This document shows, piece by piece, positions 1-64,000 of a stretch of DNA of 64,000 nt. The DNA is from Sipunculus nudus. Taxonomy: Eukaryota; Annelida; Sipuncula; Golfingiida; Sipunculidae. A program made the translations under genes and the position numbers. The DNA lies in assembly GCA_026874595.1 (NCBI GenBank), contig CM049311.1:62335453-62399452 (forward strand), written 5' to 3'. The first letter of the stretch is position 1, and each line of letters opens with the position of its first letter. The notes beneath the pieces are model-generated. The model saw only the letters and a list, made by a program, of their open reading frames with translations. It did no database searches and was not told the DNA's origin.

Positions 1-1111
1 AAAAATTGCACTGACCTGTTCCGATGTGAAAACAGGTAATATTATAGTTTATAAGACACCTGAAAACCTGTACCTCACGTAATGTACTTCTTGTAACCAA
101 TGAGGCCCCAAATTTCACTTCCAGTTTGTAATGTATGTCACTGTGGGTAGAACCCTTCAACTAAATATTAGTTATAATACATGTTGACATGTTGACTGGT
201 TTAAGTTTAAGTGTCATAAATTTTGTAAAGGTTCCTGGTTAAAAAAGTAAATGGTGATATAAATCCCAGAAGTACCTTAGATGTGTGTGGTAGGTGTACT
301 GAATATTACAGCATGCTGTATTACTTCAGACTTCAACAGAACCAGAAGGTATAGTATATATTGGTCTTTTGATAACATTGCAAAGTCCAGTATTTTCGCC
401 TAGTCACTGTGCAGCAACATGGATTCTAACTGAACTTACTTTTATTGTTTATTCTTTATTTGTTAATATGTTTTTTTTTCATCATTTAATTATTTGATGT
501 TATTTAATCATAATGTCATATAAATAATTCACAGTGTGGCCATAGTTCCTTAATACGAAAATAAATAATATTTCTGTAGCTGTGGTTTTTATAGGTTTGT
601 ATGGTGTTCATTTTTTGATGTAGAATAAATATTTCATTATATATTGTTGTTACCGGTAGTAACTTTATGCAGTCCTTAGAATGTATGTGATTGATTAGTA
701 ATATGTCTTTCTTAGAATAAATGTACATCAGGGACAAAATATGGCAGACCTGAGTAACATAACTACTTCAGTAAATCATCTAGAAATAAATCAGTGATTA
801 TGTTGGCACTTAATTATACAGTAATTTAAAATCTCTGGTTTGCCATTTAGCTCCTTATTATATCACCATTTCCAGTGTTTCTCCTGTGAAGTCATAATGA
901 TATTTAGTGTCAAATAAATAATATCTCTTTTTTATAGCTTATAACAGCAAGGCAATTCATATAGGGACATAATATATATTTGAAGTAAAAATATAAATTA
1001 AAAAAAATAAATCATAACCAAAAAAGAAAGAGCTGCTAGTCTTGGTGTAAGATCCGCTGAACTTGAAAACCTGGCTAAGGTTTGTTGGTAATTTAAAGAC
1101 CTTTGTATATG
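1..1111. other. AT-rich non-coding stretch, nothing recognised
   Basis: The stretch is strongly AT-rich with many stops in all frames. No splice-bordered exon, RNA gene or named repeat was recognised. Confidence 0.6.
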
Positions 1112-1346
1112 GGGACCTGGATAATTGAGGGGTAAAATGCTTAGCTGTCTCAGCTGGTGACCTGTGTTTGATCCCCAGTGTGGCTATGAGAGTGGGTTAT
1201 ATTTGCCCGTCCAAGGCCAGTGGTTTTCTCCAGGTTCTCCAGTTTCCTCCACCTCCACCAGTACCTAACGCCACCATCTGAGCCATGGAGAGTGCCTTGA
1301 TTATTTATAATAACTATTTGTATAATCCATGTAAAATAAATATGCT
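1112..1346 (+). mobile_element. tRNA-derived SINE, apparently near full length
   Basis: The left part looks like a pol III promoter: a box A-like stretch around 1128-1150 (gaggggtaaaatgcttagct) and a box B-like stretch at about 1167-1177 (gtttgatcccc). The body carries a 'tttctccaggttctccag' / 'tttcctccacc' core at about 1225-1256. It ends with an AT-rich tail (atttgtataatccatgtaaa). A tRNA-like head, conserved core and specific tail are typical of marine invertebrate SINEs, and the core resembles that of metazoan 'Meta-SINE' families, although that match is from memory. A truncated copy of the tail occurs at 32930-32993, which supports it being a dispersed repeat. Confidence 0.65.
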
Positions 1347-4300
1347 TCTAATTTAACAATGAGCACTCAGTCCCTCCTTATGGCCTCATTCTTTGTGCAT
1401 TGATTGGTCATCAACATAATGAGCTCTGGAACAGAGTTGACAGTGATACTGATTGTCACTACAGGGTAGATGTCTGTGTGTTCTTGAATTTTTAACATCT
1501 CTGTTCAGTACATATGCTAGTTATTTCCAGCAGTGCTGTCAGTATTGGTAAAACCCTGTGGCCGCTACTGTTCACAGCCTGGGAATGCTGTGGTCGATAC
1601 CATGTTTGCACACATTTAATATTAATGCTGTTCTTGGCTGAGAGTAAGGATAGGAATTGATTAGATGATGGCTTGCCTCCCACAATGCATCAGGCACTAT
1701 TGATCCAAACAGGGCCTCCATAGCTGTTGTGATGATCCGCTGACGGCTTTTGATTTTTCCAACTGGTTGGACCTTATTCCACTACCAGCTGGTCCTGGGA
1801 ACCATGACAAAAATACATTCCTGCATCTAGTGATAAACGCACGAGCAGGAGTACCGCACATTCCCACTACCAGGATTTTCCTGGAAATATTTCTAGGAAA
1901 CTATACACAGGGTAAGTCTTCAGCCATTCTGTGGTCTAGGTTTCTGTAGTCTTGCCTATATTGATTCTGCTGTTGTGTGCTATCGTATTTGAGGCAGGTT
2001 GCTCCTGCGCAGTAGCCTTTTTGGATAGAACAGAAGGAAGCCATGTTTGACGGATTCTTATAAACTACACCACCTTCTGATGTAGGTATTAACATCCCTC
2101 TGTTGTAACCCTCATAATCTGTGTATCACTGGGAACCCTAGGTCTGTATGTGGATGATAGCTGTCCACAGATCATTCAGACTTGTCCTCTGTCCTGAATG
2201 TGAGGTCGTTCATCATGATTAAGATGAATTGGGTTGTTATTCGGATCCCTCTACTGTGATCAGTCGGAAAATGTAACAAATGCTGTTTGTAGTGATAGCA
2301 AAATGTATCATGCCTGTGTACATGAATTATTCACATATTATCTGGAAATATCACCATGGTGACACACCACAGAATGACACAGATAAGTTTATTTTTGATC
2401 AGCCTGTCACAGTATAAATAAAAGGAAGAAGTTGAATTAAAAAAAAAATACTGCCTGCAATGATCGCAGCATCATCTGTGGTCTTTACATACACCCTGTG
2501 ATCATCTCATCTGATGGTTGCCTTGTTTTGTGTGTTAGGGATATCTATTATATTTAATACACTAATATTTTATCCTCAGGGTCAATTCCATAAATTATCA
2601 TGCTTAATTATAGAGGAGCATAGGTACAAACACTTGCAAAATATGTTGTAAGTCGACTAGTAAATTATAAATATAACTTTATAAGTTGATGGCTGTTATT
2701 ATTGTCCTTAATTCTATAAAGAATAAAACTAGTCTATATCAGTATATTTCAGATGCTAGAACTATTTTAAAATTCATTCAAATTATATTTTACTTTGTTA
2801 AGACCAGAATTAGTTTCAGTTTAACCTATATGTCTCATCAAGTTGTTTTTATACAAACACTTTTAGTTGCCCTTCATACTTGAGTGCTTCTTAAACGTGT
2901 ACAGTTGCTTTTACTTATATGGTGTATGCTTAGTGATGCTATTAATAAAGTATATAAAAATAGTTTTATGAGTAGAAAATATGTGGGACTAATAATTGTC
3001 TCCTGCATTCTTGGATGTGCTGTTATGGTAAAGCAGCTTTTGTCATGTTTAAAATCAGAATATTTTTTTATCATCACATTATTAAAAATGTAACGCATCT
3101 GTCATTATAAAAATTGGTGGCCTTCATCATAGTCTTGAGTATGTTTCAGTTCAGTACACATGGGCTGTCCCTTTAACCGTACACTCTACTTCATGTGTTT
3201 GTACACATGCACACTAAATGATAACTTAAGTTCCAGACTTTGAAAACACAGTTTTAGGGATATGGCCTTTCTGGCCACATTTGTGCAGAATTAGCAAGGG
3301 CTTTTGTTTTGCTGAATTGGAGCTGACAGTGCACCCAGCTAGACCTGTGTTTGTAAGAGGTATGCACACCAAACAATGAAATGTTCACTTAAATATATAA
3401 AAACAGTGCTTTTACCTAACTTCTCAAGAGAAATACCACAATTAACTTTCATACCCCCCCCCCCCCAAAGAGGTTATTTTTTCACCTCTGTCTACCTGTT
3501 TGCTCTTTTTTTCTGTTAGTAAGATTATACAAAAACAACAACAACAATTTTCATGAAACTTTTTTTGGGGTCGGCCATGAGTAAGGGTAGAATTTGTGTG
3601 GAGATCTATAGAGAAGTTGACCCAGTGGGATTATGTGACCCTTGAAGAGTTATAATCTTCACTGTGTGTCATTCTGGTTTATCAATATTAGCTTTATTCT
3701 TTTTATTTCCCTTTAATTTCTTCTTTCTGGAGCAGTTGTGTCTAATCTCAGGTGTTCTCTTCTCTAGTTCTGTATAAATGAGATTCATAAAAATTGCACA
3801 GAATACTTTATAATTTTCTGAGGCTTATATTGAAACATTGTGATATCCATTGAATTTTATCTGAATCAGAAATATATCATGATATACATCTTGAGGTTTA
3901 TCACCCAATAATAATGTAAGAGAAAAGATGTGCTGATCTTGGGGGGTTATGGATAGGAGGGTTTCAGTTGTAAGACATGCAGACTTGTCATGTCTCATAC
4001 AAAAAATTCAGAGGGTAGATAGATTCATTTAATTACAAATGGGGAGCAGAGAGTAGCTTTTCATTTGGTACACATCTTAGGATTGCATGAGCCATAAATG
4101 AGTAGCAAACCATGATCACTGCCTGACGCAAAAATATTATACTTTGTATATTTAAACAATAATTATAATTTTTAATTACTTATCATGCCATTATACTTCA
4201 AGATTGGTAAACAGACAAGCAGTGTTGGTGGGTACCTTCGTGAACTGGGTGCAGTGTTTGGACAGTATTAGTGTAAAACAGAGGAATATATTGAAGGAAA

Positions 4301-4511
4301 AGTGAAGTGAATAAGGTATGAAATGAAACCTTAGAAACCTGACCATAATAATATAGTGAAAATGAAAGTACTTTGATTCTCAGATATAAGGGTTAAGTAT
4401 TTTGCTACAGTTTGGTAATTTCACCTTTTGAATTTGAAATTAGGCCATTACATATAAGTGAACTTCATCACATGTCACAATAAGTTTCAATTTTTACTGT
4501 TACTACGGTAT
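1347..4511. other. Non-coding AT-rich stretch with a poly-C run
   Basis: No convincing exon or named repeat was seen. A run of 13 C occurs at 3454-3466. The short open frames here are AT-rich and lack codon-like composition. Confidence 0.55.
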
Positions 4512-5014
4512 GGCCAATAAGCCTGTCATGACTATTTACAGTTTTTGACAATACAATACACATCATGATACTTCAAGTTGATATAACTCATGATACAGTG
4601 GTACGTGTCTGAAAGACCACCTGTTATATAAGACCATCTAACTTTAAAAAAAATGACCATTTGGCACAATATTAATCATAGATGACAGATTTGCAACTGA
4701 TTTTTAGCAAACCTGTGAGCTTATGCGATGGTGCGGCGGTCCTCAAGCGTCATGTGTCGTGAGGCCAATAAGCCTATCATGACTATTTACAGTTTTTGAC
4801 AATACAATACACATCATGATACTTCAAGTTGATATAACTCATGATACAGTGGTACGTGTCTGAAAGACCACCTGTTATATAAGACCATCTAACTTTAAAA
4901 AAAATGACCATTTGGCACAATATTAATCATAGATGACAGATTTGCAACTGATTTTTAGCAAACCTGTGAGCTTATGCGATGGTGCGGCGGTCCTCAAGCG
5001 TCATGTGTCGTGAG
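4512..5014. repeat. Near-perfect tandem duplication, 251-bp unit
   Basis: Copy 1 (4512-4762) and copy 2 (4763-5013) are identical by eye except for one base (gcctGtcatg versus gcctAtcatg). The end of each unit carries the 5' edge of repeat family A (tttttagcaaacctgtgag at 4701 and 4952). The near identity means either a very recent duplication or an assembly artefact. Confidence 0.9.
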
Positions 5015-6101
5015 TCTTGCGTTGTCTGTATGTTAACTTTAGTTATCTCAAAAATGGCAGGAGCTAGCATAACCAAATTTTTTGCAAATAATCAGTCATC
5101 TGAAAAACTCTATCGGATTTTGTTTATTTTTTTTCTAACTGCATTTTCTTATATTTTATAGGGAAAAAGCTTAAAAAGCTTTAAAAATCTTCTCCTCCTA
5201 AACTGTCCAGCCAAATTGTCCAATATTTCACAGAAATGATCCCGGGAACAATCTCTCTCAAGTTTGTTTGAATGGTTCCAGTTCAGAGATTTTTGTGCCG
5301 AGTTACAGGAGGTTGAACTTAGTCATCTGTCCAAGAAAGCACACTAAAATTAAAATCTCAGAAACGGCTAGAGCTATAATCACCAAATTTTATACCAATG
5401 TTTGTCACTTATGTCATATCTGAAATTGAGGTATTGGTGGCGCCACCTACATTGATGTCTTTTTTACAAGCGAAAATGTAATTTTAAACTCTTTAAGCTT
5501 ATACACTGATTTATGATGAAACTGTTAAGCTGATTGGTTTTAACTTTACAAGAATTATTCTATGGTAGGGTTCTGCCAGTTTTATAAGAATAGATTGGGT
5601 AAATACAGCTTTAAAAAAGCATTGTAGCCAATTGAAAAAGGCTTTCTGTGTTTGAAAACAGATTTGACAACATGCTGAGTTTCAGCAGCCAAGTCAAGAG
5701 GTCACTCAGTACAAACAGGTGGGGTTCAGACATCACCATGGCAACTGACCTGGCTCTGGCGGTTGTCTAGACAATGTGTCTAGACATCTAGACACAGCAT
5801 CTAGACGTCTAGACACAATGTATTGATGCAGAATTCCCAGATTATTGGAACTATATCTTTCAGAAAAAAACTTGGTTTGCATTTTAAGTGAATCGGGTTT
5901 ATCATCAGGTCACATGTGAACTGCTGCTGTTTGAAAAATTTTGGTTTGCATTTTTTAGCAAATCTGTGAGCTTATGCAATGGTGTGGCGTCGTCCGTCCT
6001 CTGTCTTGCGTCGTCTGTCGTGCATCATAGCTATCTCAAAAGGGCAGGAGCTAGCATCACCAATTTTTTTGCAAAAGATTTGTCATTAAAAAATTTTCCG
6101 A
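4701..6101 (+). mobile_element. Partial and tandem family A copies (Helentron-like)
   Basis: Family A 5' edges (tttttagc plus a[ag]a[ac/at]ctgtgagcttatgc) start at 4701, 4952 and 5952. Each is followed by 'aaaatggcaggagctagcat' type sequence. The second runs on to about 5560 and includes the GGTGGCGCCACC palindrome at 5436-5447. None of these has its own 3' end before the complete copy at 6102, so they look like truncated or internally repeated versions. Confidence 0.6.
5763..5822. repeat. Short TCTAGAC-rich minisatellite
   Basis: The palindrome-like word gtctagac/tctagac is repeated about six times in 60 bases (tgtctagacaatgtgtctag and neighbours). It sits between two family A fragments. 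Confidence 0.7.
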
Positions 6102-7055
6102 TTTTTAGCGAACCTGTGAGCTTATGCAATGTTGCTGCATCGTCCATTGTGCGTCAGCACGTCGTGCATCGTCTCTAGTTAACCATTCCTGTCTCAAAAA
6201 TGGCAGGAGCTAGCATCACCAAATTTTTTGCAAATAATCAGTCATCAGTCTTCATTTGTTTATTTTTTTCTAACTGCATTTTCTTAGATTATTGCACAGC
6301 GTCCATCTGTTCTTCTGCCTTAGGATAAAAACACTCATATCTCTGCATTGGTTTGACCTATCGACCTGAAATTTTGGATGTGTATACATCTTGGACAGCT
6401 TTCTTGATTTTATGACAGGTGGCTACGCCTACATCACGTTTAAGCAGCAGACATCCAAGCTCATATCTCGGGAACCGTTTTACCAGTTGGGCCAAAATTT
6501 GCATGTGTATAGATCTCCCATAGCTCTTTATCATACTCTAAACTGGTGGCGCCACCTGCACCTGCTACCATTTTTGGCACAGCGTCCGTCTGTTTGTTTG
6601 CCGTGGGCTAAAATCACTTATATCTCAGTAGTAGTTTGACATGTTTGCCTAAAATTTTGCCAGTTTATACATTTTGGACAGCTTTCTTGATTTTGTGGTA
6701 GGTGGCACAACCCACATACACATTTCGGCTGCAGACATCCAGGCTATTATGCAACACACCTCACTCTATCTCCCCATGCCACTCAATCCATGCCTCACTT
6801 CACCGGTCCACTCTAATTTTGGCGGATACAAGTAGTCGCTTGTTGACTACCCGTATTCTAGTTTTTGTGTTGTGTGCACCCATGCTAGAATTTCAGCAGT
6901 AATGTGTTTTAATTGTTTCTTGTTCTAAGTGTTTAGTACTTGCATTGTTCATATACATGTTACACATGTTCTTGAAAAGTAATGGTCTAGCATTGAAGCA
7001 TTATACCTGGTGTAATCTCATTGCACAGGTTCGCATTAGGCCTGTAGGCCTTGTT
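6102..7055 (+). mobile_element. Complete family A element, Helentron/HINE-like, non-autonomous
   Basis: The 5' edge is TTTTTAGCGAACCTGTGAG. GCGAACCTGTG at 6108-6118 returns as its exact inverted copy CACAGGTTCGC at 7024-7034. This is followed by a hairpin, AGGCCT-GT-AGGCCT (7038-7051), and then TGTTAT. A 5' motif, its subterminal inverted copy, a 3' hairpin and T-rich flanks are the described layout of Helentron-associated elements. The element has no long open frame and so needs proteins from elsewhere. GGTGGCGCCACC lies at 6545-6556. A second hairpin ending in CTAG (stem 6832-6837/6845-6850, CTAG 6858-6861) lies inside and may be an older internal terminus. Confidence 0.7.
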
Positions 7056-7514
7056 ATTTTTCAACTTTACCAAATCCCCAAGGCCGAATACTTTTTAGGT
7101 GATTCTCAATTATCACCCACTTGCGGGTGTCAGGGGAAGCTTCCAGTGGTTGCTCAGCGAATGCAAACATCCAGTTAAAATTTAAATCTTTTTGTCACTA
7201 ATGGTGTTTCACCTCATATTCATTGTATTGCACTGAAAGTTTCTGTTTTAATGTGAGCTTACATTTAGATGTAATCTTGAATTCATAATTCTTTTACAAC
7301 ACACAAATACTCCTGTTATGTTGCAAATCAGTATAAATTGTCTACAGTGTTTGAATAGAAAGTCTCCCCTCTCCTACATTATGACTTTGATAATTAGGTC
7401 AAGGTCAAAAATAAATATTAGGTGCATAAATGTCACCTGTAACTACTGCTGTGATCAAAGGTGAGTTTTAAAATCAGCCATATTGCAGATGTAGTGCAAA
7501 ACCTGATAGAAGAA

Positions 7515-7515
7515 A

Positions 7516-7556
<41 letters not shown>
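7515..7556. repeat. Compound (AT)n(GT)n microsatellite
   Basis: Alternating AT passes directly into about 15 GT units. Confidence 0.95.
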
Positions 7557-7557
<1 letters not shown>

Positions 7558-10500
7558 TCATCTTCTGTAAGCCTTCACATCCTTGCGGGTAGGATTAATT
7601 AATTACTGCTATATTGAAATATTTACATGGCAATCTTAGCTCAGAGAAAAGGTAGACACATGCTATATCTGACAAGTGACAACCTGTCATTCCTATCTTT
7701 AATTGCTTCTCTGGTCAGGTGTTTTTTCTAACAAAAACATTTTTGTTGAAACTTTTTCAGGCAGGTGATATTATTAAGAGCAGAGTATGCTTATTATGCT
7801 TAACTGTCCAAGGATAAACCAAATACACCTTCAGTTTCCCATGTCAGGTGTAAACATTGCCAGTAATGCAGAAGTTATTGCTAATATAGACCAGGAACAA
7901 GGCAAAGATCTTGTGCAAGGCAAGTGTATATATACTGTATACCTTCTTATTACCTGTGGATGTTCTGTGTAGGAAAAGTGGCTATGTTAAGTTAGTTTTC
8001 ATTACTTGGAAAATAAATGTCAAAATTAAGTAAATTGGATGAATTTATTTTATCTTCAGCTCATGAATGCCATAAAATTGGTGATTCATAAATTAATATA
8101 GAATACCAGACTATTGTGAAATCCCCCTAGTTATGTTAACTTACCAGGGAAACATGTAGAAGCAAGCAGGTCAATTAGCTTAGAAAGATTTACTGTTATT
8201 GTTTTAAATAAAGAAGGCTGTCCATAGAGGAGTAGTTTTAGCAGCAATGGTGTCCACTGTGGCCAACTCTCTCATTTAATTAAAATCACCTTTCCTCGCT
8301 ACAGAGAGGTAAAAAGCACTCATGATTTGCATTTTGGAATATAAAAAATATCTAAAATTGGAATATGCTGCTTTTATGTAAATAATCAGATATTTTTTAA
8401 TTGACCAAAATGCTTTGCATGCATTACAGACCCATTAATTTAATGATTTGAAAAGCTTAACAGATTGTCCCGGCCTTAAGCTTGTGGACTTGTATGTATC
8501 AGGTTTGCTACAAGATGATTGCAGGTAGATACAGCTCATGACATAGGTCAGAGGTTTTGGTTACCATAACAATATGCTTTGACAGAAAGGAAGTTCTTCT
8601 CATTGTCATTAACTGAAAATTGAAGTCAAGGCTGGACTTATTCCTCATGGGGATCAGATCTTGACTAATCAGTAACTGGTGAAGATCACATCCTTATTGG
8701 GATTCAGTTCAGCCTAGATCCCTATGGCCAGTTTGTTCAGATTGGAATATTGCCATATACTGTGGCCATGCATTCTACATTTCCTCCAGGACACTGTTGC
8801 TTTTTTAGCACTATTTGCTGGCTATCCCAACCAGGGCAGTTGGCATAATGCCAAGAATGTTCTGATCAGTGAGAGTAAAGTATTGCTTGTTTTAAACTTG
8901 GTCAGCCCTAAGATACCAAGATATGTGCTGTAGTATGCAGATGATTGTACGCACATTTCATGACATACTTAACTACAACAACATAATTATAATGATTTTT
9001 TAGTGCACACATCGTTAACTCTCTTTCCCAGTAGTTATTTCATAGTGGTTGGTCATTTCTTACCACAATATGGAACAGTTTTGCTATCGCAAGAGTTGGC
9101 AGGAAATATTGATCAGGGTCCAAAACATATCAGTACAAACGTCTGTTTGTACCTCTGTTCCTATGCCTGTCCCTCCAGCATATCACTTGATGTATTAGTT
9201 CATTCTTGGATGAGATCCCACCCAAAGTCAGACGATGCAGTGATATTGCAGTGATCACAGCCTAGGACTAGGGAAAGATTCATATATATAGATAATTTTA
9301 TCCTAACCATCAAGTGAGTTCAGCCAGCTTTGGTCTCTTTGAGTTAAAAGTTTCTAGACTAGCAGATGAGACACATAACCAGCCTCTTGGTTTTAAATAA
9401 CCTTTTGGTTCTTTCAATTGATTATTTTAGGGCACTGTGCTTGGGGGTTTTATGTATCCACATGAACCGTGCCTTATGTTTCAGTCTCCCGTCCCTCTCA
9501 CAAGTCTCTTGTGTTTAATAATGGATATTTTTCTCTGGTTCAGACCTGATGGCATGCCATGTACTGGGACCTACAGGCTATGCAGTTTCCATGGCAACAA
9601 TAAATGCTTTTACTTTTTCTCAGTGCTAAGATATCTGTGAACAAAGTGTTCTTCACTACACATTCTCTTTTGTTTTAAAAGTATCTAATCAAGATTGACG
9701 GAGCTTTTTTGCAAGAAATTGTGGACAGGTTGAGTTGATGATATTCCTGCTGTTCCTGGGTGGTTAGTTGTAATCAAACATTGAAAAACAAATTTCGTTA
9801 CAGTCTGTAAGAATCTTCAGAATCAGACCTAATAATATCCTCTTTTGGTTCTTTACTTGAGCTAGATAACCTCTTAAATCTCTGACTGATTCATGACAGA
9901 TTTTAATCTTGGCATTTTCTTGCACATGAGAATTCAATAGTAATTTTGTCCAGACAAGTTAAATCTGCATAGTTAGATTGCAATTATGATCTCAAGTATT
10001 TTAAAATCTGCCTGGGTTTGAACTTTGACTGCAACCAAGGAACCACGAAAAGCCCAAGAAATGACATAAATATATGCCATATTTTACTCTCTTGATAAAA
10101 ATAATTTGCTTCAGTTTGTAAACATGATTTCAGGTTACTGTTACTTAATATTTTGTGTTGCTCTTCAATTGATCCTAATTTTCCCTGATTCAGTATTTTA
10201 TACAGCAAATAACATTTAAGGCGAGTTTGATACAGCAGGAAAATAACTTCTGGTAATTACTTGTGATTGTTTTTCATGTGATAACGTAGAAGCTAGTTCC
10301 AATCACTGGGATTAAAATGCCTTCTCAGATTTTGGATTAATTAATTATATTTCTTATTAAGTACATGAATTCTTCAGGGTATTTACTTTGCTTTTTGTTA
10401 TCAGTCTGGATGTTTGCTTATAATTGTTCTCAGTTAATTCCTACATTTTTAATCAATAAATGGATTTTGAAGTAAAAAATATTTCCTAGAATGGGTGAAT

Positions 10501-11340
10501 AGCCCTTTGAGAAGATTTAAGGTAGCTTTTTGATAAGTTGGTTACAGATATTTATTCACATATTCATCTGGTGAAAAATTAGATTATTCTTTTCAGTGTG
10601 TGTATATTAATATATTATTCTTCCCTTAAAGTTGTATTTTTAAATGATATGATAAAGTTATACATAAATACTCATGTTAAAAAATGTTTTTAGAATATGG
10701 TCCTGTTGTAAAACATTAACCTGTCACGTGACATTGTAACTGATATGGATCTTTTTGCATAGGGGTTAAAGGTACACTTTAGATTTTCAAAAAAAAAGAT
10801 ATTCAGCTCTGTATATGAGGTATGTGATATTCAGTGTTTTACTGATCATGTACCGGTAAGGACAGTTTTACAGTGATCACAAACCCTGTCATTAAACAAT
10901 GCATTACATAACGGACATATTGAACTGAAGCTTGTTGTTTATTGATCACCAATTCAGGCATGAAATAATCAATAATTGCATTTACATTTACTTTCATACC
11001 TTTTTTTTTTTTATCAAACTCAGAATTGGACAGATAAACAGTATTTATGAAGCAGTAAGCAGAGTTTAATATGGAAACCACCTAGACAATTTACTGGCAT
11101 ACTGGTTACCATGGAATTTTGTTACAAGGGTAATTCTCTGGTTCTGGTATTTCAGTCTTTTACAAACATGTAGACCTGTTATTAACTGCCATCAGCTTAA
11201 TATTCAAATATTTATATTGCTTACTTATACTCCTTTCTGAATACTTCAACAATAATAATAATATTTATATAGTTATAAAACATCTACATGCACACCACAC
11301 ACGCTCAAAAGCCTGCCCCTACACCTCTCCCTCTCTTTTC

Positions 11341-11349
11341 TTCTCTCTC

Positions 11350-11390
<41 letters not shown>
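11341..11390. repeat. (CT)n microsatellite
   Basis: CT dinucleotides with one short interruption (ggctt). Confidence 0.95.
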
Positions 11391-11392
<2 letters not shown>

Positions 11393-11959
11393 CAATTGAT
11401 CAACAGATTTCAAGTAATTAATCTTTGATCTAAAAAATTTTTGCCAGAGTATGAACTTGCATCATCCTGGTCTAACATGGCCAGCTATCTCTCTTATGTA
11501 TATTGTCATGATAATGCATCATTATCTTATTTAACATGTGTTTGTTCTGAGAGGCACCAATGTGATTTGAATTTAGTGGACAGTTAAAAAATCCATGCTT
11601 CAATATTTTTGTTTATAATGCACACAGTGAGTGGTGTGTGTAACATTTGCGTTCCTTCCCCAATTTAGACCTTAGCACTTAGTGATCTTTACCTGTGTTG
11701 ACAGAGTGGTGTATAGCACACCCATGCACCTGCATAGTGACAACCCTTGTGACCAAGGTAACGACCTTCATGATCATCACTCAAGCACTAAACTACTTCA
11801 TTCTGGCTCACCTGAGTCCATGTTTTATGACTCTCTTACCATAGTGACATCATGTTAATGTTTGATGTTATACATGGGCTGATCTAGGATTTAGGGAAAG
11901 GATGTGTTTACTATTTAAACTGATGTCTTTAAAACTAAATAAGCTTCACAATTGTTGAA

Positions 11960-11974
11960 GGGGGGGGGGGGGGG
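11960..11974. repeat. Poly-G run of 15
   Basis: Uninterrupted G run followed by aaggggagaggg. Length errors are likely here. Confidence 0.95.
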
Positions 11975-13339
11975 AAGGGGAGAGGGGTTCAGACACAAAA
12001 ATATCAGAAAAAACACTGCACACAGGAAATTTGTCTATCTAAAGTGGGGTTTAACAGCACCCTCCCCTTCCCCGTCCACCAGGATTACCCCTGTTATAAA
12101 GAAGAACCTTCTTCATGAGGTTAACAGTTTGAAGTTTTGCTCATTGCTGATTGGTGCCAATAACAGGCAGTGATCATGTCAGTTTGTAAGAATGTTTGAA
12201 TTAAAGACATCCCAGAACTTACTCAAGTGTTTGTAGTCTGGAGGTTTTTTCTTTGTAAGAGGTTCCACTCTGTGTGGTATTAAGGTGTCTTTTTATATGT
12301 CAAGGATATCTCATGTTCTGCCCTCTCATAAAGGGTCACACCAATATTACATCACTGATCTGTTTAGTCATTTAATCCTGATAGAAATCTCTTTGAATAT
12401 TCATTTCCTTATTAACTTTACCATTAATTAAGATTATCCAAATATTTGTAAATGAAAGGGAAAAGGCTTAAATTAATGTAACCTAGACAGATTGCTCTTC
12501 AGTGTAGCTATCGTAAAAAATTTAAAAAAAAGAAGATAGTATTATATGAACAAGAATTTAACCTGTTCTTTAGTTTGGATATTTTTTGTGTGAGAATTGG
12601 GCTTCCTATGGGCTTTTCATATTGGTTGAGTTTACTGGTGAAGCTCCTGGAAGATGCACCTCTACCGACCCTACATGAAACAATTTCAGCTTCCTCATCA
12701 TTAATGGAAAAATGTGTAAAATAATAACACCCCCCCCCCTTAGGACACAATTGACCTCATTCTGACCCTTCAAAACTATAAACAGGTATTTCCAGGGAGC
12801 TTTGTAAGAACTGTTGAGTGCCATCACAATCCTTTATAATATAGATTTTATTTATATGAAAGGAAAACTAAATCATGAAATGAATTCCTGTAGTGATGGA
12901 CTCTTATACTGGCAGGGAATGTCAATGGGAATATGTGGAATCAAGTCAGTTCAAATTTGGAAGTACATTTGAAAAACAAACTCTCCAGGAAAAAAAGTTT
13001 GGAATAGGTTATTGAACTATTCTGCGATTTGAGTTACAGATTACCTTTTCACAGAAAATGTGACATTTAACAAGACTTGTATTTGTGTGTTTTGTGAGTT
13101 CGGACTCTTCTCTATTGATATTGAGACCAGGAATTAATTATAAGCAGTCACAGGTGGGATTTGATAATCTAAATGTTAATTTTATTTCTTATATAAATCT
13201 GCATGATTCTAAACAAGAATTATTAAATATTTTACAACAGAGCTAGAAAATTCTTTTTTCAGTAGAGCAGGATGTTGCAGTATTCAATTAAATCTTATTT
13301 TTTATTTTTATGCTATGAACATATTATTTTTTTATTTTT

Positions 13340-14440
13340 ATTATCCCCTCGCAGTGAAGTTGCAAAAGGGATAATAGTAACACCTTTGTTCCTGCATCTG
13401 TCATCTGTCCATCTGCCCAGAATATGCTTATGGATTGATTTTAAGCCAAATCGTTTGACCAACACCTTTCATCTTGCAAATATGGCTTTCCCACACATGG
13501 ATGAAGAACCCTATCAATTTTGAGGTCACTGGGTCAAAGGTCAAGCCTACAGGGCCCACTTTTTGAAAAAGATTATGGACCCATTTAAAGCCAAACTGTT
13601 TTACCAAAACCTTTCTTCTTTCACATATAGCTCACCCACCCTTGGATGGAGAACCATGTCTGTTTTTAGGTCACATGGTCAAAGATCACAGCCACAGGGC
13701 AGATTTTTTTAAAAAGCTTATGGACCCATTTTTAACCAAACTGACAAAACCTTTCATCTTGCAAATATATCTCACCCACCCATGGATGAAGAACTGTATC
13801 GATTTTGAGGTCACAGGGTTAAAGGTCACCGTCACAGGGCCCACTTCTTGAAAAAGATTATGGACACTTTTTAAGCCAAACCATTTGACCAAAACCTTTC
13901 ATCTTGCACATATGGCTCACCAACCCATGGATGAAGAACCCTATTTATTTTCAGGTCACAGTGTCAAAGGTCACTTCCACAGGACCCACTTTCTGAAAAA
14001 GCTTGTGGACCAATTTAAGGCCAAACCATTTGACTAAAACCTTTCATCTTGCAAATATAGTTCACCCACTCAAGGGTGAAGAATCCTATTGATTTTGAGG
14101 TCACAGGGTCAGAGGTCACTGCCACAGGACCTGCTTCTTGATTCAATTTAAGGCCAAACCATTTGACAAAACCTTTTTTCATGCAAAAATGGCTCCCCCC
14201 CCCCCCCCCCCATGGATGAAGAACCCTATCAATTTTGAGGTCACAGTGTCAAAGGTCAAGGCCACAGGGCCCACTTCTTGAAAAAGCTTGTGGACCCATT
14301 TAAAGCCAAACCAATCGACCAAACCTTTCATCGTGCAAATATGGCTCACCCACTCATGGATGAAGAAGCAATATATTGATTTTGAGGTCACATGGTCAAA
14401 GGTCACAGCCACAGGGCCATTTCTTGAAAAATCTCTTCAG
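13340..14440 (+). repeat. Tandem array of a ~145-bp unit behind a hairpin-type 5' edge
   Basis: About seven units. The '(g)aggtcac' word recurs at 13522, 13667, 13807, 13952, 14097, 14237 and 14384, spaced 140-147 bp. Each unit holds 'aaggtca', 'acagggcccactt', 'ttgaaaaag.tt.tggacc', 'agccaaacc.tttgacc' and 'atggatgaagaaccctat'. The array follows a 5' edge with an inverted repeat (ttatcccct...aagggataat, 13342-13373) like the 5' hairpins of families B and C. It is therefore probably the body of another non-autonomous element. A run of 17 C (14195-14211) interrupts it. No matching 3' end was found. Confidence 0.8.
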
Positions 14441-14689
14441 AACTGTTTTGATAATTTGCACACAGACAATCCAAGGCTAACAGATGTTACTATTATGTTT
14501 GATGAGAGCATATGTCCATGTCAGTTATCAAAGTGTAAACACAAGCCTCAGATATTTACCACTATATTTATAAAATCACACATACTTAATTGCCTTGTAA
14601 TATTTGATATAGTAATTTTTCATGTACTTGCAGTTTAAAAAAAATATACCAGTATATATAAAACTGAAGTTTCTTTCCCCAATCTGTAC
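14441..14689. other. Non-coding, nothing recognised
   Basis: AT-rich spacer between the 145-bp array and the CpG-richer island. Confidence 0.5.
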
Positions 14690-15340
14690 GCTCCCGAGGC
14701 AGCGGAAATCTTGCGCTTCTAAAGAAGCAACTGATTTTCACGCTGCCAGCTTTGACCGTTTATGATATATTTAAACACCAGATGGCGGTTTGTTGTCCAC
14801 TGAAATAAACATGCGTACGATGTGACAAGCAGCCAATCAGATGCCAATAAACAAACACTCGACAGGCATCCTGGCTCGGCCCATTGCCGCGCTTCAAGCG
14901 CCGCTTTATGAGTTTCCGGTCGAATTTAAATTGCTCCCTCTGCATTCTCGCATCATCGACCGATTCGATTATGACATTATGACTGTGTTAGCGTAGCCAT
15001 GTATCTGTTGTCTGCAGAACTAGAACCAGCCAGCGAGGTGTGCACGCAGCCTTTGTTGTTACGTTTCGTTTGAATGACAGCTCACCGGCCGAGCATCCTA
15101 TGTGCAAAAGGCCCTAAGCAAACCACGTCAGGTGCAGTTCTCTCTGAGCCTGTGGCCTGTTCAGACGGTTACGCTGGGGGATGAGCTGTCACTCAAAAAG
15201 AAATGAATATGATTGGCTCCCTGTATTCCTCGCTTAGCTTTGTCTTCCAGCACAAGGTCTCATCTGATTGGACAAAAATACAGTGCTCCCCTCTGGTGTT
15301 GCAATTCAGGATACGAGGTCATAACAAACAGCACCTTACG
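14690..15340. promoter_or_regulatory. CpG-richer island with CCAAT boxes; candidate promoter
   Basis: Base composition changes sharply, with many CG dinucleotides (for example gccgcgcttcaagcgccgct near 14885). CCAAT boxes are at 14833-14837 and 14844-14848, and inverted ATTGG boxes at 15212-15216 and 15267-15271. A 16-base inverted repeat with one mismatch (TTTGAATGACAGCTCA at 15069-15084; TGAGCTGTCACTCAAA at 15182-15197) surrounds the middle. A short ATG frame at 14999-15037 ends at a GAG|GTGTGC donor-like site. The island could be a promoter with a 5' exon of the synaptotagmin gene 17 kb downstream, or of an unseen gene. No TATA box or transcript evidence is visible. Confidence 0.35.
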
Positions 15341-16079
15341 ATATAGGAAGTAGCCCTATAGGTAAAGCGCTGTGTAAAGAGCGTACCCAATCTGACACTC
15401 CTGTCACTATATAGTACTGGAGTTTTGTCCTTTTATTGTATTTTACAAGAAAAAAAAAATTTATGTTAAAAAGTAATGCAAAATTTACCAGTATATCATA
15501 TTTTATATAACATGCAAAGATGAACTCCCAGACAGACATATCAATTAGAAAAGCTTTACACAAGTCATTCCAGTAAAATTACATGCATTTAAACATATCA
15601 TTCATGAAAATTATTTAAAAATATTTTCTGCTCCACATTAAAAAGTGGCTCAGATTTTTTTATCAGATAGAAAATAGTCAGTATATTTTAATCTCATAAA
15701 CTGCAATCTATGTAAAACTGATGTGCTTTCACACTGTCAATAATGAAAGGATAATTAATGGAGGATTTTCAGGTTGAATTTTAATCTTATCAACAGAACA
15801 CACGTGCAGTATGGGATGTATCATACAGGACTACCATATGCTGAGCATGTGCCACATGTTACTTGCATGTGACTTGAGGGGTTTGGAATTTATATTATGG
15901 TTGGGGAGGCCAGGATTAAGAAAACCCTAGATAAACTGATTATAACAAGAGAGTAGGATTTCTGTAAATTCTGTCTTACATAGTCTTAATTGCTTTCTTA
16001 TTTTTGGCATTGTGGTTCAGTGCTCTGCATTAATAGCTATTAAGTCTTCAGAAAAATCAATAGAATGCCCTATAGTGCC

Positions 16080-16310
16080 CCGTTGTGAGCCGCCTGCGTT
16101 TATTGAATTATGCTTCACCACATGGATAGTCGGTATTGACGTCAGACTTTCCTGAGCAGTTGCTTAGCAACGGCAGTGACTGGTGTCCTGCCAGACTTGA
16201 GAAATAACACCAGGTTCCAAATGAGCGAGAACAGAGAAATTTCTTGGCAGGATCTGTGGCGGGTCTTTGACAATCCAGCTTCTCCCGATCATTCAGGTGA
16301 TGCATGATGA
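16080..16310 (+). promoter_or_regulatory. CRE plus X-box-like palindrome in a small CpG-richer patch
   Basis: TGACGTCA (16137-16144) is a perfect cAMP-response element. Fourteen bases later, GTTGCTTAGCAAC (16159-16171) is a perfect inverted repeat matching the RFX-type X-box pattern. CG dinucleotides are enriched relative to the flanks. Downstream, an ATG at 16221 opens 25 codons up to a donor-like CAG|GTGATG at 16297. The motifs are seen directly; promoter or enhancer activity is inferred. Confidence 0.45.
16221..16296 (+). other. Candidate short first coding exon, unassigned
   Basis: The ATG has an A at -3 (ccaaATGAG). The 25 following codons (MSENREISWQ...) end at CAG|GTGATG and leave one base of a split codon. 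The peptide was not recognised. The phase does not fit the synaptotagmin exon at 32605: joining the two runs into a stop within 30 codons. If real, it therefore belongs to another gene or acts as an upstream open frame. Without the neighbouring CRE/X-box it would look like chance. Confidence 0.15.
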
Positions 16311-17804
16311 ATAAACTACAGTTTTATCTGAGGGCTGCTCCTGTTAAATTCCCTGTATTTTTTGCTGGAATATTAACGTGTTTCTTTTGTTTTCAGCTTG
16401 TAAATGAAACAAACCTGTTTATGAGTTTGTCCAACCTGTTGTTTTCATGCAAGAAGTGGACTTCATAACCATATGGTTTAAGCAAAAATGTATGCTCTTT
16501 AATTTTCAGTCATGCACCATGGCCCATTGATGTCCAGTTTAAAAGTATTTTCTTTCCATATGTTCCAGCTTGTCTCTTCAGTCAACAGATTAAGTTATAT
16601 TCATCAAACTGATTCTGCCGCAGCTAACCTTTCCTTGTGGGTATGATTAATTCATCCTTCAGTTTAATGCTGCCTGAAAAAAGAAAAGACTTAGAGATCA
16701 GGGCCCAACATTTACAGTTGTCTGCTTGCCCTAGGCATGTAAAAGATATAAAAAGTAGTGTATAGGCAAGTGAATTCAGTGTAAACTTTTACCTTATATT
16801 TCAATAAAATTCAGAAAAAGTTTCACACATCCAAACAAATCAATAATACGGCTTAACCCTAAATTGATAATTTATGAAAAATGATAATTGTCTAATGAAC
16901 AATAAAACTGGCAAAACAATGATGTGGAACACTCTTTGCCACCTGACCACAGTTACTGATTATTGTAAGGCAAGTCTCAATATATTATGAGGGCAGGTAA
17001 AATGTAAGTGCTCTTGCCCAATGGGGCAGGCAAATTAAAAAGTGAATGTGGAGATATGTGTAGATGGATATCCATCATGGAGTTGAGCCTGTGATCTTAA
17101 ATTCTTTGACAGCATGGTGGCCCCCTTGGCATTTATAATTGTCACCATAATATAAAGCTTCTTTATAGTTGATTCTTGATGGACCACTATTGACTAAGGG
17201 TACATTAAGTCTCATACATTCTCCCCGTGCTAAGTATATAAACTAGGTGATTAAAAATAAGTTTCCTCATCTAATACTTATAAAAGGAATTTGGTTCACG
17301 TTTGTTCGCAGTGTTCTCTAAAACCGCGTTGTGTACAATATTGTGCCATACATCATTTTAAAGGTTATTATCCCCGTAGTGACATAGGTGATATGAAAAT
17401 AAATAATTTTAAATATACATATAATTTTCAGTGATTTTTCCCCTTTTTTACCGAGCACAGCCGAACTGTCTTCGGCAATCACCAGAATGCGTGCATCGTG
17501 GTCACTTAACTAACACTAAGGACTATTGTTCATATGAATAACGCTTGCTTTCAATGAGGGATTTGACACATGTGCGTGGTCGGTAAAAGAGAAAAACACA
17601 TGTTTCTCGCTTCATGAAATGGAGAGTTCAACCCAGGAGGAATAATGACAAAACTTATTCAAGGTCCCAATATCACGAACCGGCGTGGGGTGGGGTGGAA
17701 TGGGGTGGGGCGGAGTGGTGTCTGGGGTTTCAGGCCTCAAAATATGTCTGATACGATGAAAAAAAGGTTGCGGCGATTGAAAATGAATACGGACCCTCTG
17801 CATG
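16311..17804. other. Non-coding stretch, mostly unrecognised
   Basis: AT-rich sequence. At 17364-17395 there is a 'ttattatccccgtag...' stretch that resembles the 5' edge of the 13340 array family. A GGGGTGG-rich patch at about 17683-17725 has no homologue elsewhere in the window. Confidence 0.4.
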
Positions 17805-18431
17805 GAGTCCCGTCGGGTCTGCTTCTGCCACTTACGAGGTATCCATATTTCTGTTTCTTTCTTCAGGAACAGTTTCCTTGCAATGTACATTTAATAAATC
17901 TTTCTTGTGTTACTCACATCAACCTAATCTTTATACGTCCAACGATAGAATCCAGTCAAATATCATCGAAAACCTGAATGCCCCCGCGTCTCATCCGGTT
18001 CCGGTAAACATCATTACTGACCAGGTCTTCAGGGTAAACATACTGGGGGTATAAATTTCTTGACACGAGGAAAGCCCAACAATTAAATTAAATGTTAAAA
18101 ATATTGGAGCGACTGCAGGATCACTCACAGACTGTCTCTACAAGGTTATCAGTTTATAGGGACGGACGGTATGCTAAGGATTCATGGAATTTAAAAGTAA
18201 ATTGCAAAATTAAGATACAAACAGTTGGACATAGAAACGTTTCTGTTCACAGAAGTGTTGTGCCTCAGAGAGGTACGCGAGTTATTCTGCAGCCATGCCA
18301 AAATGTTTATACATACATAATGGAGACAGTTTCCCACTGAAAACCTATATTTTCTGTTAACTTTTAGAATAAATAAATAGCCAACATTTCACATCTCAGT
18401 TAATAAATCTCCCCAACCCCGGCAATAAGCC

Positions 18432-18455
18432 CGGTATACCGGGTCTTTCAGCTAG
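18432..18455 (+). mobile_element. Helitron-like 3' terminus (copy 1)
   Basis: A 14-base palindrome, CCCGGTATACCGGG, is followed by TCTTTCAG, CTAG and then T. A GC-rich hairpin some ten bases before CTRR|T is the standard Helitron 3' end. The 5' terminus was not found. Confidence 0.6.
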
Positions 18456-19419
18456 TATACAATAAAATAATTTGACAGTATCTTCAGATGAGCATCTGTA
18501 TGAATTGAAATGGTAGGTTCTTTTTTAAACTAATCCAGATGTGTTGATTTTCACTTTTGATATCTTGGTACTTAAATATTTGAATGAATTTTATATTAAA
18601 GATAAATAAAATACGGGACGGGTCTATGCATTTGAAGTGCCAGATTCCAACACATGGTTCATTTGAAATCCACTGTATATGTTCAGGAATTGCTTATTCA
18701 AAAGGAATACTTCTTTTAGAGATTATACATTTAAAACATGATGACAGACAGTTTACAACTCCTGAATCGCACATTTATATAGCAACATGGAGTCATAGAG
18801 TCCCGTCAGGTCTGCTTCTGCCACTTACGAGGTATCCATATTTCTGTTTCTTTCTTCAGGAACAGTTTCCTTGCTATGTACATTTAATAAATCTTTCTTG
18901 TGTTACTCACATCAACCTAATCTTTATATGTCCAACGATAGAATCCAGTCAAACATCATCGAAAACCTGAATGCCCCCGCGTCTCATCCGGTTCCGGTAA
19001 ACACCATCACTGACCAGGTCTTCAGGGTAAACATACCGGGGGTATAAATTTCTTGACATGAGGAAAGCCCAACAAATTAAATGTTAAAAATATTGGAGCG
19101 ACTGCAGGATCACTCACAGACTGTCTCTACAAGGTTATCAGTTTATAGGGACGGACGGTATGCTAAGGATTCATGGAATTTAAAAGTAAATTGCAAAATT
19201 AAGATACAAGCAGTTGGACATAGAAACGTTTCTGTTCACAGAAGTGTTGTGCCCCGAGAGGTACGCGAGTTATTCTGCAGCCATGCCAAAATGTTTATAC
19301 ATACATAATGGAGACAGTTTCCCACTGAAAACCTATATTTTCTGTTAACTTTTAGAATAAATAAATAGCCAACATTTCACATCTCAGTTAATAAATCTCC
19401 CCAACCCCGGCAATAAGCC

Positions 19420-19443
19420 CGGTATACCGGGTCTTTCAGCTAG
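19420..19443 (+). mobile_element. Helitron-like 3' terminus (copy 2)
   Basis: Same palindrome and CTAG|T as copy 1, carried along by the tandem duplication rather than by a second insertion. Confidence 0.6.
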
Positions 19444-19785
19444 TATACAATAAAATAATTTGACAGTATCTTCAGATGAGCATCTGTATGAATTGAAATG
19501 GTAGGTTCTTTTTTAAACTAATCCAGATGTGTTGATTTTCACTTTTGATATCTTGGTACTTAAATATTTGAATGAATTTTATATTAAAGATAAATAAAAT
19601 ACGGGACGGGTCTATGCATTTGAAGTGCCAGATTCCAACACATGGTTCATTTGAAATCCACTGTATATGTTCAGGAATTGCTTATTCAAAAGGAATACTT
19701 CTTTTAGAGATTATACATTTAAAACATGATGACAGACAGTTTACAACTCCTGAATCGCACATTTATATAGCAACATAGAGATTTG

Positions 19786-20186
19786 ATCATTAATAGATGT
19801 AGGTCAGATATTGAAACTACATGATTACAAAAATGTGTCATTGCCAGTAATAGCTGGTACCCTCATACAAGATGCCATCAGTAATTGAGATGGGATTATT
19901 GGAATAGTTGTTAGTAAATGATATGTCCTTTATTTGTCTCTCATTGACTCTTCCAGGTGAAATGTTATACATAAACATCATTGAAATGAATGGAGGACAT
20001 TTTGGACACAACGTTTCAGACTAGGACATTCTGGACTAGGAAGTACCAGACGGATGTGTCGGACAGGCCTTAATGCAAGGGAGGACATTTCTGACATATA
20101 TCAATATTATAACCTAAGAATAACCTTTTAAAATAATAATTATGAGGTGATAACAATCAATATACATTTTATAATCAAAAGGGTCC
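19786..20186. other. Non-coding, nothing recognised
   Basis: AT-rich spacer. A few 'gga.cat' repeats (tttggacac, ctaggacattctgg, gacatttctgaca) near 19995-20095 show no clear period. Confidence 0.45.
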
Positions 20187-21225
20187 TTTTTTAGCCCTCA
20201 GCCCTTAGGCTGATGGGCTATTGTCGTCACCCAAGCTGTCTGTCCGTCCGTCCGTCCGGCGTCCGTTAGCTTTTACCTTGTGAGCGGGATATCTTGAAAA
20301 GGATTCACCGTCAGAATTTTATTTCCTCGGTAAAGATGTATATCGACAAAATCTCGGTCAAGTTCGAAGATGGGTGACCTTGACCTATTTTTCTACATTT
20401 TAGAGCTTATTATAGAAAAACACTTAGATGCTTATTACTCAGGAACCATTTGGTGGATTTTCACAAAACTTACTATGATTATTGAGACTGATATTCTGTA
20501 CCTGCTATACAAGTTTGGTGGAGCCACCTACAATTTCTGATTTTTAATGAATTTTTATCGGATTTTTCAACTTTGGACTTGTGAGCGGGATATCTCGAAA
20601 AAGATTCACCGTAAGAATTTTATTTTTCGGTGAAGATGTATATTGACAAAATCTCGGTCAAGTTCGAAGATGGGTGACCTTGACCTATTTTTCTACGTTT
20701 TAGAGCTGATTATAGAAAAAACATTTAGAAGCTTATTTCTCAGGAACCATTGGATGGATTTTCACAATACTTACTATGATCATAGGGACTGATGGTCTGT
20801 AACTGCTGCACAAGTTTGGGGGCGCCACCTGCAATTTCTGATTTTTTATTGAATTTTTCTTGGATTTTTCAATTTTGGCCTTGTGAGCGGAATATCTCTA
20901 AAAGGATTCACAATAAGAATTTCATTTCTTTGGTGAAGATGTATATCGACAAAAATCTCGTTCATGTTCGAAGATGGGTGACCTTGACCTACTTTTCAAG
21001 GTCACAGAGCTTATAATAGAATAAAACTTAGAAGCTTATTTTTCAGGAAGCATTTGGTGGATTGTTATGAATCATGGTACATACCTCTCCATTTTAAATT
21101 TATAACTGAGACATGTACAGATATACATCCATGTGAGAACAGATATTTAGTACTTGTTACTGTTACCACCTCTAAACACTGTTCTTTTGGCTGAGGGCTT
21201 TTGTCAGCTTTTGCTGATATTCTAG
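20187..21225 (+). mobile_element. Complete family B element, Helentron/HINE-like, non-autonomous
   Basis: The 5' edge is TTTTTTAGCCCTCAGCC, itself the left arm of a hairpin (20193-20219; AGCCC/GGGCT and TCAGCC/GGCTGA). AGCCCTCAGCC (20193-20203) returns as its exact inverted copy GGCTGAGGGCT at 21189-21199. Next comes the hairpin TCAGC-TTTT-GCTGA (21204-21217), then CTAG (21222-21225) and TT. The body is three ~301-bp modules starting with gtgagcgg at 20280, 20581 and 20883, each containing GATGGGTGACCTTGACCTA. Near-palindromes of the GGTGGCGCCACC type are at 20517-20528 and 20818-20829. No coding capacity is visible. Confidence 0.75.
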
Positions 21226-21889
21226 TTCAACCTTTTGCTTACAAATAAGTATTATGAGAAGACTTTCTTGAACATATTCTTTTTCGACAAAATACAGAAA
21301 ATTAATATTTTTCTTTGAATATTAATGAAGTTGAATGAGACTCAGATCATCAGTGATGTCAGACTATTAACCCAGCCCTTACCTTTTACAGTACTTGGTG
21401 GTCTGAGGTAAAATGTGATTGCAGAGCTTATACTGTGATGATGGTTTTATACTTATTTCGAAGCTTTTGTATAAATCTAAATGCTATCTGTGGCTATATT
21501 AATCCTTTCCTGTATACCATATTCAATTTTTTAGGTAATGAAATTTGATATTATGATATTGTCCAGGTTTTGATTCAGATTGATGGTTATATATTATAGT
21601 TTTAAGTTATAGATCTAGTGTTTATAACTTTCTGGGCTTAATTATTTGGATAAATCAACAATAAAACAATTATGCTGGTATTCTTTATATTATTGAGTAA
21701 TCATCTCTAACCTTTTTGATAGAGTTTCCCATTTTATATAAACTTTTTGTATATTCTCACTTCTGCTGAAGTATGTGAGATGTAATGAATGATCCTTCTG
21801 GAATAGATTCTGGTTCAGAGATAGAATTCAATATTATATGTTACCAATACTTTCAGCCAGTCAAGGATATATTAAGATTCTAATCTAAG

Positions 21890-22120
21890 CTGGCTCAGTT
21901 TTAAATCTGGCCAGACCAGATTTCAGTCATGAAATCTCCACCACAGGATTTTAAAACTGGATTGGCCCAGATTCCGATTGTAATCTGGTTGCCCAGATCA
22001 AAATTTTAATCTGGGCTGGTCCAGTTTAAAACTGGGCTGGTTTAGAATGCGATTGTAATCTGGACTTGCCTAGATAAAATTTAATCTGGTTTTGACAAGT
22101 TTTAACCTGGATCTGGGATT
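21890..22120. repeat. Degenerate AATCTGG / CCAGATT array
   Basis: Words such as aatctgg, ccagatt, aaaactgg and ctggtccag recur about every 20-40 bases in both orientations, so the stretch can fold on itself. There is no exact period. Confidence 0.6.
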
Positions 22121-22683
22121 ACCACAATACTTATACAGATTAAACAATTACACACTCTGTCTTGTGGTTTAGGTTTTGTAATAGTTTGTTTATTTCTTTC
22201 ATCTCATGCCATGTTTTCAATGTTTGTCAGTTATTATAGGTATACCAGCTGGCAAGAGGTGTCATGTTTTACCTTTGGTTATTTAGTTTGTGTGTCACAA
22301 GTTTAAGGAAAACAGATTGGTTGAAATTTTGTGGAGGATAAGAATTACACCCAAGAAACAAACCTTTACATATTTTAGGTAAACTCAGTAACCATCATGT
22401 TTTGTTTTCACTCACCACCTTCCTTTGCTATTCTTTTGCTATTATGTTGTCCATCTTGAAGCCCAGAGCTATTGTACATTTTAGACCTAACCAGTGAATC
22501 GCATTGTTGAACTGTGACAAACATTTCCTGTATTGCTATGCACTGGTAGTTGATTTCGATTCTGATGGACTTTGTGCCCTCTGACACCTTCTTGTTCAAG
22601 TTGAGTGTGATTTGCATGTGAGGACTAATGCAACCTTTTGGAAACCTTGGAAACTGAAAATTCAAAGATTTGTGGCTAGGATA

Positions 22684-22770
22684 GGTTGTACACTGGTGGT
22701 TAAGGCTTTGTACTTTGATACAGGCCCTCTATTTGATCCCTAACAGGGCCTTGAAGGCATATTAAGAGAT
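22684..22770 (+). mobile_element. Possible tRNA-derived SINE head
   Basis: A box A-like 'tggtggttaaggctttgtac' is followed by a box B-like 'atttgatccctaa', about 35 bases apart. It is weaker than the copy at 1112 and has no recognisable body or tail. Confidence 0.3.
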
Positions 22771-23399
22771 TCACTCTGGTGGTCAAGTTATGACTTCTTC
22801 TGAAGTATATTCTTAACTTTGTACATATATCAGTAAATCCTGAATGCAAAAGGCTCAGTAACTTATCATTCTTATTGTGTGGTTACCTTCTTGAACATTC
22901 AGTAGACATTAATCACCATCAGGCTGCGGGGCCATCCTTTAAAAAAATATGTACATGCACCTTTAAATATATATTTTTCACAAGAATATTTATGCATCCT
23001 ACCCCACACAGGCCCACAGCTATTACATTTATTTGATAGCTGCTATGGTGCAACACCAGTGCAAATTTCTTTGTCAGAGCCAGATTACTTTGCCAGTGTT
23101 GTTAAAATAGCACCAGTCTAGCTCACATGATACCAATATTAGCAAAGATTGCAAGCAAGTTTCTGGTAGGGAGCTTTCAGAAATTTTCCTGCACGTGCAA
23201 TCTGTCCATTGTGATTCATATTCTACATTACACATTTTTTATTTTTTTTTTCACTGTTGTGCAGTTAATACCAAGAAGAATTGCTGCATCTTCATGCTTC
23301 AGGCTCCATAGCAACTGGTTGTTTTATAGTTTTCAATTTAATTAAAACTTGATGTGCTTACACTCTGCATTTGCTCCTTAATATTATGGTAATGACATT

Positions 23400-24060
23400 T
23401 TTTTAGCTCAGCTGACTATAAGTCATCTGAGCTATAGTCGTGGTCCTTTGTTCGTCGTCCGTCCATCCGGCCTTCCATCTGTTAACAGGGCACATTTTAA
23501 AACCGTTGGACCTACGAATCCAAAATTCTGCATACCATTAGATGTCTCCAAAATCTCCTACCATACCAAAAATTGGGTCATTAGGACTTCGTTCCTTCAA
23601 GATATTAAGGAAAAACCTCCGTTTTCCATAAAAAAGCCATTGTTACACTTCAAGGCTGCCTAATATCAAAGCCACTGATCTGTTTTTGATCACATTTAGT
23701 ATTCATATTCTTCCATACATTTTCTGTGCACAAAAATTATGTCAGCATTGGGTATTATTTTGAAGTTATGGGCCCAAATATAATGCAGTTTTTTAAAAAT
23801 CAGGAAATATATTTGCTCACTTTACATGAGAATTGTTGAAGCTGGAAACTTTTTTTCAGGAATATAATTTTATTTAATCAAGATTCAGTTGTTTACCCAA
23901 AATTAGATCTGAATTTTTCGAATTTTTCAAGTTATTAGCATAAATAAAAAATCAATACCTTAAATTTTGTCCAACTTTGGCAGTGGCACGTTTTTTCTCT
24001 GTAAGCACTGTTGATTTCATTTTCACAGCATTAATACATAAGGATTTAATCTTTTAAAAT
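23400..24060 (+). mobile_element. Family C element, 5' part
   Basis: TTTTTTTAGCTCAGCTGAC opens the element. AGCTCAG (23405-23411) pairs with CTGAGCT (23427-23433). The characteristic 'gtccgtccatccggcc...gttaacagggcac' stretch follows. Similarity fades into AT-rich sequence and no 3' hairpin end was found, so the right border is approximate. Confidence 0.6.
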
Positions 24061-26111
24061 CTGAAATTTTAAAGGAATTGTTTGAAAAGAGTAGCTTTTA
24101 TTCATGTTTTCATACACCATGTCAAGTGTTGTTTACATCTAGCCCACCTAGTAGTACAGCCTTCACTTGCATGATGTAACCCACCCCAGGCAGCTTGCCT
24201 TGGCTCAGCTTGGCCACTACTAGCAGGCTTCCCCACTGCCCTGCACTCACCCCCACCCCCCCCCAGCTGGTGCATAAACTAGATGAATGTTGTAATTTTC
24301 AATATTTTATTTTATTCTTGGCTATGCTACATTTTAGATTTTGTATTGTACCACCAGCGTTACAATGATTAAAGTGCACATTTAATTGTGTCCACAAAGT
24401 GATGTATTGCTATAAAAGTGTGGATGTTCATCAGATAAGAAATGCTTTACTTCAGAAGGGTAAAACTTCTCCAGGTGTTGTGTCTAACAAGTGACCCATG
24501 GGTTATGACACTCAACTAACTAAGAAGGCATTCACAAAAGGAATTTTATCATCTGAATGCCAAATTTTGTAGGTGTAATTCCTATTCAACTGTAGCTATT
24601 AAAGTTCTTCAAAATCAGCAAGAAGAAAGTTTCATGATAATATGTCTAGCCATTCCCATGAATTCTAGCCTTTTACTGCAAATGCAGTCAGCTGAGATAA
24701 AAGTGACCATGCACATTTTTTTAAGACATCATATATAAATATATGATTGCAAAATAATACTCTGACAAGACTGTCATGAAGAAAAACAGTAAAAGTTTTG
24801 AGATACTGTGATGCATATGAAAAATTTACAGATGGACAGGCAAGTGGACAGAATCGACAAATACCTTTATTTCACTTTCAAGGGAATAATGCATTTAAGT
24901 TTATATATAACCCTTTTTTTTAGCATACCCACTTTTTCCATTAATAGATTTTATCAGATTCATCTTTTTATTTACAAGTGTTATAAATTTGTAATAAAAA
25001 AACTGAAAATATAAGTTAAAACATTAGAATTCTAAGTTGCAATCATTATATCTAGATTGTAGCTCATATTGGGTCATATTATGCATACACATATTTTATT
25101 ATTTTTAAATCAAATGATTAAACTGAATTTAAAAGAAAATAATGCCACAACATGGCATCTACAAAATTATTCCTTGAATCCCTATTAAACACCTGCTTTG
25201 GCTGAGAATATATTAGCTTGATTCTCCGAGAGTTCATTAACATAGAATAGAAAAGAAGTCTAAGACCACAAATATATTTACCTCAGCCAGGATAAGGCCA
25301 CACGGGAAATATATAATGCATGCCTGGATGAATGTTTGTCATTCTTCACCAACCCCATTGTTGCATCAGAGGTCATCTCTGCATCTGACAGTTACTTAAT
25401 TATTTGAACAAAACATATGAAATAGATAACTTCAAAATTATAGCTGTTTGTTCTTTAAGTGTAACCCAAACCCTCTTCAAAATTTTAACACAGCTAACTA
25501 ATCAAGTAACCAGCCAAGGACAAAAAAGATGTTATACCTGCTGGTGGAAGTATATGTTACCAGACATGAACAGGGCTTATGAAGAAAAAACTTTCTAGCA
25601 TTGTCTACATGGCATAAACTGTCAGTATAAAATGGCAATCACTGGAAGTCATGTCATTTCATTGATTGAGTTCGACTCTCTATTGGCATGGCTGGTCTCT
25701 GCTGATGGGATAGGTGGAGGGCATGCATGCTGCTTCTGCCTTTGTGGTTGTGGGTGCTGTGGCTTTCTTCAGGTCACTGATATTGGTAAAACGGTGGCTC
25801 CTTGATTGGCTTGGTGGTATCACATCTGTTAAGTTCTAAAAGTCTCACAATTACGCTTTAGGAGCGCACAGAGCTGGGGTCTTTACCACAGCAACCTGTA
25901 GTTGCTTGATAAAGCAAAAACATCTTCAGTCAGTCAGACATGAACTGTTAGAGACTTAGAGTGCCAGTACACTGTTGGGCATGTTAGAGTACAGGTTGTT
26001 AGCATCTTGCTACTGTGTCTCTCAGATAATATTACATTATGTAAAGTGATTATATAATACTTCTCTGAAGAGAAAGTATCTAGATTTTCAAGTAAAATGA
26101 AGAAATACATT

Positions 26112-26260
26112 ACAGTAGAACCTCTCTTTTAAAGACCCTGATGGGACCAGGGGTTTTGTCTGTAATAGAGAGGTATATGTTTTATTGAGCTTACTGACTT
26201 TGAAGTCTACTTCTTACAGGACTGCTTCATCTGTTCTTAATAGAAAGGTCTCCCTGTAAT
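26112..26260. mobile_element. Possible DNA transposon remnant (pogo/Tigger-like end)
   Basis: 'tacagtagaacctctctttt' plus 'aaagaccctgatgggaccag' and 'tctgtaatagagagg' resembles the ends of Tigger/pogo-derived short elements (CAGTNGAACCTC). The opposite end is suggested only by 'tagaaaggtctccctgta'. A looser relative may lie at 57320-57480 ('tacagtggggtctaatttga'). No transposase was found. Confidence 0.35.
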
Positions 26261-28229
26261 TTTGAATATGGATAATGTGCAAAAGAAATCAATAGGTACC
26301 ATCATTATGGAATTTCATTATTTTGTATATTAAGTATTGAAGACAATTAAGCAATTTTTTATTAGACTGAGAATTGCTTTAGGATTTTTGTGATGACTCA
26401 AAAGTGATGTGTTACATTAAAAAATGTAATGTTTCATCTTCTCAACACTTATCAGTAATAAGTCAAACTCATGTTTTAATCTTTATCAGGCCTGTTATGA
26501 TTTGCGTGGACTGGTTAGGATACAAAGTCTAATACTGTATTGGTATCATCAGCTGCACCTGGTTTGATATATAGATAATGTTTTATCATCAGATGGGAAG
26601 CTATGTCCATCATTTAATAGAAGTCACATGAGGCATGTGATGTGATACAGCATTAATTGAATGGCACCTGATTTGTTGGAAATATAATTTTAATAAATAT
26701 TTAGGAAAATGTTGATGGACATTGGTTACATGTCTCTTTCAACTAATGAGATAATTGTCTTGAAATGTGAATGATTAGATTCACAGTGATGCCCCAAATA
26801 GAAGACGCAGGTGGACTCTATACAAATTTCCAGTTTGTTAATGATATCACTCTGATATAAAACACTATTCTATTGAGAACTTTAGTGTACTTGTAATATA
26901 TCCTAACTGGTATATATTATTTAGTATCATCATATGGTGAGTTAAATATGTTGATATACAGGTAAGTGAAAAAATATGTTTACAGCTCTATTATTTATTG
27001 ATAAAAAAGAGAATATCCTCCAGTGGCAATGATATGCCATGATAACATATCCAGTTAAAGCAGAAAGTGACCTAATTGTATTTTTCAAGGTACTGATGTG
27101 AATATTTATTTCCCGTACATTAAGGATATATCATGCTCAAATCATCTCTGTAAATCAATAAAAGTTTGCTTTTAATGTCATTTCCAGTATTTGCCCACAG
27201 AAGCTGATTATAACCTAAAACCTAGATTACATGTTTTGCTCAAACAAATCGTTAGTAAACAGACAAAGCAGAGTCAATAAAAACCTGAACAAGACAAACC
27301 AAGCAATGTTAACACTATAATAGCCCATGACAGATCCTTTAGAATTATTCATAAAGAGTCCAATAATGTGTGGCCTGGTTGGCACAAGGAAACACAATGA
27401 AACGGTCCTGTACTCTTCTCTGCCTGTGCTGCATTAATGATCAGCTGCTATAGAGCTCAAATAAAAGGGAACTCAGTCATTCCCTCTGTAACTATTTGAC
27501 AGATAGTCTCAGCTCTCCCTGTTAAGTGTTATGAGTTCAGGTTGCTTTTGAGTACAATAAGTTAATTTCAAAGGAACATGCACAGAAAGGAATAATAGAG
27601 TGTGAGGCTATTTAAAGAGTTATACCTGTCTTGACATAGTGTGGTCAAGAATTATAGGTGGGAAGGATTATAGGAGGAGATGAAAACTACAGTCTCTTGC
27701 AACCACAGATGTTTCTGTTAATGCAAAGATTCTTTGATTTCATCAGTTTGAAGATAACTAGTAGTGTACCCTTAACTCCAACATGTGACTTGAGACATCC
27801 AGGGTTTTGTCTGTATGCAAAAGGGCAGCAGTTAATAAGCAGGAGGAACACCCTGGTATGACTATGTCCTCATTGACAAATTATGATAGGATTACTCAAT
27901 GACTGACATAAAACTGACATGTGATTTGGTAAAATAATATGTTGTGACAAATCCCTTTTTGCAATATGACGAACTCCCTGCACAGGGAATTCGCTACACT
28001 TTATAAAACAAATCTTGTGTTAGAATTTTTTGAACATTTGAGTAATTACAAGAATGGTTCATAATATTGAACCCTCACCAAGGCTTCAATCTTACTGTTG
28101 AATATTTCAGCAATTACAAGTGTCCCAAGGCTTCCATGGCCTGGTTGTCTGTATATCGTATTCAGATGGAATTACTGAAACACAGATGTACCACATGACC
28201 CTTCACCTTTTGAGCCATTCTATGACGAG

Positions 28230-28762
28230 ATGTGTTTATGGACTACCTACCATCTGTCCATCTGTCTGTGCAGTCCATTAACTTTTAGTGTCATCATAAT
28301 AACTTACTGGGGCTTTGATGGATTTTCATGAAACTCATCATAACTACTAATCAATAGGTTATCTGTCCTGAGGTTGATTGTGGGCAAAATCCATGCATAT
28401 TCAATAAAGTCAGAGGTCCCTTGGCTACTTAATGGTGCTGAGTGATAACTTACAAGGAATATGATGGATTTTGATCAAACAAAAATATTAATCAGTATGA
28501 TATCTCACCTAAGTTCAATTCCAGCAAAATCACTGCCTATTTAATGAGGTCAGAGGTCATCCGACTTTGGTGGTGCCATAATGACTTACTAAAATCTGAT
28601 TGTTTTTCATGAAACTCATTATGAATATTACCAAATACAGTTCCTCACAGTAAGTCACCTATATTACATTCTCAGTGAAATTCACACATATCTAATGAGG
28701 TGAAAGGTCACAAGATTTGCGGAGGGGGGTATTATGCAACATTTGCAGTGCTCTTGTTATCA
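28230..28762 (+). repeat. Dispersed repeat family F, copy 1
   Basis: The copy is modular, with repeated blocks of the form 'ttttcatgaaactcattatg...' and 'tatttaatgaggtcagaggtca' about 130 bp apart. It ends 'attatgcaacatttgcagtgctcttgttat'-like, close to the CTTGTTAT ends of families A and C. Copy 2 is at 34540-34965. Confidence 0.55.
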
Positions 28763-31429
28763 AAGTTTATGTATTTTTATACAGATTTTGAACTTATGGA
28801 TCATTTGAGGTCTGATTCTTATTGACTGGTAATTCATCAGATTGTACATAAGACATGATTATGTTTTGATCAATTAACATAAGTGGTAGAAATCAGTTGT
28901 AAAATCAAGTATGATGATTGAAAGAAATAAAATAAACGATGATTGATTATTAATCATTTATTTTTTGTACCTTGCATATTACAGTCTGCTGTATAGAATA
29001 GGGTAACAGCCGGTTTGTTGACACTTGTTTGGTGCACAAAGTTCAGTTTTGATAGTGTTCACTACTTTGTGTCCCAACTTTCATACATGTCTCACAGGAT
29101 TAGATTTTTTTCTGGGTACATATTCATTTGTGAGGGATTATGCAAAGATGCAACCAATAACTATTTGTGGAAGAAAACAACCAATCATCAGTGTAATTGA
29201 TTAATTGGCGCACCACTAATAAAAATACACCAACTTGAGCAAGTGTGTTTACCCCCAGGATAATGTTTTATATGGAGCATAGGAGAGAAGTCAGGTACAG
29301 AGGAAGTGTAGTTCTGCTGGTTTGTTATATCAGTTTTCAGGTACAAATATATATTACAGTTAACATTTCTTAAGATCCATATTTCTAATTAAGGTTACAC
29401 TTCAGCAATGTTTACTCTAGCTTCAATCCACAAGTGAACCACAGTTGGCCACTTCTGCTTGCTTTCAGTTCTGGGTTATCATTAAAGAAAGGTGTTTCAC
29501 TGAGTATCCATGAATGTTCAGTATTTATTTTCACCAGTTGGCCTTCGTCTGTCCTGTTGAAGATCTTGAGGTCCATTATTTTGGACCAACCTATATATGG
29601 AAGTAACATATTTGTAGACTTGTAAATATGAAAATATCATCAGTTGCGGAAGTAATTTGTATGTTTTCATACATATGATTGAATATTTTAACTGATCGGT
29701 GTAGACTTGTTACTTGAAGGTGTCAGCTGTCTTTAATGCATAGGGTGTTGGGGGAGTAAGTTATATATAGTAAGTCAGTATTAGTAGGAAGATGAAACAT
29801 AACTTGGGTTTTTGGACAAGGGTTAAATGTCATAATTTATATTCATATGAAAATACAGAAGATAAGTGAATATCCATTGAGTTTGGAATAAAGTTATTCT
29901 GAAATTGAAGCTTCTTATGTATACAATTAGATCTCATTTACTCAGTTGATTTTATTAGGATCTGATAAATTAATAACATTGCCAGGGCAGGTGTGAATTC
30001 TGTGTGTCAGTATCTCACTCTGCATATTGAATGTACAGGCTTTAATTCCTGATAGCAGATTGCCAGATTCAACCTTGAAACCAGTTTAGTATTATGCCTG
30101 TGTCAAACAAGCGAAATCAGGTCAATTCAGCTTCATTGCAAAAATGGTTTAAAAGTGAACTCAGTGTGAGACAGGAGTATATTTTATGTTCTGGATTTGA
30201 TAATATGTAATTGATCCAATGCTTTAGTTCCTCTTGTGAATGTTTTCATGAGAAACTTGCATTTTAACCAATATGAAGCCCCCCACCCACGGTGCCTTTT
30301 GGGACAGTCGAGGACCAAAAGCCTATTTTGTACAGACTTTACCTGAGAGGAATACTAAATAAAGTGTGATACTGAAGTCAGATAAAATATGAATGGCTGT
30401 TAAGTTTTGACTCCAATAGGGTTTGTCTTCTAATTTTCTGTCAAAATCTCTGAATTAGTACAGTGATAATGATCTCTAACAAAGTCAGGATTGTCGGGAT
30501 TGCATGGATTGCCACTGATCAGTTTTCTTTTTAGAAGATTTTCAGTTAATTTTGTAATCTCTTCAGGGATGAAAGAAATATTGATATATCAAACCCAGCA
30601 CTGGCTATATTTATATTCAGAAGTATTTGAGTTTTTTCTTCTTTTTTTCCCTGCTGCATGCACATGGCTACACAGTTTAAGGTCTAATCATCGTCAAACA
30701 ACCTTTGTTAAATTTAGCTTCAGAATTCATATTAATAATAATTTTAGACACAGTGATGTATATATATTTAGAATCCTTAGAATATTCTCTATCAGATGAG
30801 ATATATTTAAAAAGTGTAACCGTGTCCACTTTGAAAATTTAAAACTTGAAATGATTTTAAATTATTTTTTTTAATTGGATATATCTCAAATTGGCATAAG
30901 GTATGTATGTGGAAATAGTATCATTTGAAACTACATACAAATATCTCCAGGCGTTTTTTTTATATATTTATTGTCTTTTTTTCATAATGAATTTTAAATT
31001 TAAAAAAAAAATGTGTGATGTTAACAATACTTATTTCGTTTAAATAACATATTTCTACTACACTAAAAACGATATGGGAAAAAGAAAAAAACACATTTTA
31101 GAATACTTGTTGATTTACCTATATGCAAAATTTGAAGACTCTATATTCGATGGTTTTTGAGAAATATCGCTCTGAAGACCGTACAGTCTCCTGAAATACT
31201 GTTTTGAGAAAACGGCCAAAAAACTGTTTGGGAAGAGAAATTTCGTTTTGAGTGGAAAACAGGGATATAAGCGCAAGTGACAGTTGTATTTTTTTCACTA
31301 AATGTTTGGATGAGAATCGGTTTCAATATATAAATTATAAAATTTAATGGTTTATCAATGTTAAAAAAAGGATTTTATTAGGCATCATGACAACTGGAGA
31401 ACTGTCAAACTAATGTAGGCGGAGCTTAC

Positions 31430-32400
31430 TGGTCCGAGGGGTCGGTCATCGGTAATCAGGTCATGGGCTACCGCGCCGGGGCACGCGTCAGGTGTGAAGT
31501 GACTGATAAGAACGATCACTCTGTTTACTCTGCGCTCTCATTCAGACCACCATATACCCTAATCCAATTAACAGCTTGTCTCTCCCTCTCACAATTATAT
31601 ATGAGACATTACATAGCTAACAGCAACACATATCTCTCTCTCTCTCTCATTAGATTTATTTACACCAGTCATATACGCGCTAAATGGTGCTGCGGCCGCT
31701 CTTCCTTTACCGATCGCTCTCATAGCTAAGACCCCGGCGCGGTTCACTTCGCAAAATTTGTTAGCAGGCGACGTGGTGGTGTAACTTGGTGCCGCGTTCC
31801 TCTCACATAATTCATTCGTGCAACACAGACCCATATTGCTGCACCACCCTCGGCATTTATCTACATCCTCCACTAACGACATGGGAACCTTGTGATCATC
31901 AGTATGTGACCGTCTCTCATTCAAATAGCGAATTTTATCTCCGCTCATTCTACTCTTATTTTCTTCGACCCATGACGTTCAGTTTGAAGATAGTGTATAT
32001 TACAGAAGAAGGAACAATGTATTCGGTAATGGTTTTGGCGATGTAATGATTGACCCTGGGATATTTCTAGGTATATTCTTGATACCAGGACCCTTATTGG
32101 GTGACACTAACATATTTTAGGGCAGTGACATAATCAATATTCGGCGACTGGAGGAGTGCGATGTACAGTTTACTTCTGGGTAAGGCGTATAGGGGGACGT
32201 GTTTTTATTAATTAGTGCCAATTAGTAAGTGCCGGTAATAAAGATAAGCTCTTTCCCGGCTGACTGACCGCGGCTTCCCCATGCCTATCAATCAACCATT
32301 TGCCTAATACCGCGAGCGCATGGTTAACCAATAAGCAACTTACACGCTGCTAACTCTCGCCGAGCTGACAGTTGGTCCTGTTTGCACCCCACGTGGGGTT
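31430..32400. promoter_or_regulatory. CpG-richer patch just upstream of the first synaptotagmin coding exon
   Basis: CG dinucleotides become frequent (ctaccgcgccggggcacgcg near 31470). It contains a CCAAT box (32328-32332), a CRE-like tgacgtt (31974), a (CT) run (31630-31650), and a 12-base palindromic extended E-box CCCCACGTGGGG at 32387-32398. The patch ends about 200 bp before the acceptor at 32605. It could hold the main promoter and a 5' UTR exon, but no initiator or donor can be chosen with confidence. Confidence 0.35.
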
Positions 32401-32604
32401 GACATCTGAATTAAAATACTTATTTTTCTAATTGATACAATATAACCCCAGGAACGTGTTTTTGTGAAAAGATAGATATAGCAAACATCTATAAAACCAG
32501 ATGTTTTTCAGAAAAATGTAATTTTCATGATTTTTTACGATGATTAGACCTTAAAAGGTTGTGTTATTAAGATCCTTTGCTTACATTTTATCTCCTCTTT
32601 GCAG

Positions 32605-32843
32605 ATCTGAGACTTCCTATCAACGCTTGCCTCAGAAACCAGGGTACATCATGCCGCAGTTGATGCGTGATCGTAGAAGCCCAGGGGACACCACAATGGC
32701 AGGGTTAGATTTGCCTGCAGGTGGTGCTAAAGGGATCACAGAAAGCTCCAATGCAGAAGTCAGCGGAGCCACTCCTACTGAAGCAGCCAAAGGATTCAAG
32801 AAGTACACAGATGCACTTTACCATGAGTTAGAAAAACTGCCAA
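32605..32843 (+). CDS. Syt1: Synaptotagmin exon 1: luminal N-terminus and probable start
   Basis: The acceptor tctcctctttgcag precedes 32605 and the donor A|GTATGT follows 32843, leaving one base of a split codon. Three in-frame ATGs compete: 32651 (A at -3), 32663, and 32696 (ACAATGG, the best context). The frame is open back to the acceptor, so an upstream coding exon cannot be ruled out. From 32651 the exon gives 64 residues, small and polar (rich in G, A, T, S), ending in YHELEKLP. Family members carry such a poorly conserved tail inside the vesicle lumen, just before the membrane segment. No signal peptide is visible, as expected for a signal-anchor protein. Confidence 0.85.
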
Positions 32844-32929
32844 GTATGTATCACCTGAACATTGTTATCTTCCAGTTATAAAGTGAAGCATTTCCCTTAG
32901 GGCACGGCAGTTTTATATAGAGATAAAAT

Positions 32930-32993
32930 CTGTGCCATAGAGCATGCCTACCATTAATTATAGATATTTGTACAATCCATGTAAAATAAATGA
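32930..32993 (+). mobile_element. 5'-truncated SINE tail inside synaptotagmin intron 1
   Basis: 'tgtgccatagagcatgcc' and 'atttgtacaatccatgtaaa' match the last ~65 bases of the SINE at 1112-1346 with few changes. The copy starts 86 bases after the exon 1 donor. Confidence 0.6.
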
Positions 32994-33179
32994 TGTTTTA
33001 GTATGGTAAATTCTGTTAGGTAATTTAGGTTCAGGCTATTTTGTTTTTCTGTTTCTTTTGCTCAATCACACTGCCAACTATCTGGAATCTTTAATCATAG
33101 GAAAATGTGCCCTCAAACATAAAAAAGGAGTTAGTAAAACTTATCCTCAATGCATGTCTGGATTACAGTAGGCCCAGTT

Positions 33180-33510
33180 GAAATTGGTTCCTTCTGACAA
33201 AATTTACAATAAGCCCCAGGCACAAAGTTGAAATGGGTTCCTTAGGACAAAATTTACAATAAGCCTCAGTTGAAGATGGGTTCCTTAGGACAAAATTTAC
33301 AATAAGCCTCAGTTGAAGATGGGTTCCTTATGATAAAAATTTATTCTAAGCCCCAGTTGAAATGGGTTCCTTATGACAAAAGTTACTCTAAGCCCCAGTT
33401 GAATTGGGTTCCTTATGACAAAAGTTACTCCAAGCCCCAATTGAAATGTATTCCTTATGACAAAAGTTACTTTAAGCCCCAATTGGTGATGGGTTCCTTC
33501 TGACAAAGGA
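33180..33510. repeat. 43-bp minisatellite in synaptotagmin intron 1
   Basis: About eight units of 'aagccccagttgaaatgggt' plus 'tccttatgacaaaagttact'. The word ttcctt recurs at 33188, 33238, 33281, 33324, 33367, 33409, 33451 and 33494 (spacing 42-43, first one 50). The unit is not a multiple of three and open frames through it are incidental. Confidence 0.9.
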
Positions 33511-34539
33511 CTGGTCATGCCAGAGTTTCATGAAATTGTTTTCTGCTAACAGAAAAAAAATACCAATCTGGCTGAAAATGACGACGTCTGCTGCTCCTTG
33601 GCAGAGTAAGCAATTCCAGATCCTGGGTTCAGGTATTGTTTTCTCCAATAAGCCCTGCACATGTCTTCGGAATGAATGGAACCCAGAAAAACAACATCGC
33701 CCTTGGGTCCTCACTCAGACAAATGTGAGCATGTGACCTGCTGGTTATTTTTGTGCTTCCAAGTCTGGAGACGTTGCTTCCATCTCAGAGGAAAAACCAG
33801 AACAAGTGATGGGCAAAATATATCACAAAACTGACAGGACAGAACTAAGCGTTTCAGTTGGTAATGATCTGCACTCACAGACAGAACCAGAGAACACTGG
33901 CAGCATAGTCATTACAGGAGCCCAGACAATGCTGTTATATATAACGTATTGGAGCTACATGAAGCTGTAAAAAGATCTATTGTGAAAAGCAAGTGCCACA
34001 GCCATGAACAGCATATGAATAACATCTGTGATCACTGACTTGACATCAATATCAGCATTGGATGTTACATAAGGGGTTACATCACCAAAACAATATGGCT
34101 CTATTAAGCTGAATCTAGGTTTACCATGCATCATTGCTTTCATCAAAATTGAGTCAATATGATACTATCAATATTGTTAATTAGATTGTTTTATTCCCAT
34201 TGTTATGAAACTTTAATTTTATTTCCTATTTTAACAAATGACCAATATTTTTGATGATGAGGTACTCTCTACAAACATTATTTATGTCCATGCATATAAT
34301 TATTGATGGTATGTAAACACTCGGAAAACAGCAGTCCATTACACAATAGAGCGGTTGTTGTTTTCAATTAATGATTTTTATTTTGTAAATATTTGAGCAT
34401 TAACTAATGGTGAGGAAAATTAAGTAACTTATAGGAGGAAAATGTTAATATCCCATCACTATTACCAGACTTAATTTCAGTCCATTTCTATCATTTTAAT
34501 GTGTTAAAATATCAGTTACGTTTTTTTTCCGCATTAGCT

Positions 34540-34965
34540 ACCATAACTACTAACCAATAGATTATCTCGCTGGAATTTGATTATAAGCAACATCCACGCA
34601 TATTTAATAACGTCATTGGTCACTAGGCTACTTTGTGCTGTAACCTCCATAACTTATGAAGAATATAAAGGATTTATATTCTTATAAAAAAAATGTTTAT
34701 AAAAAATATCTTGCCTAAGTTTGATTTCCAAAAAAATACATGCATAATGTACGAGGTCACAGGTCACTGCACTTTTGAGGCACCTTGGTGACTTTCCAAA
34801 AATTCTATGGATTTTCATGAAACTCATTATACATATTTACTGGTACCAGTGGAGTTTCTCACCTGCATTACCTTCTCATCAAAACTCATGAATATTTAAT
34901 GAGGTCAGAGGTCACTAGTTACATGATGGAGGCATTATGCACGTTTACGGTTCTCATGTTTACTT
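34540..34965 (+). repeat. Dispersed repeat family F, copy 2, in intron 1
   Basis: Shares blocks with 28230-28762: 'ataactactaaccaataga', 'atatttaatgaggtcagaggtca', 'ggattttcatgaaactcatta', and the end 'gcattatgcacgtttacggt'. Confidence 0.55.
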
Positions 34966-35591
34966 ACCAAATTCATGCAGATTTATATATATTTTAATGG
35001 ATGTCCACCACTTTCTTTTCTTTCTACCTCTCTATCTATAATTATTTTTTGTGTAATTTTGGTTTCATGATCATATGAGTTTGTGTGTATTTAGGTTGCT
35101 AGTCATTCATGCTGTGACCGTGTTAATCAGGGAAATGCTTGTATGCATTCATGTATGTATGTTTTCAGTTCAGTATCCCAACTTTGGTCCTTGTCGCACT
35201 GCCAGTGAAAAGCAAATGACCACACTGTTATTTAGAAATAAAGCAAACACAGCTGCAAAATATCAAATTGTAAAGTGGTTCATGCTTGGGTAAAATTCTT
35301 CAGCAATGACTCTTCAGATAACAGACATTAGAAATTTCAGAAAATTTTGTGATTTCAGGAAATTAAGGACTTTTTGTTTCAGGAATTCTCAGGGAATTTT
35401 ACCTTATTCACTTTTATTCATACATTTAAAAAATAAAAAAAAGCCTGGACTTCCACCCATTTTTTGGAAATTTCTTGTGGGTCCAGGCTCTCACACCTGA
35501 GACTGTCCTTAAGATGGTTCTGAAGGAAATTTTCAGGTGGATGTTTTATTCCATCATACCTTACTGAGCCGTGTTACTCTGGCTGTTACAG

Positions 35592-35773
35592 TTCCTGTCT
35601 GGGCCAGTATTTTGATCGGCATTGTCGGGTTGCTGCTGCTGCTGTGTATCTGTTTCTGCATTTGTAAGAAGTGCTGCTGCAAGAAGAGGAAGAAGAAGGA
35701 TGTCAAGAAGGGACTCAAAGGAGCAGTGGATCTCAAGAGTGTACAGCTCCTCGGAAACTCATACAAAGAAAAG
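35592..35773 (+). CDS. Syt1: Synaptotagmin exon 2: membrane anchor, Cys cluster, basic linker
   Basis: The acceptor is ctggctgttacag before 35592 and the donor is AAG|GTGGGT. The start at 35592 was chosen over the pyrimidine-rich tttcag at 35536 because only it restores the frame after exon 1's split codon. It encodes residues 65-125. A hydrophobic segment (about 67-89, VWASILIGIVGLLLLLC...) is followed by a lysine-rich stop-transfer stretch KKRKKKDVKK. Seven cysteines sit at the membrane face (83, 85, 87, 89, 92, 93, 94), where synaptotagmins are palmitoylated. The rest is the linker KGLKGAVDLKSVQLLG, closely matching the family. The protein would span the synaptic vesicle membrane once. Confidence 0.93.
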
Positions 35774-37779
35774 GTGGGTATGTCTGAGCTGGGAAGTTGG
35801 CTGTTGTTTGTGGCTGTTGTGTATGTCTCACCTGTATACCTTAAAACTCTCTCACAGTCATCCATGCTACTTATCATACCTGGATCCTACTGTCCCTCAG
35901 GTTCTTCTTCTTAAAATCTTAAGTCACCAGATATGTTATAATTATATCATGTATACTATTGAATGTCATTAACCTATTTCATGAATATTGATACAACCTT
36001 AGATAGTTCAGTGACTGGAGTTCTGGTCTCATTAGGATTAGTTAATTATGAAACTACAATTTGCCTATGCCTTCCAGAACATTCATTTAAGTGTGGCCAT
36101 CATAACTGTTACTACTGCAATACTGCAATGGTAAATTGTGACTACAAATAATTAATTTATAGTTATATGAGAAATACATATTCATTTTAAGGATGTGATC
36201 ATATATAAATGTCTTAGGAATTATTTTTGTAAGTGCAGTTAAAAAATTTTCAACTTAACATAATTCACCCAAGAAGTACACATAATTTTTTTTGGCTCTA
36301 AAGAACTCATCAGGTTTTGCCCGAGATAATTGCAAAATTAGCTTTATTTTAAACTATTGTTAGAGCATGTTTAAATTGAAAATGCATGCACACAGAATGG
36401 GTGATTTCATGATACAGATTTCATTGCCAAGATTCCATCTAGCCAAATGTGTGAATGTTAAATGCCTTTCACCTATAAAAGGAATATCTGGTTAAGCATC
36501 CTAAGGATTTGAAATCAATGTTTTTTTCCTAAATATAAAACATGCACTGATCACAACATCTTTAGGGTCAGTCTGTTATTGTATGATATGGTCTGTCTGA
36601 CTGTAATGCAAGGTATTATTTACTTATGGTCAGTGTTCTGTGATTGACTGGTCTTTAGGCTTTACATGTTTTCCTTAAATATCTGCAAACTCTTCATCCC
36701 AGTAGTTAGAAAAAACTATCCCTTTTATAATACAGAGAAAAAATAAATGATTATAATCTGCCAATAAAAATACTGTTTTCATAGCTAAAGGGCAAAATGT
36801 TGATTGTCTTGTCAAGAAGAATCTGAACAGCAGAATTGTCCAGTCGGATTTGAGACTATTACATTCATTTATTTACTATGGTACATTTATATTGCTTTAT
36901 ATCATAAGATTTTTTCTCTCTTGGATATGTGGCTGCTCTTAGTCTGTTCTCTTGAATGTTTCATAGGAGTGAATGGTAAAAATCAGGTTAAATTCTAGTT
37001 AGCTGTCATGTCCTCCATTTTTACCTTCAGCAGTTACATAATTTATCAATTTTTTAACTGGTTCAAATGATTTCTTTTAAATATCATGCATCAGGATTTG
37101 AGTTCATGTGTTCCTCATGGCGGCATTGTCAGGAATTTGATGAGTTTGACCTTTCTTTATGAGTCACCACAGAGAAAACATGGCCTTTAGACAGAGAGAT
37201 CTTCTGTAAAAACAATGCCTGTTGATGAGATGAAGAATGTCTGGAACTGTACTGACGCAAAATAGAAAATTCTGCATTCTCTTGAAAGATGAGCAAGGAT
37301 GAATTGTTTTATCTGTATCTTTTTCTGTCCTTGATCATCCTGTATTTCCAGACAGAGGTCTGTGAAGCTGAGCTTTAAATGTTAGTTCTTATGATATTCT
37401 CTCAGAATGATTAGATTTTGAATCACCTAATGCATTAGTATCATCTAGGTAGGGCCAACATACAGGTACCCCACTCATACCAGACTTTTATCCAGACATC
37501 TACATTGAGACATGTTTATCTTAAATTACCAGTTTTTTTCCAGCAGCTAGATATCAGTGTCAGTGACACTTACTTCTGTGGAAAAAGATGTACAAACAAC
37601 CCAAATGATGCAAGATCCACATCTGGATCCCAGTCAACTTAAAAAATGGGGTCAACCCTTCCTTTCATCAAGGCAAACCTCTCCTCTGAATTTATTGAAA
37701 ATTATACATTGCTGTACACTGTTTTGAACCCAACAACCTTATAAACAGACAGTCTGACATTGTTAGAAATATAACAGAT

Positions 37780-37920
37780 ATCATATAAATATTATCTCTA
37801 TTATAATATCATAATCTTTATCATTAAACAAAATGAAGAATATATCCTCTATCATAAAATTATAAATGCCATCATGAAAATGTAACCTCCATCATAAAAA
37901 ATATAACCTCCATCCAGCCT
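37780..37920. repeat. Degenerate ~30-bp array
   Basis: 'tatcctctatcataaaa', 'aatgccatcatgaaaatgta' and 'acctccatcataaaaaatat' repeat four to five times. Confidence 0.6.
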
Positions 37921-38574
37921 CATTCATATAGGTAATTTAATGCAGAGCACCCCTCTGATAACAGACAGTTGTTCCCTTTTCTGAAGACCTACTGGTTGAT
38001 GAAATGATAAGGTTAGAATGTTAAAACTATTTCCTTATGACTGAGTCTAATTTACTTCCATTTTCAGGCATGGTTAGGTTGCTAGAGATGATATTGTGCA
38101 GTCATATTGCAGACAGCTTGCTTCTTTGATTGGATTTGATGTATGGTCAGATCATATTCCTGAATTTTTGTCTACCCCACCTATGGAAAGTTACCTGAAT
38201 GAAATCTCACTGCCAGTGTTGCCATAGATATTATTGCAACATTCCCAACCATTAAGTGATCTTATGTCTCAAGTTCACACAGATTGTGTCTTCATGCCAC
38301 AGAATGTCAGGGAAATATTTTCTCAGTTGAATTTTTGGCTAAGATTCAATGACCTCAGGGGCTGTAGCAGTATTATCTTATTCCCAGATGATAAGTTTGT
38401 GATACTAAGGTTGTCTGACACCTGTGCCACTTTCCCTGTTGACAATCCTTGTAGCGATCAAGGTAACTGGAAAATCTGTTTCAAACTCTAAAGTACAGAG
38501 TTATGGGTAAGAGGATGAAGCCATGTAAAATGTTGGTCATGATCTTTATTATGAGAGTGATCTTGATTGTTAAA

Positions 38575-39095
38575 GGCCCATTTAAGGTGAAAATCACTCA
38601 AAACAATATATATCTCAAATAGACTGGATGGATTGTACTGAAAATCAGATTGAACAAAATCTTGGATAGCTTTGTCTTTTATAGATGATTAGTGAGGTGC
38701 ACATACCAATCTTTTGTTTTGGTTTTGCACCATTTAAAATGCCAACATTGCCGCATGACAATAGTCCACTATATAATTAAAATCTAATGGACATATATCT
38801 CTCAAACTATATGTACTTGCATAGATATGGGTCATTGGCCGAACCCCATTTCAATTGGGGACATGACCTGTAGTATTAGAGTGGTTTTGAACTTGTATTA
38901 TTCCATATTATTGAAAATCACCCAGTGCATTTGATTTCTCAGGAATGCCTGGGATGGATAGATTGTTCTGAAAATATTTGACAGCTTTGTCATGTACGGA
39001 AAATTTGTGGCACCATCTGCATTTGTTCTTCATTTTCGTGTAACTCAGCCTCCTTATGGACCAATTAAAGTTATCAAGCTGGCTTGCTGTTCATG
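38575..39095. repeat. Dispersed-element-like module
   Basis: Shares the style of the B/C families, with 'ctggatggattgtactgaaaat' repeated 350 bp apart and a degenerate palindrome 'gtggcaccatctgcatttg' at about 39008. Borders are unclear and no 3' hairpin end was identified. Confidence 0.35.
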
Positions 39096-40720
39096 TAAGA
39101 TTCCTATTACTAGCATTAAATGATCAGTGGAGACCATATTTATTTGGTTGTTATAGAGGAATGGTCATGTTTAAGGAGTGGCTATCATACAGGTTGTAAC
39201 TATAGAATCCCCAGTGTTTAAGAGAACTGGTTTGTATGAGCTCATCTCTTGTTTTGTCATCTGGAATTAAAAGTGTTGGTATTTGTCATTCAAATTCATG
39301 GTTTTCCATGGAAAATTGATAAAGCTTATTTTTTTCAGATTTGATTTGTAGGAATTCTATAATAATAAATACAACCCATTGATCCTAGTCTTATGAATTA
39401 TTATGCTTGTTGCATTTTGAAATCTGATGTGGTTTATGGAAAATTGGATTCATGCTACATTTATCCTGTATAAAAAGTCACAGTTGTAAGTTTACGTTCA
39501 TCACATATCACAACCTGGGGACACCAGTTATCCTCATTCAATGTTTAAATCAGGTCAACTCTGTATTGCAGTCAGCCAATATTCCATTATGCCATGTTCA
39601 TTTACAGAATAGACTAGAAGCTGTGAGCTTATGAGTCTTGCTAAGTCTGATACTGTTGACTGTGGCTGACACAACACTCTGCTCCAGGATCAATACCACA
39701 GTCCAATTTTGGAACTGGTTGCGTGCCCTGTGTTCATGGAACCCAACAAGATACATGGCCATCTGGCAAAACTGCAGGAAAAACGTTCATGCACTTAGAG
39801 CTCTCCCTTATGTCTAGGCCACGTTTTGGGAGTTTTCAGTTCTCTGCCATGTCACTTTTATGGTTGTCCTAAGTCTTTATCACCATGCTGTCACATTTAC
39901 TGTAATTATTCTAAATATTTGATCCCTCTTATAATTCAGACATCACATTTTCAGATACCATAGTTTTCATGTGTGACCATGAGAATAGTATAGTGGCCTT
40001 GCAGAGAAAACCGATCTTATCTCATTACTTATTCTGAGTAAATTCTCATTCTGTTTGGATACATATTCTGAATAGCCTGTTTGGTGTTCAGATTGTAGAT
40101 ATAGAACAAAGCTCCCTTGTACAGTTGCAGCCAAGCAAATGCCGGTGTTTATAGATTTTGTGTTGGACAATGTAGTCTTGTTTTTTTTAAATATTTTTGA
40201 ACAAGTCTCTGTAGTTTATTTGAATATTTGTAAATATTCATGGTGTATCCATGTAGTCTTGCTCAACTTGTGAACAGTAATACATTTATAACATATTCAT
40301 CAATGGCACCGACTTCAGCACAATTAGATCCAGTCAGATATATACTCACTACAATGATCATGTTTTTTTTTGTGACAGGGCTATCAGATGTATGAGGAAA
40401 AATGTCCATCATGCCATTCTCCAATATTAAATAATCTTTTTTACTCTGACAATATTTAAGACAGCAGGATAATCACTTGAAATTCTAAGTGCTGTTCAGT
40501 TGTGTTCTGTCCTTTGATTAATAAACATCTTTTGTGAATTACACCTAAAATAATATTACTTGTTAATATAACTCATTAAAATAATATTTATTTTCTTGAC
40601 CTTGCAAATGATAATGCTATAATTATCCCAGTGTGGTGCAGCATTTAAGGTAATAATGTCATGTCCATTTCCTGGGTCTTTGCATTTTAAGCTTTGTAAA
40701 TACACACTTTCATTTAACAG

Positions 40721-40738
40721 TATATATATATATATATC
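40721..40738. repeat. (AT)n microsatellite
   Basis: Nine TA units. Confidence 0.9.
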
Positions 40739-41899
40739 TCTCTTTAGCTTCATTTAATAATTGGTAATTTGTTAAAAATTCACATCATATTATCTTTGTG
40801 CTTTGTAAGGAAATAAAGCTTAGTACTATAATCCAGTTGTCCCCAGAATGATATATGTTTACAATTTTATGCTGCACTGATGATGAATTCTACTTTTTCT
40901 TACGGTAAGTGAACCCTGATCTCTCGCTATTTAGGGAGAGCTCTCCTTTAAGTTTGAGCAAACCAGTCCAACCTTCACTTGAATTACTGCTACCTCGTGA
41001 ATTTTATTGAGTTGTAACACTAAATTTTGATCAGAATTATGGGATATTTTGTCTGGCACATTCACCTTCAAGCTAATTGTTCTTCTAGTCAATGCAGGTT
41101 TGGCGCATGCAGTTATACATCATTAATCCTCATTACTCAGTGCATGAAATAACCAGTTAGAGGCAGACACCTTAAAGTAGACTAGCAAACCAGAAGTATT
41201 TACTGTGCTTTATATCTCCAGATACATTACCCTCAATTTCAGATTTATTTGATCTCAAGTTCTGTTTCATTTCTTATTTGATATGTCATATATTTCATCA
41301 TTTCCTCTTCACCTTCCATATATTTTCCTGAACAGAGCTGTTACCTATGTCTGTGTTGTAGTCATGTGCAATTGTGTGCAGTCCTGGTTTTGTCAACAGA
41401 TATACAAAAGATGCATTAATGTCACCAGTATACCAGGAGGACTTTTTTTTCAGACCAAGATTGCATGATATCTATCATGTATTTCATTTTGAAGAAAATA
41501 TTTTATATTTGGTAGTTAACAGTAAAAACAGTAAATCTATTAAAAGTAATTAGGTTAAACTTGAAAGCCACCAGTGAAACGTTTGTTGCAGTCTAGGCAA
41601 AGGTTGCTGGAGCTATTCTGCAGACTGCCAAGTGAGTAAAAATGTTTTAACTTTGCACTGAATTTGTATGAGACAAATTATCCAAAATATGGCAAAACAG
41701 TTCAGAATGCTTGCAGTGTATTTATCACAATATAACAAAGATGTAGCAATTCCAACTGATGACCTCAGTCAGTGTGATAATCAGGCACATGTCCATAACC
41801 TATTTCCTGAGCTCCTTTCCTCAAAGCAGGCTATTACCTCGAGTTGTATGTCCTTGTATTCAACAGCATTACCAGAAAAATTCATATTATGTGTATTAA

Positions 41900-41925
41900 A
41901 TATATATATATATATATATATATAT
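41900..41925. repeat. (AT)n microsatellite
   Basis: Thirteen AT units. Confidence 0.95.
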
Positions 41926-43237
41926 TTAATTTATCTGTTGTGACTCAGAAGTCTTAGACATGAAGTGTGTATAAAAAAACAGTCTAGACTATAATAATTA
42001 TTTCTTGAGGTTCTGAATTGTAATACAGAAAAACTTGCTAGATGTTTGCAGATGCTTTGGCAACACGAATTTGAATTGTGGGATAGTGTATAAATTATGT
42101 CCTTACCTGATGACAACTCCTTCAGGTCATGAGGTACAGTATACTGGTGACAGCTGGTATGTAAAATGAAGTACTGTAAGTACTTTTAAGTGGTGACATA
42201 TATATTGTTATCAGAGCCCTATGGCCTGGTGATACCCGGGCACTGGTAGGCAGATCCTTATACTTGCACAGTAAGCTGCACAGGCAGCCATCTTGCAGGA
42301 TAGTCAGGCCCGCAGACTTCATTTTCAGTCCTGTAGTTATCGGTCACATGGCTGGAGATATTTACCTGGAGTACAGTGTGGTTATTAGACCCAGAATGGG
42401 ATGTTATTGTGCATAACCTGGATGTTTTTATTACAGACATGTAATTAACATGAGAGTCGACAGTAAATGATGTAAGCGCATACCAGGATAGCTGTGACCT
42501 GCATGATAGGTCACAAAGGGACACAAGTATTGTGTTGAGGGTTACACCCAATCTGAGCAGAATTGGACATAAACTATTAGCTGCACAGCATTCAGATGTA
42601 ATCATTTGCTTGACACATGGAAAATTCTAATGTTTAAGCTCTCTGCTGACATTGTGAGGATGTAAATAGCAGGTGATGAACGGTTTACAGAAGCATTATG
42701 GTACTTTTGTCTGAGCAAAGGTTGCTTTTGTCATTAATGTTCTAATGGGTTTACATTAGACATCCTTACTGCAAAAACAGAGTTTATAATAGGTTACAGC
42801 ATTTATGTCCATATGTATAGTATTGTATACTAACTGGACAACATTGAAACAGCTTTGCAAGATTAGCATTGGATACACTACTGCTTAAAGTTTGATCTTT
42901 TGAGCTTGAAAGAGGATCTTATCTGTAGATTATTTTTTAAAGGATTTCAGAATTTTTTCCTCTGGATTATACGGCACAGCATTGAAGATTAATGAAAGAA
43001 AAATAAATAGGATCAAGTTGTATAAACTTGACCATGAAGACTGTGAATTAATGGATCATTTGGCTAATTATAACAGGTTTTGACAGTTATATATAAAGAT
43101 GGAAACTGATTTTTCTTCTTGCCTGTGTTGAAAGCTCAGTTTGTTTTTCCCAGAACCCTAAAAAATTTTGGAAGCCAAATAAGAATTGGATATAGCTATA
43201 GAAGGAATATAGCTATAGATTTATTGAAAGCATTGCA

Positions 43238-43612
43238 AGACAGGTACATAAATAGCTGAGGTTGTGTTTAATTACACATTACCAAAAAGTGAAACTTTGT
43301 TGGCTGTTCACCTGCATGGATTACAGGTAGTTAATTAAGATCAACAGCTGTGTGCTTTGAATGCTGTATAAGAAGCATCTGAAAATACTGTTGGATAATA
43401 ACCATACTTTTCATGGTACAACAGACAGAAGACAGGTACTTAAATACCTGAGGCTGTGTTAAATTACACATTACCACAAAAGTAAAGCTTTGTTGGCTCT
43501 TCACCTGCATGGATTACAGGTAGTTAATTAAGATCAACAGCTGTGTGCTTTGAGTGCTGTATACTCTTACACAGGAGCATCTGAAAATACAGTGTCGGAT
43601 AATAACCGTACT
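43238..43612. repeat. Diverged ~195-bp tandem duplication
   Basis: Copy 1 (about 43238-43420) and copy 2 (about 43432-43612) share 'gacaggtac.taaata', 'ttcacctgcatggattacag', 'agatcaacagctgtgtgctt' and 'ggataataacc.tactt'. They are roughly 90% alike by eye, so this is older than the duplications at 4512 and 17805. Confidence 0.8.
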
Positions 43613-46600
43613 TGTTTGTGGCACGACGCACAGAAATTACCTACCACTGTATTTTTTTCAAACATGGCCCTCAGTGCATTGTCTTTATGTTGTGGTTGGT
43701 GTCCATTTTGTGGGAAATTCCTGCGGCTTGCAGCTGCTAAATCTTCTGCTAAAGAATCATTTCAGAAGCACTATTCAGCAGCGTTAGGTGGATTTCAGAA
43801 GAATTATGCCAAAGTCAAGGTGCTCTTACTTTGTTTCAAATCCAAACATTTGTTGTTTATTCAGCCATTTAGACTTACCTGTTTAAAATTTGAGAGATAT
43901 TATATCCTTATATTAGAAATATTTACCAGTATAAAACTTTATGTGAGAACATGTAGAACAATTGTACTGCTTTAAGAAGTATTGTTAGTTTCATTTTTAG
44001 GGATATTATACCTTATTAGTTTGTTTAGATTAATTTAGGGTTTCTTATACTAACATATATATTCTTTTGCATATATTCATTCAATTTAAGGGATTAAATG
44101 ATCAATTATCTCCATAAAATGATTGCCTGCAAAATATTCTGGACTTTACTTTTTTTATACAAGAACATACATATTGTCTACATTAGTCTATTTAGACCAG
44201 ATGTATAGGATTTTGTATGAACCACCTTTCTTATAAGAATCAAGCATATAACAGGTGTGCTGAGGCCATAAACAACTAGAGCCAAAAAAAATTGCACAAA
44301 AAGAGACAAATCAAATCCTTCCTGGTCAGCCAGAGATTTTTACAATACAAGCTTTATGGGGTCAGTTTAATTGTTCTCATTTCCTGTATGATAGTTTTCT
44401 CCAAGATAACACTAGGGGATGTTATCAAATTTTATATAAAGATAATAACTGTAGAGATTGTTGTGATAACTTGTGATATGACAGTATATTTTTTCTTTAA
44501 AACTTTTAACATTTTTCTCTTCAAAACCTGATTTTTAGCGAACCTGTGAGCTTATGCGATGGTGTGGTGTTGTCCGGCGTCCGTTGTCTGTACGTTAACC
44601 CATACTATTTTGAAAATGGCAAGAGTTAGCATCAAGAAATTTTCTGCAAAAAATTAGTCATCTAAAAAACTCTATGGGATTTTGCTTATTTTATGGCTTA
44701 CTGCATTTTCTTAGATTTTATAGAGAAAAAGCTAAAAAAAACTTTAAAAATCTTCTCCTCTGAAACTGTTCAGCCAAATTGTCCAATATTTCACAGAAAT
44801 GATCCCTGGAACAATCTCTCTTAAATTTGTTCGAATGGTTTAAGTTCGGTGATTTTTGGCTGAGTTACAGCTAGTTGAACTTAGTCATCTGTCCAAAAAG
44901 GCATACTAAAATTACAATCTTAGAAACGGCTGGAGCTGTAATCACCAAATTTTATGCCAATGTTGGTCACACGAGTCATGTCTGAAATTCAGGTATTTGT
45001 GGCGCCACCTGCATTGGCCTTTTTTGAACGGGGGTCATCAGTTCCCGTATCATACTGACAGCTACAAAAACTTCTTCTCTGAAACAATTTGGCCAAATTG
45101 TTTAATATCCCTAAGAAATGATCCTAGGGTAGTGCTTCCTTAAGTTTGTTCAAATGGTCTCAGTTCAGTGACTTTTGGCTGAGTTACGGGAAGCTGAATT
45201 TAGTCATATGCCATATATAACAGCCCATTTTAGCTCAGTTGCTACAAAGATCTTCTTCTCAAAAACCACATGGCCAAATTCTTAAATCTCACACATAAAT
45301 TATCCTTAGATGTTGATAATTCAAGTTTGTTCAAATAGTTTTGGTTCAGTGATTTTTGGCCGAGTTATTGGAAGCTTAACTTAGCAATTTTGCTTTATTT
45401 TCCCATATGAGTTATAAACCTGCAAAACGTTTTTTGACTGACGCCACTGAGGCCTATTTGGTTTAAAATTTTGCAAGAATAATCCCCTGAATAATTCTTA
45501 TAATAATTGTCTTTTATGGTTCCAAAGAATAAATTTTGGCTGAATAATAAAGATTGAATTGAGTCATTTTACCATATATGTTAGCTGTGTGAAGCAGATC
45601 CATCTAGCCTGGAACCAGTTTATCAGCATCCGTTACATCATGCCTCCAGACATTTAGATTTCAGGTTATCTTTGGTTAATATTGACAAGAATGTTTTTTA
45701 AAAACTTTTAAAAAATGTAGATTTATGATTTTAGATATTCCTTATGCCAGGATATGTTTACAATTACAGTTATACGTTAACCCTTACTATTCCAAAAACG
45801 ACTGGAGCTAGCATCATGAAATTTAATGCAAAAAATTTGCCATCTGAAAAAAACTGCATTTTCATAGATTTTATAGAGAAAAAGCTAAAAAACCTTTAAA
45901 AATCTTCTCCTCTGAAACGGTCAAGCAAATTAGTTCAATATTTCACAGAAATAATCTTTTTTACCATCTCTCTCAAGTTTGTTCAAATGGTTCAAGTTCT
46001 GTGAATTTTGGCCAAATCACAGGAAGTTGAACCTAGTCATCTGTCCAAAAAAGCATACTAAAATGACATCTCAGAATCTCAGAAACAGCCAGAGCTATCA
46101 TCACTGAATTTTATGCCAGTGTTAGTCACATGAGTCATATATGAAATTCAGGTATTGGTGGCGCCACCTGCATTGCCCTTTTTTACGGGGGTCATTGGTC
46201 ATTTGTATATCAACCCATAATTTCTCAGGAATTGCAGGAGCTACCTTCCCCAGATTTTATGCAATTATCTGTCACATATCAAATGTTGTCGGATTCAGCT
46301 TATGTTTTTTGCTATCTGCATTTACTTAGATTTTATAGGGGAAAAGCATGAAAAGTCTTCTTGTAAACGGTCCAGCCAGATTGTTCAGTATTTTACAGAA
46401 ATGATCCCAGAGGCAAGCACTCTCAAGTTTGATTAAATGGTTTGCATTTGATGAATTTTAGTGGAGTTAAATGAATTTGAATGGTCATTTGGCCAAGTAA
46501 GCATACTGACATAGGAATGACAGAAGCTAGCATTACCAAGTGTTGTGCAAATGTTGGTCACATGACTTATATTTGAAGTTGCAGATTTTGATGTGCCACC

Positions 46601-47071
46601 TACATTGACCTGTTTTTTATGGGCAAAAACCTCATAATTTTAGCCTCTTTCAGCTTAAAATGTATATGATGAAACTGTCAAGTTGAATCGTTCAATATTT
46701 CAAAAGAATTATCGTAGGACATGGTTCTTTAAATAATATCAGAAAAACTTAAGTTGGTCTTATGGTTATTATTATATCTAACTCAAACTGAGGACTGCAA
46801 AACTGTTCTTCTACAAAATTATTGGTTCAATTATAACTTCTGTTACATGGCACAAAAATTATTCTTAGGTGGCCTTTGTTCAAGATATGAATGATTTTTG
46901 GCAGAATTATTGGACCTTTAACAATTAAAGAACTGAATCTTTTATTTTTCTAGATATTTTGATAAAAAGTTTATGAATATTTCAGCTTGAAAAAAAGCAT
47001 TTTAGCCAAAGATTGTGTCTGTATATTTACATAGGTTAAGAAACTGCCAACTGTTTCAGATTTGGCAATAG

Positions 47072-47370
47072 ATCAAGAGTTCATTCAGTGCAGCCAGATA
47101 TAGGTCAAGAGTTCAGTCAGTGCAGCCAAGCACAAGGCATGTGATCCCCTCATGGGTGACATGTGAACACCTCATGGGCACCATGTGATCACCTCATGGG
47201 TGTCATGCCCCTAAGGGATGCATGTGGAGCCAATCTATTTATAGCTTTGGCAGACTGCCAACTGTATCAGATTAGGCAACAGGTCAAGAGTTCACTCAGT
47301 GCAGCCAGGTACAGGTCAAAAGTTCACCCAATCTAGCCAGGTGCAGGTCATGAGTTCACTCAGTGCAGTA
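47072..47370. repeat. Degenerate ~30-bp array in the A element
   Basis: 'aggtcaagagttcactcagt' and 'gcagccagg' recur at least five times, interrupted by a short 'cctcatggg.gacatgtgatc' array (about 47145-47210). A single related unit is at 5690-5720 in the other A region. Confidence 0.65.
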
Positions 47371-47826
47371 GCCTGAACTAGCAAATTTGTCACAGTTCAC
47401 TCGGGGCAACTGCCTTTCTCACCTAAGCGTGGTCAGCCCCATGCATCAGACTTAAGGTAAGTTTGATGTATTGGCCAAATATTTTGACCTGTCTATGTGT
47501 CTTTGATGGGTTTCTCGTTCACAAGACAGGTGTCACCACCTACAATGACATTTGTACAGTGTGTGACTTTTGTGCCTGCTTATTTCTATAGAGAACTTTT
47601 GATATATCATCCTGAAATTGGGCATATTTATACCTGTCATATTTTAATTATCATATACTTGTCATATACAAGACTGGTAGTGCCACCTACAATAATTTTT
47701 TGCACAGTGTGTGTCCCTGCTTATTTCTCAGGAGGGGTTTGATATATCAGTCTGAACTACGGCATATGTATATATCTCTGAAACCTTTTGTATACAAGAC
47801 TGGTGGTGCCAGATACAATCATTTTT

Positions 47827-49107
47827 AGCTCAGCTGACAGTAAGTCAACTGAGGTATAGGAATGGCACTTTGTCCATCGTCTGTCTGGACATCCGGCCAT
47901 CCGTTAGCAGGGCACAAATCATAACAGCTGGTCCTAGAAACTTCTAAGTGAACATCCAGGGAGGTCAATTAAAAATTTCCTTGGTTACCTGAAATTAAGT
48001 CACTGCGACCTTTTTCCTTCAAGCTATGGGGCTTGGAAGTACCCCCCAGAATAGTAAAAAATTTGATACAAAACCTCCAACATCTTGATAATTAAAGCAT
48101 GGTTTGTCATGAATCTTGCCTTGAATAATTACCATGACTAGTTTTGTCAGTTCCTGAAACGTGGTGGTTTTCCTATTTTAACAAATATTTTTCAATTTAT
48201 TAACTATTAAATGACAACAATCATGTCAGTTTCTCAGGTGTCATTACATCTGGTGTCCCAAAACCTGGGGTGTTTATTGATCACAAGTGGATGCCCTGTA
48301 CTAATCACACTGTCTGTCAGTCTGTCTGTTTGTATGTCTGTCTGTCTGTCAATCCGTCCATCCACACAAATTAGTTTCCAGATGATAACTCCATTTAAGT
48401 TTGATATATTGGTTTCAAACTTAACTTATAAATGGCCCACCACTAAAGTAAGAACCATGTTGATTTTTGGGTCCAATGGTCAAAGGTCAAGGTCACAGGA
48501 CCCATTTCTTTAAAAGGAATGTGTATGCATTTGAAGCCAAACTTTTCATCGCAAACCTTCCATCTTCAAGATATTGCTAACCTGCCACTAGGGGAAGATT
48601 CCGTTTGATTTTTGGGTCATAGGTCAAAGGTCAAGGTCACAGGGCCCATCCATTCACTAATTAGTTTATGGATGATAATTCTGCTTTGGATAGACAGACT
48701 GGCTTCAAACTTGATTTAATAATGACCAACCACATATGTAAATTCATTTTGATTTTCTGGGTCCAGGGATCTAAGTTGAAGGTCACAGAAGCCACATCTT
48801 TAAAAAGATTGTGGATACACTGTAAATCAAACTTTTCATCCTGAACTTTCCAATGTTCACACATGGCTTACTTGCCCAAAGTGAGGAAACCTGTAGAATT
48901 TGAGGTTATCTGGTCAGAGGTCAAGATCACTTTTTAAAAGATTGTTACAATAATCCTAATGCTGCAAGTTCAAGGATATTAAGTTCTAAGAATTTTTTGG
49001 TTACAAGGTCATTGGTTAAGGTCACATGACTGTCATCCTGAAAAAATTTCTTTCAAAATATCCTTATAGACAAATTCAACTGAGCGTTGAGACCCATGGG
49101 TCTCTAG
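47827..49107 (+). mobile_element. Family C element nested in family A
   Basis: The left edge is TTTTT|AGCTCAGCTGAC. The right end is CTGAGC (49080-49085), then the 16-base palindrome GAGACCCATGGGTCTC (49089-49104) ending in CTAG|TT. CTGAGC is the inverted copy of GCTCAG at the 5' edge. The second half (48300-48900) resembles the 145-bp units of the 13340 array. It contains AGGTCAAAGGTCAAGGTCA at 48621-48639. It has no coding capacity. Confidence 0.7.
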
Positions 49108-50029
49108 TTGTGTTGTGTGCACCCATGCCAGAATTTCAGCAGTGATGTTTGTGTAATTGTTTCTTATTCAAAATGTTTAGTACCTGCATTGTTCATATTC
49201 ATGAGAATTCATGGTCCAGCATTGAAGCATTATACCTGGTGTATTTCCCAATGCACAGGTTCCGTTAGGCCTGTAGGCCTTGTTATGCTTTATTTTGACT
49301 ATATAGACCCAGAAATTTAAAAGTTGTTTAAATATATATGAATTAAGACAGTTGGCATGTTTTATTTTTTTTTGTTATTTTCACAATTTTTATCTAATAT
49401 TTGTGTCAGTTTAGAATATTTGGAATTTTAGCAAATCAGTGCTTTTTAAAATTCGACAAAAAGGAACTTGCCAGGCAGTAGCACCCTATAGTATATCAAT
49501 CAAATTACTGGTATAGCTTCAAAATTGTACTTTTTTTCCTTATCTAATATAAAGGCATATAGATGACTGTTGGGTCAGATATACATTTATATTCTGGGTT
49601 AATTTTGATATATCAATAAAAAGAATCTAATTTGATTTGAGGCATCAAATCAAATTTTCTTTGATTAAATAATATAATTGAAAAAAAGATAAAACTTTAT
49701 TTTCAAGTGCTGAATGTATGGGTTACACACAGGAAACCATGAAACTTCCAGCATTGAACGTACAGGGAATCGAATTATCTGGAAACCACAGCAAAAGACT
49801 CATCGTATAATCTAATTTGTTACCTAGGGAACCATTCACAGGGAATTTATTTAAGTTCAAGGCATTTTCTTGCAGAAAACCATGTAAAATACATGACTGA
49901 TTTTTATATGATAAAAAATTTTAAATGGAGACATTTAGGAGTTTGTTTTAGCTTTCCCAATCTGAGGTCCATGGCTTTCATCCTTCAGGAAACCATGTAG
50001 AATTCCATCCTAAACAATGTAGTGACTGA

Positions 50030-50200
50030 CCGGAAAAGGAAAAAAAATGACATTGTTTTAATAGGAATCTTTTACACACCCATGATATTACCCTTACAGG
50101 CAGCCAGAAAAGAAATAATGGACATTGATTTTATTGGAACCCTATACACATCCAGAACAATTCCCTTACTGGAAACCAGAAAAGAAATGCGAAACCATGG
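50030..50200. repeat. Two-copy degenerate ~75-bp block
   Basis: 'gacattg.tttta.t.ggaa', 'ctttacacaccc/cctatacacatcc' and 'ccagaaaagaaat' occur twice. The open frame across it (66 codons) is explained by the repeat and ends before the exon at 50328. Confidence 0.5.
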
Positions 50201-50327
50201 AAACCCAGGGCATTGGGATTAATTAGGAGAAACAAATATTTGAGGTAATTTTACTAATTATACTTGTACATTGACCCTTGTTTGTGATAAGCAGTGTTTT
50301 ATAGACGTTTCTCTTGTTCTTTATCAG

Positions 50328-50453
50328 GTGCAGCCTGACCTTGATGAATTAGAGGTCAACATGGAAGACAATGAAGATGCAGAGAGTACCAAGTCAGAGG
50401 TCAAACTTGGAAAATTACAGTTCTCATTGGACTATGACTTCCAGAAGGGAGAG
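50328..50453 (+). CDS. Syt1: Synaptotagmin exon 3: acidic linker and start of C2A
   Basis: The acceptor is ttctttatcag before 50328 and the donor is GAG|GTCAGT. It has 42 codons, phase 0 at both ends, residues 126-167. It begins VQPDLDELEVNMEDNEDAES, an acidic linker, and then enters C2A with KLGKLQFSLDYDFQKGE, the first beta strand as in the family. Long introns lie on both sides. The exon sits just after a small duplicated block but has none of its composition. Confidence 0.93.
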
Positions 50454-50689
50454 GTCAGTTTGAAGTTGCCATGGTGACCATTTAAGTGATTCAATTATTT
50501 ATTTTATTAGAAGCATTATTCTTTAGCTGACTTTTATTACTTAAAATGCTCTCATTATGTCTCCCTTCCAACAGGCACCCATAGTCATTGTGTGTCATTA
50601 TTTTGAACACAATAAATTTTGAATGACTCAACATTTTTTCAAGAAATTTGAAATTAAAATTGTTTCTAATAGTATTTTGGATGAGTTGG

Positions 50690-51010
50690 AAAACCAATGA
50701 CCTTGACCTTCATCATCAAGGTCAAATAGGCTGGGATAAAAAATTTTTGTGAACCCCATAACTTTTGAAGTATTGCATATTTTCCCCTCAAATTTGAAAC
50801 ATAAATTACTTCAACTAAACTGGTGACCTTGACCTGGATCTTCAAGGTCAAATTAGCTGGAATAAAAATTATTTGTGAATGCTATAATTGTTTAACCACC
50901 TAGTATATTTTCATGAAAGTAAACTCGTGAAATATATCTACCAATTTGCAGTTATTCAAAAACCAGTGACCTTGACCATCTTAGAGGCCAAAGCAGCCGG
51001 AATAGAATTT
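50690..51010. repeat. Three-unit array with inverted AGGTCA words
   Basis: TGACCTTGACC starts at 50698, 50824 and 50967. In the first two units it is followed 8-9 bases later by CAAGGTCAAA, which makes a hairpin, then '.gctgg.ataaaaa...tttgtgaa'. Spacing is 126 and 143 bp. Confidence 0.7.
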
Positions 51011-53072
51011 ATTTGTGAATTTCTGCTTTTGAAGTAGTTCCGTATTTTTTTTGTAAAATTTAGGGATAGAATTCTGATAGGGAGGGGAGAAACATACCTG
51101 TTTTTCTATTGCAAAAACAACCTTATTCTAGTTTGAAATCTTGACTTTCTTTCAGTGGTTGACTTTAATGTCTAAATTACTGTTGTAATATATAATTATT
51201 CACCACCATGTTTATAGGAGATTTGAAATGCAGAGAATCTCATAACCAACTAATTTATTCTACATTTTCTCATGACAACCTTGAGTGTCTTTTAATAAAC
51301 AAGGCATGGGTATCATAAAAAAAAACCAATCATGTGATCCAAATTTGATAATCATGTGTTTGCTTGATAGAGAGTTGTAATCAGTGATGCCAGAGGGCAT
51401 GAGAGCATGGCATTGTGTACACTCAGCCATGTGTCACTAATGTTAATATGGATATGAATTATGAGCTACTTATGGTTCTCTGTGGTACTTCATGACCCGG
51501 AGTGCAGCTCTCAGCTGATCTACCTGGTATTCTTATCTCATATTACAAAGATTTAAAGTACCTTATATTTTGCAGCTGGTCATTTCATATTCAACTTTAA
51601 TTTTAGCCCTCAGAGAGGACAGACCTGTGCCATTGGCAGACTTTTATCAAGATAGTTGTCCATTTTCTAGACTCAATAGATTGCCTGTTTCTTGCCCTCG
51701 CAACCATCAAGCCATACAGTGCAGAATTTTTCTGTTATGTATCAATGCCAGGGGAATTCCATTGTTGGGAAACAGATATGCAAACTGTCAGTTCTATTTT
51801 GCTGAATCTGCATTATTCATTACATTGATAATGAAGAATTAGGCTTCTTGTACACCAAGGATAGTTGAAAGATTAAGCTCTGTTGTACCTCATTGATGAA
51901 GTCAGAGACTTTTACTACCTCCTTATTAAAGCCTTACTCTGGTGTGAGTCTGTTCATTTTAATGTTACTATATAAAAGCTTTGGTGCCAGCTAGACTTTG
52001 ACCATTAGTGGGATTTGTTCATTCCTGAGTCACCTGTACCTTATCTTGATCATAATCTCAAATGCTGAACTACCTTGAGCCAAGAAAATACAATAATAGC
52101 CCTAGATTTTATTGTATTATCATAATATATCAGATAGGCCAAGAACCAATGCTTTTGCTGTATACCAAAACAATATGCAATCAGATGCAGTAAAGGAATT
52201 ATATACTTGTTCTGGCTTTTAGAAATAACAATTGATTTAACATCATGTACAAAATGTCCAACTTGATTCAAACAGTCAAAATAATTCTATTCTCATCACT
52301 CAGAGCAAATCTTTTGCTTTTACATTTGCTTCACAAAAAGTTTGCTTTTTCATTGAGAAAACTGGGAAATTGAAAATAATTCTTTCTGCTGCTCAAAGAG
52401 TTGATATTTATTCCATCCCAAATAGCCTCTTAAACCAAGGGTTTCTGAGTTCCATGAGTTTTGACCTTGTTCATTGCAGTCATAGTTCAGGAATGAAGTA
52501 ATTTATTCTGCTTACTTATTGACCCTATTCCTTTTTCACTTGGGTTTGGAAAAATTCAATGGTGTGTTAATGATATTGGAAGATTTTGGAAGGTTGAGGC
52601 AGCACAGGGTGAGCTTGTGCCAACTTTGCACAATTGCACAGTGTCTGTAGCAAATGTTAGCTCTGCTAGCATTGAATGCCCACCAATCAATACTCAAGTA
52701 ATGATAGGCCCCATATCTTACGAACGCAGAATGTTTTGTTACATGTTACCAAGCTTGTCTTTCTGTAACTAAGTCTCTTATCAGAGACCAGCATATCAAC
52801 AACTCATCTGCATCTAAAGCAAGGCACTAAGCTGGAAACTTCTTGGTTACAGCATCCATGGAGCTTTCTAAATGTAGCTCACAGTTGTCATGGAGATCAG
52901 TTAAGTCACTCTGGTGAAGAGTGGATGACTGGTAGATCTGACATCAGATTCCAGTGCTGAGGGATAAGTCTGTCATTAGACCCCACAGTGATACTTTATG
53001 TAAGCTCAAGGGTTGGCCAAACGTCATATTACTCATCGCCCACAATAAGATCATGGTTGTCATCAGCTCACA

Positions 53073-53890
53073 TTTTTAGCTCAGATGACAGTAAGTCAAC
53101 TGAGGTATAGATATGGCGCTTTGTCTTTCATCTGTCTGGCCGTCCAGCTGTCCATTAGCAGGGCACAAATCATAACTGCTGACCCCAAAACCTGTAACTA
53201 AAAATCTAGGGAGGTCCATAAAAAATCTCTTTGGGAACCTGAAATTAGATCACTGCGACCTATATCCTCCGTGCTATGGCGCTTGTAAGTACCCCCAGAA
53301 TAATGAAAAATTTAATACAAAACCTCCAATATCTTAATAATTAATGCATGGATTGTCATGAATCTTGCCTTGAATATTGACCATGACTAGTTTTGTCAGT
53401 TCCCGAAAAAAGTGGTGGCGCCACCCATATTTTTTCTTATTTTTACGAATATTTTTCTATTTTTTTACTATAAAATGACAACAATCATATCAGTTTCTCA
53501 GCTGTGATTCCATCTAGTATCGCAAAACCTGGTGTGTTTATTGATCACAAGATGATGCCTTATAGTAATCACCCTGTCTGTCTGTCTGTTCTTCTGTCTG
53601 TCTGTCCATCAGTCCATCCCCACAAATAGTTTTAAGATGATTACTCAAGGTTGGCTTGACACATGGATTTTAACCTTGACATATAGCCCACCACTAAAGC
53701 AAGAATCTGTATGATTTTTGGGTCATGAGGTCAAAGGTCAAGGTCACAGGACTCAGTTATTTTAAAAGATTATGGCTGAATTTTAAGTCAAGCTTTTCAT
53801 CCCAAACTTGCGCATTTAGCTGACTTGCAAGTACAGGGAGAGAGTGAATTAATTTGGGGTCAAAGGTCAAGGTCATTTTTAAACATATAA
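53073..53890 (+). mobile_element. Family C element, 3'-truncated
   Basis: The left edge is TTTTT|AGCTCAGATGAC (53078). It is parallel to 47827 over most of its length ('gtaagtcaactgaggtatag', 'agcagggcacaaatcataac', 'gtgtttattgatcacaag'). GGTGGCGCCACC lies at 53414-53425 and AGGTCAAAGGTCAAGGTCA at 53728-53746. It ends in AT-rich sequence without the CTGAGC plus hairpin terminus. Confidence 0.65.
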
Positions 53891-54307
53891 TTAACCCATA
53901 AATTAAAATACAGGTTTGTCAGTGTGCCATGATGAAAATATGTTAAATTGCTATATGTGATGTAACTACTGTATATTATCGGTTGATATTACTTGAAGAT
54001 GAGAATACCTGGTATTATTGCCATGCACATATTTATATTTTATATTATAAAAAATTTTCATTGATATGTTTAGAAGGTGACACTACCTAACATTATATCA
54101 AAATGCCCAGATTTATACACATTATGACATCTGTGTCTTTCATATAGTGTTGTTATATCCCTTTCTTGAGGTTTAATCATCTATTTAACAGTGATTCCAT
54201 TACTTATAACTCTCTCATTACATTTTAGTACAACCAGTATGCTCTTATTTTACAAGCCAAAACTGATTCATATTGTTACTTTGATTACTTGTTGTATGTG
54301 TTTGTAG

Positions 54308-54475
54308 CTCTCTGTAGGTGTGATACAAGCAGCTGACCTCCCGGGCATGGACATGTCTGGGACTTCAGACCCCTACGTCAAAGTCTACATCTTGCCAGAC
54401 AAGAAGAAGAAGAGTGAAACTAAAGTCCATCGCAAGACCCTCAACCCTGTCTTTAACGAGACATTCACCTTCAAG
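54308..54475 (+). CDS. Syt1: Synaptotagmin exon 4: C2A, first Ca2+-binding loop
   Basis: The acceptor is atgtgtttgtag before 54308 and the donor is AAG|GTATGT. It has 56 codons, phase 0, residues 168-223 ([20 protein letters not shown]...). Two of the five C2A calcium aspartates are present: D182 (GMD) and D188 (TSDPYVKVY). They are followed by the polybasic strand KKKK (199-202), which contacts acidic lipid in the family, and [14 protein letters not shown]. In the family, Ca2+ binding makes C2A insert into the membrane to help trigger vesicle fusion. The exon is too short for simple open-frame scans; it was found by reading across the splice sites. Confidence 0.96.
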
Positions 54476-56690
54476 GTATGTGATAAATGAGGTCTTGAAA
54501 AGACCAGCTCTGTATGTCCAGACTGTATGAAGTCTTAGGGATTACCAGAGATAGACATGACCAATTTATTGGAACATTCATCTTGGAGCAATTGTTCTGG
54601 GATAGGTCTACCCAGAAATATTTTCATGTGGGCGTTGATAGGATGAAATAATTGTTCTTTTATCAATATAATGGTAGACACATTGATATTGTTGAAAATT
54701 AACAATATATAATGTACATTCATAGATCTTTACTGCCACTGATTGTAAATGTTTGAAAAAAATATTTTCAACATTTTCTTGATCATTACAGACTTATTTT
54801 TGAATATTATTTTTCCATTTCATGGCAGTAAAGTCGTAGCTTTTACATTTTAAATTACCCATACATTGTCATCATACTATATAAAGAATTTTGAGCTTTC
54901 CCCAAATGATCTTTAACCAAAGATTGGTTGCCAGAAAGTGAGCGAAACCTGATGTAAGTTCAGATGAATGTTCTGTAGAAACATATTCACTAGAATGGAA
55001 TTATGTTCTTTAAATAAATTGTCTCAAATGGTAGGTTCAATGTGGACAAACACAAGATAATAAGAGAAGAATAGGACTGTAAGCATGATTGATTAGAAGG
55101 CCAAAAGCACATTAATAATGTAACTAGAAGCAGGTAGTTTGCCTGACATCCATGCAGTTCAGTATTTCACCCATGGAATCAGATAGTATCAGACAGGGAA
55201 GAATTCTGTTACACAATGCATTAATTTTCTGAATTTGTTCAACAGTGCATGGTTTGAATGTTGTATTAAAATTAATCCATTAAAAGCACAATATGACTAA
55301 ATGTTCCATGGTCAGAGGCCATCTGCTGTTTAATCATTATACACATCAGACTTTTTATATCACTTTAGGAATTGTTTTTACCCATAGTCATGACAAGTTC
55401 CAACCTCAAAATCAAACCCTGAAGTCTGGACTTGTAAGATGACTGGTTTCTATAGTATTCTGATGAGACTATGTAAAAATTGTGGATATGGGCAACCACT
55501 TTAAAATAAAAGAACTTTATATTTTCATTTTATTTAAATAAAAATAAAAAGTCTTTTTTGAAAGAGTATAAAATAAAATGTCTTATTTTGGGTAATAGGG
55601 TTATAATGGTGCATGATGTGTGAGCACCATGTTTGTTATTTATTTAAACCAGAGTCAAAAAATTAATATCTTTTCTTGAGGGGAATCACCTTGTTTTCAT
55701 GGCAAAGATTGCCTTCTCCCTGTCTAAGGTGTAAGGGGAGAGCTCTAGGAAAATTAAGTATTTGGCTTAAATATTACTAATGGTTAACTCCATACATGAT
55801 TGTACAATTACATAATGTGCAGGTATAAGTGCTAATAAATATTGAATTATTGATTGTGTTCATATAGATGAAGCAAACTCTTTCTTTTTACTTTTAACAT
55901 TAAAAACCACTCTAAGTTCTGTGTTTGGGGGCTCAAAGCCTTGAAGTTATGATCTTTACCTAAGTCAGCTGGTTTCTAGGTTACCCTCGTAGAATATCAT
56001 ATTTTCTATACTGGATAGACTATTTTGTAAGCTTTTGTGTCAGACCAAATCTCTCTGTTTTGACAATTACTTTTGAAGGATGTAAGTATGGTCTAACATG
56101 TTGGCATGAAGTTAAGGCATGGCATGATATTTAACCCATTCTGGAAATAAGTGACCTTGACCTACTTTTCAAGGGCACAGTTATTTACTCATTTAATTAA
56201 GATTTTCATATCTTGTCAGTGATATTCTGGTCACCATAGGTCTTACGAAACTGTTTTAGTACTAGATTATATTATTAAGCATGTTAACCTTTTCTTGACT
56301 TTTGACCTCTGATAAACTTTCAAGGTCAAACAAAATTCTTTCCTTTAACCCATTTTCATCAAAGGTAAGTTAAGCTTCCAGTAGAGAATAGATTACTTGG
56401 ATCTTCTTCTTTCACTTTGTGCACTAACGATTAATCTTGGTGTGTGTATCAAGGGCACACTATTTCTTTAAAGGTCACATGTTCAGCTTTGTAAAAAAAT
56501 TAATTCACAAGGTCACTACCACCAGCACAACATGCCAGCTTTCTTCAGAGTGAGTTAATAAATTTTTTAACTACATTATATATCTGATGATATTCTTAAC
56601 ATGAATTTTTTCTCATAGTACATGATAATATTATCATTCCAATATCCAATTCCCATCTTCTGTTTATGTGTGTTATTTCATGGATTCCAG
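54476..56690 (+). other. Synaptotagmin intron 4
   Basis: AT-rich. Near its end (56150-56520) it contains scattered TGACCTTGACC / AAGGTCA words like those at 50690. No other content was recognised. Confidence 0.7.
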
Positions 56691-56864
56691 GTGCCGTATG
56701 CTGAAATGGGCTCCAAGACACTTGTCTTTGCAATCTATGACTTTGACCGCTTCTCCAAGCATGACCAAATTGGTCAGGTCAAGGTGCCCTTGAACTCCAT
56801 TGACCTTGGCAGGGTGGTGGAAGAGTGGCGTGACCTGACAAGCCCAGAAACAGACGGAGAAAAG
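56691..56864 (+). CDS. Syt1: Synaptotagmin exon 5: end of C2A with second Ca2+ loop
   Basis: The acceptor is catggattccag before 56691 and the donor is AAG|GTAAAT. It has 58 codons, phase 0, residues 224-281. It carries [14 protein letters not shown], with the remaining C2A calcium ligands D240, D242, S245 and D248. All five aspartates of the canonical site are therefore kept, so C2A should bind Ca2+. It ends [15 protein letters not shown], where family members pass from C2A to the short C2A-C2B linker. No C2B exon follows in the remaining 7.1 kb. Confidence 0.96.
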
Positions 56865-57932
56865 GTAAATCAAATGAAATAATCATTCAAATATATATTT
56901 TATGCAGTAGTCTTATTCAGCTTTTGAATTTATTTAGTATAAGGTTAAATAATAAAGAAAAAGAAAAATGCTTTTTGCCATTAAGTTTTGTAGTTGTTAC
57001 TTAAATTGAGATATGTCTTACTTAAGGTATTGGTATATTACATCACATAAAAGAAAAACTGGTAAATTCAAATCATGTGTAACATCTCTTTCGCTTTAAT
57101 ACATGCTGTTCTTTCCATGTACATGATAACTATGAGCTGAGCTCTCCCGAGCAGCCTGTTACAGAGTTATAACAAATAACAAATTAGACTAAATATTCAA
57201 AATGTAATTTATTTCTAAAATTGTCATTCTTTACATAATCCTGCCAAATTCATGGTTGGCTACACAAAACTATATTTTCTTTATGTTCCTTATCATACTT
57301 TTTTGTATTTGATAATTGTACAGTGGGGTCTAATTTGAGCAATCCCCTGATTAAGTGACTAGCTGCTGTTAACAACCATTTTTCCTGTCCATGGATAGAT
57401 TTTCAGATGAAAGGTTCCTTGATTAAGTGACCACCTTCCAAACATGACAACCGACCACCATATATTGCACAATTTTCACATTTCCAACTGCTTTGTGTGA
57501 CCAATTTCAAACAGACAACTGCTGCATACTAGTAAGAGAGTGATTATTGTTTAAAATTGACTGGTACCCTACACTATATATAATGGAAGACTGCTCACAT
57601 CTATGGCTGTGAATGGCTGAGATCAGTGGGCCATTTAACACAAGGAACCAGTCTAGGGCAAGGATTGTAGGTGATCTCAATTTGCAAGAGATGGCGCTGT
57701 TGACTACAAGCAATCAGGAAGAGACTGTTACTTTCCTCATGGTGTGGTTAAAATGCTTTAAATTTTTATGTGACCCAAGAATGCCAGATAGGTTGATAAT
57801 AAAATGATTGTTTTCATCATGACTGGTAATTCAAGTTGATTTCATAAAATATTATTAATTGTCATTGTCAATGATAGTTTTGACCAGCAAGTAGGTCAGT
57901 CTCATCAAATTTCATGAAAACATCAACTTTTT

Positions 57933-59804
57933 AGCTCAGCTGACTGTAAGTCATCTGAGCTATAGCGATCACCCTTTGTCTGCCATCCGGCCGTCTGTCT
58001 GTTAACAGGGCACAAATCATAACTGCTGGACCTCGAATCTTCTAACTCGACATCCAGGGAGGTCCATGAAAATTCTCCTTGAAAACCAGGAATTAGGTCT
58101 CTGTTACCCATATTCTTCAAGCTATGGGGCTCTGAAGTACCCCCTAAAATAATGGAAAATTTGATACAAAGGCTCAAGTATCTGAACAACTAATGCATCG
58201 ATCACCATGATTCTTTGCATGGATATTCGTCATGGAATGTTTCATCACTTTCTGCAGACTGGTGGCGCCACCTGTATTTTTCAATTTTTTTCTCTATTTA
58301 TGAGACCTTAAATATTAAAGATATGGTCATCTGTTAACAAAGCACAAATTGTGACAACTGGACCTAGAATCTTCTCTCTTAATATGCAGGGAGACCCATG
58401 AAAAGTCTCTTTAGAAATCTGGAATAAGGTCTCTGTTATCCATATTCTTCGAGCTTTTGGCTCTGAAGTACCCCCCAGAATAATGGAAAATTTGATACAA
58501 AAGCTCCAGTATCTGAACAACTAATGAGTGGATCACCATGATTCTTTGCATGCATTTTCAAATGAGGTCTCTGTTATCCATATTCTCTGAGCTATGAGGC
58601 TTATAAGCACCCTTAGCATAATTGAAAATTAGATAAAAAGCAGGGCACAAATTATAACCATTGGACCTAGAATCTCCTAACTTAAAATCCAGGGAGGTCC
58701 ATGAAAATTCTCCTTGAAAACCAGGAATTAGGTCTCTGTTACCCATATTCTTCAAGCTATGGGGCTCTGAAGTACCCCCCAAAATAATGGAAAATTTGAT
58801 ACAAAGGCTCAAGTATCTGAACAACTAATGCATCGATCACCATGATTTTTTGCATGGATATTCGTCATGGAATGTTTCATCACTTTCTGCAGACTGGTGG
58901 CGCCACCTGTATTTTTCAATTTTTTACCATTTTTTTCTCTATTTATGAGACCTTTAATATTAAAGATATGGTCATCTGTTAACAAAGCACAAATTGTGAC
59001 AACTGGACCTAGAATCTTCTCTCTTAATATGCAGGGAGACCCATGAAAAGTCTCTTTAGAAACCTGGAATAAGGTCTCTGTTATCCATATTCTTCGAGCT
59101 TTTGGCTCTGAAGTACCCCCCAGAATAATGGAAAATTTGATACAAAAGCTCCAGTATCTGAACAACTAATGAGTGGATCACCATGATTCTTTGCATGCAT
59201 TTTCAAATGAGGTCTCTGTTACCCATATTCTCTGAGCTATGAGGCTTATAAGCACCCTTAGCATAATTGAAAATTAGATAAAAAGCAGGGCACAAATTAT
59301 AACCATTGGACCTAGAATCTCCTAACTTAAAATCCAGGGAGGTCCATGAAAAGTCTCCTTGGAAACATGAAATCAGGTTTCTGTTACCCATATTCTATGA
59401 GCAATGGGGCTTATAAGCACACCCCAGAATATTTGAAAATTTGATACCAAAGTAGGGCACAAATCATAACGATTGGACCCAGAATCTTCTCACTTGGCAT
59501 CCTGAGAGTTCCTAAAAATTCACCCCTCCAAACCTGAAATTGGGGTACTGTGACCTATATTCTCAGAGTTTTGGGGTATGTTTGAGCATCCCAGAAGTAA
59601 TGAAAAATACTCACAAAATGCCAGGTTCCTCAGAAAAGGCGGGTTGGATTGTCATCAAATTTGGTGTGCTAATGGGTCTTGATAAACTTAAGCTAATATG
59701 CATGAATGATGATGCCACCTATATTATCTTAATTAGTTTCCTGTGCAAGGACATATTGTCAACATGTCAGTGGGCTGAGCGTCATGACCCATGAGTCACT
59801 TGTT
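57933..59804 (+). mobile_element. Complete family C element, Helentron/HINE-like
   Basis: It opens TTTTT|AGCTCAGCTGAC. AGCTCAG (57933-57939) pairs with CTGAGCT (57955-57961) as a 5' hairpin. The 3' end has GCTGAGC (59774-59780), the inverted copy of GCTCAGC near the 5' edge, then the hairpin TCATG-ACC-CATGA (59782-59794), then CTTGTT. GGTGGCGCCACC is at 58261-58272 and 58896-58907. The length (1.87 kb) is enlarged by an internal tandem duplication. No coding capacity; minus-strand frames of 60-118 codons simply repeat with the duplication. Confidence 0.72.
58052..59332. repeat. ~640-bp tandem duplication inside a family C element
   Basis: 'ccagggaggtccatgaaaat' begins copy 1 near 58053, copy 2 near 58690, and a partial third at 59335. 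The period is 635-647 with small indels (for example an extra 'tttttaccat' in copy 2). The copies are nearly identical. Confidence 0.88.
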
Positions 59805-62800
59805 CAATTTAAACATAACCCCTTGATATAAACTCTTCTTGCATGCTTGAAGATCCCTGATGAAGTCTGATGATATTTTGTTTACAAGCAAAATTGCTTT
59901 TCCAGTCAACTTCTTAAAGATCAGATTCGCAAGCATTCATCGTTAGGTTTATGCATAGTTAAATTTCCAGCAGTATTCAGGGAATACCACTTGGTAAACA
60001 ATTCCAGTCATGCATCACCCCATGTTATTGCTTGGATCTTATTTATAAATGACGGTGAGATTTCACTGCAAAATGACTAACATGGACACTGAAAATACAT
60101 CATACATTATTCATCAATTAAACATTGATGAATAACATATTTGCATAAAAATACTTGCCTTATTTCAAAGTTTCATGGAGTATAAAGAAATAAAAAACAG
60201 ATTTATTTTATAGTCTGGTGAATACCCCAACTATCACTCAGACTGTGGTCACTGGTCATATATTCACGCCCCTTTTAAGCAATTAATGACCATTTATTTT
60301 GCAGGAAGGGTGGTTGCTCAAGGCAGGGACCACTGTATGTTCATTAAAAATATATCTGTAGTGCCAGATGAATTATGGCATAGATGATTGGCAGTACACT
60401 TGGTTATTCTCATGCAAGCATGAAAGTGTCAAATTAATGTTTAATCAGTACAATTTTAACAGATGTTACACTGTTACTATAAATAAATAAACTGCAACGA
60501 GGGCAGTTAGGTACAAAAGCTGGTCCACAGAGATCATTTGATTTAACATGAGGTCTTCTGTTAAAATACATATGCTGTCTTTATATTAAAATTATTCTGC
60601 TTTCTCTGAGATGGAATTTGCTTCTAAATATTTAATTAATGTTGTCATGTGATATTTATTTTTGTAGTTAGTTTCATATACACATATATGTATAAAACTA
60701 TATTCTTTAGTTTAGATAGTTTGTTATCTTAGTATGGTGAGATGATCTGAGTTAGGTATTTTTAAGGCCTTCAAAGGTTTTAATGAAATAAAAGTATCTT
60801 AAATAGATAGTGCAGTTATAGTTCCTGAAGAAAGTTGAAAACAGTTCTGATGGATAGTTGGTGTACTGTTCACTAAAGTTTTCATTCATCTTTTCTTATC
60901 CCGTGGAACACTTTAATCCCTGCATTTGCTGTATTCTTTGTGCTTGGTAAGTACTTTGGCTTGTTTCAGGGTATATGATGGTTCATCATAATCGTTGGGG
61001 CTCTGTGGTTTGTTTTATTTTATCCATCAGGTGACACTTTAATGGCAAATTTGTAATTACTGCAGCCCAGGATGTTGTTAATACCTCCACCAGGTGGCAT
61101 GTTCAAAATTTGGTGCTGGATGCACAATGCCATACCATGCTCTCATTGGTCTGATAACAATTCTTTGCTCTGTGCCAGCCCTGATGTTGGAGCCCAGAGA
61201 ATCTTGCTATGCAAAGCAGTGGTTAAAATAAAGGAGATCTTGTATAACTGCCCATTGAGGAGTGAAGATGAAATTATGACAGAATTCACGCTCATGTTAT
61301 AACTGCAGATTATAAACTCTGGATTTTACCTTGCCAAATGCATAGAAAATTTAAAATCCATGTTGCTTTATAATAACACATCATTCTCCTGGTATGGTTT
61401 CATCCTCATTCATAAGATAGTGACACCAGCATGGACTGTTAATGTATAAAAACCTCATCAGGTTCAGCTATCTTGTTTATGTGTAAATATATACCTATGC
61501 ATTGTTGGTTGCACACAGACCCTCTAGATTACATAAGACCAGAAGATGACAGTGCATAGAAAAGTAATTGTAGTGGATGGAATTTGCAGCCAGCCATACT
61601 GCCCTGATTCGGCAGTTTAAATTACAGCTGGGTTTGGTGTTAGCTTCTCAACAACGGTGCTAGACATCTTGATCAATACTCAATTCAATAGTTCACCATC
61701 TTAATCATGACCGTGTATCAGACACAGATCAGCGTTGTCATAATCTCACCAAAAGGGGTATTATTTTCATTAATGGTGGAGTCAGAGCTCCTAAGACAGG
61801 TGCCGGAACATCAATATGGTTCTCGGCCACTGTTTGCCTTGGCCTTGGGATTACAGCCAAAACAAGATGTAACATTGACTGGCTTCGCAGGGAAGCCCTG
61901 CGTTGGGAGGGAGTCCCTGCTAGGAATGTCTTACAGCACATTGGGTTCAATATGGGTGCAGCATGCTTTTTAATGCTGCAGCTGCCTGTAACACCAATCA
62001 ATGGTCAGGATGTTTGAACAGGCCATCGATTCTGTCTCCAGCAGCTGGTCATCAAGCAATACTGTTTAAATCTAAATCAGTAAATCTGCTCTACAAAGTT
62101 ATTTATCAACCTGCAGTGCAGAATAGTAATAGTCCACACTCTGTCTTGCTACATAATTTTTATCCGTCCATCAAAAAGTAGGACTATGTAACCACTTGTT
62201 TCACTGAATTATCTAATAAATAATGAATGTAACTCAAATAAGGAAAACTGGAGTTTTTAGCATGGTAAATCACATGATATATACCTGTATTTAATGTATT
62301 CAGCCTGAAGGAACATGCTACCATTAATAAATTCCTTTATTTTCCAGTTTATTGGAGTGTCAGATATTAAGCCATTTCTATCTTGTCTAATTATGTCATT
62401 GGGTAAAGAATTCAGAAATAAATATCATTTTAACTCGGCCACCTTTGCTGAAACAGAGTTTAACATTACTTTAAGAAAAGGGATTTCCTAATTCCATTAC
62501 CAAATATTTTAGTCATCTTATTTGATTCTGAATTAGAATTCAGGTTCTTCAAAAAGTCTGACTTTACCCAGATGTAGTTAGTTAATATAGTTCAAGATGA
62601 CATGTGCCAATTTTGGCCTTCCTTTTCTTCCCACTCTGTTGTAAACAGGTAGTACAGCTGTTTTGGTAAAGGGGTTTGTGCTTAAGCTTCAGCATCACCC
62701 CTCTTGGGTGATACAAATTCATTTATTTGCTGTTTTGTATACCAGGCTTATTTTCATTTAATGCCAATGTGGAATAGGGAAAAAATTGCATCAGTTATAG

Positions 62801-64000
62801 CCTACAGTTCTTGACACAGTTTTTGCTTCAATTTTTAACACATTCTATTGTTCTCAAGACTTTATCTTTTCAGCTACTACTCTAGAATACAGGCATCGGA
62901 CCAGATCTGTTCCCACATAAAGCTATCTAATATTATAGATATTTCATAATTCTTTTCTGCATAAATCAGTTTAAAAAATGCCTAAACCAAAGCAAATTCT
63001 TCTAAATGGTGCAGCATATCCTTAATAGATAAACACTGGCACCAAGGTAAATACAGGCACATCTAAGATGGGCATTTCAGGTACATACAGTAAATGACTT
63101 AAATCCTGCATTTTATGTGTGTGCTTCTGAGTCTGTAGTGTGCTAAATGATCATATCCTGTATGTTCATTGAAATTAGAAGTTTTTTCATTTTATTTTAT
63201 GATAAAATATTATACTTTATTTTTCACGTGACTGGTCACATACTGTAGAATCAGGTGGAGTCATGTTGTTAATAATATCCTTCAGAAGTAGGTGACTTTC
63301 AGTAGACATGGGGACTTCCATCATACTGCTATATTGTTTCAAAGGTGTACTTGTAATGATTAATACACCTGGCTGATTTACAGTATGAAATGTTACCATG
63401 GTGACTGGGAACAAGGGATCAATTCCTCAATGCAGTCGCAATTCTATCTTGCACCTGACTGTTTTGGTAGCACAGTGTTTGGCTCATAACAGCTCAAGCT
63501 GGTGTTCATGTTTATTTCATTAGAGCTGAGTCAAATAAGACAGCATATATCAATGTGAATAATTACATAGCCTCTGTTCTTTATTTCATATTAGTCAAGC
63601 TTGAGTTCAGAAGAGGTATGGATTTCCTACAGAGCTAGCATGATAGCTCTACTTAAATCTACTTACATTTAACATGAACTCATTTACAAATATGGATATA
63701 CAGGTGTATATATAACAAAACAAGTCATAACATTACAGGTTAATTGATGGTGCCATAACAAGAGCTTATTTAACCATAAAACAAATATTTCAGTATATTA
63801 TTCTGTTTTATTTATTTTTTTACCTAGAAGAATAATTATAATACCTGGTAATGGAGCAATTATTTTCATTTTTCATAATATATGGTTGATAGGTTTGAAG
63901 ACCGCTGTAAAACATAAAGATATAATTGGAAATGGGTTAATACATTAATATATATAATATTATTCATAATATAATATATATAAGACTAATAATAATATAA

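Follow-up and report, generated by a model that had tools for sequence, protein, structure and literature searches.

Three repeat families in the window

The window, meaning the whole 64-kb stretch of DNA that was analysed, contains three families of interspersed repeats, A, B and C, all with defined, abrupt boundaries in copy alignments, and no stop-to-stop frame of at least 220 aa was found within it. The alignments place TTTTTAGC at the 5' end and a hairpin with CTTG or CTAG at the 3' end, followed by TT. These families are real, abundant elements of the HINE (Helentron-associated) type, a kind already known in flies and oysters, and their features and further copies are listed in Table 1. 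Exact 3'-end matches across the host genome numbered 6200 for C (3126 + 3074; a 31-mer with the perfect 14-bp palindrome, the window copy not being among them), 3510 for A (1775 + 1735; a 33-mer) and 286 for B (143 + 143; a 39-mer), each with a control count of 0.

Table 1. Repeat features of the window, by position
Feature	Position	Strand	Details
Tandem duplication	4512..5014	+	251 bp, 2 copies; carries a second A left end at 4701 plus host flank
Family A HINE, corrected extent	4952..7053	+	left end TTTTTAGCAAACCTGTG; right end ...AGGCCTGTAGGCCTTG, then TT
Internal copy of A left end	5952..5982	+	not a boundary
Internal copy of A left end	6102..6132	+	earlier taken as boundary
A 3' subterminal inverted repeat	7024..7034	+	CACAGGTTCGC; exact within the last 60 bases in 18/20 copies
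A 3' hairpin and end	7038..7053	+	AGGCCT GT AGGCCT, CTTG
Family B HINE	20188..21225	+	TTTTTAGC...CTAG, then TT
B 5' hairpin	20192..20220	+	holds 5' subTIR AGCCCTCAGCC (20193-20203); z -5.5
B central tandem repeat	20277..21063	+	301-bp unit, 2.6 copies
B 3' subTIR	21189..21199	+	GGCTGAGGGCT; GGCTGAGGGC exact in 20/20 copies
B 3' hairpin and end	21204..21225	+	TCAGC-TTTT-GCTGA, CTAG
C-related HINE left end	23400..23520	+	
C-type 3' end	24488..24516	-	sole minus-strand HINE end in a fuzzy scan of A, B and C ends
Second A element with nested C-type element	44532..49284	+	both on the same strand
Nested C-type element	47822-49107	+	left end TTTTTAGCTCAGCTGACAG, right end GAGACCCATGGGTCTCTAG
Further C-related HINE with left end	53073..53466	+	
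Family C HINE	57928..59802	+	TTTTTAGCTCAGCTGACTG...TGACCCATGAGTCACTTG, then TT
C 5' hairpin	57932..57962	+	subTIR and its inverted repeat; z -4.9, 0/200 shuffles fold as well
C 3' subTIR	59768..59781	+	CAGTGGGCTGAGCG, most other fetched copies CAGTCGGCTGAGCG; 9-mer GGCTGAGCG exact in 13/15 copies
C 3' palindrome and end	59785..59802	+	TGACCCATGAGTCA, CTTG; many copies have perfect TGACCCATGGGTCA

In the second A element, A sequence restarts at 49108, directly after the CTAG of the nested C-type element, and the left junction gave no alignment to A.

Boundaries and subterminal repeats

Copy alignments bore out B and C nearly as the earlier note had drawn them, with B at 20188-21225 rather than 20187-21225 (ending CTAG|TT) and C at 57928-59802 rather than 57933-59804 (ending CTTG|TT). 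For B, 38 of the 40 scored places (the window's own included) span the query from base 1-4 to at most 2 bases from its end, and mean pairwise divergence is 2.2% (210 pairs from 21 sequences; 20 copies aligned). For A, previously given as 6102-7055, the right end (7053) was correct and the left edge was not. A boundary at 6102 was rejected as an internal copy of the end, with the 120 bases upstream matching 6 of the 20 fetched A loci; upstream of 5952 the corresponding count is 9/20, and upstream of both 4952 and 4701 it is 0/20. The flanks preceding the left ends at 4701 and 4952 are identical to each other over 128 bp. The sequence TTTTTAGCAAACCTGTGAGCTTATGCGATGG has 390 exact instances in the genome, and the 12 that were fetched have upstream flanks unrelated to one another and to that of the window.

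At the right end, CTTG or CTAG was present in 18/20 fetched and aligned copies of A and 13/15 of C, and TT followed in 18/20 copies of A, 19/20 of B and 14/15 of C. The 3' hairpin gave fold z values of -2.1 for A, -2.5 for B and -0.1 for the mutated window copy of C.

All three families have subterminal inverted repeats of the kind expected in HINEs (about 11-15 bp). An exact inverted motif of 11, 11 and 7 bp had been reported for A, B and C, respectively. In B it stands, with AGCCCTCAGCC returning inverted at 21189-21199 before the hairpin, and the motif is indeed also an arm of a 5' hairpin (0/200 shuffles fold as well). In A the exact 11 bp pair the 3' end with an internal end copy, and against the end at 4952 the match is 10/11. 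The 7 bp of C reflect a mutated copy; other copies show 13 bp with one mismatch (AGCTCAGCTGACTG / CAGTCGGCTGAGCG). C also has a strong 5' hairpin (Table 1), which was absent from the earlier note.

To assess chance, the longest exact inverted match between the first 40 and last 70 bases was compared with 2000 random window pairs. The observed length was reached by 4/2000 pairs for B (11 bp), 100/2000 for A (8 bp) and 366/2000 for C (7 bp), so within the window alone only the match in B stands out. The case for A and C comes from conservation across copies.

Insertion sites without target-site duplication

Empty sites were sought among the B and C copies; for A, the evidence on TT comes from the right flank. 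A screen of 33 B and C copies yielded two sites that passed the rule and a third that was chosen by eye. These three sites are paralogous and of unequal quality, two for B and one for C, and none shows a target-site duplication: a C copy inside B-type sequence (L032), a B copy inside a TIR MITE (L012) and, as a weaker case, a B copy in a repeat also found at 23300-24100 of the window (L002). A fourth copy, L021, gave no clean site. TT insertion without duplication, which the earlier note had put up for checking, is thus borne out at three sites of B and C.

The short, non-coding form of these families, their thousands of copies and their AT-rich sites would also suit MITEs or other cut-and-paste elements. 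The asymmetric ends, which have no terminal inverted repeats at their very tips, argue against such an identity, and the three empty sites contradict it; it was therefore rejected, and we regard it as extremely improbable. Canonical Helitrons have 5' TC and 3' CTRR and insert between A and T. The elements here instead have 5' TTTTTAGC, 3' CTTG or CTAG (of which CTAG would fit CTRR) and TT at the right.

The HINE identity proposed earlier is supported by the ends shared in many copies, the TT target, the lack of target-site duplication at three empty sites (all of B or C), the centrally placed tandem repeats and an element, described below, that combines Rep, helicase and endonuclease with C termini. 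A, B and C are very probably three non-autonomous HINE families, which would have been copied as single strands by Helentron Rep/helicase proteins and inserted at T-rich positions, with TT at the right and the target unduplicated.

A coding Helentron with C-type ends

A Helentron Rep/helicase with the same termini, for which a genome search had been suggested, was found for C. Homology between its C17 and C10 copies begins exactly at TTTTTTAGCTCAGCTGACTG, with about 190 upstream bases compared, and the C5 copy begins at the same place, in a comparison covering 11 flank bases. At the 3' end, five copies with 98% identity stop at query positions 1425-1429 of 1441, just beyond CTTG|TT. In the 5' region, among 40 scored places, the match in eight others begins at query 95-96, the position of the left end, with 91-96% identity. 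Four of these eight matches are clustered on C15.

The C17 element carries Rep, PIF1 helicase and a C-terminal AP-type endonuclease in one frame (2298 aa). Pfam places Helitron_like_N, PIF1, DUF6570 and Herpes_teg_N above cut-offs, and the endonuclease match is weak (Exo_endo_phos, E 4e-4, below the curated cut-off). A 93%-identical relative, L058, gave a stronger endonuclease match (Exo_endo_phos_2, 7e-8). The Helentron Rep motif GSPHxH, with S between G and P, reads RGSPHAH in the translation of L056 and RGSPHIH in that of L058. This 15-16 kb Helentron, whose ends are C-type and whose predicted domains are Rep, helicase and a weakly matched endonuclease, is the likely autonomous partner of family C.

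The first 50 bases of C differ from the Helentron at 2 positions (C10, C5) or 5 positions (C17). Across the last 35 bases the C copy L021 is 86% identical to the Helentron; across the last 60 the figure is 63%, short of the 80% that the subfamily rule asks for. On these comparisons, C and the Helentron are assigned to the same family by the 5' subTIR and to different subfamilies by the last 60 bases. The C11 and C7 copies of OTU-type Helentrons were 99% identical throughout the DNA compared, which extended about 6.1 kb upstream and 6.75 kb downstream without meeting a boundary.

Our proposed mechanism starts from what was observed: the common layout, the boundaries, the empty sites of B and C (three in all) and the C-type ends of a 15-16 kb coding element. 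Copying would proceed as a single strand, with the 5' TTTTTAGC marking the start of transfer and the 3' hairpin its end. The C family would be moved by the protein of the 15-16 kb C-type Helentron, and A and B would either have unseen Helentrons of their own or borrow that of C.

The possibility of one replicase for three families

The presence of three unlike families had been taken to suggest one active replicase for all of them, a claim that the results leave unsupported. The published rule places elements in one family when they share at least 11 bp of identical subTIR (PMC4067079), and under it A, B and C are classed as separate families. The match to a coding element concerns C only. For Helentron 3' flanks, 25 regions were fetched, one of which (L105) was still inside the coding frame, leaving 24. 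Ends were looked for with short patterns and from the points at which copies cease to match, a procedure that could miss mutated ends. Of the 24 flanks, 8 carried C-type ends or close variants, 2 carried a fourth type and 14 gave no end, with A or B ends on 0/24. None of 100 listed B 3' ends has a Rep match nearer than 15 kb, the closest among those listed being 24.6 kb away.

One active C-type Helentron lineage could still move all three families if it recognised only TTTTTAGC, the 3' hairpin and CTWG|TT, and not the subTIR sequence. The hairpin and the CTTG or CTAG before TT are common to the three families and the C-type Helentrons, as is TTTTTAGC at those Helentron left ends that were read; among Helentron subfamilies the palindrome varies and both CTTG and CTAG occur; and the C-type end is the commonest resolved end among the sampled Helentrons (8/10). 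However, the subTIRs are kept within families (A 18/20, B 20/20), as expected under specific recognition, and the last 60 bases of A and B are only 33% and 23% identical to C copy L021 (the B string being anchored two bases short). Helentrons of A or B type may also exist unseen, because 14/24 flanks gave no end. We consider such a shared lineage unlikely.

Comparison with known systems

The Cg_HINE elements of the Pacific oyster (PMC7492417) resemble the elements here in the 5' subTIR with its inverted repeat, a GTCC-type microsatellite, the 3' subTIR and the 3' palindrome, as well as in central satellite-like tandem repeats, TT insertion without target-site duplication and several unlike families per genome. 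The likeness is one of described layout, and the tie of one family to a coding Helentron found here has no counterpart in the Cg_HINE results of that paper. HINE/DINE-1 elements and Helentrons of mites and flies (PMC4067079) share subTIRs, a 3' stem-loop, a T-rich TT target, the lack of target-site duplication and a RepHel-endonuclease partner; again the likeness is by layout, and the partner here differs in having a Herpes_teg_N-like or OTU domain. Helentrons with a viral-tegument-like deubiquitinase (VTD) domain, for which PMC9741609 names molluscs among the hosts, share the Herpes_teg_N-like N-terminal domain, RepHel and AP-type endonuclease, which here are predicted. The families widen the known HINE picture, and one of them is linked to its probable coding partner, which bears a viral-tegument-like domain. 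As text strings, the end sequences had no match in open-licence literature.

Strand coherence of neighbouring copies

HINEs themselves are a known kind; the finding that most deserves follow-up is their strand coherence. On the stretch tested (the first 19 Mb of chromosome C1), neighbouring copies are co-oriented more often than expected: the unrelated A and C are on the same strand in 95/123 pairs less than 100 kb apart and in 53/62 pairs at 5-50 kb. A first control with MITE-HINE pairs was underpowered (18/26 within 50 kb, p 0.08). It was enlarged by a shorter pattern and both lists were pooled (141 places), giving 33/65 pairs on the same strand at less than 100 kb; at 5-20 kb the MITE control leans the same way (10/14, not significant). 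As another strand control, tRNA-like SINEs were sought, with none in the window and none in the 34 loci (of 108) searched.

Insertion may track DNA that replication or transcription leaves single-stranded. By analogy with IS200/IS605, we tentatively suggest, with less than an even chance of being right, that HINEs form strand domains some 5-100 kb in size, a pattern that is not clear for the cut-and-paste MITE, and that Helentron copies would enter one exposed strand, either the lagging-strand template at forks or the strand displaced at transcription. The elements would then be a fossil map, recording germ-line fork or transcription direction, and any HINE-rich genome would offer a direct test. 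IS200/IS605 (PMC5371812) transposes as a single strand with an orientation that tracks the regional direction of the host chromosome; it is bacterial and has another transposase type, whereas the coherence here is eukaryotic and on a scale of about 5-100 kb. No report of strand domains of Helitrons or Helentrons was found among the search matches listed from open-licence literature.

Selection could produce the same pattern if one orientation were purged from introns, for example through cryptic splice or poly-A signals, with survivors following gene direction. Seven of the eight end-read HINEs of the window are on the + strand, as is the synaptotagmin-like gene (the one gene checked), the 5-50 kb scale fits gene lengths, and the lean of the MITE control at 5-20 kb points the same way. 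The lack of coherence in that control over 100 kb speaks against selection, though the MITE may carry weaker signals, and we give this explanation somewhat less than an even chance.

Local segmental duplication, or insertion beside existing HINEs, is a rather improbable source of the coherence. Head-to-tail neighbours do occur at L011, L027, L043 and L053, and an A 3' end is followed by a C 3' end about 220 bases on twice among the listed matches. Nevertheless, duplication would need to be pervasive, and the signal between unrelated families at 5-50 kb (53/62) extends past the reach of adjacent insertion.

Families A, B and C and their ends

DNA searches of the host assembly (1.43 Gb, 153 contigs) showed that A, B and C, the three families of non-coding Helentron-associated elements (HINEs), are large repeat families, with 8982, 3285 and 14973 first-look candidates, respectively. 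The 40 best candidates per family were scored, and 20 A, 20 B and 15 C copies were retrieved with flanks for end analysis. A ends on the right with AGGCCTGTAGGCCTTG, B with CTAG, and C with a palindrome and CTTG, each followed by TT. The final CTTG or CTAG was present in 18/20 A, 19/20 B and 13/15 C copies and TT directly after the end in 18/20, 19/20 and 14/15 (B counted from printed strings). The left end of B is TT(T/A)TTAGC, starting with TTTTT in 15 and TTATT in 5 of the 20 copies; the preceding base is mixed (C 9, T 6, G 4, A 1), and therefore these first five bases appear to be part of the element.

Strong 5' hairpins were found in both C (z -4.9) and B (z -5.5). Random pairs gave an inverted motif as good as that of the window copy in 4/2000 cases for B, 100/2000 for A and 366/2000 for C, so by this test the motif of B alone stands out; the case for A and C is carried by conservation across copies. 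The exact 7 bp described for C in the earlier note is the motif of a mutated window copy; other copies have 13 bp with one mismatch.

The left edge of A had been placed at 6102, which proved to be a copy of the end lying inside the element: its 120 upstream bases match 6/20 A loci. The equivalent stretch before 5952 matches 9/20, and those before 4952 and 4701 match 0/20. The genome has 390 instances (180 + 210) of the 31-base end seen at 4952, and the upstream flanks of 12 fetched copies were mutually unrelated. The left-end copy at 4701 belongs to a 251-bp tandem duplication.

Earlier studies already describe multiple dissimilar HINE families in a single bivalve genome (PMC7492417) and VTD-bearing Helentrons (PMC9741609), and the family criterion of PMC4067079 makes A, B and C three families. 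They are new families of a known kind. Head-to-tail arrangements of HINEs, within one family or between families, occur at four loci (L011, L027, L043 and L053), where the 5' end of one element is within about 12 bases of the 3' end of another.

Insertion sites

The search for empty sites covered 20 B copies and 13 of the 15 C copies, 33 in all, each compared with the window and with the loci already retrieved. The screening rule was passed by the empty sites of a C element inserted in B-type sequence (L032) and a B element inserted in a TIR MITE (L012). In another B element (L002), whose site was picked by eye, the left flank matches window positions 23300-24100 up to the insertion, but the BLAST match of the right flank resumes only 90 bases in. 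The joined flanks of all three cross a T-run without target-site duplication, and some junction-adjacent bases differ; L021 gave no clean site. The insertion at TT without duplication that was to be checked after the earlier note is supported at two B sites, one of them weak, and at one C site. The window also contains a C-type element nested in an A element, whose sequence resumes directly after CTAG; the left junction showed no alignment to A. The TIR MITE, with ATGGTTCTCAGGCACT-like ends, was seen at L012, L019 and L035, and its 29-base end pattern has 3894 genomic matches with at most two mismatches.

Coding Helentrons and the termini of family C

The host genome contains at least 143 Rep matches by PF14214 (150 of 195 candidates scored). 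Each of the four frames examined, of 2208-2419 aa, combines Rep and a PIF1 helicase with one further domain, OTU or Herpes_teg_N-like. All four also have a C-terminal endonuclease match, which exceeds the curated cut-off in L056, L057 and L058; in L059, the C17 element, it is weak (E 4e-4). This 14,888-base element has C-type ends, TTTTTAGCTCAGCTGACTG on the left and GTCAGCTGAGCATCATGACCCATGGGTCACTTG followed by TT on the right. Five other copies with 98% identity stop 2-6 bases beyond its CTTG, and its homology to the C10 Helentron begins exactly at the left end, although the comparison took in about 190 bases of dissimilar flank. The left end of the C5 Helentron was also read, in a comparison limited to 11 flank bases; from coordinates, the C10 and C5 elements are about 16 kb each. 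Eight others of 40 scored places match the 5' region of the C17 element from its left end (91-96%), and we take them to be putative derivatives.

Family C differs from the Helentron at 2 or 5 of the first 50 bases and is 86% identical over the last 35 and 63% over the last 60; the match is therefore family-level, not subfamily-level. The Rep/helicase Helentron with the same termini sought after the earlier note was found for C, as a likely partner, in an element whose endonuclease match is weak.

The notion that one replicase mobilises all three families is unsupported, although it may still apply. Of 25 regions fetched for the 3' flanks of Rep loci, one (L105) fell within coding sequence, and 24 flanks could be read. 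C-type or close-variant ends were found on eight (L059, L068, L069, L070, L081, L103, L106 and L107) and a fourth end type, GTGTCGTTCCGACACATCTAG followed by TT, on two (L082 and L086). No A- or B-type end was found on the 24 flanks, 14 of which gave no end at all, and each of the 100 B 3' ends listed lay more than 15 kb away from every Rep match found. Sequence related to the fourth end type also lies beside two B copies (L004 and L014).

For two OTU-type Helentrons, on C11 (L056/L066/L067) and C7 (L072/L087/L088), the comparison extended about 6.1 kb upstream and 6.75 kb downstream of the coding region and showed 99% identity throughout; both have long tandem-repeat 3' regions, with no end reached within this DNA. 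L058 and L059 share about 93% identity along most of their coding frame, and in the 9.5 kb compared the similarity stops close to both frame ends, apart from a 138-base downstream piece.

Strand coherence

Among the matches listed, exact 3' ends on C1 form long same-strand runs (runs tests: family C, z -3.7 over 0-19 Mb; family A, z -4.2 over 0-26 Mb). The idea of strand coherence arose from these same matches, the pairs are not independent, and the first 100 places per pattern, to which the matches listed are limited, represent one stretch of one chromosome.

Same-strand A-C pairs by distance on C1, among the matches listed
Distance	Same strand	Circular shifts reaching the value
<5 kb	5/5	
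5-20 kb	22/25	0/90
20-50 kb	31/37	0/90
50-100 kb	37/56	12/90
100-200 kb	55/102	33/90
200-400 kb	123/193	0/90
400-800 kb	202/356	3/90

The 200-400 kb bin is raised again and the 400-800 kb bin slightly so, and the pattern is therefore unlike a simple decay with distance. Adjacent A/C neighbours within 50 kb shared a strand in 37/45 cases, as did B and A left ends with A and C in 22/28 within 100 kb; for the latter count, any A left end less than 6 kb from an A 3' end among the matches listed was excluded.

The TIR MITE discovered as host of L012 served as a control (141 places). MITE-HINE pairs shared a strand in 33/65 cases within 100 kb and 25/42 within 50 kb, and MITE-MITE pairs in 14/30; Fisher tests of A-C against MITE-HINE pairs gave p = 0.0003 (100 kb), 0.0023 (50 kb) and 0.02 (5-50 kb). 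At short range the control is not cleanly null, with a lean in MITE-HINE pairs (10/14 at 5-20 kb, 21/33 at 5-50 kb) and in the nearest HINE within 50 kb of a MITE (20/31).

We propose that Helentron copies may enter whichever strand is locally exposed, which would give strand domains; selection inside introns is about equally probable on present evidence. For Helraiser (PMC4778049), the nuclease acted on single-stranded DNA only, insertion is preferentially at promoters and within the bodies of active genes, and the single strands are suggested to come from lagging-strand replication or from melting during transcription. IS200/IS605 prefers the lagging-strand template, its orientation recapitulating replication direction (PMC5371812). 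We found no report of strand domains in the open-licence literature searched. In the window (C6:62335453-62399452), 7/8 HINE elements identified from their ends lie on the plus strand, and the HINE ends between exons of a synaptotagmin-like gene are in sense orientation to it.

Features of the window
Feature	Coordinates	Strand	Evidence
Family A element	4952..7053	+	
Family B element	20188..21225	+	
Mutator-like transposase match	31598-31978	-	E 0.0027
Transmembrane-type exon, synaptotagmin-like gene	35594-35773	+	putative
C-type element nested in A	47822-49107		
Synaptotagmin-like match	50415-50456		tblastn, E 0.26
Synaptotagmin-like match	54308-54478	+	tblastn, E 7e-27
Synaptotagmin-like match	56685-56897	+	tblastn, E 1e-23
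Family C element	57928..59802	+	

Of the three synaptotagmin-like matches, all on the plus strand, the first is weak, and Pfam and PDB searches gave no confirmation of the transmembrane-type exon. The gene places the host among the animals; the likeness of its HINEs to those of oysters suggested a mollusc, as a guess. The Mutator-like match is also weak, lying under the curated cut-off.
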